Source: Nymphaea colorata | Lineage: Eukaryota; Streptophyta; Magnoliopsida; Nymphaeales; Nymphaeaceae | DNA length: 64,000 bases | Reading direction: 5' to 3' | Assembly (NCBI RefSeq): GCF_008831285.2 | Contig: NC_045138.2 | Span: 1,189,143-1,253,142 of the forward strand | Shown here: one piece after another, positions 1 through 64,000 of the stretch | Layout of the letters: every line of letters starts with the position of its first letter | How positions within the stretch are numbered: the stretch's first letter is position 1 | Translations under genes and position numbers: made by a program | Notes under the pieces: model-generated | What the model saw: the letters and a program-made list of their open reading frames with translations, nothing else | What the model was told of the DNA's origin: nothing | Databases searched by the model: none

Positions 1-146
1 CATGTTGACAAGATCAAAAACCGACAACATTGCTGGCGACGAAGAAACAACGCGTGCTACGATCTTTACAACGACTTCTCCTTGAAGAACATCATGAGTC
101 ATCGGTCTCTTCGTCACAGCCTTCTTCATGATCTTGTCCAGGGAGC
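1..146 (-). pseudogene. F-box exon 1 relic #0 (runs off the left edge)
   Basis: On the minus strand this reads as the first exon of an F-box gene: a basic start (KIMKKAVTKRP) followed by DVLQGEVVVKIVARVV and then SSSPAMLSVFDLVNM. It aligns with the better preserved exon at 36,482–36,630, where the F-box core is DVLPAEVIVQIV. The start codon seen there (ATGGGC) is changed here to CTGGAC, and the LP pair of the F-box is LQ. The rest of the gene lies left of the window. F-box proteins are substrate adaptors of SCF ubiquitin ligases; assignment to the At2g35280-like plant family is from the pattern of short exon 1 plus a following CK-L-EAA exon. Confidence 0.5.
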
Positions 147-197
147 TTCTCCTACCCTCTCCTACTAAATTTTTCAATTTGTAAAAACCACTTGTTC

Positions 198-590
198 TCT
201 CTCTCTCTCTCTCTCACTTTTATATTTATGCAGAGGTAGTTTTTTCATAATGCTTCCAAACCAAAGAAACTACATGTTCATTTATGCATACCTTTACAAT
301 GCTTCCTAATAAAAAAAAAACTACCTGCTTATTTATGTACACTTTCGCAATACTTTTTAACCAAATAAATTACCTACCTATTTAGGAACACCTTCACAAT
401 GCTTTCTAACCAAAAAAACTACCCGCCTATTTATGTTTACATTCACAATGCTTCCTAACGGAAAAATCTACCTGGATATTTATATACACCTTCACGATGA
501 TTTTTAGTCGAACAAACTACCTGCCTATTTTTGCATAACTTCACAATGCTTTCTAACCGAAAAAACTGCCTGCCTATTTATGCAAAAGAG
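198..590. repeat. CT run plus minisatellite of ~54 bp (array 1)
   Basis: After a CT run (198–216) come about seven imperfect copies of a 50–56 bp unit. Each contains the string CACAATGCTTTCTAACC, then an A-rich stretch, ACTACCTGCC and TATTTATGCA. The same unit occurs once in the leader of every F-box relic in the window, so the array looks like an expansion of F-box 5' leader DNA. Confidence 0.7.
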
Positions 591-759
591 CAATAAAAAA
601 GAATTTAATCATCTATTCTATTTCAATGAAATAAATACACACGCCATAGGATTTCTCTATGCCATCACCAAAATTAGAGCAGATTTGTTTGACAAATTTA
701 TTTTACTCGTAAATCTATCTGCGTACAGATGGGCAAAAGTGTCTGTCGTTTTCTTTGTC

Positions 760-1801
760 TTCCTCACACCACCAACCTTTCAAGGCTTCACCTCTTGCCA
801 GCCTGCCGCACTCGTCATCAACACAGTACGATGGTTGAGGCTATAGGAGTTCGTTTGCAATCCATAGGTGTGTAACATTTGCACAGCCTTCTTCCTGCTC
901 TTGAACAACTGGCAGCTTTGCCACCGCCGGCTTTAGCGGCTCTCTTCTGCCATTCCATGCCTGCAACTGTTGATGGCCCTTGTTCTCATAAGAGAAAAAT
1001 TCCACGAGCATACATGGCTTCCGTGCAGCGTTTGTAGCTGCCGCTAGGTGGAACCTGCAGGCCCACCAACATAAAAAACATAGAATGCAAAAACATATTA
1101 TACATACACCGCATATTTATAAAAAAGGAAAGAGAGAAGCATAATTGATTTGATATGATTTTTAAAGAGTTTCTCATCTTAGGAACAACAAGAAAAAGCT
1201 TGGAGAGTTTGATATACTGTTAAAATTTAGTAAAGTAATTGTTCTTTTCCTTGTTCCTGAATTCATGAATGCGTTGGAGTACTTGATGATAGCTTACAAA
1301 GCGTTGTTTCAAATTTGGGATGTGTTGCAACCTATGAAGATAACAGAAGAACATTCTCACATGAAAAGATTCAACCTGTAATATGTAAAAAAGAATCCCA
1401 AATTCTTATCATGCTAAAAACATAGGCTGCTAGTTGATTTCTTGTCACTGCACAATCCAATACCAACGGCCATAAGCCCTACTGGTACAGCCACCAGCCC
1501 AGCCTTCGAGATCCATCCACAATGGTGGCTCATCTGAGCACCCATCTATCCCTTGCAGCTTCACGTAGTATCTTGCACCTGCGCATCACCCTTTAGAGAA
1601 TCCATCCAAGGTGCTTGAAAGTTGAATCTGTTGTAGATGACAGAAAATTTATGTGAGCTTCAGGTTGACAAGATCAAGAACCGACAACATGGCCAGCGAT
1701 GAAAAAACAACACGTGCTACGATCTTTACAATGACTTTTCCTTGAAAAACGTCAAGAGTAATCGGTCTCTTCGTGGCAGCCTTGTTCATGATCTTGTCTA
1801 T
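760..1801 (-). pseudogene. F-box pseudogene #1 (At2g35280-like)
   Basis: Minus-strand relic with three recognisable blocks. Exon 1 (1,801–1,653) reads KAATKRPITLDVF, then VIVKIVARVV and LSVLDLVNLKLT; its ATG has become ATA and the intron donor GT is lost (CACATAAAT). Exon 2 (from about 1,604) starts CKILREAARDRWVLR and then hits in-frame stops. A C-terminal block (about 1,050–780) keeps EAMYARGIFLL followed by a stop, then WQKRAAKAG. The AAxxG…EA.Y..G..LL pattern resembles the Sel1-like helical region that follows the F-box in At2g35280-like proteins. Clearly non-functional. Confidence 0.5.
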
Positions 1802-1869
1802 GGTGCTTCTCCTACCCACTCCTACCAAATTTTTCAATTCGTAAAAACCACTTGTTCTCTCTTTCTCTC

Positions 1870-2255
1870 TCTTTGGTATTTATGAAGAGGTAGTTTTTTT
1901 ACAATGCTTTCTAACCAAAGAAACTACATGTCTATTTATGCATACATTTACAATGCATACTAATGAAAAAAAAAACTACCTGCTTATTTATGCACACCTT
2001 CGCAAAACTTTTTAACCAAATAAATTACCTGCCTATTTATGAACACCTTCGCAATGCTTTCTAACCGAAAAAACTACTCGCCTATTTATGTTTACCTTCA
2101 CAATGCTTTTGAATCGAAAAATCTACCTGTCTATTTATATACACCTTCACAATGCTTTCTAATCGAATAAACTACCTGCCTATTTATGCATAACCTCACA
2201 ATGCTTCCTAACAAAAAAAACTGTCTGCCTATTTATGCCAAAAAGCAACAAAAAA
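1870..2255. repeat. ~54 bp minisatellite (array 2)
   Basis: About seven imperfect copies of the same F-box-leader unit as at 198–590, in the same orientation and in the same place relative to the preceding F-box relic. The repeated pairing of gene relic and array shows that the array was copied along with the gene. Confidence 0.7.
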
Positions 2256-2419
2256 TAATTTATTCATCTATTCCATTTCGATGAAATAACTACATACGCT
2301 ATATGATTTCTATATGCCGTCGCCAAAATTAGATCAGATTTGTTTGACAAATTTATTTTACTCGTACATCGATCTACATAGAGATGAGCAAAAGTGTCTG
2401 TCGTTTTCTTCGTCTTCCT

Positions 2420-3500
2420 CACACCACCAACCTTTCTTAACCTCTTGCCAGCCTGCCGGCACTCATCATCAGCATAGTACGATGGCTGAGGCTATAGGAG
2501 TCCGTCTGCAATCCATAGGTTCCTTTGCATTTGCACAGCCTTCTTCTTGCTTTTGACCAGGCTGGCATCTCTGCCATCGCCGGCTTTAGCGGCTCTCTCC
2601 TGCCATTTCATGTCTGCAATTGTTGATGACCCTTGTTCTCATAGGAGAAAAATTCCACGAGCATACATGGCTTCCGTGCAGCCTTCCTCGGTAGCTGCCG
2701 CTAGGTGCAACTTGCCCTTTTCCTTTCTCCTTTTATTATAACATTCAACCTGCAGACCCACCAACGCAGAAAACATAGAATGCAAAAACAAGTTATATAT
2801 ACACCGCAGATTTATGAAAAATGAAAGAAAGAGGCAGAATTGATTTGATATGATTTTTAAAGAGTTTTCCATCTTAGAAACAAGAAGAAAAGGCATGAAG
2901 GGTTTGATATAGTGCTAAATTTAGTAAAGTAATTATTTTTTTCCTTAATTCATGAATGCATTGCAGTATTTGCTGATAGCTTATAAAGCGTTGTTTCAAA
3001 TTTGGCATGTGTTGCAACCTATGAAGATAACAGAAGAACATTCTCACATGAAAAGATTAAACCTGTAATATGTAAAAAAGAACCACAAATTCTTATCATG
3101 CCAAGAACATATGTTGCAATTTGATTTCTTGTCTCTGCACAATCCAATATCAACGTCAATGAGCCCTATTGGTACAGCCACCAGCCCAACCTTCGAGATC
3201 CATCCATAATGGTGGCTCATCTGAGCACCCATCTATCCCATGTAGCTTCACGTAGTATCTTGCACCTGTGCATTTTATTTGAATGAAACCATTTAGAGAA
3301 TCCATCCAAGGTGCTTCAAAGTTTATTCTGTTGTAGATGACAGAAAATTTATGTGAACTTCATGTTGACAAGATCAGGAACCGAGAACATATCCGGTAAC
3401 AAAGAAACAATGCATGCTACGATCTTGACAACGACTTTTCCTTGAAGAACAATAAGAGTCATCGGTCTCTTCGTGGAGCCTTCTTCATGATCTTGCCCAT
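2420..3500 (-). pseudogene. F-box pseudogene #2 (At2g35280-like)
   Basis: Second minus-strand unit, about 1.7 kb from #1. Exon 1 (3,500–3,353) keeps its ATG, but a one-base deletion near 3,470 shifts the frame and the donor GT is lost. Exon 2 begins CKILREATWDRWVLR and carries stops at the same places as #1, then reads CAETRNQIATYVLGMIRI, a Sel1-like helix pattern. The third exon follows a plausible acceptor (CTGCAG at about 2,752) and reads VECYNKRRKEKGKLHLAAAT, then EEGCTEAMYARGIFLL and a stop. Shared stops with #1 mean decay began before the array was duplicated. Confidence 0.5.
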
Positions 3501-3574
3501 GGTGTTCCTCCTACCCTCTCATACTAAATTCTTCAATTCGTAAAAACCACTTGCTCTCTCTCTCTTTCCCTCTC

Positions 3575-3640
3575 TCTTTTATATTTATGAAGAGATAGTT
3601 TTTTCACAATGCTTTATAACCGAAGAAACTACATGCCTAA
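3575..3640. repeat. single copy of the F-box leader minisatellite unit
   Basis: One or slightly more than one copy of the ~54 bp unit (CACAATGCTTTATAACCG, then ACTACATGCC) lies between pseudogenes #2 and #3, preceded by a CT-rich run. This is the unexpanded state of the arrays at 198–590 and 1,870–2,255. Confidence 0.6.
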
Positions 3641-4481
3641 GAGTAAAATTCCAAGTGCATACATGGCTTCCGTGCAGTCTTCCTCTGTAGTTTCTGCTAG
3701 GTGCAACTTGCCCTTTTCCTTTCTCCTCTTATTATAGCATTCAACTTGCAGGCCCACCAACAAAGAAAACATAGAATGCATAAACATATTATACATACGC
3801 CGCATATTTATGAAAAAGGAAAGAGAGAGGCAAAATTGATTAGATATAGTTTTTAAAGAGTTTCTCATCTTAGAAACAAGAAAAAAAGGCGTGAAGAGTT
3901 TCATATACTACTAAAATTTAGTAAAGTAATTATACTTTTCCTTAATTCAGGGATGCATTGGGGTACTTGCGGATAGCTTATAAAGAGTTGTTTCAAATTG
4001 GGCATGTGTTGCAACCTATGAAGATAACAGAAAAACATTATCACATGAAAAGATTAAACCTGTAATATGGAAAAAAGAACCACAAATTCATATGAAGCCT
4101 AGGGCACATGCCACTAGTTGATTTCATACCTCTGCATGATCCATTACAAATGGCCATGAGCCCTATGGTACAACCACCAGCCTAGCCTTCGAGATCCATC
4201 CACAATGGTGGCTCATCTAAGCACCCATCAATCCCTTGCAGCTTCACGCAACATCTTGCACCTGTGCACCTCATTTGAATGAAACTCTTCAGATAATCCA
4301 CGCAAAGTGCTTGAAAGTTGAATATGTTGGACATCATAGAAAACTTACGTGAACTTCATGTTGGCAAGATTATGAACCAACAACATGGTCGGCAATCTAT
4401 GATCTCTGCAATGACTTCTCTTGAAAGAACATCAAATTTCACTGGTCTCTTTGTGGCAGCCTTCTTTATGATCTTGCTCAT
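3629..4481 (-). pseudogene. F-box pseudogene #3 (At2g35280-like)
   Basis: Third unit in the window. Exon 1 (4,481–4,349) has an intact ATG and an intact GTAAGT donor, but about 16 bases are missing from the F-box core, which breaks the frame. Exon 2 lies near 4,290–4,060. The C-terminal exon (3,760–3,629) reads KRRKEKGKLHLAETTEED, then CTEAMYALGILLLGM. The unit is shorter (about 1 kb) than #1 and #2 because it lacks part of the intron and C-terminal DNA. Confidence 0.45.
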
Positions 4482-4559
4482 GGTGCTCCTCCTCCCCTCT
4501 CATACTAAATTGCTCAAATTCATAACAACCAGTCTCTTTCTCTTTTATATTTATGAAGA

Positions 4560-5395
4560 AATAATTTCTTTACAATGCTTCATAGCCGAATAAACTACTT
4601 GTCTATTTATGCACACCTATTTCTTCAATTAGAAAGCATTGTGAAGGTATGCATAAATAGAAATCTAATGCTTTCTAATCGAAGAAACTACTTGCCACCT
4701 GCCTATCTATGCACACCTTCACAACGCTTTCCAATCGAAAAAACAGATGTGAGACTGGTTCTTATGAATAGCTAAGTAGTTTTTTCGGTTAAAAAGCATT
4801 GTGAAAGTATGCATAAATAGCAGGTAGTTTTTTCGGTTAGAAAACATTGTGAAAGTATGCTTAAATAGCAGGTAGTTTTTTCGGTTAGAAAGCATTATGA
4901 AAGTGTGCATAAATATAGGTAATTTTTTCAGTTAGGAAACATTTTGTGAATGTATACATAAATAGGCAGATAGTTTCTTCGGTTAAAAAGCATTGTAAAG
5001 GCATGCATAAATAGGCAGGTAGTTTGTTTGGTTAGAAAACATTATGAAGGTGTGCATAAATAGGGAGGCAGTTTCTTCGATTAAGAAGCATTGTGAAGAA
5101 AACTACCTCTTCACTCTGCAATCGAAGCGATTATTTGGTATAGCAAGAGGAGAAAGACAACCGTTACATGGGAATCACTGGAAGCTTTGTGAATGTGTAC
5201 ATAAATAGGCAGATAGTTTCTTCGGTTAAAAAACATTGTAAAGACATGCATAAATAGGCAGATAATTTCTTCTATTAAAAAGCATTGTAAACGCATGCAT
5301 AAATAGGCAGGTAGTTTGTTTGGTTAGAAAACATTATGAAGGTGTGCATAAATAGGGATGTAGTTTCTTCGGTTAAGAAGCATTGTGAAGAAAAC
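4560..5395. repeat. ~54 bp minisatellite in two opposing orientations (array 3)
   Basis: From 4,560 to about 4,780 the leader unit reads in the same sense as arrays 1 and 2. From about 4,780 to 5,095, and again 5,190–5,393, it reads in the opposite sense (AGGTAGTTTTTTCGGTTAG, then AAGCATTGTGAAAG and TATGCATAAATAG). The array is therefore a large imperfect palindrome centred near 4,775. Confidence 0.7.
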
Positions 5396-5480
5396 TACCT
5401 CTTCACTCTGCAATCGAAGCGATTATTTGGTATAGCAAGAGGAGAAAGACAACCGTTGCATGGGAATCACTGGAAACAAC
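5097..5480. repeat. ~293 bp direct duplication
   Basis: An 85–90 bp non-array segment (TTCACTCTGCAATCGAAGCG… through CATGGGAATCACTGGAA) occurs at 5,100–5,190 and again at 5,393–5,480. Reversed minisatellite units lie between the two copies. This is a direct duplication with a period of about 293 bp. Confidence 0.75.
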
Positions 5481-5699
5481 AGAGAGCGATTTCTTTTGTT
5501 GGTCTCGTTAAGGTCCAAATGAGTTCAGACTTTGGCATGAATCCAACCTAAAATTGTACATACGAGTAGTTATGCTCGAGTCAATGTGATAAGGATGTCA
5601 ACAAACGGGATATAAATAAATTAATGCCTGATCAGACCACATTAAATCAGTCGGATATGGAAAATATTTTCAAAATACAATAGAAAGCCAAAATTCAGA

Positions 5700-6090
5700 T
5701 TTGAAAAAAGATGCATTTGTCAGCAAAGTTGATGTTAACTTTGATGATGGCCACTATAACAGTGGTTGTAGTGGAGATAGATATAAAAAGAAAGTAGTCA
5801 TGAATCGTGATTGTTAACCTACTTACAAAACATAATAGTAGTTACGAACCAAATATGATTATCTTTCCAATCTTTTGGAACAAAAGCCAACTATGTATAG
5901 TAATAATAATAAAAAAAAAGAAACATGCATCTATGTGAGCCATCGAAAGACTTCTGTTGCAGGAAATTAGTTAGAAAACTAGTGGCACAGAAAATCACAA
6001 TGGTCGGTAGGTAGAATGTCTATGCATGCTGCGAGGTCCACTACGTAATGCAGCAAGGAAGGGATAAGGAGCTGTCCTCTATTCATTAGA
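5700..6090. repeat. dispersed segment shared with 37,105–37,495 and 58,577–58,967
   Basis: About 390 bp closely resemble the DNA downstream of the F-box chimera at 36.0–36.8 kb. Shared landmarks include GTTGATGTTAA, GGCCACTAT, AAAGAAAGTAGTCATGAATC, TTCTGTTGCAG and TGGTCGGTAGGT, and each copy ends TATTCATTAG. A possible exon after the TTGCAG acceptor reads VYACCDVHYVIQKGRDKE in the later copies, but is interrupted by TAG here. I do not recognise the product. Its position beside F-box relics in both places suggests it was carried with them. Confidence 0.5.
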
Positions 6091-6269
6091 ACAATTCAGT
6101 TCCAAGAGGCCTTAGCTGCATACCTTGTACTGTTAAAAAGGTATAGTAAGTTAAACCTTCGCTTAAAGTTAAAATTTAAACTTTAAAGTGTGTATTTTGC
6201 AATTTAACCTTATGAAGTGATCTTAAGAATGGGTTGATGCAAAACGCATATGAAGCTGGCTATTTTTTG

Positions 6270-6475
6270 GTTTTCTAATAGTACTTTTGTAATATGTAAA
6301 AATGAGTGGCTCCCATAGCATCAATATTTTGATAATAAAAAAATCTTAATTTTTCACAAAAACAACTTGAATCAAAGTATAAAATATCAAAATAATTTTT
6401 TATAAATATATTAAGATGTTTATATTTATTTAAAATAAAAAATTTTAAAGAAAAATTAAAGGGTCTGTTCTTTGT
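6270..6475 (+). repeat. dispersed MITE-like repeat, copy a
   Basis: AT-rich block whose landmarks (CTAATAGTA at the left, TAATATCAA/CATCAATATTTTG, TTTTTCACAAAAACAACTTG, AAAGGGTC at the right) are shared with 7,140–7,345 and, inverted, with 15,235–15,420. No coding potential. Confidence 0.45.
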
Positions 6476-6502
6476 CATTGCTTTAAGGGTTTGGTTTTTA
6501 CT

Positions 6503-6504
<2 letters not shown>

Positions 6505-6562
<58 letters not shown>
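6505..6562. repeat. (TC)n(TA)n microsatellite
   Basis: About ten TC repeats run directly into about eighteen TA repeats. Simple sequence with no associated gene. Confidence 0.9.
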
Positions 6563-6565
<3 letters not shown>

Positions 6566-6959
6566 TACGAGAAGTAATTAAAAAACTTAACCATTATTAG
6601 CATCAAGTGATCCCACATGTAAATCAACAACTCCTGTGAGAGTATGTGGGCAACTGTCCACATAAGCCCACGTGCAAGTCTGTTCTGTTGGAAGCTGGTT
6701 CATCAATATCTTTCCGATGATTCCTTTATAGGCAATGGGCCTGGGCTCAACTTATACTCGGCCAGGCTTGAGGGCCGGCTATGAAAAATGACCTTCCAAC
6801 CAGCCAGGACCGATAACCCACACAGTGAGGGGGGTGTGGGTTTCTGTCCAAATGATTGCTTTTATTTAAGGAATTCAAGCTGAACTTCTATATTGTTATC
6901 CGCAAGAACATATCATCTAGTTTTGCTAGACAATATGTATTTGTTGGTAGTGATAGAAA

Positions 6960-7345
6960 GGAAAATGAGTATATATATATATAAGAAAGTTGGTAAAAGC
7001 CAAACCACTTGAGTAAGAAACAAAAACCAGACCTATTGAAATTACTTATAAAAATAATTCTTTTGTAATCTAACGCCATAGATATAATCTTAACAGTATT
7101 TAGAGGTGAAACATATATTAAGTTAGTCATTTTTTTATTTAACTAATATTTTTCTAATAGTAAAAAAAATAACCGGCTCTCCTAATATCAAAATTTTGGT
7201 AGTATAAAAATCAAATTTTTTACAAAAGTGACTTGACGTAAAACATGATTTATATTAAATTAGTATCTACAAATACATTAAATGGGTCATATTTTGTTTA
7301 AAATACTTTTTAACATAAACTTAAAAGGTCGTTTTTATCCCTGAC
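6960..7345 (+). repeat. dispersed MITE-like repeat, copy b
   Basis: This copy has a left part containing GCCAAACCACTTGAGTAAG and AAACAAAAACCAGAC and a right part homologous to 6,270–6,475. The whole block reappears inverted at 15,235–15,570. Both are flanked by TA runs. A non-autonomous DNA transposon is the simplest reading, but I see no clear terminal inverted repeat. Confidence 0.45.
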
Positions 7346-7365
7346 CCAATTGGTATGGTATCTAC

Positions 7366-7367
<2 letters not shown>

Positions 7368-7402
<35 letters not shown>

Positions 7403-7423
7403 TATAGATATATATATATAGAT
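7368..7423. repeat. (TA)n microsatellite
   Basis: Nearly pure TA dinucleotides with two GATA interruptions, directly after MITE-like copy b. Confidence 0.9.
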
Positions 7424-7689
7424 TGGTCGACATCGACCCCATTCAACCATTGCAAAGGCACACATAAAAGGTATCACCTTGACTACGTGATCAGTCTATT
7501 AGAATTTCAAAACTATATATATTCAATCGATTTATATTTTCAAAATAAAAGTGAATAAATTGTGGCTTTTTTTAATTTAAAACAAATAAAGAAAATCTTC
7601 AAGTCTGAAAGGAGAAGCTTATGTTTCTTTAGGATTATAAAGTCTCTTTTATATGGGATCCATCACCATTGCATTTCACCATTATATGA

Positions 7690-7945
7690 AACAATTGTCA
7701 AATCCTGATTATGTAGCCAAAACTTTATATGACCTCGAATTGTCAGATTCAAAGTTCCATGTAGTCTCAAATCACGTCAAATATCATGTCCAAATGCTCA
7801 TAGATTTCACTACTTTAAACACTTTCCAGACAACAAAACATGACCTCAAATCATTGGATTTGAAATTCCTTATAATATCAAGTCACGTCAAATCTGAGAT
7901 TCAAATGCTCCTATTTCACTACTTTAATCACTTTCCAGCAAGCAA
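7690..7945. repeat. two-copy tandem duplication (~120 bp unit)
   Basis: A unit with TATGACCTC/CATGACCTC, TCAAATCACGTCAAAT or TCAAGTCACGTCAAAT, CAAATGCTC, TTCACTACTTTAA and CACTTTCCAG appears twice. The open frame across it shows the same internal repeat and is not convincing as a gene. The rest of 7,950–8,700 shows nothing I recognise. Confidence 0.55.
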
Positions 7946-8722
7946 ATTTTAAGTTTTTTTTTTTTTTTGTCTTTTGATAGATCTCATGCAATGAAGTGCT
8001 CCGCACCAATATTGAATCCTAAATTGAATGCAACGATTCATCGGTTCTTCGAATCAGTTGTGAACTAGATAAAAATGTTGAAAATATATTATTTTCATGA
8101 AATACTTATGAAAAATACAAAAGTTAATTCAATATATAAAATATTATTATATTTGTAAAAAATAATAGGGGCAACCTGATATAAAAAACAATTAAAGTTT
8201 GCGTGCTAATCACTCCATTCATTCAAATCAGTAGACTATCTGGAAGGGTTGTAGTCCACTGGAAAGCAAGTTCAAAAGGATTCTAATTACAATTCCTATG
8301 ATAGTTGGCCTGGCACAGTGTGCTACCACAGTTGAGAATTTTCTTGAAAAATCAAACATTTCCATGGCTTTTGAGAGTTTTCCTTTTTTCAGAAAAAATC
8401 CAACCCTTCAACCAAAAAAATAATTAGAAAAGCCAAATTCGTTAACATCTCAACATAGTTTTAAAGTCGTTAATGGCATTTCTATCGAATACCCATTTCC
8501 CGTATCAGTAGTTTTTAACGGATCTTCTTACACTGACAAGATTGGAAAAGATAATCATAGAAATGAAAGATTGTTGTCACTTCTTAGGTTGGTACGATCC
8601 GACCATGGAATGATGGAAAGGCTCAAGAAAAAATGGCAGAATCGTAACTTGCAAGGCGCTCTTAAACTACTAGAAATATCAAAAATATCTTCCTCCCTCT
8701 CGGAAGATGAAAGGAAATTCAA

Positions 8723-8737
8723 AAACCAGCAAAACCA
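8723..8737 (+). promoter_or_regulatory. paired AAACCA motifs (anaerobic response element-like)
   Basis: Two AAACCA hexamers (8,723–8,728 and 8,732–8,737) lie about 190 bp upstream of the ADH TATA box. AAACCA/TGGTTT is the GT-motif core of the anaerobic response element known from plant Adh1 promoters. A six-base motif is weak evidence alone; its pairing and position before an ADH gene are what make it notable. Confidence 0.3.
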
Positions 8738-8916
8738 CGAGCGGTATGCTGTCTAATCTGAGGCGCCGTTGGATCTTTGAGCGAAAAAGCGAAAAACAAA
8801 ACTCTCCAGGGACAATCAATGAAGAGGAAGCCGTATTGACGCGTGCTTCCTCCCAAAAAAACAAGCGCGATCAGTCTCTCTCTTTCTTTCTCTCCGTTTA
8901 AGCCCCCTATGCTAAA

Positions 8917-8924
8917 GTTATAAA
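8917..8924 (+). promoter_or_regulatory. ADH TATA box
   Basis: TATAAATA stands 90 bp before the ADH start codon, which predicts transcription starting near 8,950 and a leader of about 60 nt. No other TATA motif of this quality lies between it and the ATG. Confidence 0.6.
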
Positions 8925-9013
8925 TAACTCTGAGCTCCTACTCTGGACATCGAAGTGATTCGGATTGTTCAGGAAATACAGATCTTTACCTTGTTCGTCT
9001 CTGTTGAAGCGAA

Positions 9014-11877
<2,864 letters not shown>

Positions 11878-11917
11878 GCACGGAGGATGAGGAACCCGTG
11901 CTGCGAAACTTACAGAT

Positions 11918-11923
11918 AATAAA
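11918..11923 (+). terminator. ADH polyadenylation signal
   Basis: AATAAA lies 41 nt after the ADH stop codon, followed by T-rich DNA. It is the nearest canonical signal. Confidence 0.5.
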
Positions 11924-11959
11924 GTAGGAGATGCTGTTGTGTTGCTTCATTGCTGCTTC

Positions 11960-12600
11960 TCGGAAGAGTCAAGCGATTTTTTCTTTTGCAGGGAGTCCAA
12001 ATTGTTGAGTTATTTTGGTTGTTTTGTGTCAAAGCCGCCGTCTCTTCTATGCTGTATGGATTCTGGTTGTATACTTGGAAGTTCCCTTCATACTACTCCC
12101 TTATTAATCTTTGTTTATCTACTTTGTTTTCTGAAAATTTTAAAAGGAACACAGTACGCAGTCTCTTTCGTATTCCTTAAGATTTAAGCAAAGAAACTCT
12201 TCCCTTTGTTACTTATGTTCATAAAATATAAAATCTGCTGAACAGAAGCTACGGAGATAAATTTAGAGAGCACAAAAAAATGAGTCTGCTTAAATTATTT
12301 CGTTCTCCTGCGACCAATTCCTTGTCACTCGATTCATTGTCAAGTATAAATAGATATAGTGGTGAAGAAACTTCCGAACTGCTTGCCGTGTATCTGATAC
12401 CCGACAGTGATAGTCCTTCGACAGTGATAGTCCTTGAAGGCAATTAATTAAGCGAAACAAGAAATCACTCGAGCTCATGTGATCATAAAATCTTGGCATC
12501 TGTCCAAATTTGGCTCACTCGAGAAATCCAAATGAGATTGACAATTACATACATCTAACTAAGGAGACACCTCAATAAGGAAGGAGATACCTTCAAGAAG
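11960..12600. other. ADH 3' flank without a gene
   Basis: T-rich 3' flank. The only structure I see is an immediate repeat of GACAGTGATAGTCCTT at about 12,403–12,436. No coding or RNA gene is recognisable. Confidence 0.5.
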
Positions 12601-12602
12601 CC

Positions 12603-12752
12603 GAAGCTTCTCTTTCTTGTTCAACTTATCTCGGGGTTCAGAGCTGCTTAACGAGTTAGGTGGAGAGTAAAACACTTGAAGCTTCTCTTTCTCGTTCAAC
12701 TTATCTCGGGGTTCAGAGCTGCTTAATGAGTTAGGTGGAGAGTGAAACACTT
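12603..12752. repeat. 75 bp tandem duplication
   Basis: Two 75 bp units (12,603–12,677 and 12,678–12,752) begin GAAGCTTCTCTTTCT and contain TTATCTCGGGGTTCAGAGC. They differ at a few bases. The minus-strand open frame across them simply repeats SPPNSLSSSEPRDKLN and is not a convincing gene. Confidence 0.85.
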
Positions 12753-13075
12753 GTTAACTAAGCATCACATACCCATTATTTACAGTTCAAAAGAATTTTA
12801 CGGTAAGAATCGATTTGATTTCATTGTTTTGTCAATTTGACCAACTGAACCAAAACAAGAAATGGACAAATGGAGAGTAAAACACTTATTAACTAAGCAT
12901 CACATATCCATTATTTACAGTTGAGAAGAATTAAGCATCACATATCCATTATTTACAGTTTAGAAGAATTTTACTGTTCAGAAGAATCATACTCATGAAA
13001 ATTGAATTGATGATCGACCTTTCACTGTCCTGCCAGTTTGACCAACTGAACTAAATCAACAAATGGACGATTGAT
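12739..13075. repeat. imperfect tandem repeats (AAGCATCACATA… units)
   Basis: AAGCATCACATA followed by CCATTATTTACAGTT occurs three times, and TTTGACCAACTGAAC twice. This indicates nested local duplications of about 55 and 130 bp continuing from the adjacent 75 bp repeat. Confidence 0.7.
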
Positions 13076-15234
13076 GGTGATCCCACAATGTGATAAATTT
13101 TCAATAATTAAGTCTAGAGGCTTCCCGCTGTATTCTGAAGCTGTTCAACTACTATAGAAACATGCCCACAATTTGTCGTCTTCGTCATAACTTTCTTCCC
13201 GTCTTTGTCGCCACTTCACCACGTACTCCAACTAATCTCTTTCTCTCTCTCTCTCAAACTCTCTCAAGCCAGTATAACGAAATTTTAAAATGGAATTCAG
13301 TTGTCAAGTTTTGTTCCTTCCTTTTATTATCATTTATAAAAAATAAAATAATCAAGATGATTGTTAAAAAAGAAAAAAAGAAGAAAAAACTGGTTTTCAA
13401 ACGAACAATCCTAACTTTTAGGCTTGTACTCAATTTAAGCATCAAATTTTCAAGATTGGTTTTTGTTCATTTTCAATTTTTTATATACCTTTTACCTATT
13501 TATATGATTACATGTATGAGGAATGACTTAAGAGACTGATAGGCATGCACAAGTAATATATATGGAGAGAGACATATATTCTATACGTAAGAAGAGAGAG
13601 AGAGCCGTCCACTAATTTAGTTTGGGCAACTTGTCAAGATAATAGATACGTGAGCATTTTGAACTTTGAAGCCCGCATTAAGGAGCTTTAGAAAGAAAAA
13701 AAAATCAGTGTTGGTGTCAATTTGTTCAAATTATCAAGAGACGTCAGCTGGTTGAAAACTGCAATACGGGTTTAAGAAAAATCAAAGTTTGTGTGAACTT
13801 TTTTTTTTAAGATGAAAACGCCCGTCTATGCATCTAAAAGGTTTCTTTAATTCTTGCATTTTTCGGACACGAATAATGTATCTATTTAGTTAATTTTGAA
13901 AAAAAAAACATATACACAAGGATATGAACGTTAAATACGGAGTAGTGAAATATATAAAATCACTAAAACTTATATTCTATAAAATTGTTTCAAAAATAAT
14001 TGCATCAATATATATTTGAAATCTTTGGATTTCTTTTTGTCTGGGTTTGGACAGAAAAATCTTTCTAATATATTATACGTGACAGTATATTTTAATCATG
14101 TTTGTTAATGCAATGCATTAGGTGGTTATGATTGGATTGAGGTTTCGATAAAGATCTCACCATATATATATATATATAAATGGTGACTGATTTTTTTAGA
14201 GTCACCCAACCATCTAATGAAAATCGTTCGATCAAACATGATGGACGACTAGAGAAAAATAAGGTGAAAAAGATGATGAACATTTTGGTCATCTAATATT
14301 AGTTCATACTTTTTCTTTATATTCTTTTCTCAACCATCTACTTATGTCAGATGGACGGCTCTAATTAAATGGCTCTTTGAATAGGCAGAGTTCACTCACT
14401 CATAATGCATTAGTAAAAAAAAAAAGTTCAAAGTTCTTAAGAAAAAGTTAATAGAGGACATCCATTAGTCTTCAATCAGCCGCCGAATTAAATCAGACGT
14501 CATCAATTTGGTTCGAATATGCCAGTTGAGGAATCTGCCAAACATATATATTCTTTTCTCTGAAACCGCCATAGACAGCAAAAACTCCACCAGTTCCCAA
14601 CTAGTAATCAGCATTAACTTTGATCAGAGATCCACACTTGAAGGCAATTTTGCTAGGCTTTATGTAATTGGATTTTTAGCAACCGAATCAAAATCTAATT
14701 AACATAATGTCCGTAAACTGGCTTCAATCCTTATCGATCCCAGTCGAACCCACTGGCCGTGAGAGGCATCACTTAATTGGTAAACTGGTGGGTCAGTTTG
14801 ATAAACTACAAATGGAGTATGTGTGACACTTTGGTTGATGGTTGTTTCTTTTTCTACTTAAACCCAAAAACAACTCTGAACCCAAAGGGCAAGAAAGAAA
14901 AGGACGAAGAAAAGACTTTGGCCTCTTAATAATATCTTCTCAACACTGAATTTGGATTCAATCATGAAACTTCATTCTAAATTTATATTTTATTAATAGT
15001 ATTCTGGTTTTCTCTATTTGATACTACTTCGTGAATTCCAAACCAACGCCAATTCTTTTAATTGTTAATGAATGACAACCCATGTTACGAAGAGTCAATA
15101 AACTTATGAGGTTAGTCCAATCCATCGTGAAGGACGATTAACAGAAAATAAGTTTAAAAATGTAATGTATCATTTAGTATTAGTTCATGAATGATTGATA
15201 GGTACCTGACTACTTAGGTAAGGCATAAAATTCA
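13076..15234. other. gene-free AT-rich DNA
   Basis: I see only short AT-rich open frames with low-complexity translations, a CT run near 13,240, GA runs near 13,590 and a TA run near 14,162. No protein family, tRNA or transposon end is recognisable. Confidence 0.5.
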
Positions 15235-15570
15235 GGCCTCTTAAATTCATGTTAAAAATGGTTTCAAACAAAATATGAACGTTCTAATGTGTTCATAAAC
15301 ACTAATTTAATGTAAATCATGCTTTAGTTCAAGTTTTATAAAAAAATGATATTTATACTACCAAAATTTTGATGTTATAAGAGCCGTTCATTTTTTGACT
15401 AATAAAAAACATTATTTAAGTAACAAAACAACCAAATTAATGGACCATATCTATAAGGTTGGTTTTCAAAAAAAAATTATTGTAATAATTAATATTAACA
15501 TATCTGACTTTTGTTTCTTACTTAAGTGGTTTAGTTTTTATCAATTATATACATATATATCCGAAGAGTA
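15235..15570 (-). repeat. dispersed MITE-like repeat, copy c (inverted)
   Basis: Reverse complement of the block at 6,960–7,345. The pair CTTTTGTTTCTTACTTAAG, GTGGTTTAG mirrors CTTGAGTAAGAAACAAAAAC there, and ACCAAAATTTTGAT mirrors ATCAAAATTTTGGT. By eye similarity is roughly 75–80%, so this is an older copy. Confidence 0.45.
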
Positions 15571-15761
15571 GTAGAGGCGACCTAAAAAGCACATTCAGAA
15601 AACATGTTTAAAAAATATTTGGCAGTTTCATAAGTATTTTGATTATTAAACCCCGGAGGAACAATCTTCCCTTTCTCACCGATGAACCTCGAATTCACCT
15701 GGGCTTGTAACGTTCCCGAGCATAAAGCTTTTGTTAATGGCCTCATTTCTTCAAAGAATGT

Positions 15762-15893
15762 CCGTCATATTTAAAAGTAATCAATCGAGCTAGTAAGGTA
15801 TGACCAAAAGGCCTATTACATTTTTGGCCGTCATATTTAAAAGTAATCAATCGAGCTAGTAAGGTATGACCAAAAGGCCTATTACATTTTTGG
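15762..15893. repeat. 66 bp perfect tandem duplication
   Basis: The unit starting CCGTCATATTTAAAAGTAAT and ending CATTTTTGG occurs twice head to tail (15,762–15,827 and 15,828–15,893), apparently without mismatches, so it is recent. Confidence 0.85.
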
Positions 15894-15899
15894 CAAGGG

Positions 15900-17378
15900 A
15901 TTATTATTTTTTTTTTAAATTTTTGCAGGGGCCAAGGTAAAATTCTTGAAACTATTAGCCAGTAAAATTTTATTTTTCAAAATTTGTCATGAGAAAACAT
16001 AGTAGGGGAGCATCAAGGACTTCGTTTTTGATGGCTATCTAACTTCATTTCTATTTAATTAGAAAAAGATTGTCTCCTTAAGGTTAGAGCTTTATTTATA
16101 ATGATGATTATCAATAGCATTCATATTTGCGATTCAGGGGGACTCGGGATACCCCTTCTTACTTTTTCTATTGGGAAGTAAGGATGTCAATGGATTGGAT
16201 TTAGATCTTATTCGATTGGATATTTGACTGAATTGCATACAAAAGATAGGATATGAAAAAAAAAATTTGACATCTGCACAAGAAATAAGATGGGATTCAG
16301 ACATAAAAGATTGACATCTGATCAGAACTGGATTCAGATTTAAATAAATATCTGATCAGATTAGCATTCGAATTTAGTTCAAAACAAATGTCCCACATCC
16401 AATATCCATATATTCTGAAAGTGGGTTTTCAATTATATAACAATGCAGTTCGGATTTGTTTGTGTATTTAGTAGTTCGATTAAGATTCGTTTGCGAATAC
16501 AAAAGTCAGATTAGAATCAGACTAAAAATTCAAATTTAACATTTAGAATGATCTTCAGTAAAATTTCATGAGATCACAGCCTAAATAAATTTTAGTCCCT
16601 TGCTGTTTCTTCCTATCACCATTCTCCTGAAGCTTAACGAGCAAGCTTTAAAACCCAACTTTTTCCTTTCTATTCTGTATGATGGTTGAGTACTGAGTAG
16701 TTCGATAAGCAAAGAACTCACAGGCCAAGAACATGAGCTAATGTACCCGAAATTCACTATAGGCGTGTAGTATTTGCACCATCCTGTACGATGGTCGAGT
16801 ACTGAGTAGTTCGATCAGCGAAGAACTACTTATTAAAAAGAACTAAAATGCTTAAAAATACAAAGGAGCTTATGTCTTATGACATAGGAAGGGGACTGAA
16901 TTTGATATACTTTTAACAATATCAACCTTTTTGGACTCGGCTTAACTTGATTCAGTGTGCAGTTCTAGCCAAGTAGGATGGAGATATCCCCCTTGTTTAT
17001 AAACAGATCAATGATGTACAAAATAAAGAATGAAAGGATAGGAAAAGAACAAATCACAAGCCCAAAGGAGCATGGCACAAGCAAACAGATGTTTAATGCA
17101 TTGTGGTGCGATGTGATCTTTTTACTAATAATACTAATAATGATCTTAATTTGATATACATTCTCTAATGCATGCTAGAGAAATGCTAATAATACTAATA
17201 ATGATCTTTTTACTAACTTTTCCTTCGTTAGCAAAGTGACACCTTCAAGGGCTGTTGGAAGTGACAATATGTTATCGTTCTATGCACGTATTTACCTCAA
17301 AAGTTACTAGATATATGAAACAATAACATACTTTTACTGTTACCAAACAGCCCCGCAGTAACACATATAATTTTTTCT

Positions 17379-17380
<2 letters not shown>
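15900..17380. other. gene-free stretch with degenerate repeats
   Basis: Near 16,182 a GGATGTCAATGGATTGGAT end resembles one terminus of the hAT-like element at 39,239–39,643, followed by GATTCAGATT/GGATTCAGA-type degenerate repeats to about 16,540. A 38 bp segment (GAGTACTGAGTAGTTCGAT core) occurs near 16,688 and 16,796. ATAATACTAATAATGATC occurs twice near 17,130 and 17,190. No gene seen. Confidence 0.45.

Positions 17381-17381
<1 letters not shown>

Positions 17382-17443
<62 letters not shown>
17382..17443. repeat. (TA)n microsatellite
   Basis: About thirty uninterrupted TA dinucleotides, the longest pure TA tract in the window. Confidence 0.95.
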
Positions 17444-17445
<2 letters not shown>

Positions 17446-17569
17446 CTAGCAGTGTATAGTATGTTGATCTGGCATCCATGCATTGCACATGGAGAACCAT
17501 GCATGCCAAAAGTTAAGTAGCAGTTGGTCAGTTTGGTATGAGACATTATTGCGGCTATAAAATGAGGCA

Positions 17570-17880
17570 AACCAACTTAGGCTAGACTTGAACTTGCTTA
17601 TTAAAACCTGAGCTTGAACTCAGCTCTTTTATAATTGAGAAGACCTTGAGTTTAAATATATGCACAAAATGTTAAATGAGTTGAATTCAAATTGTAAGAA
17701 CTCAACTCAGTTAAACTCAGGTTTGGCTTGACTAAATAAAACTAAACAAGTTAACAAGTTAAACAAGTGACGTTAACTTAACATAAACGAGTTAAACAAG
17801 TTAAACGAATCTAGCTTGAACTTGATCCTATAAAAATGAGTTAAGCCAGTCTAACTTGACCGCGATGCTATATCATCAAA
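17570..17880. repeat. degenerate GTTAAACAA-rich repeats
   Basis: Scattered copies of AACAAGTTAAAC and GAACTTGA/GAACTCA-type words without fixed period. Possibly the worn inner part of the adjacent hAT-like satellite. No gene. Confidence 0.35.
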
Positions 17881-17899
17881 TTGAACTCGAGTATTTGCT

Positions 17900-19540
17900 A
17901 TATTTAATATTATAAAAATTTATTTTATAATTTTTTTTTATTATGAAACGGCGAAGGTCGGGTCGGCCCTGGACTTGGATTTCAAGCCCGGCCAACCCAC
18001 CCGAGCCGGGCCCCGATGCCCACCCTTACCCATGTACCTACTAAAGTAGCAAAATGGCACCAATAGGACTCTAAAGTGATATAAGCTTTCGCCTTTATAG
18101 CTATAGGTACAGGTCAGGTGAATTAGGTCTTTAGCAACGATATTTTGTTCGATTGTTATTTTTTAAATTAATAATATGTATTTTATTATTAAAAATATAT
18201 TTTAAATTATAAAAAAATATTTTATAATTAAATTTTTTTAATTATCAAACGGCTTGAGCCTGGTTGGGCCCAGGTTTCGGGCCCGACGGACGGATCCGGG
18301 CTGGGCCCCGATGCCCGCCCTTATCTATTTACCCACTAAAGTAACAAAATAGTATCAACAGGACTCTAAAGTGATATAAGCTTTCGCCATTATAGCTATA
18401 TGTATAGGTTTGGTGAATCAGTTCTTTGCCAATGATGTTTTGTTCAACTGCTATTTTTTAAATTTAATAATATGTATTTCATTATTAAAAATCTATTTTA
18501 TATTATAAAAAATTATTTTATTATTTAAAAATTGTTTTTATTATCAAACGGAACGAACCGGGCCCCGATGCCCACCCATACCCATGTACCCACTATAGTA
18601 GCAAAATGGCGTCAACAGGACTCTAAAGATATATAAGCTTTCACCATTATAGCCATAGGTACAGGTCAGGGGAATAAAGTCTTTAGCAATGATGTTTTGT
18701 TCGACTGTTACTTTTGAAATTTAATAATATGTATTTTATTATTAAAAATATATTTTATAATATAAACAGTTATTTTATAATTAAAAAATACTTTTATTAT
18801 GGAACGGCCAAGGTCGGGTCAGGCCCAGACTTGGATTTCAAGCTCGGCTGACTGACCCGGGCTGGGCCCCGATGTCCACCCTTACCCATGTACCCGCTAA
18901 AGTAGCAAAATGGCGCCAATAGGACTCTAAAGTGATATAAGCGGTACAGGTCGGGTGAATCAGACCTTTAGCAATGATATTTTGTTCGAATGTTATTTTT
19001 TAAATTAATAATATGTATTTTATTATTAGAAAATTTATTTTATAATGTTTTTTTTTATTGTCAAACGGCCCGAGCCGGGTCGGGCCCAGGTTTCGGGCCT
19101 GATGGACCGACTGGGGCCGGGCTCCGATTCCCACCCTTACCCATGCACCCACTAAAGTAGCAAAGTGGCATTAACGAAACTCTAAAGTGATGTAAGCTTT
19201 TGCCATTATAGTCATAAGTACATGTCACGTGAATCAGGTCTTTACCAATGATGTTTTGTTCGAGTGCCATTTTTTAAATTTAATAATATGTATTTTATTA
19301 TTAAAAAAATTATTTTATATTATTCAAAAATTATTTTATAGTCTAAAAATTTTTTTCGTTATCAAACAGCGCGGACCAGGCCCCGATGCCCACCTTTACC
19401 CATGTACCCACTAAAATAGCAAAATGTCGTCAACAGGACTCTAAAGTGACATAAGCTTTCGCCATTTTAGCCATAGGTGCAGGTCAGGTGAATTTGGTCT
19501 TTAGCAATTATGTTTTGTTCAACTGCTACGATCACTGTTA
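17900..19540. repeat. six-unit satellite with hAT-like GC-rich ends
   Basis: Six tandem units. The anchor CCCACTAAAGTAGC (or variant) recurs near 18,036, 18,331, 18,588, 18,892, 19,148 and 19,407, giving spacings of about 295, 257, 304, 256 and 259 bp. Each unit has an AT-rich core (TAATATGTATTTTATTATT), a TTATNAAACGG junction, a GGGCC-rich block, then CCCCGATGCCCACCCTTACC. Read on the minus strand the last string is GGTAAGGGTGGGCATCGGGG, close to the TAGGGGTGGGCA-type ends of plant hAT transposons. Longer units have an extra GC-rich insert. No coding potential. Confidence 0.7.
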
Positions 19541-19730
19541 TATTGGCGGTGAATCGTAAGTTCTATTATGTGATATTTTATCAGTGATAATATCATTGGT
19601 ATGGATCTGTACTATTGTCAATGGCTATGGCGTCAGAAAAGAGGATCTATGCCAGTGAAATTGTCACTCGATTAGTTCTATTTATATTTCTTCAAAAAAA
19701 CGGCAATGCTTATAAAACAAGCACCTTCAT
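19396..19730 (+). repeat. dispersed repeat shared with 41,088–41,430 and 62,676–63,018
   Basis: The last satellite unit continues into about 330 bp also present at 41.1 and 62.7 kb. Landmarks are CCCATGTACCCACT, AACAGGACTCT, ACAAGCTTTC/ATAAGCTTTC, GGCGGTGAAT, ATGGATCTG and GGCAATGCTT/GGCACTGCTT. So the satellite unit is an amplified part of a longer dispersed element. Confidence 0.55.
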
Positions 19731-19884
19731 ACAGTTAATACCCTCATCAATCTGCCCATGGTTCGAAAGTAATCTATGTGAACAGAAAAATTGTTTGATG
19801 CCAATTGTTAACCACGATTTGCTGCACACAGGTAAATTCAGGAAAGTCATTGAGCAGTTAACCATTGGAGGCTAGATCACAAGA

Positions 19885-20712
19885 ATGTGGTCATCCTATT
19901 GTCCCCTCCAAGAAATCGCAACTTAACTTTAGAATGTCAAAGACTTTTTCTCCACACCTTCGGTCTCGCCCGTGCATTTTTTCAGAGCTCTCAAAGTATC
20001 CTCCCACACCCCGGCATCGTCATTGTTCCTCAGGGCTGCTCCAATTGTGGCGATATATATCGGCAGACCACCGCACTCCCTGAGGACATCCATTGCAATT
20101 TTTTCTATAGGTGGCTGTTGGATCACATTCCCTGTGTTATTAAGGAATAGGGACATTGCATCTTTCCAGCACATGGCTTCCATCTTGATGTTTCTGCCAG
20201 TTTGCATGGCAACGCATGCATCAAGGGTTCTACTTACGACCACAACTTTGCTTCCATTCGCTGGATCAGGAACACCCAACACACGTATATGGAAGCCTTG
20301 CCAGACATCATCTAATATCAACAAGTACTTTCCGCCCTTCATTTTTGTTGAAATCAGTTTTTCTCCTTCGCTTAGATGTGCCCCTTTGGCGGAAAGAGTG
20401 CTTTAGGTAGCAGGCAATCTTCTGTTGCAGGTGTTTGTAGTCGGATCTTTTCCTACTACGATGTACATGATGCAGTCGAACTCTTTAGCTTTTGTTGTGC
20501 ACAAGCTTCACGATACTAGTCTCGCCGATTCCCCCCATTCTGTGGATGCCGATCCTTGATATCCTGGCATCTTGTATAATGTCCAAAATTTCCTTAACCA
20601 AGCGAGTAGCAGTATCTTGCCCGTCCAATGGTTCCAGGATGAGTGGCTGGGACCAATTGATTTCTCGAGGCCTTGACACCTGTTCCGCCTCCAAAGGTGC
20701 CTTCTTTATATG
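19885..20712 (-). pseudogene. NBS resistance gene fragment A (no Copia insertion)
   Basis: Minus-strand NB-ARC piece of a plant CC-NBS-LRR immune receptor. It holds a P-loop region (20,694–20,485, RIGIHRMGGIGETSIVK), kinase-2 (GGKYLLILDDVWQ), RNBS-B (GSKVVVVSRTLDAC), RNBS-C (CWKDAMSLFL) and the GLPL-type motif (CGGLPIYIATIGAALR). The Walker A lysine is glutamate. Between P-loop and kinase-2 the frame shifts twice and meets a stop (RRLPAT*). A further frameshift follows GVEKK. The CC and LRR regions are absent. This copy keeps the empty site (ATTGC at 20,155–20,159) where Copia sits in fragments B and D. Confidence 0.8.
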
Positions 20713-21147
20713 ACAGCATTACCTACTTCTTGAAAGTTTTCATTGGCATTAGTACCTCCCTAATCTAACTTCCAACTATAATAAATTTATTAACAAAAAC
20801 TTTATTTAGGAGAAGCTCATGCATCTAATTATTACAAATCTGGCAACATTATGATAATTTCTTCAACAAAAGCACTATCCAAGCACATGCATTTTCTAAA
20901 GCAAACTCAGACAGGCATTCAGAAAGAAAAGAAACACGATAATCTACTTGCCCTTTGACATAGTAAAAGTAAAAAAAATACAAAACCACACGCCTGGGTT
21001 TCGGCTATCGGACCGGGCCTGGGTCAGCTCGATAATATTTAAAAAAATAAATTTTTTATTAATTTTAGTTTGATAATATGTATTTTACTATTTTAAAAAT
21101 TATTCTATAATTAAAAAATCATTTTTTATTATTAAACGAGGTGAGAT
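20713..21147. other. spacer of the NBS repeat unit
   Basis: Non-coding DNA repeated after each NBS fragment (28,063–28,497; 49,407–49,840). From about 20,995 it contains a GGGTTTCGGCTATCGGACCG block plus AT-rich DNA like the hAT-like repeats. No gene. Confidence 0.5.
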
Positions 21148-21698
21148 CTGCCCATTGATGGACAAACTTCACAATCTTCCTAACCGAAGAAACTGTTTCT
21201 TCATAAATATAGAATAGAGAGAGAAAGAGAAGCTGGTTCTAAAGAATTTGAGGAATTAAGTAGGAGAGGGGAGGAGGAACACCATGGGCAAGATCATGAA
21301 GAAGGGTGCCATGAAGAGACCAGTGACCCTTGATGTTCTTTCAGGAGAAGTCTTTGCAGAGATCGTAACACGCGTTGTTTGTTCGTCACCGACCAGGTTG
21401 TCGGTTCCTGATCTTGCCAACATGAAGCTCACGTAAGTTTTCTGTTATCTCCTACATATTCAACTTTCAAGCACTCTGCATGGATTCTCTGCAATGACTT
21501 CTCCTGAAAGAACATCAAGAGTCACTGGTCTCTTCATGACACCCTTATTCATGATCTTGCCCATGGTGCTCCTTCTCTCATCTCCTACTAAATTCCTCAA
21601 ATTTGTAAGAACCAGTTTCTTTCTCTCTCTTCTATATTTATGAAGATGTAGTATTTTCGGTTAGGAAGAATTGTGAAGGTATGCATAAATAGGCAGGT
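21148..21698. repeat. F-box foldback 1 (inverted repeat around F-box exon 1)
   Basis: The left arm (21,148–21,361) holds the leader unit (CACAATCTTCCTAACCG), a GA-rich stretch and the first half of an F-box exon. The right arm (21,487–21,698) is its imperfect reverse complement, from TCTGCAATGACTTCTCCTG to TGCATAAATAGGCAGG. The loop is about 125 bp and holds the second half of the exon plus the intron donor. Confidence 0.75.
21284..21432 (+). pseudogene. F-box exon 1 inside foldback 1
   Basis: Open frame MGKIMKKGAMKRPVTLDVL, then SGEVFAEIVTRVVCSS and LSVPDLANMKLT, ending at an intact GTAAG donor (21,433). It lacks the LP pair of the F-box core (LS here). No exon 2 follows: past the donor the DNA turns into the reverse complement of the exon, so no protein beyond this exon is possible. 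Confidence 0.55.
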
Positions 21699-21699
21699 C

Positions 21700-22253
21700 T
21701 TCGCATGTTTGACAATAAAAAAATATTTTTAAATTATAAAATATTTTTTAAAATAGTAAAATAACTATTATCAAATTAGAAATTAATAAAAAATTATTTT
21801 ATAAATATTATCGGGCTGAACCGGGCCCTGGACCGGCCCGATAGCCGAAACCTAGGGCTGGGCTGGGGCTTGATACTAAAAAAATATTTTTAAATAAATT
21901 TTTAATAGTAAACTACAATTTATTAAATTAAAAAATAATAAAAAAATTATTTTTAAAATATTACCTGGCTTACAAGGGCCGGGCCCAGCCCGATAATTGA
22001 AACCCGTGTCGAATCCTGCCCAGCTTGTTTGATAATAAAAAATATATTTTTAAAATTATAAAATAATTTTTAATAGTATAACACACATTATTAAATTAAA
22101 AAATAATAAAAATTATTTTTTTAATATTACCGGGCAGGATCGGCCCTAGTCGGGCCGACCTGGGTTGAAGCATCAGGCTCGGGTCCGGGCCTGGGCCCGA
22201 CCGAGCCAGGTACTGGGTACCCGTTGGGGGCCCGTACCGGTGCCCACCCCTGG
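21700..22253. mobile_element. hAT-like non-autonomous element end with internal repeats
   Basis: Three units of about 160 bp (starting near 21,709, 21,871 and 22,028) alternate AT-rich DNA with GC-rich blocks (GGCCCGATAGCCGAAACC). The block ends GGTGCCCACCCCTGG, the reverse complement of CCAGGGGTGGGCACC, which matches the hAT terminal consensus CAGGGGTGGGCA. No matching opposite end is visible and there is no transposase. Confidence 0.55.
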
Positions 22254-22523
22254 AAACCAACAAGGGAGGAAACCTTTTTTTTAAACCATAAGTTCAAGAG
22301 AGGTTTTTGTAAAAATCTCTAAATTGTCAATTATAAGCCGAACGTTCCTAACTACCCTAGAGTTAGGGTCCTGAGCAGACATCACATTGTTTCTAATGTT
22401 TCAGACACCTGTTTTAAAGTTTCGAATAGATACATAAACAACTCCAATATCTAGGATGTATGTATAAAACAAAAATTTTGTCGAACAAATTGACCCCTCC
22501 ACAAACTGGATGGAACTAGCCTG
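22254..22523. other. spacer between hAT-like end and NBS fragment B
   Basis: Conserved non-coding flank (AACCAACAAGGGAGG… to GGATGGAACTAGCC), present also at 43,684–43,955 and 50,962–51,226 and partly deleted before 29,735. It continues the 3' side of the NBS fragment on the minus strand with no LRR sequence. Confidence 0.5.
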
Positions 22524-22791
22524 TGGTCATCCTATTGTCCCCTCCAAGAAATCGTAACTTAACTTTAGAATGTCAAAGACCTTTTTCTCCACACCTTCGG
22601 TCTCGCCCGTGCATTTTTTCAGAGCTCTCAAAGTATCCTCCCACACCCCGGCATCGTCATTGTTCCTTAGGGCTGCTCCAATTGTGGTGATCGCTATCGG
22701 CAGAGCACCGCACTCCCTGAGGACCTCCATTGCAATTTTTTCTATAGGTGGTTGTTTGATGACATTCCCTGTGTTATGAAGGAATAGGGAC

Positions 22792-22796
22792 ATTGC
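22792..22796. other. Copia 1 target site duplication (left)
   Basis: ATTGC immediately before the 5' LTR, repeated at 27,503–27,507 after the 3' LTR. Five bases is the normal Copia target duplication, and uninterrupted fragment A has a single ATTGC at the same place. Confidence 0.92.
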
Positions 22797-23107
22797 TGTT
22801 AGTTAATGTGAACGTGTGAGCAATATGTGGAAGTGGAGACCGTGTAAACATGTGGTGGTTTTTTTTTAGTTTCTTTTCTTTAGCCATAAAAATAGGAATT
22901 AGTGGTTATGTGTCCACAAAATGAGGCTGCTTTTGGCAAGTGGCATTAGTGGGTAGTTTTTTCTTTTGTTCTTTAAATACTAGTACATGCGTGTAGTCCA
23001 AAGTGTGAGAAAAAGAAAAATAGTATTGAGTTTCTTTTGTTCAACTTTACCTTAACGTGACTTTCTTTAGTTTTGTTTGTGTGTGGGAGTTAGAAAGACT
23101 TCCTTCA
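22797..23107 (+). repeat. Copia 1 5' LTR
   Basis: 311 bp starting TGTTAGTTAATG and ending ACTTCCTTCA (TG…CA). Differs from the 3' LTR by about five substitutions and a few indels, including TTATGTGTCC against TTGTGTCC. Copy 2 shows the same 5'/3' differences. Confidence 0.92.
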
Positions 23108-23111
23108 ATCT

Positions 23112-23125
23112 TGGTATCAGAACGC
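23112..23125 (+). other. Copia 1 primer binding site
   Basis: TGGTATCAGAACGC, complementary to the 3' end of initiator tRNA-Met (canonical TGGTATCAGAGC), four bases after the 5' LTR. Copy 2 keeps the canonical GAGC, so copy 1 carries a G-to-A change here. Confidence 0.85.
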
Positions 23126-23221
23126 CAGGTTGCGTGGGCATCTCAAGTATCGTGGAGCATTGCAGAAGCAAAGAACTCCAAATCGTGTGCTATTGATAAG
23201 AGTTATTTTTTGAAAGCTGGT

Positions 23222-26200
23222 ATGGCTAATTCAAATACTCTCAATTTATCCCAATCCTTAGTTCCTATTTTTAGTGGTGAGAACTATGAGTTTCGGAGTA
23301 TCAAAATGAAGAGTTACTTCATTTCACAAGACCTTTAGGAGTTAGTTGAGAATGGTTATGCAGAAATTGAAGTATCAAAGGCAGTAGGAAAGTCAATAGA
23401 GAAAATTGATGTTAAGGAATTTCGGAAGAAAGATGCAAAGGCACTCTCAGTATTGGAGTAGGTTGTATCAGAGACTGTCTTCCCAACTATTGCTGGAGCA
23501 GAGAAGTCAAGTGAAGCGTGGCTATTCCTCAAACAAAAATTTCATGGAGATAAGAAGATTCCTACAGTTAAGCTCCAAATCATAAGGAGAGAGTTTGAAA
23601 CATTTTGCATGAAAACTGGTGAGTCCGTTCAAAATTATTTTTTTAGACTCTCTACTATTGTAAATCAAATGAAGAGTTTCGGTGAAGCCATAACCGAGCA
23701 AAAGGTGGTTGAAGTGTTAAGAAGTCTTCCTTCTAAATTTGATTATGTTGTCACTGCAATAGAAGAATCCAAAGATTTGTCTATTTATTCTATTGATGAA
23801 CTAATGGGGTCTCTTTTAGCACATGAGCAACGCATGAACAGGTCAACAAAAAAAGGAATAGAGCAAGTTTTCCAAACAAAGATAGAGTTTTCAAAAGAGA
23901 AGAATGGAAGCTATGATCAAAGAAATGAAGGAAGGAGTCAAGGACGAGGAGGCTATAGAGGAGTCACTCGTGGTTATGGTAGAGGACGTGGAAGATTCCA
24001 TAGAAATTTCCATAAAACCCATGACACAACAGGGAAAGATAATCAAAATCAGTACTTTAGAGGAAAACAATGTAACTTTTGCAAGAAGTTTGGTCATATA
24101 GAAGATCAATGTTTTGAAAAGGCAAAACAACAAGCTAGTTTTGTAGAAGAAAATGAGAATTTATTTCTTACAACTATGGATGCTAACCGTTGCAAGAGTG
24201 AAGTTTGGTTTGTAGATAGCGGCTGCAGTAATCATATGACTGGTGACAAGAGTTTTTTTAAAGACATTGACGAGACTATAAAGTTGGATGTGTGGCTTGG
24301 AGACAACAATAGAATAAGTGTGAAGGGTAAATGAACAGTTATCATCAAATCAGAAACAGGTATGAAAAGATTTATTAATGATGTGTATTACGTCCCCGGG
24401 TTGGCTCAAAATTTGCTTAGTGTTGGACAACTAGTTCAAAAAGGGTACACACTTTTATTTGAAAATCATGCTTGTGAAATTAAAAATAAAAGTGGTGTAG
24501 TTCTTCCAAAAGTAAATATAGTTCGAAATAAAATGTTTCCTCTTGAGACAAATGCTTTTATGACAAAAATTGATGATTCCAAGCTATGGCACGTGAGATA
24601 TGAGCATCTTCATTTTAATGGGTTGAAACTCTTACATCAAAAAGGTATGGTATATGGACTGCCATCTATTGATTGTCATGATGATGTATGTGAAGGGTGT
24701 GTTTATGGTAAACAACATAAATTACCATTTCAAGTTGAAAAATCATGGAGAGCTAAAATGCCGCTTCAATTAGTTCATGCTGACATATGCGGTCCAATGA
24801 AAACTTCTTCATTAAATGGTAGCAAGTATTTTTTGCTATTTAGTGATGATTACAGTAGAATGAGTTGGGTATATTTCCTCAGTCACAAATCTGATGCAAT
24901 GGATAAATATAAAGAGTTTAAAGTTTTTGCGGAAAAAAAGTGAAAATGTAATAAATATACTGCGTATGGATAGAGGGGAAGAATTTTTGTCTGACGAATT
25001 TGATTTATTTTGTAAAAATTGTGGGCAGTTTACAGTAAGGAAGTCCCCACAACTAAATGGTGTGGCCGAAAGAAAAAATCAGACAGTGGTGGAAATGACA
25101 CGCAGCATGTTAAATGAAAAACAATTACCTAGTGAATTTTGGGCTGAAGCAATCCATACGGCAGTATATCTTCTCAACATTTCTCCAACAAAGGCCGTCA
25201 GAAACAAAACTCTATTCGAAGCATGATGGAATCGCAAACCAAATGTAAGTATGTTAAAAGTCTTTGGATGTGTTGCATATGCATTAATTGATCCTAGTGA
25301 AAGAAGCAAGTTGGATAAGAAGAGTGAAAAATACATTTTCATTGGTTATAGTAGTGAAACTAAGGGTTATCGTCTTTATAATCCTATCACTAAGAAGTTG
25401 ATTATAAGAAGAGACATTATATTTGATGAAAAAGCTTGCTGGGATTGGGTTAAGAATGAAACCATGAAACTCCAATTTGACGGGGAAGAAGTGAATCCAA
25501 ATCATATTGACGAAGAACCAAAGGAGAAAGATGAAGCCTTGAAGGAGACGATCAATGAAGGCATTGAATCCATTTCTGAAGAAACTCCACCAAGAAAGGT
25601 ACGATCCTTAAATGACATTTATAAGTGTGCATTTGCTTTTGTTGTTATAGAACCTTCAACTTTTAATGAAGCATGTGTAGACAAAAATTGGATGAATGCT
25701 ATGGAAGAGAAAATACAAACCATAGAAAAGAATGACACATGGGGGCTCTCTAAGTTGCCGACGGGGAAGGAACCAATTGGAGTAAAATGGGTCTATAAGG
25801 TGAAGTATGATGCTAAAGTTAACGTGAAAAAATATAAAGCAAGGCTGGTTGCTAGAGGTTTTGTGCAAGTATATGGAATTGATTTTACTGAGACGTTTTC
25901 ACATGTTGCAAGATTTGAGACAGTAAGAATGGTTCTTTCTATTGCTGCTCAATTTAAATGGAAAGTTTTTCAGTTTGATGTCAAGTCTGCTTTCCTAAAT
26001 GACTATTTGAATGAAGAAGTGTATGTTGACCAACCACCTGGATTTAAAATTAAAGGAAAAGAAGACACGGTTTATAAACTTAAAAAGGCATTATACGGAC
26101 TTAAACAAGCTCATTGTGCTTGGTATAGTCGTCTTGATAAATTTCTTCATCAAAATGGCTTTCAAAGAAGTGATAGTGAGCCAACTCTTTATGTCAAAGT

Positions 26201-27180
26201 GAGTGAAAATCATTTACTTATTGTAAGTGTTTATGTGGATGACATTATCTATACTAGCACTTCTTCTAGCCTTATTGCAGAATTTAAAAATTGTATGATG
26301 AGGGAGTTCGAAATGTCTAATTTGGGATTGTTGCATTACTTTCTTGGTCTTCAAGTAGTACAAAGTGATGAAGGAATCTTTATATCGCAAGGAAAATATG
26401 CATTGGATACTCTGAAAGTTTAAAATGATGAATTGTAATGGTTGTGCAACTCCCATGAACACCAACGCAAAGCTGAATGCAGATGATGAAATGGCAAAAG
26501 TAAATGAAAAATATTTCAGAAGCATGGTCGGTGAATTGATGTACTTGACACATACCAGACCTGACATTGTTTTTTCAGTGAGTTTGATATCAAGGTTCAT
26601 GCAAGATCCTTCAGTGCAACATCTTGGTGCAGCAAAAGGAATTTTTCGTTACATTCAATCTACACTCAACTATGAAATTTTTTATAAACCTGTGACTAAC
26701 TTTGGTTTAATTGGATATACTGATAGTGATTGGGCAGGTTTTGTTGATGATCGAAAAAGTACAAGTGGTTTTGTATTTGGATTTGGTTCAAGTGCTGTGT
26801 CGTGGTGCTCAAAGAAACAAAGTTCAACAGCCTTATCCTCTTCGGAAGCTGAGTATATTGCTGCTACTGCTGCTGCATGTCAAGCGATATGGATGAGACG
26901 TATTTTAGAAGATCTTCAATTGAAGCAAGAGAATCCAACTCAGTTATACTGTGATAACAAATCTACTATTTCCATGACAAAAAATCTGTCATTTCACGGA
27001 AGGACTAAACATATAGAGTTACGTTATCACTTTATTAGAGACGTGATTTAGAAAGAAGAAATTGAGTTGAAGCAATGTTTCACAAAAGAGCAAGTTGCGG
27101 ATGGTTTTACAACAGCACTACCACCATCAACGTTTTTCAATTTTCGAGAAGCGATTGGAGTACAAGAGTTTTCACATTAA
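23222..27180 (+). pseudogene. Copia 1 gag-pol, decayed
   Basis: Translation from MANSNTLNLSQSL reads gag with a zinc knuckle (CNFCKKFGHIEDQC), protease (WFVDSGCSNHMTG), the H-C zinc region (CEGCVYGKQHKLPF), integrase core (HADICGPM, FSDDYSRMSW), reverse transcriptase with YVDD (26,232–26,243), and RNase H (YTDSDWAG; SSSEAEYIAA; LYCDNKST). Breaks: stop after FISQDL (about 23,336); stop at 23,460; TGA at 24,332–24,334 after the protease; frameshift at about 24,940 plus a 9 bp loss near 25,025 in integrase; TGA at 25,224; a two-base loss near 26,420 before RNase H; a stop after RDVI shared with copy 2. Not autonomous now. Confidence 0.92.
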
Positions 27181-27190
27181 GGGGGAGAAA
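27179..27190 (+). other. Copia 1 polypurine tract
   Basis: AAGGGGGAGAAA directly abuts the 3' LTR; it is the plus-strand primer site expected in an LTR element and overlaps the stop codon of pol. Confidence 0.9.
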
Positions 27191-27502
27191 TGTTAGTTAA
27201 TGTGAACGTGTGAGCAATATGTGGAAGTGGAGAATGTGTAAACATGTGGTGGTTTTTTTTTAGTTTCTTTTCTTTAGCCATAAAAATAGGAATTAGTGGT
27301 TGTGTCCACAAAATGAGGCTGCTTTTGGCAAGTGGCATTAGTGGGTAGTTTTTTCTTTTGTTCTTTAAATACTAGTACATGCGTGTAATCCAAAGTGTGA
27401 GAAAAAGAAAAATAGTATTGAGTTTCTTTTGTTCAACTTTACCTTAACGTGCCCTTCTTTAGTTTTTTTTTTTGTGTGTGGGAGTTAGAAAGACTTCCTT
27501 CA
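27191..27502 (+). repeat. Copia 1 3' LTR
   Basis: 312 bp, TGTTAG…TTCA, followed by the target duplication ATTGC (27,503–27,507) and the continuation of the NBS fragment (ATCTTTCCAGCAC). Confidence 0.92.
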
Positions 27503-28062
27503 ATTGCATCTTTCCAGCACATGGCTTCCGTCTTGATGTTTCTGCCAGTTTGCATGGCATCGCATGCATCAAGGGTTCTACTTACGGCCACCACTTTGAT
27601 TCCATTTGCTGGATCAGGAACAACCAACACACGTATATCGAAGCCTTGCCAGACAACATCTAATACCAACAAGTACTTTCCACCCTTCATTTTTGTTGAA
27701 ATCAGTTTTTCTCCTTCGCTTAGATCGGCTCCTTTGGTGGAAAGAGTGCTTTAGGTAGCAGGCAATCTTCTGTTGCAGGCATTTGTAGTCGGATCTTTGC
27801 CTACTACGATGTACATGATGAAGTCAAACTCTTTAGCTTTTGTTGTCCACATGCTTCACGATACTAGTCTCACCGACTCCCCCCATTCTATGGATGCCGA
27901 TCCTTGATATCCCGACATCTTGTATGCTGTCCAAAATTTCCTTAACGAAGCGAGTAGTAGTATCTTGCACATCCAATGGTTCCAGGATGAGTGGCTGTCT
28001 CCAATCGATTTCTCGAGGCCTTGACACTTGTTCCGCCTCCAAAGGTGCCTTCTTTATATGAT

Positions 28063-28497
28063 AGCATTACCTACTTCTTGAAAGTTTTCGTTTGCATTAG
28101 TACCTGCCTAATCAAACTTCCAACTATAATAAATTTGTTAACAAAAACTTTATTTAGGAGAAGCTCATGCAACTAATTATTACAATTCTGGCAACATTAC
28201 GATAATTTCTTCAACAAAAGCACTATCCAAGCACATGCATTTTCTAAAGCAAACTAAGACAGGCATTCAGAAAGAAAAGAAACACTATAATCTACTTGTT
28301 TTTTGACATAGTAAAAGGAAAAAACATACAAAACCACACACTTGGGTTTCGGCTATCGGACTGCGCCCGGGCCAGCTCTATAATATTTAAAAAATAATTT
28401 TTTTATAAATTTTAGTTTGATAATATGTATTTTACTATTTTAAAAATTATTTTATAATAAAAAAAATCATTTTTTTATTATCAAATGGGGCGAGATC
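28063..28497. other. spacer of the NBS repeat unit (second occurrence)
   Basis: Equivalent of 20,713–21,147, including the AT/GC-rich block from about 28,345. No gene. Confidence 0.5.
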
Positions 28498-29053
28498 TGC
28501 CTATTTATGCATACCTTCACAATCTTCATAACCGAAGAAACTGTTTCGTCATAAATATAGAATAGAGAGAGAAAGAGAAACTGGTTCTTACGAATTTGAG
28601 TAATTAAGTAGGAGAGGGGAGGAGGAACACCATGGGCAAGATCATGAAGAAGGATGCCATGAAGAGACCAGTGACTCTTGATGTTCTTTCAGGAGAAGTC
28701 TTTGCAGAGATCGTAACACACGTTGTTTGTTCATCACCAACCATGTTGTCGGTTCTTGAACTTGCCAACATGAAGCTCACGTAAGTTTTCCGTCATCTCC
28801 AACATATTCAACTTTCAAGCACTTTGCATGGATTCTCAGCAATGACTTCTCCTGAAAGAACATCAAGAGTCACTGGTCTCTTCATGATACCCTTATTCAT
28901 GATCCTGCCCATGGTGCTGCTCCTCCCATCTCCTACTAAATTCCTCAAATTCGTAAGAACGAGTTTCTTTCTATCTTTGTCTCTCTCTTCTATATTTATG
29001 AAGTTGTAGTTTTTTCAGTTAGGAAGAATTGTGAAGGTATGCATAAATAGGCA
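28498..29053. repeat. F-box foldback 2
   Basis: Left arm 28,498–28,709 (TGCCTATTTATGCATACC through the first half of the F-box exon), loop about 123 bp, right arm 28,833–29,053 ending TGCATAAATAGGCA. Arms mirror each other with scattered mismatches. It is closely similar to foldback 1 and to 49,841–50,398. Confidence 0.8.
28632..28780 (+). pseudogene. F-box exon 1 inside foldback 2
   Basis: Open from ATG to an intact GTAAG donor (28,781): MGKIMKKDAMKRPVTLDVL, then SGEVFAEIVTHVVCSSPTML and SVLELANMKLT. As in foldback 1, the exon is followed by its own partial reverse complement rather than by exon 2. Confidence 0.55.
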
Positions 29054-29059
29054 TCTCTT

Positions 29060-29592
29060 GGGCCGTTTGATAATAGAAAAATATTTTTAAATTATAAAAT
29101 TAATTTTTTTAAATAGTAAAACACATATTATCAAATTAAAAATTAATAAAAAATTATTTTTTAAATATTATGGGGCTGCCCCGGGGCCTGGCCCGGCCCG
29201 ATAGCCGAAACCTAGGGCTGGGCTGGGGCTTGATACCAAAAAAATATTTTAAAATAAATTTTTAATAGTAAACTACAATTTTTTAAATTAAAAAATAATA
29301 AAAAAAATATTTTTAAAATATTACCTGGGTGATCAGGACCGGGCCCAGCCCGATAGCTGAAACCCGTGCCCAACCCTGCCCAACTTGTTTGATAATAAAA
29401 AATATTTTCTAAATTATAAAATAATTTTTAATAGTAAAACATACATTATTATATTAAAAAATAACAAAAAATTATTTTTCAAATATTATCGGGCTGGATC
29501 GGCCCTGGTCGGGCCGACCCGGGCTCAAGCTTCAGGCTCGGGTCCGGGCCCGGGCCCGACTAGGACAGGTACTGGGTACCCGTTGGGGGGCC
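29060..29592. mobile_element. hAT-like repeat, 3' end deleted
   Basis: Same alternating AT/GC unit structure as 21,700–22,253, but it stops after GGGTACCCGTTGGGGGGCCAT. About 147 bp, including the GCCCACCCCTGG terminus, are missing compared with 50,940–51,086. ATC at both edges of the deleted segment suggests a microhomology deletion in this copy. Confidence 0.55.
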
Positions 29593-29734
29593 ATCACACT
29601 GTTTCTAATGTTTCAAACACCTGTTTTATAGTTTTGAACAGATACATAAACTACCCCAATATCTAGGATGTATGCAAAAAACTAAAATTTTGTCAAACAA
29701 ATTGACCCCTCCACAAACTGGATGGAACTAGCCT

Positions 29735-30919
29735 GTGGTCATCCTATTGTCCCCTCCAAGAAATCGTAACTTAACTTTAGAATGTCAAAGACCTTTTTCT
29801 CCATACCTTCGGACTCGCCCGTGCATTTTTTCAGAGCTCTCAAAGTATCCTCCCACACCCCGGCATCGTCATTGTTCCTCAGGGCTGCTCCAATTGTGGC
29901 GATCGCTATCGGCAGACCAGCACACTCCCTGAGGACCTCCATTGCAATTTTTTCTATAGGTAGCTGTTTGATCACATTCCCTTTGTTATGAAGGAATAGG
30001 GACATTGCATCTTTCCAGCACAAGGCTTCCACCTTGATGTTTCTGCCAGTTTGCATGGGATCGCATGCATCAAGGGTTCTACTTACGACCACAACTTTGC
30101 TTCCATTTGCTGGATCAGGAACACCCAACACACGTATATCGAAGCCTTGGCAGACATTATCTAATATCAACAAGTACTTTCCACCATTCATTTTTGTTGA
30201 AATAAGTTTTTCTCCTTGGCTTAGATCTGCTCCTTTGGCAGAAAGAGTGCTTTAGGTAGCAGGCAATCTTCTGTTGCAGGCGTTTATAGTCGGATATTTT
30301 CCTACTACGATGTACATGACGAAGTCGAAATCTTTAGCTTTTGTTGTGCACATGCTTCACGATACTAGTCTCGCCAACTCCCCCCATTCTGTGGATGCCG
30401 ATCCTTGATATCCTGGCGTCTTGTATGCTGTCCAAAATTTCCTTAACGAAGCGAGTAGCAGTATCTTGCCCGTCCAATGGTTCCAGGATGAGTGGCTGTG
30501 ACCAATCGATTTCTCGAGGCCTTGACACCTGTTCCGCCTCCAAAGGTGCCTTCTTTATATGTGCCGTAGCAATACCAACAGTTGGGCAATTCATGGCAAC
30601 AGGTGCACGTCCCTTTGGCGTTCGGAAAGCCTTTGAAAATGCACTCTGCTTCATCCTTTAGCTCCTGAGTCTTCATCTGCCACTCTTCTTCCTCTTGTCG
30701 AATATCTCTACCTTTAAGATCTTCATCTCTCACCAAGTTATTGACAAGCACTTCTATCTTTCTTAGCTCACTGATTTCCCTTCCCAGAGTTTCATAGTTC
30801 GTTTCGTGGTTCTTTAGGTAACCTGCATGCCTCCTTGCATGGACGTACGTCCTTTTGAGCGATGCAAGAAGGCACTCACAGATGGCATCGGCTGGGATGG
30901 GGATGCAGCCGCAGGCCAT
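29735..30919 (-). pseudogene. CC-NBS resistance pseudogene C
   Basis: The longest NBS relic in unit 1. It starts MACGCIPIPADAICECLLAS and has a coiled-coil region (LKNHETNYETLGREISELRK; EEEEWQMKTQELKDEAE) to CTCCHELPNCWYCYGT, as in RPS2-like CC domains. A frameshift near 30,560 leads into the linker and P-loop (GIHRMGGVGETSIVK, lysine replaced by E), a second shift and stop lie before kinase-2, then KYLLILDNVCQ, GSKVVVVSRTLDAC, GLPIAIATIGAALR and KVFDILKLSYDFLEGTIG. Only about 10 residues separate the CC end from the linker, so DNA was lost there. No LRR follows. Immune-receptor origin is clear; function is not expected. Confidence 0.85.
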
Positions 30920-31024
30920 TCTGATTCTTCTCTTTGGTCCGCCCTTAAACCAGCAAGATGGTAGCTGCCATTGCAGGTAATGGGATTTTCAGATGGATAC
31001 TGGCGAACAAGAGCAAGGCATCCT

Positions 31025-31032
31025 TTTATATA
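31025..31032 (-). promoter_or_regulatory. possible TATA box of CC-NBS pseudogene C
   Basis: TATATAAA on the minus strand, 106 bp upstream of the ATG at 30,919. It is conserved in the duplicate near 52,517–52,524. Position is plausible; there is no further support. Confidence 0.35.
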
Positions 31033-32360
31033 TCAGGGAATTGAACGAGTCCAGATGATCGTCCTCATGCCTCTTAGTTAATCCTCTAGCTGGCCAGCGT
31101 TGGGACATGGCCTGGAGTAATGCCCATGTCACCATCATTGAAGAGGCTTCCACTAATCCGTGATGATGTTAAAAGGGTCCATTCATCCTTTATAACAGCT
31201 GTTAGAAAGATCTCCTGTCAATAGTTAGAAATTAGAATAGAAGTCAGAAGATTAAAATGCCTCTAATTTTTTTTTTTAAAAAAAAAGCTCTACAACTTGT
31301 CTAAGTAAAAAGTTGACGTCTATGTGTTAAAGGTCATCCCAAGGAGACAGGTTTGTCTAAGTAAATATGTAATTCAAATACGCCTTATGTTCAGACTTCC
31401 ACCGACTCTTCTGAGCCACAATCGGGCAAATGAGTGTTATTTTGTAACGGTGCATAAAATAGAAATTCAAACAAAAGGAGGCTGAATGAAAAAGTCAAAA
31501 CATTAATTTTAGGACTAAATGTGTTCTATCACCAAGCTTAACATTACATTGGATCCCAGAAACACAATTGATCACGTGATGACATTGGTAGATGATGAAT
31601 AACGGCATCTGTAAAAATGAAACATTGACATGCCAATAAAAGGCGATGCACTTCTCAATACAATTTAGGTGTGGATGTGACAAGATTTTAAGCAGATAAA
31701 CATATATGCATTATCTTTTACATGCATTATCTTTTTTACAAAAATATGACGTGCTAAACAAATGGATAATCATGTTGAGTGTAGGGACAGTGCCCCTTTC
31801 AAAAAAAAAGTAAAGATTTTTAATTTTTTTCATTCTTAATCTTCATATTTTTCTTGGTCTGTCCTAATTCCCTTTAACTTCATGCTTGCAGACATTTGAT
31901 GAAACTTTTGGACAAGAATCTGCATAGAAACATTGCCGGCTCATAGAAGATATTATAATCATCAAGAAAATACTGCTTTTACTGGGAAAATTAAATAGGC
32001 TAGTAAAGAAAAAACAACACGCATCAGGTTAATATTTATAAGACTCCAGTCCCCTTGGACAGGTCACGGATCAAATCCTATACAAAGATTTTGCTATTTT
32101 TATACTGCAGATCTAAATCCCAATGTATCTATGTCTCAATGAGTGGGAGGAAATTCCACTAGCGGAGTAAGGGTGCATTGCTTCCAGCCCAAAGGCATAT
32201 GGAGTATGTGATGCTCATATCATTCACAAGTGATCAGCCCAAAGGCATTGAGGTTAAGGGCAAATCCAATCCATTTCATGTTCCATATGATGGACCTGAT
32301 GCCGTCTTCAATGAATAGTTCAATTATATACCTTTAAAATCAATCATCAACTATTTACTT
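31033..32360. other. intergenic DNA upstream of CC-NBS pseudogene C
   Basis: No protein family or RNA gene is recognisable. GCCCAAAGGCAT occurs twice near 32,190 and 32,237. Nearly the same sequence is present at 52,525–53,850. Confidence 0.45.
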
Positions 32361-32367
32361 TAAGAGG

Positions 32368-32437
32368 TGTAGTGTAGCTGGACTGGTTAGCGGACTAGTG
32401 AAAGTCTAATCATTGGTTTGATTCCTCTGAGTGCTAC
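32368..32437 (+). repeat. tRNA-derived SINE-like head
   Basis: An A-box-like TAGCTGGACTGGTTAGCGG (32,375–32,393) is followed 40 bases later by a B-box-like GGTTTGATTCC (32,415–32,425), the spacing of an internal Pol III promoter. GCT/AGC can form the D stem, but acceptor and T stems pair poorly, so this is not a functional tRNA. A SINE head is the likelier reading. Repeated at about 53,861–53,930. Confidence 0.4.
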
Positions 32438-32439
32438 TG

Positions 32440-34725
32440 TTAGAGACTGCAAACATAATTGTGTTACACTTTAGTTTGTCGAAGCAATCATATACCTCCG
32501 GGGAAAGAGGAAAGGGGAAGTTTGTACCTCTTTTCAAATCGACAATCCAATATTCTTTGATCTCAATATTAGATTCGGATGAGACACTGGCTTCACTTTG
32601 CAAACATGCGCATATGACCAGGACAAGCATCCTACTGCTGGTATGTATGCATTCGAACCTAAATCAGGATTTAACTTCATCGATAATGAATCAGCTATAA
32701 AAAGTATATAATATTTTAACACTAAACTAACTATTGCATTTAGAAAGGATTCAAATCCAGGTCTGGTTCAGATCTATACCCAGTTAGTAGTTGAGGTCAA
32801 CAATTGGGTAGGCAGCATCCGGACCCGCTTAGTTATCAGACAAAGCCAGTCCAGGAAAGAGATAAAGTGGGGACACCGAACGAGGGGGTGATAAAGTCGC
32901 ATTTAAAAGACCAGTAAGAATGTAAGGAGTACAAGTGGTTATATTGATTCAATGAATACTTGTGGACTGATACACATGGCCCCAACAGTCACCCGGTGGA
33001 CCAAACAAATTAATAAATGCGATCTGCAAAGTGTATTTAATAAAGATTAGGTAAGCTTTGAGTGGCACTATTTAAATGCATACCAAGGGAGAAACAATAA
33101 GGGCACATAAATCATGATGCATCAAACTTGATGGCTTAAAAAAATTATGATTCTGATGAGAAAAATCATACTAAAGGTAGGTTCTTTCAGCTGAATCTAT
33201 TTGAGCCACATTGAATCAAGTGTTTCTTTTTTTCTTTATTTTGCCTTGTACTTCGGAGTGGAAATTCCAGTTGGACTGGACTTGCCACCGCAAGACTCAA
33301 ATCTAAATTCAAGAGCGACTGGGTGTAACAGATCTGGACCTAGTCCATACGGCACATATGAGAAATTATTGATGTCCTTTTCATTGGAAAGTTTCCCCTC
33401 AATTTTAGAAATTTGGATCAGAACCCAGATCTTGTATGAATTACTACGAAATTCATACCCGGAAGGATATTAGTATATTACTAATAGTTACCTACAGATC
33501 TCATCAAAACTGGATCATATTCAATGCCTTGACACCCAACTGACCTGATCGTGAGATGCGAACATGGATCTTTTCCATGTAATTCATTTTCTAGATTCGA
33601 CACTTCGGATAGGCACACAATTTTTTTTTTTTAGTTATTTGAGGTAAACAGGGAATAGTACTTCACCATACTGCCTACCACCCAAGAAGAAAGCCAAAAC
33701 CCCCGTCCTTCCCCGTCCCTGAAGACTGAAGATACCTCCACCACCTATCATATTTGACCTAATAAAATCTTTGTTATCAACACTTCATAAATCATCTAAA
33801 GGGGACTCGATTGGAATCTTTACAGATAACCAGCCTAGAAAATCTAAAAAACTAGGCAAAAAAGAAGACACTATATGAAAATATATATATATTTTTGTGG
33901 AATTAACTTTTTTCATACTTTATTTTGATAAAAAAAATTCAGAGACCAATGATACAGTGCAGAAAGTAGAATAAGCAACAGATGTTAGACTTAATTACGG
34001 CTGACTTAAACGAAACCTGGACTTTTTTTTATTATACAAGTTTTTGGACTTGTTAATGCGTAGTTATACATTGTTGATTTTGGAGTTGGCAATATTGCAC
34101 ATTATATTTGAATTGGGTGAAAATTGATAAGATTTTTGTCAAGCAGAAAAATAAATATGATTGTATGTATGCTTAATGCAATCAAGTTCAAACTCGGATG
34201 TGTTTAGACAAACAATGGATCCGCTTGTAAAATTGTTTACAACATGAATTAGTGACTAAATTAATTTGTGCAGCCTTGTGCAGCCTCGTAGCAAACTATG
34301 ACCGTCAAGTAGATAATCATTCGGCACAATTTCTTGAGTTCTCCAGAGGTTCTGCAAAGCAATTTTTTCATGTGCTTGCATTGCTCTCGTGCAGCACAGC
34401 AGGATTCTTCTTTTTCTTTTCTTCCAGTTGTACTTAGGGACCCGTCAAAGAAGCCCCGCCACAAGGAACACTAGCACAGCTGAGAAAAAGTGGTGGGGAG
34501 AGAGACGGTTGGGTCCCATATTTTCACTAAGATGCATGCTTGGTGCAGTGGCTGGGGGCTTGTTGAGAGGCTTGAGTCTAGCTACCAAAGTATGAAATAT
34601 TGGTCGTATTTTCAGGTTTTAGCATACATATACATATATTAAAGCTGAAATCTGCCGGCCAGATTTTATAACTCAGTTAGGAGAGCTGAGAGTGCTAATT
34701 GTTGAGGACACCGAAGGCACAACAA
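32440..34725. other. intergenic DNA of the duplicated block
   Basis: Two short segments with AGATCT and CCCAGT words (near 32,750–32,800 and, inverted, 33,295–33,345) hint at a worn inverted-repeat element. Small open frames such as MLVLVICACLQSEASVSSES (minus, 32,630) are conserved in copy 2 only as expected from the recent duplication. No gene I can support. Confidence 0.4.
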
Positions 34726-34730
34726 GTGAT

Positions 34731-34863
34731 ACTCCTCCCCTCTCCTACTAAATTCCTAAAATTCCTAAGAACCAGTTCCTCTCTTTCTCTCTCTTTTATA
34801 TTTATGAAGAGGTAGTTTCTTCGGTTTGGAAGTATTGTGAAGGTGTGCATAAATTGGCAGGTC
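34731..34863 (-). repeat. isolated F-box leader relic
   Basis: Minus-strand leader of the F-box family (CTCCTACTAAATTCCTAAA, CT run, TATATTTATGAAGAGG, then the minisatellite unit TTGGAAGTATTGTGAAGG) with no exon. Together with the plus-strand leader at 36,420–36,480 it flanks the DUF4408 inverted pair in opposite orientation. Confidence 0.6.
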
Positions 34864-35053
34864 CACCGTCATGACATGCATAAGATATCTGATGAGCCAA
34901 ACCCATATAACTTGATGGAGATATTGTAAGATATACAATTGAATTGAATGCTTATTGACTCGTAGAAAGATCAAATATTACTTTTTCGATATATCTGAGT
35001 CCAGACACTTGGATAATTGTGGACTTGGTTAAGAATCCAATCGCGATCGATCT

Positions 35054-35607
35054 TCATATGTTCTTGAGAAAACTAACTTTTAGGATTCCAGATGGATCCG
35101 TCAGTTGCTTGTCTAGCTCCTCTTCTTCCACACCCTTCTCAGTCTGCAACTCCTCCTCATCATCTTCATCTTTACTCACTTCCCAATCACCATCCTTCCT
35201 GAGTTCCTCGCTCCTCACAGACTTGTCTTCGTAGAAGTGCGTGGTGGTGATTTCTTCCTTGCCAAGGGAGGAGTATGGAGCTTCTGGGAGCCAATCTTCC
35301 TCTTGATGTATTCGTTGTAAATGTCCGGTGTTGGGCTCGAGGTGCCCAAAAATTTGGACGCCTCAACACGGACGATGACGATGACATTGGAGACAACAAA
35401 CAGGAATTTGGGAAAAGGATGTCACCCATCATGTTGGGAAGGGAGGCACACAGGAGAGACTTGATGAAGAATCAGAGGGGAGAAAGCCATAGAGGGCTTG
35501 AAGCCCACCATGATTGGTGTCACTGCATAGAAGGCGAGCTTGTGGAGATAATTGGTCTTCTTGTACTTGACCATGGCCCAGAATTTCTCAACTTTTGCGG
35601 GTTCCAT
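35054..35607 (-). pseudogene. DUF4408/DUF761-type gene, left arm
   Basis: Minus-strand frame starting MEPAKVEKFWAMVKYKKTNY, LHKLAFYAVTPIMVGF, then broken by loss of about 8 bases relative to the right arm (near 35,510) and another single-base change near 35,415. It continues KFLFVVSNVIVIVRVEASK, FLGTSSPTPDIYNEY and an acidic tail (EVSKDEDDEEELQTEKGVEE) to a TGA at 35,054. The two hydrophobic segments and FLFVVSN…ASKFLG pattern fit the plant DUF4408 membrane domain, and the acidic stretch fits the DUF761-type C-terminus, which is cut short. Family assignment is from pattern memory. Confidence 0.5.
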
Positions 35608-36412
35608 AGCTCAAAAGATGTGCAGTAAAAGAGAAAGAGAGGGAGAATGAAAAAAAGAGAGCTCACAATCCGGATAAAATTTTGGGAGTGGGATTCAAGT
35701 TCATTGAATAGGAGAGAAGATAGAGGGAGAGCAGAGGAGGAATTCTATATGAGAAAATAAATCAGGTGGGGGAGTTTATATAGCATTGAGGAAGATGGTG
35801 GTAGTGGTTTTGCTTCAACTATGCTGCCTTTTAGAGAGAGAGAGAGAGAGAGATTTCTCATATGAAATTCCTCCTCTGCTCTCTCTCTCTATCTTCTCTC
35901 CTATTCAATGAACTTGAATCCCGCTCCCAAAATTTTATCGGGATTGTGAGCTCTCTTTCTTTCATTCTCCCTCTCTTTCTCTTTTACTGCACATCTCTTG
36001 AGCTATGGAACCCGCAAAAGTTGAGAAATTCAGGGCCATGGTCAAGTACAAGAAGACCAATTATCTCCACAAGCTCGCTTTCTATGCAGTGACACCAATC
36101 ATGGTGGGCTTATTTTTATCAAGCCCTCTCTGGCTTTCTCCCCTCTGATTCTTCATCAAGTCTCTCCTGTGTGTCTCCCTTCCCAACATGATGGGTGACA
36201 TCCTTTGCCCAAAATTCCTGTTTGTTGTCTCCAATGTCATCGTCATCGTCCGAGTTCAGGCATCCAAATTTTTGGGCACCTCGAGCCCAACGGCGGACAT
36301 TTACGATGAATATGTCAGGAGGAAGAATGGCTCCCAGAAGCTCCATGCTCCTCCCATGGCAAGGAAGGAAACCATCACCTCCCACTTCTACGATGACAAG
36401 TCAGTGAGGAGC
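35211..36412. repeat. head-to-head inverted repeat of the DUF4408-type gene
   Basis: Left arm 35,211–35,757 and right arm 35,853–36,412 are reverse complements (for example GAGAAGATAGAGGGAGAGC against GCTCTCTCTCTCTATCTTCTC-type DNA), separated by about 96 bp holding a TATA-like TTTATATAG and a GA run. The arms include promoter-proximal DNA, leader and most of the coding region. The same structure is at 56,694–57,884. Confidence 0.88.
35775..35782 (-). promoter_or_regulatory. possible TATA box in the central spacer
   Basis: TATATAAA on the minus strand, about 168 bp upstream of the left-arm ATG. The spacer also has a GA run (35,834–35,852), often found near plant starts. Conserved at 57,245–57,252. 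Confidence 0.35.
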
Positions 36413-36801
36413 CCAAAAATTTGGCAGCAATTGGTTCTTAAGAATTTGAGGAATTTAGTAGGAGATGGGAGGAAGACCACCATGGGCAAGATCATGAAGA
36501 AGGTTGCCATGAAGAGACCAGTGACTGTTGATGTTCTTCCTGCAGAAGTCATTGTACAGATCGTAGGATGCGTTGTTTCTTCATCGCCAGCCATGTTGTC
36601 GGTTCCTGATCTTGCCAACATGAAGCTCACGTAAATTTTCTATCATCTCCAACATATTCAACTTTTAAGCACTCTACATGCATTCTTTAAAGGGTTTGAT
36701 TCAAATGGAGTGGCAGGTGCAAGATGCTGCATGAAGCTGCAAGGGATAGATGGGTGCTCAGACGAGCCACCATTGTGGATGATTTGTGGTTTTTTTTCTA
36801 A
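36005..36801 (+). CDS. DUF4408-type / F-box chimeric gene, right arm
   Basis: From ATG 36,005 the frame reads MEPAKVEKFRAMVKYKKTNY and the first hydrophobic segment, then an in-frame TGA at 36,146–36,148. From the next in-frame ATG (36,188) it runs MMGDILCPKFLFVVSNVIVI … DIYDEYVRRKNGSQ, then DDKSVRSPKIWQQLVLKNL and, still in frame, MGKIMKKVAMKRPVTVDVL, PAEVIVQIVGCVVSSSPAML and SVPDLANMKLT. Intron 36,631–36,716 (GTAAAT…GGCAG) joins to CKMLHEAARDRWVLRRATIV and TAA at 36,799–36,801. Exons 36,188–36,630 and 36,717–36,801 give 175 aa. This is the best F-box core in the window (LP present). Fusion point is near 36,413. Whether it is expressed is unknown; the upstream TGA argues for decay. Confidence 0.45.
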
Positions 36802-37104
36802 GATTTGGCAGCAACTGAAAACAGAGACAAGTATTAACCTTATCCTCTTGATCTCCATTTGATTTCTTAATCTTAAGATGAAAAAGTACGTTGATGAGCC
36901 TTCTTAATTTTTTGCTTATGACTAATAAGTTACTTCGGCTAAAACTCATCATTTAACTTTTTGAAAGCTATTGGTTTGTAAGAATTTTTGTGATGCAAAG
37001 TGGGAGACCATGAAATATATCAAGGATTGACCAGAAAACGATCAATTATTTTTGCATTAATGTCGTTGATAATGAAAACCTGCAAACTGAACCGTCATGC
37101 ATGG
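36802..37104. other. 3' flank of the chimera
   Basis: AT-rich DNA with no recognised feature; GGTTTGTAAGAATTTTTGTG near 36,973 is not matched elsewhere. Confidence 0.4.
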
Positions 37105-37495
37105 TTCACAAAAATGCATCTGTCAGCAATGTTGATGTTAATTTTGATGGTGGCCACTATGAGAGTGGTTGTAGTAGAGAGATATAGAAAGAAAGTAGTC
37201 ATGAATCATGATGGTTTACCTACTTACAAAACATAATAGTTGTTACCAACCAAATATGATTATCTTTCCAATCTCTTGGAACAAAAGCAAACTATAGTAA
37301 TAAAACTAAAAAGAAACAAGCATTTATGTGAACCATCGGAAGACTTCTGTTGCAGGAAATTAGTCCGAGGTTTATTCAGCAAACTAGAGGCGCACACTAT
37401 CACAATGGTCGGTAGGTGGAATGTCTATGCATGCTGCGATGTCCACTACGTAATTCAGAAAGGAAGGGATAAGGAGTCGTCCTTTATTCATTAGA
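37105..37495. repeat. dispersed segment shared with 5,700–6,090
   Basis: Copy with the less damaged possible exon: after TTCTGTTGCAG (about 37,347–37,357) the frame KLVRGLFSKLEAHTITMVGR, WNVYACCDVHYVIQKG continues to a TAG near 37,492. I do not recognise it. It sits downstream of the F-box chimera, as its relative does near the F-box array at the left of the window. Confidence 0.45.
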
Positions 37496-37499
37496 GTTA

Positions 37500-38035
37500 G
37501 AAGAATGTCTGTGGTTGAATGTGTGCTTTGTAATCTTTTTTCTTCACTTAACCCAAATTCATTAGTTGATTCCTAGTGCCTTTACTTTCATGTCCTCTTT
37601 TACTCTCTGGTGCTTCGCTTGTGGATTAGAAGGGCGAGGCGGATGCATTCGGAAATGACATATATAAACATGTTTAGACCACAATTAGCACACACCAGCT
37701 TCAGCCCCTGCTTTGAGGAAAATTGTATGTAAAGACTACACATCTATCTCCATCCTTGTTAATGGATGAAAAAAGAAAAAAGAAACAATATGGTAGTACA
37801 CAAGATTGGACCTTTGGGTCAGCTTTAATTTTACCATATTGCTTTGCCAAGGCAACACCATCATGTAAATTTTAGTCTGCCCACATAGAGGGGAAGACAT
37901 AGGTTCAAGGAATGGAACTTGCAAAGAAGAAAAGGTGCACTAGCAATACAACTGCATTCTTGAGACAATAAGTGTAAGGTTGTTTTTTGTTCAGAATTGA
38001 AAGTGCATTCTTGAGACCATAAGTGCAGAATTGAA
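37500..38035. other. gene-free stretch
   Basis: No recognised feature. AAGTGCATTCTTGAGAC recurs near 37,953 and 38,004, a small local duplication. Confidence 0.4.
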
Positions 38036-38039
38036 AGTG

Positions 38040-38235
38040 TAAGGTTGTTTTTGGTTCACCGTAGATCTGAGATCCATAGTGATCTGAAAACTCTAATATC
38101 TCAAATCCATGGATTTAAGATCGGACACCACCCCCAAATCCGATCTTAAATTCATGGTTTTTAACATTTAGCATGAATTTGAAATTCATGCTATTAATTA
38201 AGATCTTTAGTTTGTTTAAACTGAAGATCTCTCAA
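38040..38235. mobile_element. hairpin cluster, foldback MITE-like
   Basis: Four palindromes in about 130 bp: AAATCCATGGATTT (38,103–38,116); TTTAAGATCGGA with TCCGATCTTAAA (38,114–38,125 / 38,139–38,150); TAGCATGAATTT, one base, AAATTCATGCTA (38,169–38,193); and AGATCTTTAGTTT with AAACTGAAGATCT (38,201–38,230, one mismatch). The element is AT-rich and non-coding. Also present in the duplicate at about 59,540–59,722. Confidence 0.6.
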
Positions 38236-38401
38236 AACACGTCTTTTAATTCAACCTGGGATAAGATACAACCGAAAGAAAAAAAAACAAGATGAAAGAT
38301 AGAGAGTTGATAGTGAATAAGTTTTGAAGATGAGAGGGATGAAAGAACCACAGAAGAAGCATTCTTATAAAAGAAGAAGAGAAAGTACAGAAAACGGTAT
38401 G

Positions 38402-38424
38402 AGCTCTCTCTCTCTCTCTCTCCC
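38402..38424. repeat. (CT)n microsatellite, short allele
   Basis: About ten CT repeats. The matching site in the duplicate (59,893–59,953) has about thirty, so the tract changed length after the duplication. Confidence 0.85.
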
Positions 38425-38429
38425 TATGT

Positions 38430-39235
38430 TCCCTGGAATGGTCAAAGCTATTGCACGAGCCTCTATATATCATTGCAATCTCGTTCACTGCACCCAGGGG
38501 GGAAGATGTCTTTATTTTTTAAGATGTATTGCCGCTATTGCTGTATTATTTCTGGGAAAATGTGAGATTTTGGAAGATAATTGTATCCATAAAAGATGCC
38601 ATTTGATGTTATTTTAGGATATTGTGGAAGTGACAGTTCATTTTGAATAATAATGTACATAGAAACACACGAACAGAGGATACTTTTAATATATGTGATA
38701 ATCTGTTTTGTAATAATACAAAACAAATTTAATTCGTAGGTACCATGAATCACCGTAAATGAGAGAGGTAAAATCATGGAATGGTCCTTTAAACGGAAAA
38801 GGGGTAAAGGAGACATCCTTCAACTCAGACAAAAGAACATATACACATTACATAGTGAAATTGAAATCAGTCCGCCAACATCTATTGTCAGTTGAGTTAT
38901 TTTTATATTTTTATATTTCGCGATGTTAAAAACTGTTGCCATTGTTGAATTCTGCAGATAAAAATGGTGATCAATATATTACAGTCACAGAATGCTGTGA
39001 CGGCTTTTTGATTTTAATCATAAATCATAACTAGATTTGCAATTTAAGCGGTCTACCCTAACCACACTGTTTTTTTTTTTCTCTTTTTGACAACACTGAC
39101 AAGGAACTCTCTAGAGGATGGGACCGGTGCTTAATTGACTTTTTTTTTTTTTTTGGTTTGGTTTGAGAGGCTAGGTCACCGACTTGCAGCCTAAAACCAA
39201 AGGCTACATTCCACCAAAACTATGGTTAATTTGCT
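38430..39235. other. gene-free stretch
   Basis: Poly-T tracts at 39,068 and 39,141. No coding or RNA feature recognised. About 53 bp present in the duplicate (60,543–60,595) are absent here near 39,012. Confidence 0.45.
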
Positions 39236-39238
39236 TGT

Positions 39239-39643
39239 TAGGGATGTCAACGAATGAGATATATCGGTAATCATATCCACTTTTTCATATATTGATATGT
39301 TCTGATTCGAATTCGAATAAAGAAAAGTCATATCTGAATCTGAATCTGAAATTCAATTTTTCAATCCGAATCTGATCCGAATCCGAATTTTAAACTGGAT
39401 TTTGCCAAATCTCAAAATTTGATAGCATTAAATACTGGATATTTGTTAAAAAATGAATCCAATCCAAATCTGTATGCGAATCTGATCAGTTATTTATGTA
39501 TATCCGAAACCGATTGGATGTCATTTATTAAGTCTGAATCCGATCCGATATCTTAATGGGATATTAAACTTTTTTCCATAATCAATGTTTTTGAATCGGA
39601 TCGGTCGGATATCCGATTCAAATCGGATATATTGACATCCTCA
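39239..39643. mobile_element. hAT-like MITE
   Basis: Starts TAGGGATGTCAACG and ends TTGACATCCTCA, so the ends share the inverted core GGATGTCAA. The inside is rich in GAATC/GATTC and ATCCGA words. About 405 bp, no coding capacity. Flanking 8 bp (TTGCTTGT / TGTGTTGT) match only partly, so the target duplication is uncertain. Duplicate at 60,827–61,231. Confidence 0.6.
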
Positions 39644-40555
39644 TGTGTTGTGTTGTACAAAATGCTAACTTGGTCAATGAATCAACCGGTCACCTATTAA
39701 GAATGCACGCACAGGCAGACATGTTTTCTTGTGTTCTCTTACCTAACTAAATATATTATTGCTGATCTTATTCTTAAAAATCCTCAAACAAGACAGAAGT
39801 CATATTTCTAATACAGGTAAATAAGATTTAATCTCTAAAACAACAAATCGACGTATAGCCTGAACTATTTTGATTTGTAAAATCTAGTTTACGTACAAAG
39901 AAGTATGATGCGTTATATGACCAATTGTTAACTTTCAGAAGATAACATGCACAGTTCATTTTTTCCATTAAAGAATCAAACTCAATATAGTTTCTTGTGC
40001 ATGAGGTCCAAACATGGTTGCTCAAAGAATGGTTGTGTTCCTCATTCTTTTTTTGTCCTTGCCCGTATCTTTATAATCACAAGGTGCTGGTCGGTATTGA
40101 TATGGATGGATGATTCGCATTTTATGTTCATCTACTACTTATTCGTCCTCCTTTTGGTCTATAGAAATTGTGGAAAGAGATGACCTCGCTTGGCAGTTCT
40201 GCAGGGTTTTTAAAGTATGTAATAATACGTCATATTTGCACGTTGACCATAATTTTAAGACTACCAATTTCGTAGTTGTGCGGCCTTTGCATTTTTGTTT
40301 GGATTAGTTGAGTGAAACCTCACATGCATGCTCTCATTGGAATTGAGCTGCTCTTCTATCTACAAGTTGGAACTAAGAATACATTTGGTGACCGACAGTC
40401 AAGGATAGATGTTATCCATGTTAGCAAAATTATAGGGATGGATTATCTACAGCTGCCTATTCAAGATTTTCTCATGGTTTCCTTATCTCATTGTTCCCTT
40501 ATCCATCATATTCTGTTACTTGTTTAACACGAGAATCCTCTGTGATTCTCTTGAC
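39644..40555. other. gene-free stretch inside the near-identical tract
   Basis: Only short open frames, none with recognisable similarity. Its sequence matches 61,232–62,143 exactly by eye. Confidence 0.45.
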
Positions 40556-40559
40556 TAAA

Positions 40560-40700
40560 TCGGTCTGGTTGTATTCTATATATTGAAAGTTCATCTTCTC
40601 TCAAATTATCAGAGAATGAATAAAGTGAGAGCTCCCCTTCCCATGGATGTAGGCATCAAAATGCCGAACCACGTACATTCTTGATTTTTCCTTTTTCCTA
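40560..40700 (+). repeat. Copia-type LTR relic
   Basis: GAATGAATAAAGTGAGAGC, CCATGGATGTAGGCATC, CCGAACCACGTACATTCTTG is the typical R/U5 end of plant Copia LTRs. No primer site or gag follows, so it is a truncated or solo LTR and not part of the adjacent gag relic. Confidence 0.5.
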
Positions 40701-40935
40701 TTTCATATTTTAACAATCCATGACGCAGATCTTGTGTTCATACTACCGTAAGTGTAACCCATGCTGATAGGTGCAGTGAACATGGGTACAACTATGTATT
40801 GCTGTATCCTAGGACTTAAAAATTTATTTTCAAATTTAATTTTTTAAATTTTGTCTTTTCCCTTCTTTTTTATTTTCCTTCCACCAAGATTCCATATTCT
40901 CTTATTATTTTTCTTTAATTCTTGATTATTCGTGT

Positions 40936-40962
40936 GGATATATATATATATATATATATATA
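40936..40962. repeat. (TA)n microsatellite
   Basis: About thirteen TA repeats. The duplicate at 62,524–62,550 has the same length, unlike the CT run nearby, which fits recent homogenisation of this tract. Confidence 0.9.
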
Positions 40963-41087
40963 ATGCATATATTCATATACACACTCCCATCATTTCAAAT
41001 TTTCTAAAATCACCATACCCATACCCATGTACCTGCTACTTTACCCCTATATCTAAATTTTCTAAAATGGCCATACTCGTAGTCTGG

Positions 41088-41430
41088 TACCCACGTCACC
41101 ATGTACCCATGTACCCACTGAAGTAGCAAAGCCCCATCAACAGGACTCTTGTAGTGTCATACAAGCTTTCTCCACTATAGCCACATGTACAGGTCTGGTG
41201 ACTCAGGTCTTTAGGATGCTTTTTTTTACCGCTACGATTATTGCTATATCGGCGGTGAATTGAAATTTCTGTTATGAGATATTCTAGCCGTGACAATATC
41301 ACCGGTATGGATCTGCACTACTGTTAATGACTATGGCATGGGAAAAGATCTATAACAGTGAATATTCTCACTCTATTAGTATATTTATATTTTTTAAAAA
41401 AATGGCACTGCTTGTAAAGCAGGCACAATT
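41088..41430 (+). repeat. dispersed repeat related to 19,396–19,730
   Basis: Shares CCCATGTACCCACT, AACAGGACTCT, ACAAGCTTTC, GGCGGTGAAT and ATGGATCTGCACTACTG with the end of the satellite at 19.4 kb, in the same orientation. No GC-rich hAT block precedes it here. Confidence 0.55.
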
Positions 41431-41735
41431 TGGTGCTAGCTTTCATTTGCATTGGTTCAGCAAAAGCCATCTATCTAACAGAAATAAAATAGTCAACTTT
41501 TGAGCTGAGAAATGATAGCGATGGGAAGTCGACCTTACAACATAATGCAAATAAATTTGTCAACAATATCTTACCTTGTTGGTGTTAGATTTTGTTACCA
41601 TATATACATTTCTTGTAGCCGTTAATGTACAGTTGAGGATTGTACGCCTTCCTTCTTACCTCTCTTTCTAACTCAAATTACATAACCAGTGAAGATGGCT
41701 CCAATGTACAATAGCTTCTACAGACAACAACTCTA

Positions 41736-42029
41736 TTGATGAATGACACTCCCTCTCCTCGAAACCAAAAGGATGATGCTCGATGGTTATCAACTCTAAC
41801 AGAAGATGGCAGGTGGGGATCAATCCTGCAGGCTATTGAAGATAATAATCACCACAAGGTAGCTGCTATGGGTAAGGATCAACATAAGGCAGCTGCGGTG
41901 GCCAAAACCATTACCGATATGGTTGATCAGAAAATTAAGAAAGGAGATCAAATGTGTAACCAAGAAAATTGTCAAGAGATTGACAGTTTGAGAAAACGGC
42001 TAAACCTTCCAAATGGTGTAAGCCTTTAA
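41736..42029 (+). CDS. unrecognised 97-residue open frame
   Basis: Reads MMNDTPSPRNQKDDARW … DSLRKRLNLPNGVSL. Hydrophilic, lysine- and glutamine-rich, helical in appearance (KAAAVAKTITDMVDQKIKKG), no signal peptide or membrane segment. I do not recognise it. It lies just upstream of a Copia LTR end and primer-site relic, so it may be chance or captured coding sequence within LTR DNA. The identical frame in the duplicate (63,323–63,616) is explained by the near-identical tract and is not evidence of selection. Confidence 0.2.
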   Translation: MMNDTPSPRNQKDDARWLSTLTEDGRWGSILQAIEDNNHHKVAAMGKDQHKAAAVAKTITDMVDQKIKKGDQMCNQENCQEIDSLRKRLNLPNGVSL

Positions 42030-42069
42030 AAATCAATAGAACCTCTCACACAAACGATTGAGCTCTGAG

Positions 42070-42163
42070 AGAGAAACTAGTTGCTCGTGGATGTAGACTC
42101 AAAACAAAGTCAAACCACATTGTTTGAGTTTTCTTGTGCTTTCTCTTTTACAGTATCAAAGCC
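42070..42163 (+). other. Copia LTR end and primer-site relic
   Basis: CTCGTGGATGTAGACTC, CAAACCACATTG and a T-rich tail form an LTR U5-like end, followed by CAGTATCAAAGCC (42,151–42,163), a worn version of the tRNA-Met primer site TGGTATCAGAGC. The matching LTR start may be TGTTAGATTTTG near 41,585, but that is a guess. Confidence 0.45.
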
Positions 42164-42202
42164 AAAGTTTCTAAGACGTAAATTTCTTCCCACCCTTTAG
42201 AA

Positions 42203-42743
42203 ATGGCAGATTACAATAGCAGCCATACACCAGAGTGTTCTACACCAAACACATCACAAAATATAGGTTAGATCTTTCCTGTGCTTCCTACACCTACAAA
42301 TATGCAGTATCTCCTTTCCATTAAGCTTGCATCATATAATTATTTGATTTGGTAATCACAGTTCATGCCTCTCTTTAAGAATTATAATCTTATGTGTTTC
42401 ATAGATTGTAAACAACCATGCCCATCTGAATGAATAGATGACAGTAATGGCTTAAAGTGACACAATTCAAAATATGATGAATGATATAGATTTTATCGGC
42501 TTTTATTAAGTTGTATTCTCTCTTCATTAACTGATCTAGTTCGCAGTCACGTTGTGGGACTCTATTCTTCCCTTGAATTATGGAATGCTCACAGGCAAAC
42601 GTATGCTGCTCCATCAAGAGCTAAAACTCAGCAGTTGAAAAGCCAACTCTAAAATTTAAGAGAAGGCACAAAAACTAGTTCAGAATACTTTTGTAGAGCA
42701 AAAGGTATTTCTCACCAATTAGCACTGGCATCAAAACCAATGG
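42203..42743 (+). pseudogene. gag relic of a second Copia family, cut by the duplication junction
   Basis: From MADYNSSHTPECS the translation passes a stop, then reads IKLASYNYLIW, SQFMPLFKNY, later SSLTDLVRSHVVGLYSSLEL, WNAHRQTYAAPSRAKTQQL and SEYFCRAKGISHQLALASKP. This is the usual layout of Copia gag (YLLW…Q…L, LW..L…Y…SRA…QL). Several stops, including TAA at 42,353. It is a different family from the element at 22.8–27.5 kb (gag start differs). The match ends at 42,743, where unit 2 begins. Confidence 0.7.
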
Positions 42744-42865
42744 ATGAAGAGACCAGTGACTCTTGATGTTCTTTTGGGAGAAGTCTTTGCAGAGATCGTA
42801 ACACGTGTTGTTTGTTCGTCACCGACCACGTTGTCGGTTCCTGATCTTGCCAACATGAAGCTCAC
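42744..42865 (+). pseudogene. F-box exon 1, 5' truncated at the junction
   Basis: Begins at the third methionine of the exon (MKRPVTLDVL, then LGEVFAEIVTRVVCSS, SVPDLANMKLT) and ends at an intact GTAAG donor (42,866). The first ten codons and the whole leader were lost at the duplication breakpoint. Confidence 0.6.
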
Positions 42866-42921
42866 GTAAGTTTTATGTCATCTCCAACATATTCAACTTT
42901 CAAGCACTCTACATGGATTCT

Positions 42922-43130
42922 CATCAATGACTTTTCCTGAAAGAACATCAAGAGTCACTGGTTTCTTCATGACATCCTTATTCATGATCCTGCCCATGGA
43001 GCTCCTCCTCCCATCTCCTACTAAATTCCTCAAATTCGTAAGAACCAGTTCCTTTATCTCTCTTCTATATTTATGAAGATGTAGTATTTTCGGTTAGGAA
43101 GAATTGTGAAGGTATGCATAAATAGGCAGG
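42922..43130 (-). repeat. F-box foldback remnant (right arm)
   Basis: Right arm equivalent to 21,487–21,698 (CAATGACTTTTCCTGAAAG to GCATAAATAGGCAGG). Only about 52 bp of the left arm remain (42,744–42,795), so the long hairpin is lost here. Confidence 0.7.
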
Positions 43131-43131
43131 T

Positions 43132-43683
43132 CTTCGCGTGTTTGACAATAAAAAAATATTTTTAAATCATAAAATATTTTTTAAATAGTAAAATAAATAT
43201 TATCAAATTAAAAATTAATAAAAAATTATTTTATAAATATTATCGGGCTGAACCGGGCCCTGGACCAGCCCGATAGCCGAAACCTAGGGCTGGGCTGGGG
43301 CTTGATACTAAAAAAATATTTTAAAATAAATTATTAATAGTAAACTACAATTTATTAAATTAAAAAATAATAAAAAAAATATTTTTAAAATATTACCTGG
43401 CTTTCAAGGGTCGGGCCAAGCCTGATAGCTGAAACCTATGTCGGACCCTGCCCAGCTTGTTTGATAATAAAAAATATATTTTTTAAATTATAAAATAATT
43501 TTTAATAGTAAAACTCACATTATTAAATTAAAAAATAATAAAAATTATTTTTTTAATATTACCGGGCACGATCGGCCCTGGTCGGGCCGACCCGGGTTGA
43601 AGCATCAAGCTCAGGTCAGGGCCCAGGCCCGACCGGGCCAGGTACTGGGTACCCGTTGGGGGCCCGTCCCGGTGCCCACCCCT
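43132..43683. mobile_element. hAT-like element end (copy of 21,700–22,253)
   Basis: Three AT/GC units and the terminal GGTGCCCACCCCTGG at about 43,669–43,683, as in unit 1. Confidence 0.55.
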
Positions 43684-44228
43684 GGAAACCAACAAGGGAG
43701 GAAACCTTTTTTTTAAACCATAAGTTCAAGAGAGGTTTTTGTAAAAATCTCTAAATTGTCAACTATAAGCCGAACGTTCCTAACTACCCTAGAGTTAGGG
43801 TCCTGAGCAGATATCACATTGTTTCTAATGTTTCAGACACCTGTTTTAAAGTTTCGAACAGATACATAAACAACCCCAATATCTAGGATGTATGTATAAA
43901 ACAAAAATTTTGTCGAACAAATTGACCCCTCCACAAACTGGATGGAACTAGCCTGTGGTCATCCTATTGTCCCCTCCAAGAAATCGTAACTTAACTTTAG
44001 AATGTCAAAGACCTTTTTCTCCACACCTTCGGTCTCGCCCGTGCATTTTTTCAGAGCTCTCAAAGTATCCTCCCACACCCCAGCATCGTCATTGTTCCTT
44101 AGGGCTGCTCCAATTGTGGTGATCGCTATCGGCAGACCACCGCACTCCCTGAGGACCTCCATTGCAATTTTTTCTATAGGTGGTTGTTTGATGACATTCC
44201 CTGTGTTATGAAGGAATAGGGACATTGC

Positions 44229-44540
44229 TGTTAGTTAATGTGAACGTGTGAGCAATATGTCGAAGTGGAGATCGTGTAAACGTGTGGTGGTTTTTTTTTT
44301 AGTTTCTTTTCTTTAGCCATAAAAATAGGAATTAGTGGTTATGTGTCCATAAAATGAGGCTGCTTTTGGCAAGTGGCATTAGTGGGTAGTTTTTTCTTTT
44401 GTTCTTTAAATACTAGTACATGTGTGTAGTCCAAAGTGTGAGAAAAAGAAAAATAGTATTGAGTTTCTTTTGTTCAACTTTACCTTAACGTGACTTTCGT
44501 TAGTTTTTTTTGTGTGTGGAAGTTAGAAAGACTTCCTTCA
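44229..44540 (+). repeat. Copia 2 5' LTR
   Basis: 312 bp; carries the 5'-type variants TTATGTGTCC and GTGTAGTCC also present in the copy 1 5' LTR, plus private changes (GTCGAAGTGG, GATCGTGTAAACG). Confidence 0.92.
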
Positions 44541-44544
44541 ATCT

Positions 44545-44556
44545 TGGTATCAGAGC
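44545..44556 (+). other. Copia 2 primer binding site
   Basis: TGGTATCAGAGC, the canonical complement of initiator tRNA-Met, four bases after the 5' LTR. Confidence 0.88.
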
Positions 44557-44654
44557 GCCAGGTTGCGTGGGCATCTCAAGTATCGTGGAGCATTGCAGAA
44601 GCAAGGAACTCCAAATCGTGTGCTATTGGTAAGAGTTATTTTTTGAAAGCTGGT

Positions 44655-47600
44655 ATGGCTAATTCAAATACTCTCAATTTATCCCAATCCTTAGTTCCTA
44701 TTTTTAGTGGTGAGAACTATGAGTTTTGGAGTATCAAAATGAAGACTTAGTTCATTTTACAAGATCTTTGGGAGTTAGTTGAGAATGGTTATGCAGAAAC
44801 TGAAATATCAAAGGCAGCAGGAAAGTCAATAGAGAAAATTGATGTTAAGGAATTTCGGAAGAAAGATGCAAATGCACTTTCAGTATTGCAGCAGGTTGTA
44901 TCAGAGACTGTCTTCCCAACTATTGCTGGTGCAGAGAAGTCAAGTGAAGCGTGGCTATTCCTCAAACAAAAATTTCATGGAGATAAGAAGATTACTACAG
45001 TTTAGCTCCAAATCTTAAGGAGAGAGTTTGAAATATTTTGCATGAAAACTCGTGAGTCCGTTCAAAATTATTTTTCTAGACTCTCTACTATTGTAAATCA
45101 AATGAAGAGTTTCGGTGAAGCCATAACCGAGCAAAAGGTGGTTGAAGTGTTAAGAAGTCTTCCTTCTAAATTTGATCATGTTGTCACTGCAATAGAAGAA
45201 TCCAAAGATTTGTCTATTTATTCTATTGATGAACTAATGGGGTCTCTTTTAGCACATGAGCAACACATGAACAGGTCAACAAAAAAAGGGATAAAGCAAG
45301 TTTTCCAAACAAAGATAGAGTTTTCAAAAGAGAAGAATGGAAGCTATGATCAAAGAAATGAAGGAAGGAGTCAAGGACGAGGAGGCTATAGAGGAGTCAC
45401 TCGTGGTTATGGTAGAGGACGTGGAAGATTCCATAGAAATTTCCATAAAACCCATGACACAACAGGGAAAGGTAATCAAAATCATTACTTTAGAGGAAAA
45501 CAATGTAACTTTTGCAAGAAGTTTGGTCATATAAAAGCTAAATGTTTTGAAAAGGCAAAACAACAAGCTAGTTTTGTAGAAGAAAATGAGAATTTATTTC
45601 TAACAACTATGGATGTTAACCATTGCAAGAGTGAAGTTTGGTTTGTAGATAGCGGCTGCAGTAATCATATGACTGGTGACAAGAGTTTTTTTAAAGACAT
45701 TGACGAGACTATAAAGTTGGATGTGTGGCTTGGAGACAACAATAGAATAAGTGTGAAGGGTAAAGGAACAGTTATTATCAAATCAGAAACAGGTATGGAA
45801 AGATTTATTAATGATGTGTATTACGTCCCCGGGTTGGCTCAAAATTTGCTTAGTGTTGGACAACTGGTACAAAAAGGGTACACACTTTTATTTGAAAATC
45901 ATGCTTGTGAAATTAAAAATAAAAGTGGTGTAGTTCTTGCAAAAGTAAATATGGTTCAAAATAAAATGTTTCCTCTTGAGACAAATGCTTTTACGACAAA
46001 AATTGATGATTCCAAGCTATGGCACGTGAGATATGGGCATCTTCATTTTAATGGGTTGAAACTCTTACATAAAAAAGGTATGGTAGATGGACTGCCATCT
46101 ATTGATTGTCATGATGATGTATGTGAAGGGTGTGTTTATGGTAAACAACATAAATTACCATTTCAAGTTGGAAAATCATGGAGAGCTAAAATGCCGCTTC
46201 AATTAGTTCATGCTGACATATGCGGTCCAATGAAAACTTCTTCATTAAATGGTAGCAAGTATTTTTTGCTATTTAGTGATGATTACACTAGAATGAGTTG
46301 GGTATATTTTCTGAGTCACAAATCTGATGCAATGGATAAATTTAAAGAGTTTAAAGTTTTTGCAGAAAAAGAAAGTGGAAATGTAATAAATATACTGCGT
46401 ACGGATAGAGGGGGAGAATTTTTGTCTGACGAATTTGATTTATTTTGTAAAAATCATGGCATTCGTAGGCTGTTTACAGTAAGGAAGACCCCACAACAAA
46501 ATGGTGTGGCCAAAAGAAAAAATCGGACAATGGTGGAAATGACACGCAGCATTTTAAATGAAAAACATGGTGGAATCGCAAACCAAATGTAAGTATGTTA
46601 AAAGTCTTTGGATGTGTTGCATATGCATTAATTGATCCTAGTGAAAGAAGCAAGTTGGATAAGAAGAGTGAAAAATACATTTTCATTGGTTATAGTAGTG
46701 AAACTAAGGGTTATCGTCTTTATAATCCTATCACTAAGAAGTTGATTATAAGAAGAGACATTATATTTGATGAAAAAGCTTGCTGGTATTGGGTTAAGAA
46801 TGAAACCATGAAACTCCAAGTTGACAGGGAAGAAGTGAATCCAAATCATATTGACGAAGAACCAAAGGAGAAAGATGAAGCCTTGAAGGAGACGATCAAT
46901 GAAGGTATTGAATCCATTTCTGAAGAAACTCCTTCAAGAAAGGTACGATCCTTAAATGACATTTATAAGTCTGCATTTGCTTTTGCTGTTATAGAACCTT
47001 CAACTTTTAATGAAGCATGTGTAGACAAAAATTGGATGAATGCTATGGAAGAGAAAATACAAACCATAGAAAAGAATGACACGTGAGAGCTCTCTAAGTT
47101 GCCAACGGGGAAGGAACCAATTGGAGTAAAATGGGTCTATAAGGTGAAGTATGATGCTAAAGGTAACGTGAAAAAATATAAAGCAAGGCTGCTTGCTAGA
47201 GGTTTTGTGCAAGTATATGGAATTGATTTTACTGAGACGTTTTCACCTGTTGCAAGATTTGAGACAGTAAGGATGGTTCTTTCTATTGCTGCTCAATTTA
47301 AATAGAAAGTTTTCCAGTTTGATGTCAAGTCTACTTTCCAAAATGACTATTTGAATGAAGAAGTGTATGTTGATCAACCACCTGGATTTAAAATTAAAGG
47401 AAAAGAAGACAAGGTTTATAAACTTAAAAAGGCATTATACGGACTTAAACAAGCTCCTTGTGCTTGGTATAGTCGTCTTGATAAATTTCTTCATCAAAAT
47501 GGCTTTCAAAGAAGTGATAGTGAGCCAACTCTTTATGTCAAAGGGAGTGAAAATCATTTACTTATTGTAAGTGTTTATGTGGATGACATTATCTATACTG

Positions 47601-48525
47601 GCACTTCTTCTAGCCTTATTGCAAAATTTAAGAATTGTATGATGAGGGAGTTCGAAATGTCAGATTTGGGATTGTTGCATTACTTTCTTGGTCTTCAAGT
47701 AGTACAAAGTGATGAAGGAATCTTTATATCGCAAGGAAAGTATGCATTGGATACTCTGAAAAAGTTTAAAATGATGAATTGTAATGGTTGTGCAACTCCC
47801 ATGAACGCCAACGAAAACTGAATGCAGATGATGGAATGACAAAAGTAAATGAAAAATATTTCAGAAGCATGGTCGGGGCATTGATGTACTTGACACATAC
47901 CAGAACTGACATTGTGTTTTCAGTGAGTTTGATATCAAGGTTCATGCAAGATCCTTCAGTGCAACATCTTGGTGCAGCAAAAAGAATTTTTCGTTACATT
48001 CAATCTACACTCAACTATGAAATTTTTTATAAACCTGTGACTAACTTTGGTTTAATTGGATATACTGATAGTGATTGGGCAGGTTTTGTTGATGATCGAA
48101 AAAGTACAAGTGGTTTTGTATTTGGATTTGGTTCAAGTGCTGTGTCATGGTGCTCAAAGAAACAAAGTTCAACAGCCTTATCCTCTTCGGAAGCTGAGTA
48201 TATTGCTGCTACTGCTGCTGCATGTCAAGCGATATGGATGAGACGTACTTTAGAAGATCTTCAATTGAAGCAAGAGAATCCAACTCAGTTATACTGTGAT
48301 AACAAATCTACTATTTCCATGGCAAAAAATCTGTCATTTCACGGAAGGACTAAACATATAGAGTTACGTTATCACTTTATTAGAGACGTGATTTAGAAAG
48401 AAGAAATTGAGTTGAAGCAATGTTTCACAAAAGAGCAAGTTGTGGATGGTTTTACAACAGCACTACCACCATCAACGTTTTTCAATTTTCGAGAAGCGAT
48501 TGGAGTACAAGAGTTTTCACATTAA
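44655..48525 (+). pseudogene. Copia 2 gag-pol, decayed
   Basis: Gag starts MANSNTLNLSQSL and meets TAG near 44,748 (MKT*) and another TAG near 45,003. A long open frame 45,042–46,592 keeps gag C-terminus with zinc knuckle (CNFCKKFGHIKAKC), protease (DSGCSNHMTG), the zinc region and the integrase core that are broken in copy 1, then ends at the 100 bp deletion. Further breaks: TGA at 47,084, TAG near 47,305 (both tryptophan codons in copy 1), a frameshift near 47,815. YVDD is at about 47,576–47,587; RNase H is complete to the stop after RDVI shared with copy 1. Confidence 0.92.
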
Positions 48526-48535
48526 GGGGGAGAAA
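48524..48535 (+). other. Copia 2 polypurine tract
   Basis: AAGGGGGAGAAA abutting the 3' LTR, identical to copy 1. Confidence 0.9.
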
Positions 48536-48847
48536 TGTTAGTTAATGTGAACGTGTGAGCAATATGTGGAAGTGGAGAATGTGTAAACATGTGGTGGTTT
48601 TTTTTTAGTTTCTTTTCTTTAGCCATAAAAATAAGAATTAGTGGTTGTGTCCACAAAATGAGGCTGCTTTTGGCAAGTGGCATTAGTGGGTAGTTTTTTC
48701 TTTTGTTCTTTAAATACTAGTACATGCGTGTAATCCAAAGTGTGAGAAAAAGAAAAATAGTATTGAGTTTCTTTTGTTCAACTTTACCTTAACGTGCCCT
48801 TCTTTAGTTTTTTTTTTTGTGTGTGGGAGTTAGAAAGACTTCCTTCA
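48536..48847 (+). repeat. Copia 2 3' LTR
   Basis: 312 bp with the 3'-type variants (AATGTGTAAAC, TTGTGTCC, GTGTAATCC, GTGCCCTTC) shared with the 3' LTR of copy 1. Confidence 0.92.
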
Positions 48848-49406
48848 ATTGCATCTTTCCAGCACATGGCTTCCGTCTTGATGTTTCTGCTAGTTTGCAT
48901 GGCATCGCATGCATCAAGGGTTCTACTTACGGCCACCACTTTGATTCCATTTGCTGGATGAGGAACAACCAACACACGTATATCGATGCCTTGCCAGACA
49001 ACGTCTAATACCAACAAGTACTTTCCGCCCTTCATTTTTGTTGAAATCAGTTTTTCTCCTTCGCTTAGATCGGCTCCTTTGGTGGAAAGAGTGCTTTAGG
49101 TAGCAGGCAATCTTCTGTTGCCGGCGTTTGTAGTCGGATCTTTGCCTACTACGATGTACATGATGAAGTCAAACTCTTTAGCTTTTGTTGTCCACATGCT
49201 TCACGATACTAGTCTCGCCGACTCCCCCCATTCTATGGATGCCGATCCTTGATATCCCGACATCTTGTATGCTGTCCAAAATTTCCTTAACGAAGCGAGT
49301 AGTAGTATCTTGCCCATCCAATGGTTCCAGGATGAGTGGCTGTCTCCAATTGATTTCTCGAGGCCTTGACACTTGTTCCGTCTCCAAAGGTGCCTTCTTT
49401 ATATGA

Positions 49407-49840
49407 TAGCATTACCTACTTCTTGAAAGTTTTCGTTGGCATTAGTACCTGCCTAATCAAACTTCCAACTATAATAAATTTATTAACAAAAACTTTATTT
49501 AGGAGAAGCTCATGGAACTAATTATTACAATTCTGGCAACATTACGATAATTTCTTCAACAAAAGCACTATCCAAGCACATGCATTTTCTAAAGCAAACT
49601 AAGACAGGCATTCAGAAAGAAAAGAAACACTATAATCTACTTGTTTTTTGACATAGTAAAAGGAAAAAACATACAAAACCACACACTTGGGTTTCGGCTA
49701 TCGGACTGCGCCCGGGCCAGCTCTATAATATTTAAAAAATAATTTTTTTATAAATTTTAGTTTGATAATATGTATTTTACTATTTTAAAAATTATTTTAT
49801 AATAAAAAATCATTTTTTTATTATCAAATGGGGCGAGATC
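49407..49840. other. spacer of the NBS repeat unit (third occurrence)
   Basis: Matches 28,063–28,497. No gene. Confidence 0.5.
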
Positions 49841-50398
49841 TGCCTATTTATGCATACCTTCACAATCTTCATAACCAAAGAAACTGTTTCGTCATAAATA
49901 TAGTATAGAGAGAGAAAGAGAAACTGGTTCTTACGAATTTGAGTAATTAAGTAGGAGAGGGGAGGAGGAACACCATGGGCAAGATCATGAAGAAGGATGC
50001 CATGAAGAGACCAGTGACTCTTGATGTTCTTTCAGGAGAAGTCTTTGCAGAGATCGTAACACACGTTGTTTGTTCATCACCAACCATGTTGTCGGTTCTT
50101 GAACTTGCCAACATGAAGCTCACGTAAGTTTTCCATCATCTCCAACATATTCAACTTTCAAGCACTTTGCATGGATTATCTGCAATGACTTCTCCTGAAA
50201 GAACATCAAGAGTCACTGGTCTCTTCATGATACCCTTATTCATGATCCTGCCCATGGTGCTGCTCCTCCCATCTCCTACTAAATTCCTCAAATTCGTAAG
50301 AACCAGTTTCTTTCTCTCTTTGTCTCTCTCTCTTCTATATTTATGAAGTTGTAGTTTTTTCGGTTAGGAAGAATTGTGAAGGTATGCATAAATAGGCA
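49841..50398. repeat. F-box foldback 3
   Basis: Left arm 49,841–50,053, loop about 125 bp, right arm 50,179–50,398. Duplicate of 28,498–29,053 and the other complete foldback in the duplicated blocks. Confidence 0.8.
49976..50124 (+). pseudogene. F-box exon 1 inside foldback 3
   Basis: MGKIMKKDAMKRPVTLDVL, SGEVFAEIVTHVVCSSPTML, SVLELANMKLT, then an intact GTAAG donor. Same reading as the exon at 28,632; no exon 2 follows. Confidence 0.55.
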
Positions 50399-50403
50399 TC
50401 TCT

Positions 50404-50965
50404 TGGGCCGTTTGATAATAGAAAAATATTTTTAAATTATAAAATTAATTTTTTAAATAGTAAAACACATATTATCAAATTAAAAATTAATAAAAAAATT
50501 ATTTTTTAAATATTATCGGGCTGCCCCGGGGCCTGGCCCGGCCCGATAGCCGAAACCTTGGGCTGGGCTGGGGCTTGATACCAAAAAAATATTTTAAAAT
50601 AAATTTTTAATAGTAAACTACAATTTTTTAAATTAAAAAATAATAAAAGAAATATTTTTAAAATATTACCTGGCTGATCAGGACCGGGCCCAGCCCGATA
50701 GCTGAAACCCGTGCCCAACCCTGCCCAACTTGTTTGATAATAAAAAATATTTTCTAAATTATAAAATAATTTTTAATAGTAAAACATACATTATTATATT
50801 AAAAAATAACAAAAAATTATTTTTCAAATAATATCGGGCTGGATCGGCCCTGGTCGGGCCGACCCGGGCTCAAGCTTCAGGCTCGGGTCCAGGCCCGGGC
50901 CCGACTAGGACAGGTACTGGGTACCCGTTGGGGGGCCATCCCGGTGCCCACCCCTGGAAACCAAC
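50404..50965. mobile_element. hAT-like element end, complete terminus
   Basis: Duplicate of 29,060–29,592 but with its terminus (GGTGCCCACCCCTGG, about 50,943–50,957) kept. This copy shows the ancestral state for the deletion in unit 1. Confidence 0.55.
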
Positions 50966-51226
50966 AAGGGAGGAAACCTTTTTTTTTAACCATAATTTCA
51001 AGAGAGGTTTTTGTAAAAATCTCTAAATTCTAAATTCTAAGCCGAACGTTCCTAACTACCCTAGCGTTAGGGTCCTCAGCAGATATCACACTGTTTCTAA
51101 TGTTTCAAACACCTGTTTTAAAGTTTTGAACAGATACATAAACTACCCCAATATCTAGGATGTATGCAAAAAACTAAAATTTTGTCAAACAAATTGACCC
51201 CTCCACAAACTGGATGGAACTAGCCT

Positions 51227-52411
51227 GTGGTCATCCTATTGTCCCGTCCAAGAAAGCGTAACTTAACTTTAGAATGTCAAAGACCTTTTTCTCCATACCT
51301 TCGGACTCGCCCGTGCATTTTTTCAGAGCTCTCAAAGTATCCCCCCACACCCCGGCATCGTCATTGTTCCTCAGGGCTGCTCCAATTGTGGTGATCGCTA
51401 TCGGCAGACCAGCACACTCCCTGAGGACCTCCATTGCAATTTTTTCTATAGGTAGCTGTTTGATCACATTCCCTTTGTTATAAAGGAATAGGGACATTGC
51501 ATCTTTCCAGCACATGGCTTCCACCTTGACGTTTCTGCCAGTTTGCATGGGATCGCATGCATCAAGGGTTCTACTTACGACCACAACTTTGCTTCCATTT
51601 GCTGGATCAGGAACACCCAACACACGTATATCGAAACCTTGCCAGACATTATCTAATATCAACAAGTACTTTCCACCCTTCATTTTTGTTGAAATCAGTT
51701 TTTCTCCTTCGCTTAGATCTGCTCCTTTTGCAGAAAGAGTGCTTTAGGTAGCAGGCAATCTTCTGTTGCAGGCGTTTATAGTCGGATATTTTCCTACTAC
51801 GATGTACATGACAAAGTCGAAATCTTTAGCTTTTGTTGTGCACATGCTTCACGATACTAGTCTCGCCAACTCCCCCCATTCTGTGGATGCCGATCCTTGA
51901 TATCCTGGCGTCTTGTATGCTGTCCAAAATTTCCTTAACGAAGCGAGTAGCAGTATCTTGCCCATCCAATGGTTCCAGGATGAGTGGCTGTGACCAATCG
52001 ATTTCTCGAGGCCTTGACACCTGTTCCGCCTCCAATGGTGCCTACTTTATATGTGCCGTAGCAATACCAACAGTTGGGCAATTCACGGCAACAGGTGCAC
52101 GTCCCTTTGGTGTTCGGAAAGCCTTTGAAAATGCACTCTGCTTCATCCTTTAGCTCCTGAGTCTTCATCTGCCACTCTTCTTCCTCTTGTCGAATATCTC
52201 TACCTTTAAGATCTTCATCTCTCACCAAGTTATTGACAAGCACTTCTATCTTTCTTAGCTCACTGATTTCCCTTCCCAGAGTTTCATAGTTCGATTCGTG
52301 GTTCTTTAGGTAACCCGCATGCCTCCTTGCATGGACGTACGTCCTTTTGAGCGATGCAAGAAGGCACTCACAGATGGCATCGGCCGGGATGGGGACGCAG
52401 CCGCAGGCCAT
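51227..52411 (-). pseudogene. CC-NBS resistance pseudogene E
   Basis: Duplicate of pseudogene C with about 2% differences. Start MACGCVPIPADAICECLLAS; CC region to CTCCRELPNCWYCYGT; frameshift; linker and P-loop GGVGETS; frameshift and stop; KYLLILDNVWQ (W restored where C has C); GLPIAITTIGAALR; ends LKLSYAFLDGTIG. It has the same breaks as pseudogene C, so both descend from an already dead copy. Confidence 0.85.
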
Positions 52412-52516
52412 TCTGATTCTTCTCTTTGGTCCGCCCTTAAACCAGCAAGATGGTAGCTGCCATTGCAGGTAATGGGATTTTCAGATGGATACTGGTGAAC
52501 AAGAGCAAGGCATCCT

Positions 52517-52524
52517 TTTATATA
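52517..52524 (-). promoter_or_regulatory. possible TATA box of CC-NBS pseudogene E
   Basis: Duplicate of the TATATAAA at 31,025–31,032, same distance from the start codon. Confidence 0.35.
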
Positions 52525-55500
52525 TCAGAGAATTGAACAAGTCCAGATGATCGTCCTCATGCCTCTTAGTTAATCCTCTAGCTGGCCAGCGTTGGGACAT
52601 GGCCTAGAGTAATGCCCATGTCACCATCATTGAAGAGGCTTCCACTAATCCGTGATGATGTTAAAAGGGTCCATTCATCCTGTATAACAGCTGTTAGAAA
52701 GATCTCCTGTCAATAGTTAGAAATTAGAATAGAAGTCAGAAGATTAAAATGCCTCTAATTTTTTTTTTTTAAAAAAAGCTCTACAACTTGTCTAAGTAAA
52801 AAGTTGACGTCTATGTGTTAAAGGTCATCCCAAGGAGACAGGTTTGTCTAAGTAAATATGTAATTCAAATACGCCTTATGTTCAGACTTCCACCGACTCT
52901 TCTGAGCCACAATCGGGCAAATGAGTGTTATTTTGTAACGGTGCATAAAATAGAAATTCAAACAAAAGGAGGCTGAATGAAAAGGTCAAAACATTAATTT
53001 TAGGACTAAATGTGTTCTATCACCAAGCTTAACATTACATTGGATCCCAGAAACACAATTGATCACGTGATGACATTGGTAGATGATGAATAACGGCATC
53101 TGTAAAAATGAAACATTGACATGCCAATAAAAGGCGATGCACTTCTCAATACAATTTAGGTGTGGATGTGACAAGATTTAAAGCAGATAAACATATATGC
53201 ATTATCTTTTACATGCATTATCTTTTTTCACAAAAATATGACGTGCTAGACAAATGGATAATCATGTTGAGTGTAGGGACAGTGCCCCTTTCAAAAAAAA
53301 AGTAAAGATTTTTAATTTTTTTCATTCTTAATCTTCATATTTTTCTTGGTCTGTCCTAATTACCTTTAACTTCATGCTTGCAGACATTTGATGAAACTTT
53401 TGGACAAGAATCTTCATAGAAACATTGCCGGCTCATAGAAGATATTATAATCATCAAGAAAATACTGCTTTTACTGTTAAAATTAAATAGGCTAGTAAAG
53501 AAAAAACACCACGCATATCAGGTTAATTTTTATAAGATTCCAGTCCCCTTGGACAGGTCACGGATCAAATCCTATACAAAGATTTTGCTATTTTTATACT
53601 GCAGATCTAAATCCCAATGTATCTATGTCTCAATGAGTGGGAGGAAATTCCACTAGCGGAGTAAGGGTGCATTGCTTCCAGCCCAAAGGCATATGGAGTA
53701 TGTGATGCTCATATCATTCACAAGTGATCAGCCCAAAGGCATTGAGGTTAAGGGCAAATCCAATCCATTTCATGTTCCATATGATGGACCTGATGCCGTC
53801 TTCAATGAATAGTTGAATTATATACCTTTAAAATCAATCATCAACTATTTACTTTAAGAGCTGTAGTGTAGCTGGTCTGGTTAGCGGACTAGTGAAAGTC
53901 TAATCGTTGGTTTGATTCCTCTGAGTGCTACTGTTAGAGACTGCAAACATAAATGTGTTACACTTTAGTTTGTCGAAGCAATCATATACCTCCGGGGAAA
54001 GAGGAAAGGGGAAGTTTGTACCTCTCTTCAAATCGACAATCCAATATTCTTTGATCTCAAAATTAGATTCGGATGAGACACTGGCTTCACTTTGCAAACA
54101 TGCGCATATGACCAGGACAAGCATCCTACTGCTGGTATGTATGCATTCGAACCTAAATCAGGATTTAACTTCATCAATAATGAATCAGCTATAAAAAGTA
54201 TATAATATTTTAACACTAAACTAACTATTGCATTTAGAAAGGATTCAAATCCAGGTCCGGTTCAGATCTATACCCAATTAGTAGTTGAGGTCAACAATTG
54301 GGTAGGCAGCATCCGGACCCGCTTAGTTATCAGACAAAGCCAGTCCAGGAAAGAGATAAAGAGGGGACACCGAACGAGGGGGTGATAAAGTCGCATTTAA
54401 AACAACAGTAAGAATGTAAGGAGTACAAGTGGTTATATTGATTCAATGAATACTTGTGGACTGATACACATGGCCCCAACAGTCACCCTGTGGACCAAAC
54501 AAATTAATAAATGCGATCTGCAAAGTGTATTTAATAAAGATTAGGTAAGCTTTGAGCGGCACTATTTAAATGCATACGAAGGGAGAAACAATAAGGGCGC
54601 ATAAATCATGATGCATCAAACTTGACGGCTTAAAAAAATTATGTTTCTGATGAGAAAAATCATACTAAAGGTAGGTTCTTTCAGCTGAATCTATTTGAGC
54701 TACATTGAATCAAGTGTTTCTTTTTTTCTTTATTTTGCCTTGTACTTCGGAGTGGAAATTCCAGTTGGACTGGACTTGCCGCTGCAAGACTCAAATCTAA
54801 ATTCAAGAGCGACTGGGTGTAACAGATCTGGACCTAGTCCATACGGCACATATGAGAAATTATTGATGTCCTTTTCATTGGAAAGTTTCCCCTCAATTTT
54901 AGAAATTTGGATCAGAACCCAGATCTTGTATGAATTACTACGAAATTCATACCCGGAAGGATATTAGTATATTACTAATAGTTACCTACAGATCTCATCA
55001 AAACTGGATCATATTCAATGCCTTGACACCCAACTGACCTGATCGTGAGATGCGAACATGGATCTTTTCCATGTAATTCATTTTCTAGATTCGACACTTC
55101 GGATAGGCACACAATTTTTTTTTTTAGTTATTTGAGGTAAACAGGGAATAGTACTTCACCATACTGCCTACCACCCAAGAAGAAAGCCAAAACCCCCATC
55201 CTTCCCCGTCCCTGAAGACTGAAGATACCTCCACCACCTATCATATTTGACCTAATAAAATCTTTGTTATCAACACTTCATAAATCATCTAAAGGGGTCT
55301 CGATTGGAATCTTTACAGATAACCAGCCTAGAAAATCTAAAAAACTAGGCAAAAAAGAAGACACTATATGAAAATATATATATATTTTTGTGGAATTAAC
55401 TTTTTTCATACTTTATTTTGATAAAAAAAAATCAGAGACCAATGATACAGTGCAGAAAGTAGAATAAGCAACAGATGTTAGATTTAATTACGGCTGACTT

Positions 55501-56210
55501 AAACGAAACCTGGACTTTTTTTTATTATACAAGTTTTTGGACTTGTTAATGCGTAGTTATACATTGTTGATTTTGGAGTTGGCAATATTGCACATTATAT
55601 TTGAATTGGGAGAAAATTGATAAGATTTTTGTCAACCAGAAAAATAAATATGATTGTATGTATGCATAATCCAATCAAGATCAAACTCGGATGTGTTTAG
55701 AAAAACAATGGATCCGCTTGTAAAATTGTTTACAACATGAATTTGCGACTAAATTAATTTGTGCAGCCTCATAGCTAACTATGACCGTCAAGTAGATAAT
55801 CATTCGGCACAATTTCTTGAGTTCTCCAGAGGTTCTGCAAAGCAATTTTTCCATGTGCTTGCATTGCTCTCGTGCAGCACAGCAGGATTCTTCTTTTTCT
55901 TTTCTTCCAGTTGTACTTAGGGACCCACCAAAGAAGCCCCGCTACAAGGAACACTAGCACAGCTGAGAAAAAGTGGTGGGGAGAGAGACGGTTGGGTCCC
56001 ACCTTTTCACTAAGATGCATGCTTGGTGCAGTGGCTGGGGGCTTGTTGAGAGGCTTGAGTCTAGCTACCAAAGTATGAAATATTGGTCGTATTTTCAGGT
56101 TTTAACATACATATACATATATTAAAGCTGAAATCTGCCGGCCAGATTTTATAACTCAGTTAGGAGAGCTGAGAGTGCTAATTGTTGAGGACACCGAAGG
56201 CACAACAAGC
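52525..56210. other. intergenic DNA (duplicate of 31,033–34,725)
   Basis: No gene supported. The SINE-like box pair recurs at about 53,868–53,918. A 98-residue minus frame at 55,775–56,071 (with VLVFLVAGLLWWVPKYNW) is broken in unit 1, so it is unlikely to be a conserved gene. Confidence 0.4.
53861..53930 (+). repeat. tRNA-derived SINE-like head (duplicate)
   Basis: TAGCTGGTCTGGTTAGCGG then GGTTTGATTCC, same spacing as 32,375–32,425 with one substitution in the A box. Confidence 0.4.
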
Positions 56211-56215
56211 GATAC

Positions 56216-56345
56216 TTCTCCCCTCTCCTACTAAATTCCTAAAATTCCTAAGAACCAGTTCCTCTCTTTCTCTCTCTTTTATATTTATGAAGAGGTAGTT
56301 TCTTCGGTTTGGAAGTATTGTGAAGGTGTGCATAAATAGGCAGGT
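56216..56345 (-). repeat. isolated F-box leader relic (duplicate)
   Basis: Matches 34,731–34,863; no exon attached. Confidence 0.6.
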
Positions 56346-56536
56346 CCACCATCATGACATGCATAAGATATCTGATGAGCCAAACCCATTTAACTTGATG
56401 GAGATATTGTAAGCTATACAATTGCGTTGAATGCTTATTGACTCGTAGAAAGATCAAATATTACTTTTTCGATATATCTGAGTCCAGACAGTCGGATAAT
56501 TGTGGACTTGGTTAAGAATCCAATCGTGATCGATCT

Positions 56537-57090
56537 TCATATGTTCTTGAGAAAACTAACTTTTAGGATTCCAGATGGATCCATCAGTTGCTTGTCTAGC
56601 TCCTCTTCTTCGACACCCTTCTCAGTCTGCAACTCCTCCTCATCATCTTCATCTTTACTCACTTCCCAATCTCCTTCCTTCCTGACTTCCTCGCTCCTCA
56701 CAGACTTGTCTTCGTAGAAGTGCGTGGTGGTGATTTCTTCCTTGCCATGGGAGGAGTATGGAGCTTCTGGGAGCCATTCTTCCTCTTGACGTATTCGTTG
56801 TAAATGTGCGGTGTTGGGCTCGAGGTGCCCAAAAATTTGGACGCCTCAACACGGACGATGACGATGACATTGGAGACAACAAACAGGAATTTGGGCAAAG
56901 GATGTCACCCATCATGTTGGGAAGGGAGACACACAGAAGAGACTTGATGAAGAATCAGAGGGGAGAAAGCCATAGAGGGCTTGAAGCCCACCATGATTGG
57001 TGTCACTGCATAGAAGGTGAGCTTGTGGAGATAATTGGTCTTCTTGTACTTGACCATGGCCCAGAATTTCTCAACTTTTGCGGGTTCCAT
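56537..57090 (-). pseudogene. DUF4408/DUF761-type gene, left arm (duplicate)
   Basis: MEPAKVEKFWAMVKYKKTNY … then the same 8-base loss as in unit 1, followed by KFLFVVSNVIVIVRVEASK, FLGTSSPTPHIYNEYVKRK and the acidic tail. It lacks about 12 bases of leader next to the ATG that unit 1 keeps. Confidence 0.5.
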
Positions 57091-57884
57091 AGCAGTAAAA
57101 GAGAAAGAGAGGGAGAATGAAAAAAAGAGAGCTCACAATCCGGATAAAATTTTGGGAGCGGGATTCAAGTTCATTGAATAGGAGAGAAGATAGAGGGAGA
57201 GCAGAGGAGGAATTCCATATGAGAAAATAAATCAGGTGGGGGAGTTTATATAGCATTGAGGAAGATGGTGGTAGTGGTTTTGCTTCAACTATGCTGCCTT
57301 TTAGAGAGAGAGAGAGAGAGAGAGATTTCTCATATGAAATTCCTCCTCTGCTCTCTCTCTCTATCTTCTCTCCTATTCAATGAACTTGAATCCCGCTCCC
57401 AAAATTTTATCGGGATTGTGAGCTCTCTTTCTTTCATTCTCCCTCTCTTTCTCTTTTACTGCACATCTCTTGAGCTATGGAACCCGCAAAAGTTGAGAAA
57501 TTCAGGGCCATGGTCAAGTACAAGAAGACCAATTATCTCCACAAGCTCGCTTTCTATGCAGTGACACCAATCATGGTGGGCTTATTTTTATCAAGCCCTC
57601 TCTGGCTTTCTCCCCTCTGATTATTCATCAAGTCTCTCCTGTGTGTCTCCCTTCCCAACATGATGGGTGACATCCTTTGCCCAAAATTCCTGTTTGTTGT
57701 CTCCAATGTCATCGTCATCGTCCGAGTTCAGGCGTCCAAATTTTTGGGCACCTCGAGCCCAACGGCGGACATTTACGATGAATATGTCAGGAGGAAGAAT
57801 GGCTCCCAGAAGCTCCATGCTCCTCCCATGGCAAGGAAGGAAACCATCACCTCCCACTTCTACGATGACAAGTCAGTGAGGAGC
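56694..57884. repeat. head-to-head inverted repeat of the DUF4408-type gene (duplicate)
   Basis: Left arm 56,694–57,227, right arm 57,326–57,884, spacer about 98 bp with the TATA-like motif (57,245–57,252) and a GA run two bases longer than in unit 1. Confidence 0.88.
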
Positions 57885-58106
57885 CCAAAAATTTGGCAGC
57901 AATTGGTTCTTAAGAATTTGAGGAATTTAGTAGGAGATGGGAGGAAGACCACCATGGGCAAGATCATGAAGAAGGTTGCCATGAAGAGACCAGTGACTGT
58001 TGATGTTCTTCCTGCAGAAGTCATTGTACAGATCGTAGGATGCGTTGTTTCTTCATCGCCAGCCATGTTGTCGTTTCCTGATCTTGCCAACATGAAGCTC
58101 ACTTAA
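57477..58106 (+). pseudogene. DUF4408-type / F-box chimera, donor lost (duplicate)
   Basis: Same chimeric frame as 36,005–36,634 with the same in-frame TGA (57,618–57,620), open again from 57,660 through MGKIMKKVAMKRPVTVDVL and PAEVIVQIV to KLT. Here the intron donor is CACTTAAAT instead of CACGTAAAT, so GT is gone and the frame stops at TAA 58,104–58,106. The exon 2 sequence (CKMLHEAARDRWVLRRATIV) persists from about 58,189 but can no longer be joined by the normal splice. Confidence 0.55.
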
Positions 58107-58576
58107 ATTTTCTATCATCTCCAACATATTCAACTTTTAAGCACTCTACATGCATTCTTTAAAGGGTTTGATTCAAATGGAGTGGCAGGTGCAAGATGCT
58201 GCATGAAGCTGCAAGGGATAGATGGGTGCTCAGACGAGCCACCATTGTGGATGATTTGTGGTTTTTTTTCTAAGATTTGGCAGCAACTGAAAACAGAGAC
58301 AAGTATTAACCTTCTCCTCTTGATCTCCATTTGATTTCTTAATCTTAAGATGAAAAAGTACGTTGATGAGCCTTCTTAATTTGTTGCTTATGACTAATAA
58401 GTTACTTCGGCTAAAACTCGTCATTTAACTTTTTGAAAGCTATTGGTTTGTAAGAATTTTAGTGATGCAAAGTGGGAGACCATGAAATATATCAAGGATT
58501 GACCAGAAAACGATCAATTATTTTTGCATTAATGTCGTTGATAATGAAAACCTGCAAACTGAACCATCATGCATGG

Positions 58577-58967
58577 TTCACCAAAATGCATCTGTCAGCA
58601 ATGTTGATGTTAATTTTGATGGTGGCCACTATGACAGTGGTTGTAGTAGAGAGATATAGAAAGAAAGTAGTCATGAATCATGATGGTTAACCTACTTGCA
58701 AAACATAATAGTAGTTACCAACCAGTTATGATTATCTTTCCAATCTCTTGGAACAAAAGCAAACTATAGTAATAAAACTAAAAAGAAACAAGCATTTATG
58801 TGAACCATCGGAAGACTTCTGTTGCAGGAAATTAGTCCGAGGTTTATTCAGCAAACTAGAGGCGCACACTATCACAATGGTCGGTAGGTGGAATGTCTAT
58901 GCATGCTGTGATGTCCACTACGTAATTCAGAAAGGAAGGGATAAGGAGTCGTCCTCTATTCATTAGA
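58577..58967. repeat. dispersed segment (duplicate of 37,105–37,495)
   Basis: Third copy of the segment first seen at 5,700–6,090, same order of landmarks, ending TATTCATTAG. Confidence 0.45.
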
Positions 58968-59539
58968 GTTAGAAGAATGTCCATGGTTGAATGCGTGCTT
59001 CGTAATCTTTTTTCTTCACTTAACCCAAATTCATTCGTTGATTCCTGGTGCCTTTACTTTCATGTCCTCTTTTACTCTCTGGTGCTTCGCTTGTGGATTA
59101 GAAGGGCGAGCCGGATGCATTCGGAAATGACATATATAATCATGTTTAGACCACAATTAGCACACACCAGCTTCAGCCCCTGCTTTGAGGACAATTGTAT
59201 GTAAAGACTACACATCTATCTCCATCCTTGTCAATGGATGACAAAAGAAAAAAGAAACAATATGGTAGTACACAAGATTGGACCTTTGGGTCATCTTTAA
59301 TTTTACCATATTGCTTTGCCAAGGCAACACCATCATGTAAATTTTAGTCTTCCCACATAGAGGGGAAGACATAGGTTCAAGGAATGGAACTTGCAAAGAA
59401 GAAATGGTGCAATAGCAATGCAACTGCATTCTTAAGACAATAAGTGCAAACCCGAAACCAATGAAGAAAGAAAACAAGACTAAAGAATGGGAAAGTGCAT
59501 TCTTGAGACCATAAGTGCAGAATTGAAAGTGTAAGGTTG

Positions 59540-59722
59540 TTTTTGGTTCACCGTAGATCTGAGATCCATAGTGATCTGAAAACTCTAATATCTAAAATCC
59601 ATGGATTTAAGATCGGACACCACCCCCAAATCCGATCTTAAATTCATGGTTTTTAACATTTAGCATGAATTTGAAATTCATGCTATTAATTAAGATCTTT
59701 AGTTTGTTTAAACTGAAGATCT
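59540..59722. mobile_element. hairpin cluster, foldback MITE-like (duplicate)
   Basis: Same palindromes as 38,103–38,230 (TTTAAGATCGGA/TCCGATCTTAAA, TAGCATGAATTT/AAATTCATGCTA, the AGATCT pair). Confidence 0.6.
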
Positions 59723-59892
59723 CTCAAAACACGTCTTTTAATGCAACCTGGGATAAGATACAACCAAAAGGAAAAAAACATTATGAAAGATAGAGAGTTG
59801 ATAGTGAATAAGTTTTGAAGATGAGAGGCATGAAAGAACCACAGAAGAAGCATTCTTATAAAAGAAGAAGAGAAAGTACAGAAAACGGTATG

Positions 59893-59951
<59 letters not shown>

Positions 59952-59953
59952 CC
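59893..59953. repeat. (CT)n microsatellite, long allele
   Basis: About thirty CT repeats with one TATCT interruption near 59,940; roughly three times the unit 1 allele. Confidence 0.9.
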
Positions 59954-60826
59954 CCTATGTTCTGGAATGGTCAAAGCTATTACGCGAGCCTCTATATATC
60001 CTTGCAATCTCGTTCACTGCACCCAAGGGGGAAGATGTCTTTCTTTTTTAAGATGTATTGCCTCTATTGCTGTATTATTTCTGGGAAAATGTGAGATTTT
60101 GGAAGATAATTGTATCCATAAAAGATGCCATTTGATGTTATTTTAGGATATTGTGGAAGTGACAGTTCATTTTGAATAATAATGTACATAGAAACACACG
60201 AACAGAGGATACGTTTAATATATGTGATAATCTGTTTTGTAATAATACAAAACAAATTTAATTCGTAGGTACCATGAATCGCCGTAAATGAGAGAGGTAA
60301 AATCATGGAATGGTCCTTTAAACGGAAAAGGGGTAAAGGCGACATCCTTCAACTCAGACAAAATACCATATACACATTACATAGTGAAATTGAAATCAGT
60401 CCGCCAACATCTATTGTCAGTTGAGTTATTTTTATATTTTTATATTTCGTGATGTTAAAAACTGTTGCCAATGTTGAATTCTGCAGATAAAAATGGTGAT
60501 CAATATATTACAGTCACAGAATGCTGTGACGGCTTTTTGATTCACAAAATTTGAAAAAAAAAAAAAAAACTCATGTGAGCATTGGCTGGTTGATTTTAAT
60601 CATAAATCATAACTAGATTTGCAATTTAAGTGGTCTACCCTAACCACACCGTTTTTTTTTTTCTCTTTATGACAACACTGACAAGGAACTCTCTAGAGGA
60701 TGGGACCGGCGCTTAATTGACTTTCTTTTTTTTTTTTTTTTTGGTTTGGTTTGAGAGGCTAGGTCACCGACTAGCAGCCTAAAACCAAAGGCTACATTCC
60801 ACCAAAACTATGGTTAATATTCTTGT

Positions 60827-61231
60827 TAGGGATGTCAACGAATGAGATATATCGGTAATCATATCCACTTTTTCATATATTGATATGTTCTGATTCGAAT
60901 TCGAATAAAGAAAAGTCATATCTAAATCTGAATCTGAAATCCAATTTTTCAATCCAAATCTGATCCGAATCCGAATTTTAAACCGGATTTTGCCAAATCT
61001 CAAAATTTGATAGCATTAAATACTGGATATTTGTTAAAAAATGAATCCAATCCAAATCTGTATGCGAATCTGATCAGTTATTTATGTATATCCGAAACCA
61101 ATTGGATGTCATTTATTAAGTCTGAATCCGATCCGATATCTTAATGGGATATTAAACTTTTTTCCATAATCAATGTTTTTGAATCGGATCGGTCGGATAT
61201 CCGATTCAAATCGGATATATTGACATCCTCA
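60827..61231. mobile_element. hAT-like MITE (duplicate)
   Basis: Same termini as 39,239–39,643 (TAGGGATGTCAACG … TTGACATCCTCA). Substitutions against unit 1 stop at position 61,100 within this element. Confidence 0.6.
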
Positions 61232-62147
61232 TGTGTTGTGTTGTACAAAATGCTAACTTGGTCAATGAATCAACCGGTCACCTATTAAGAATGCACGCAC
61301 AGGCAGACATGTTTTCTTGTGTTCTCTTACCTAACTAAATATATTATTGCTGATCTTATTCTTAAAAATCCTCAAACAAGACAGAAGTCATATTTCTAAT
61401 ACAGGTAAATAAGATTTAATCTCTAAAACAACAAATCGACGTATAGCCTGAACTATTTTGATTTGTAAAATCTAGTTTACGTACAAAGAAGTATGATGCG
61501 TTATATGACCAATTGTTAACTTTCAGAAGATAACATGCACAGTTCATTTTTTCCATTAAAGAATCAAACTCAATATAGTTTCTTGTGCATGAGGTCCAAA
61601 CATGGTTGCTCAAAGAATGGTTGTGTTCCTCATTCTTTTTTTGTCCTTGCCCGTATCTTTATAATCACAAGGTGCTGGTCGGTATTGATATGGATGGATG
61701 ATTCGCATTTTATGTTCATCTACTACTTATTCGTCCTCCTTTTGGTCTATAGAAATTGTGGAAAGAGATGACCTCGCTTGGCAGTTCTGCAGGGTTTTTA
61801 AAGTATGTAATAATACGTCATATTTGCACGTTGACCATAATTTTAAGACTACCAATTTCGTAGTTGTGCGGCCTTTGCATTTTTGTTTGGATTAGTTGAG
61901 TGAAACCTCACATGCATGCTCTCATTGGAATTGAGCTGCTCTTCTATCTACAAGTTGGAACTAAGAATACATTTGGTGACCGACAGTCAAGGATAGATGT
62001 TATCCATGTTAGCAAAATTATAGGGATGGATTATCTACAGCTGCCTATTCAAGATTTTCTCATGGTTTCCTTATCTCATTGTTCCCTTATCCATCATATT
62101 CTGTTACTTGTTTAACACGAGAATCCTCTGTGATTCTCTTGACTAAA

Positions 62148-62288
62148 TCGGTCTGGTTGTATTCTATATATTGAAAGTTCATCTTCTCTCAAATTATCAG
62201 AGAATGAATAAAGTGAGAGCTCCCCTTCCCATGGATGTAGGCATCAAAATGCCGAACCACGTACATTCTTGATTTTTCCTTTTTCCTA
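62148..62288 (+). repeat. Copia-type LTR relic (duplicate)
   Basis: Exact match by eye to 40,560–40,700. Confidence 0.5.
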
Positions 62289-62675
62289 TTTCATATTTTA
62301 ACAATCCATGACGCAGATCTTGTGTTCATACTACCGTAAGTGTAACCCATGCTGATAGGTGCAGTGAACATGGGTACAACTATGTATTGCTGTATCCTAG
62401 GACTTAAAAATTTATTTTCAAATTTAATTTTTTAAATTTTGTCTTTTCCCTTCTTTTTTATTTTCCTTCCACCAAGATTCCATATTCTCTTATTATTTTT
62501 CTTTAATTCTTGATTATTCGTGTGGATATATATATATATATATATATATAATGCATATATTCATATACACACTCCCATCATTTCAAATTTTCTAAAATCA
62601 CCATACCCATACCCATGTACCTGCTACTTTACCCCTATATCTAAATTTTCTAAAATGGCCATACTCGTAGTCTGG

Positions 62676-63018
62676 TACCCACGTCACCATGTACCCATGT
62701 ACCCACTGAAGTAGCAAAGCCCCATCAACAGGACTCTTGTAGTGTCATACAAGCTTTCTCCACTATAGCCACATGTACAGGTCTGGTGACTCAGGTCTTT
62801 AGGATGCTTTTTTTTACCGCTACGATTATTGCTATATCGGCGGTGAATTGAAATTTCTGTTATGAGATATTCTAGCCGTGACAATATCACCGGTATGGAT
62901 CTGCACTACTGTTAATGACTATGGCATGGGAAAAGATCTATAACAGTGAATATTCTCACTCTATTAGTATATTTATATTTTTAAAAAAATGGCACTGCTT
63001 GTAAAGCAGGCACAATTT
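62676..63018 (+). repeat. dispersed repeat (duplicate of 41,088–41,430)
   Basis: Identical apart from one T fewer in a homopolymer near 62,982. Confidence 0.55.
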
Positions 63019-63322
63019 GGTGCTAGCTTTCATTTGCATTGGTTCAGCAAAAGCCATCTATCTAACAGAAATAAAATAGTCAACTTTTGAGCTGAGAAAT
63101 GATAGCGATGGGAAGTCGACCTTACAACATAATGCAAATAAATTTGTCAACAATATCTTACCTTGTTGGTGTTAGATTTTGTTACCATATATACATTTCT
63201 TGTAGCCGTTAATGTACAGTTGAGGATTGTACGCCTTCCTTCTTACCTCTCTTTCTAACTCAAATTACATAACCAGTGAAGATGGCTCCAATGTACAATA
63301 GCTTCTACAGACAACAACTCTA

Positions 63323-63616
63323 TTGATGAATGACACTCCCTCTCCTCGAAACCAAAAGGATGATGCTCGATGGTTATCAACTCTAACAGAAGATGGCAGG
63401 TGGGGATCAATCCTGCAGGCTATTGAAGATAATAATCACCACAAGGTAGCTGCTATGGGTAAGGATCAACATAAGGCAGCTGCGGTGGCCAAAACCATTA
63501 CCGATATGGTTGATCAGAAAATTAAGAAAGGAGATCAAATGTGTAACCAAGAAAATTGTCAAGAGATTGACAGTTTGAGAAAACGGCTAAACCTTCCAAA
63601 TGGTGTAAGCCTTTAA
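63323..63616 (+). CDS. unrecognised 97-residue open frame (duplicate)
   Basis: Identical translation to 41,736–42,029. Family unknown; weak candidate. Confidence 0.2.
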   Translation: MMNDTPSPRNQKDDARWLSTLTEDGRWGSILQAIEDNNHHKVAAMGKDQHKAAAVAKTITDMVDQKIKKGDQMCNQENCQEIDSLRKRLNLPNGVSL

Positions 63617-63789
63617 AAATCAATAGAACCTCTCACACAAACGATTGAGCTCTGAGAGAGAAACTAGTTGCTCGTGGATGTAGACTCAAAACAAAGTCAA
63701 ACCACATTGTTTGAGTTTTCTTGTGCTTTCTCTTTTACAGTATCAAAGCCAAAGTTTCTAAGACGTAAATTTCTTCCCACCCTTTAGAA

Positions 63790-64000
63790 ATGGCAGATTA
63801 CAATAGCAGCCATACACCAGAGTGTTCTACACCAAACACATCACAAAATATAGGTTAGATCTTTCCTGTGCTTCCTACACCTACAAATATGCAGTATCTC
63901 CTTTCCATTAAGCTTGCATCATATAATTATTTGATTTGGGAATCACAGTTCATGCCTCTCTTTAAGAATTATAGTTTTATGTGTTTCATAGATGGTAAAC
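63790..64000 (+). pseudogene. gag relic of the second Copia family (cut by the window edge)
   Basis: MADYNSSHTPECS, stop, then IKLASYNYLIWESQFMPLFK and CFIDGK. Where unit 1 has TAA (42,353) this copy has GAA, so this is closer to the ancestral gag. Confidence 0.65.

Follow-up and report, generated by a model that had tools for sequence, protein, structure and literature searches.

The DNA analysed here, a 64,000-nucleotide window of Nymphaea colorata contig NC_045138.2, contains a 21.4-kb segment that is present twice in direct tandem orientation. This arrangement was quite probably produced by a single real event, in which the segment was duplicated and joined through microhomology, and the two copies were later altered by drift and, probably, by gene conversion of 2.84 kb.

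Extent and divergence of the two units

A tandem segmental duplication consists of adjacent, direct copies that are at least 1 kb long and at least 90% identical. The two units (Table 1) adjoin each other in the same orientation over 21.4 kb and differ by 1.93% substitutions. Self-BLAST of the window yielded a colinear chain of direct matches that pairs 21,311–42,413 with 42,744–64,000 at offsets of 21,344–21,582, in agreement with a preliminary description, according to which the landmarks of 21,311–42,412 recur in the same order and orientation past 42,744. The self-alignment of the window and the flanking contig, which the same description had proposed, returned two colinear units and closed the right edge, as the final matching block (39,002–42,747 against 60,584–64,330) places the end of unit 2 at 64,326, followed by the common ATGA. 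A chance match is not a concern, because the repeat is far too long.

In the full alignment, 412 of the 21,297 aligned positions are substituted, which is consistent with the 1–2% divergence previously judged by eye, and there are 26 indels comprising 422 bases in total. Together with a comparison of the edges, this alignment showed that the start at 21,311 and the junction at 42,743/42,744 had been placed accurately. This upholds the earlier reading, in which a direct tandem duplication arose recently and its junction is still visible; the right end of the duplication is now located outside the window.

Table 1. Positions of the duplicated units and of the features discussed in the text (window numbering).
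Feature	Position	Strand	Details
Unit 1 of tandem duplication	21311..42743	+	21,433 bp
Unit 2 of tandem duplication	42744..64000 in window	+	21,583 bp; end at 64,326, 326 bp past the window
Older 2.64-kb sub-repeat array, NB-ARC (NLR) relics	19886..30561	-	R0 tail, A 20,155-22,796, B 27,503-30,003, C start; Copia interrupts array
Foldback (inverted repeat) element	20993..21856	.	Arms 20,993-21,362 and 21,486-21,856
Copia LTR retrotransposon, unit 1	22797..27502	+	Broken frames; LTRs ~310 bp; TSD ATTGC; splits middle NB-ARC relic
100 bp in unit 1 Copia, absent at 46,565 in unit 2	25122..25221	+	Read as unit 2 loss
147-bp deletion site, unit 1	29592..29593	.	Sequence retained at ~50,938-51,084 (unit 2) and in A, A2
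DUF4408-like gene fragments, inverted pair	35210..36412	.	Arms 35,210-35,756 and 35,854-36,412
Tract identical between units	39513..42352	+	Unit 2 copy 61,101-63,939; 2,839 aligned bases without substitution; a single 1-bp indel in a homopolymer
Dispersed retroelement, part	41831..42743	+	Start approximate, set by onset of matches on other chromosomes
Junction ATGG/ATGA	42740..42747	+	ATGA: 4-bp microhomology common to left break (21,311) and right break (64,327)
Copia insertion, unit 2 counterpart	44229..48847	+	TSD ATTGC as in unit 1

The divergence between the units is patchy, with an index of dispersion of 3.2 in 250-bp bins versus a maximum of 1.57 in 2,000 permutations, and it is still patchy once 39,513–42,352 is left out (2.5 versus a maximum of 1.62, 250-bp bins). 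The opening 895 aligned bp of the unit are 5.7% different, whereas the homologous B/B2 stretch differs by only 1.4%; this contrast and the unevenness beyond the identical tract are left unexplained by a single-age model. A local asymmetry is evident as well: when the left outgroup is used, 24 changes fall on unit 1 and 7 on unit 2 (37,646–38,380), and the right outgroup assigns 26 and 9, respectively (37,464–38,380). Conversion of unit 1 by another paralog over 37,646–38,380 is unsupported, since 16 of the differences and a 20-bp gap sit in one cluster at 37,975–37,998. The unit 2 state of this cluster is shared by all four paralogs at 13 of the 16 sites and by three of the four at the remaining 3, and unit 1 resembles, by eye, the sequence beginning at ~38,039. 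Judged from these comparisons, the asymmetry appears to be mostly a single local copying event.

Breakpoints and mechanism of duplication

A three-way comparison of the edges (a slash marks the break) gave GTGCC/ATGAAG on the left, AATGG/ATGAAG at the junction and AATGG/ATGATG on the right. The homology between the two breaks is exactly 4 bp, and the junction is of the microhomology-mediated type, with a few common bases and no long homology. It joins two unlike sequences, the stem of a foldback at the left break and the interior of a retroelement at the right break. The foldback is complete where it spans the start of unit 1, but the break at 21,311 severed it, so that its left part is missing at 42,744. 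Its folding energy is −289 kcal/mol, versus −82 on average in 20 shuffles. At least 4 bp are shared by 2.2% of random position pairs, and foldback arms of at least 300 bp occupy 4.7% of the 164 kb read; the microhomology (0.022) and the hairpin coincidence (0.047) are each single events that were spotted post hoc. The retroelement breaks off at 42,743 in unit 1, whereas in unit 2 it is continuous past 64,326, and one reading frame there is stop-free over 64,326/64,327. An explanation of the junction as a transposon end was discarded, because the many genome matches stop there only where the query exits the retroelement, which continues past 64,327.

The joining of unlike sequences via the 4-bp ATGA argues for end joining or template switching and not for crossover between long repeats. 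The initiating lesion would have been a break or a stalled fork, perhaps at the foldback hairpin, and its repair may have proceeded by microhomology-mediated end joining or by replication template switching (FoSTeS/MMBIR-like). The region is rich in repeats, among them the array of sub-repeats, a family of foldbacks and older copies of the module, which speaks for unequal crossover (NAHR) between flanking repeats. However, neither long homologous repeats at both edges nor a hybrid repeat at the junction were found, the breaks have 4 bp in common and nothing longer, and the 330-bp tail of the unit (42,414–42,743) has no counterpart on the left side of the window, nor any match elsewhere in it better than E 0.55. 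An origin by NAHR is highly improbable.

It is also conceivable that an assembler laid two haplotypes of a single-copy region end to end, which would be a false (heterotype) duplication. Alleles may look like these units, with 2% divergence and identical patches, and one report found false duplications to be widespread in three vertebrate assemblies of older date, with 7 to 24% located on the same scaffold (PMC9516828). The same report gives a gap between the copies as a primary mark of false duplications, but no assembly gap lies between the units and the 164 kb read contains 0 N, which also speaks against an artefact of scaffolding. Furthermore, 4 bp of common sequence would give an overlap assembler no grounds for joining contigs, and the sequence is broken only at the middle junction, while both outer edges run through uninterrupted elements. 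The gapless microhomology junction thus makes an assembly duplication seem less likely, and we consider it unlikely overall.

Contents of the units and order of events

The resistance gene relics mentioned in the preliminary description were borne out by Pfam NB-ARC matches with E-values down to 7.5e-25. Only fragments are present, and an intact NLR frame with an LRR was not found, as the frames scanned (17,800-22,777, 27,505-37,460 and 37,770-42,745) contain no LRR family. The transposons reported earlier are represented by the Copia element, which is recognizable by gag, integrase, RVT_2, two LTRs and a 5-bp TSD, although only the piece from unit 2 has an integrase (rve) match that reaches the cut-off. 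For the DUF4408 pieces, Pfam supports a fragment: the pieces alone score 22.5 and 22.3 bits, just over the cut-off of 22, but in whole frames they fall below it (15.7 and 15.8 bits). In contrast to these, the proposed F-box pieces gained no backing, since two 41-aa pieces had no Pfam match at E<=1, short pieces being a weak test, and no F-box match at E<=1 was obtained over 17,800-22,777. In addition, scans of the window with Rfam (gathering threshold) and for tRNAs returned no match. No intact gene that profits from the second copy was found.

Among the sub-repeats, A groups with A2 and B with B2 at 66 of the 67 informative sites. The LTRs differ between units at 1 of 318 (3'–3') and 8 of 319 positions (5'–5'), versus 6 of 309 and 12 of 309 within units. 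The sub-repeat array and the Copia element predate the duplication, because the insertion is present in both units with an identical TSD, and corresponding LTRs pair between the units. The order of events is then formation of the array, Copia insertion into it and duplication, followed by drift of the units to ~2%, with the deletion of 147 bp from unit 1 and a presumed loss of 100 bp from unit 2. Much later, interlocus gene conversion probably homogenized 39,513–42,352.

The identical tract

The identical run of 2,839 bases greatly exceeds the maximum of 884 seen in 20,000 permutations. It is bounded on both sides, as 350 of 17,176 positions differ to the left and 11 of 387 to the right, against 0 of 2,839 inside. 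Slow evolution was ruled out by an 8.0% distance from an outgroup paralog fragment over 637 bp (n=637), a stretch that covers under one quarter of the tract. Such bounded excess identity is the pattern of interlocus gene conversion, and from the alignment we infer that the tract reflects either a later conversion between the units or an assembly copy. Unequal crossover in a three-copy array was rejected, since it would have left the units identical up to their end, whereas identity stops at 42,352; moreover, a third unit was not found in the flanks or among the 40 candidates scored, out of 1,943, in a genome search.

If the duplication is real, it is possible, though doubtful, that the identity arose as an artefact of assembly, correction or polishing. 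Perfect identity across 2.8 kb is extreme, and the genome report (PMC7015852) states that PacBio RSII reads were used with Canu, Arrow and Pilon, and names BioProject PRJNA565347. On the other hand, the tract ends sharply within sequence that is 2–3% diverged and retains a one-base homopolymer difference, and therefore the copies were not simply collapsed.

Copy number and older copies

The earlier suggestion of a longer array did not hold, because no further copy of the same age was detected. The 49.7 kb to the right of 64,326 contain only older module matches (best 93.5%), and in the flanks of ~50 kb on each side the module copies are likewise older ones, roughly 84–93% alike. In window numbering, module copies that differ in age from the units occupy −42.7 to −32.4 kb on one side and 66.5–72.9 kb on the other. 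The genome search with 39,513–42,352 retrieved two full-length copies among the 40 candidates scored, out of 1,943, both inside the units. Two copies of this age are present, and no longer array was found in the sequence read.

A more speculative and quite unlikely scenario is that breakage recurs at the foldback family dispersed along this part of chromosome 1, repeatedly giving rise to duplications of the relic module that are joined through microhomology, and that gene conversion afterwards maintains the similarity of some pieces. If this were true, the copies at −42.7 to −32.4 kb, the two units and the copies at 66.5–72.9 kb would have arisen one after another from a single fragile element.

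Relation to known systems

The duplication is an ordinary kind of event that is clearly resolved, and it does not represent a novel type of system. With microhomology-associated tandem segmental duplications (MMEJ/FoSTeS/MMBIR) it shares the direct tandem copies, the non-homologous breakpoints, the microhomology of a few bp and a break in an inverted repeat; there is no essential difference from that class, the mechanism being deduced in this case from one junction. Interlocus gene conversion between NLR paralogs has been discussed for RPP8, at a locus with a direct tandem duplication, where the tandem pair P1/P2 exchanges little and extensive exchange occurs with other copies (PMC6771003). 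Unlike at RPP8, the tract found here is 2.84 kb long, contains no recognized gene and comes from one individual.

The genome report attributes NLR expansion in N. colorata to tandem and whole-genome duplication (PMC7015852). The present region is likewise a case of tandem copying of NLR-bearing DNA, but its NLR pieces are not intact, and a retrotransposon interrupts one of them. One sequence displays both edges and the junction, shows in what order the events took place and contains a candidate gene-conversion tract. The region is useful as a test case for separating real from assembly duplications, and it illustrates how clusters of NLR relics expand and stay similar.

Extent and copy number of the duplication

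Self-alignment bore out the preliminary description of two direct tandem copies of about 21.4 kb (unit 1 and unit 2). To the window (C1:1,189,143–1,253,142), whose NB-ARC, DUF4408 and Copia content points to a plant, 50 kb of flanking sequence were added per side and numbered as its continuation (−49,999 to 114,000), and comparison with the flank places the right end of unit 2 at 64,326. The units are 21,433 and 21,583 bp long; their full alignment has 412 substitutions over 21,297 aligned positions (1.93%), accompanied by 26 indels with 422 bases in total. Beyond 64,326, the 49.7 kb on the right contain older matches to the module alone (93.5% at best), and no third unit of the same age was found. 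The genome (407,766,735 bases in 783 contigs) was also searched with the tract 39,513–42,352; this gave 1,943 first-look candidates, of which 40 were scored, so that counts are lower bounds, and at least two full-length copies were returned, those inside units 1 and 2. Therefore, the duplication reads as a pair rather than an array of the same age. The earlier suggestion of a larger repeated locus holds for an older layer of module copies and is not supported for units of this age. The original observation is correct and accurate, and it concerns a known kind of event, both edges of which are now closed.

Features of the duplication, its surroundings and other repeats (a slash marks the break; negative positions and those above 64,000 lie in the flanks)
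Feature	Position	Description
Left edge	21,311	GTGCC/ATGAAGAG, edge comparison
Junction	42,744	AATGG/ATGAAGAG, edge comparison
Right edge	64,326	AATGG/ATGATGAT, edge comparison
2.64-kb sub-repeat: R0 tail, A, B, start of C	19,886–30,561 without Copia	NB-ARC relics on minus strand
Copia element, unit 1	22,797–27,502	in middle NB-ARC relic, which it splits; TSD ATTGC
Copia element, unit 2	44,229–48,847	same insertion, same TSD; broken reading frames differ from those of the unit 1 copy
DUF4408-like inverted pairs	35,210–36,412; 56,693–57,884	arms 92.5% and 91.1% alike
DUF4408-like fragment elsewhere	−36,808 to −34,096; 68,675–69,299	older inverted pair; single copy
Older module copy, left	−42,728 to −32,410	matches 28,058–39,013, about 86–93%; same main orientation
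Older module copy, right	66,526–72,906	matches 32,823–39,682, about 84–93%; same main orientation
Further module pieces	−4,490 to −1,847; 80,280–80,811; 85,191–86,664	
Tandem repeats of 257–295 bp	17,899–19,529	array adjoining the sub-repeat array
Sequence related to that array	−44,873 to −42,873	beside older left module
49-bp tandem repeat, three arrays	244–582; 1,901–2,238; 4,767–5,391	third apparently reversed
66-bp tandem repeat	15,762–15,894	two copies, perfect (100% matches)
Pfam ADH_N fragment	10,236–10,505	E 4.7e-08; not in the duplication

Junction and origin of the duplication

The exact sequence common to both original breaks is ATGA. When about 200,000 pairs of positions were drawn at random from window and flanks (164 kb), leaving out pairs less than 1 kb apart, 2.2% had at least four bases in common. 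The left break falls within one arm (20,993–21,362) of a foldback, an inverted-repeat element that as a single strand folds with −289.3 kcal/mol, compared to −82.2 on average in 20 shuffled versions; the right break is located within a dispersed retroelement. Eight inverted-repeat pairs have arms of 300 bp or more and spacers of at most 500 bp, and their arms make up 4.7% of the 164 kb. At the end of unit 2 one reading frame stays open, with no stop, over 64,326/64,327, whereas unit 1 runs into the foldback at the corresponding point, a pattern that makes the outer edges appear native and the junction between the units derived.

The lack of long homology at the breaks argues against unequal crossover, and the microhomology, perhaps together with the hairpin, favours end joining or template switching. 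Alternatively, two haplotypes could have been joined by an overlap assembler at these 4 bp. According to one account (PMC9516828), false duplications can typically be recognised by read depth reduced to half, by gaps that separate the copies, by discordant linked reads and by k-mers present in one copy. No N was found in the 164 kb, and the two copies are not separated by a gap. The published Nymphaea colorata assembly (PMC7015852) is described as a Canu assembly of PacBio RSII reads that totals 409 Mb, with 804 scaffolds and 14 pseudo-chromosomes. Joining haplotypes over just 4 bp is implausible for an overlap assembler, and in our judgement the duplication is therefore very likely a real event.

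Uneven divergence within the units

Over their first 895 aligned bp (21,311–22,206 versus 42,744–43,638), the units differ by 5.7% (5.9% in a five-way alignment), and the homologous stretch of sub-repeat copies B (unit 1) and B2 (unit 2) by 1.4%. The derived changes at the unit start number 15 in A and 25 in A2, the corresponding copies at that position, with 10 ambiguous. The high divergence of the unit start counts against a single age for the whole unit, and the unevenness persists after removal of the identical tract; conversion between B and B2, or hypermutability of the foldback once it had been cut, may lie behind this.

Across its 2,839 aligned bases, the tract 39,513–42,352 is free of substitutions and has a single 1-bp indel in a T run, while the longest difference-free run was at most 884 in 20,000 permutations of the differences. 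Diverged sequence bounds it on both sides, with 350 differences in 17,176 positions to the left and 11 in 387 to the right; its last 0.5 kb are part of the dispersed retroelement. An outgroup paralog on the same contig (C1:1,266,979–1,267,618) is 8.0% distant from the tract of each unit over 637 bp; the remaining eight outgroup comparisons lie outside the tract and give distances of 6.6–11.7%. As far as this 637-bp part shows, the tract is not slow-evolving; the sequence of one copy has replaced that of the other, whether in the plant or during assembly, and a later conversion is probable.

Contents and order of events

Pfam searches found no intact gene in the scanned parts of unit 1, which covered 21,311–22,777, all six frames of 27,505–37,460 and 37,770–42,745, four open pieces of the unit 1 Copia element and, for 37,461–37,769, single pieces only. 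The empty Copia site is present at paralogous places near 29,985–30,025 and 51,480–51,515. Between the units, the 3' LTRs differ at 1 of 318 positions and the 5' LTRs at 8 of 319. In the sub-repeats, the pairings A–A2 and B–B2 are supported by 66 of the 67 informative sites.

Local differences include a 147-bp deletion in unit 1, a change in (CT)n length and 100 bp in the Copia element, read as a loss in unit 2 because the bases are kept in unit 1. A cluster of 16 differences, together with a 20-bp gap, lies at 37,975–37,998 in unit 1, where the sequence resembles that from about 38,039. At 13 of these 16 sites all four older paralogs side with unit 2, and the whole looks like a single local template-switch event.

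The 2.64-kb sub-repeat with its NB-ARC relics existed first, and Copia then inserted into the middle relic. The 21.4-kb duplication, which carried the insertion into both units, is placed after it by the shared insertion and TSD, the LTR pairing and the 66 of 67 sites. Local changes within the units (deletion, loss, (CT)n length change and local copying) followed, with homogenisation of 39,513–42,352 as the probable last step. Plant substitution rates are 0.5–1.5e-8 per site per year; combined with a K2P divergence of 2.07% over 22,207–39,512 they suggest, as a rough guide, that the duplication arose roughly 0.7–2 million years ago.
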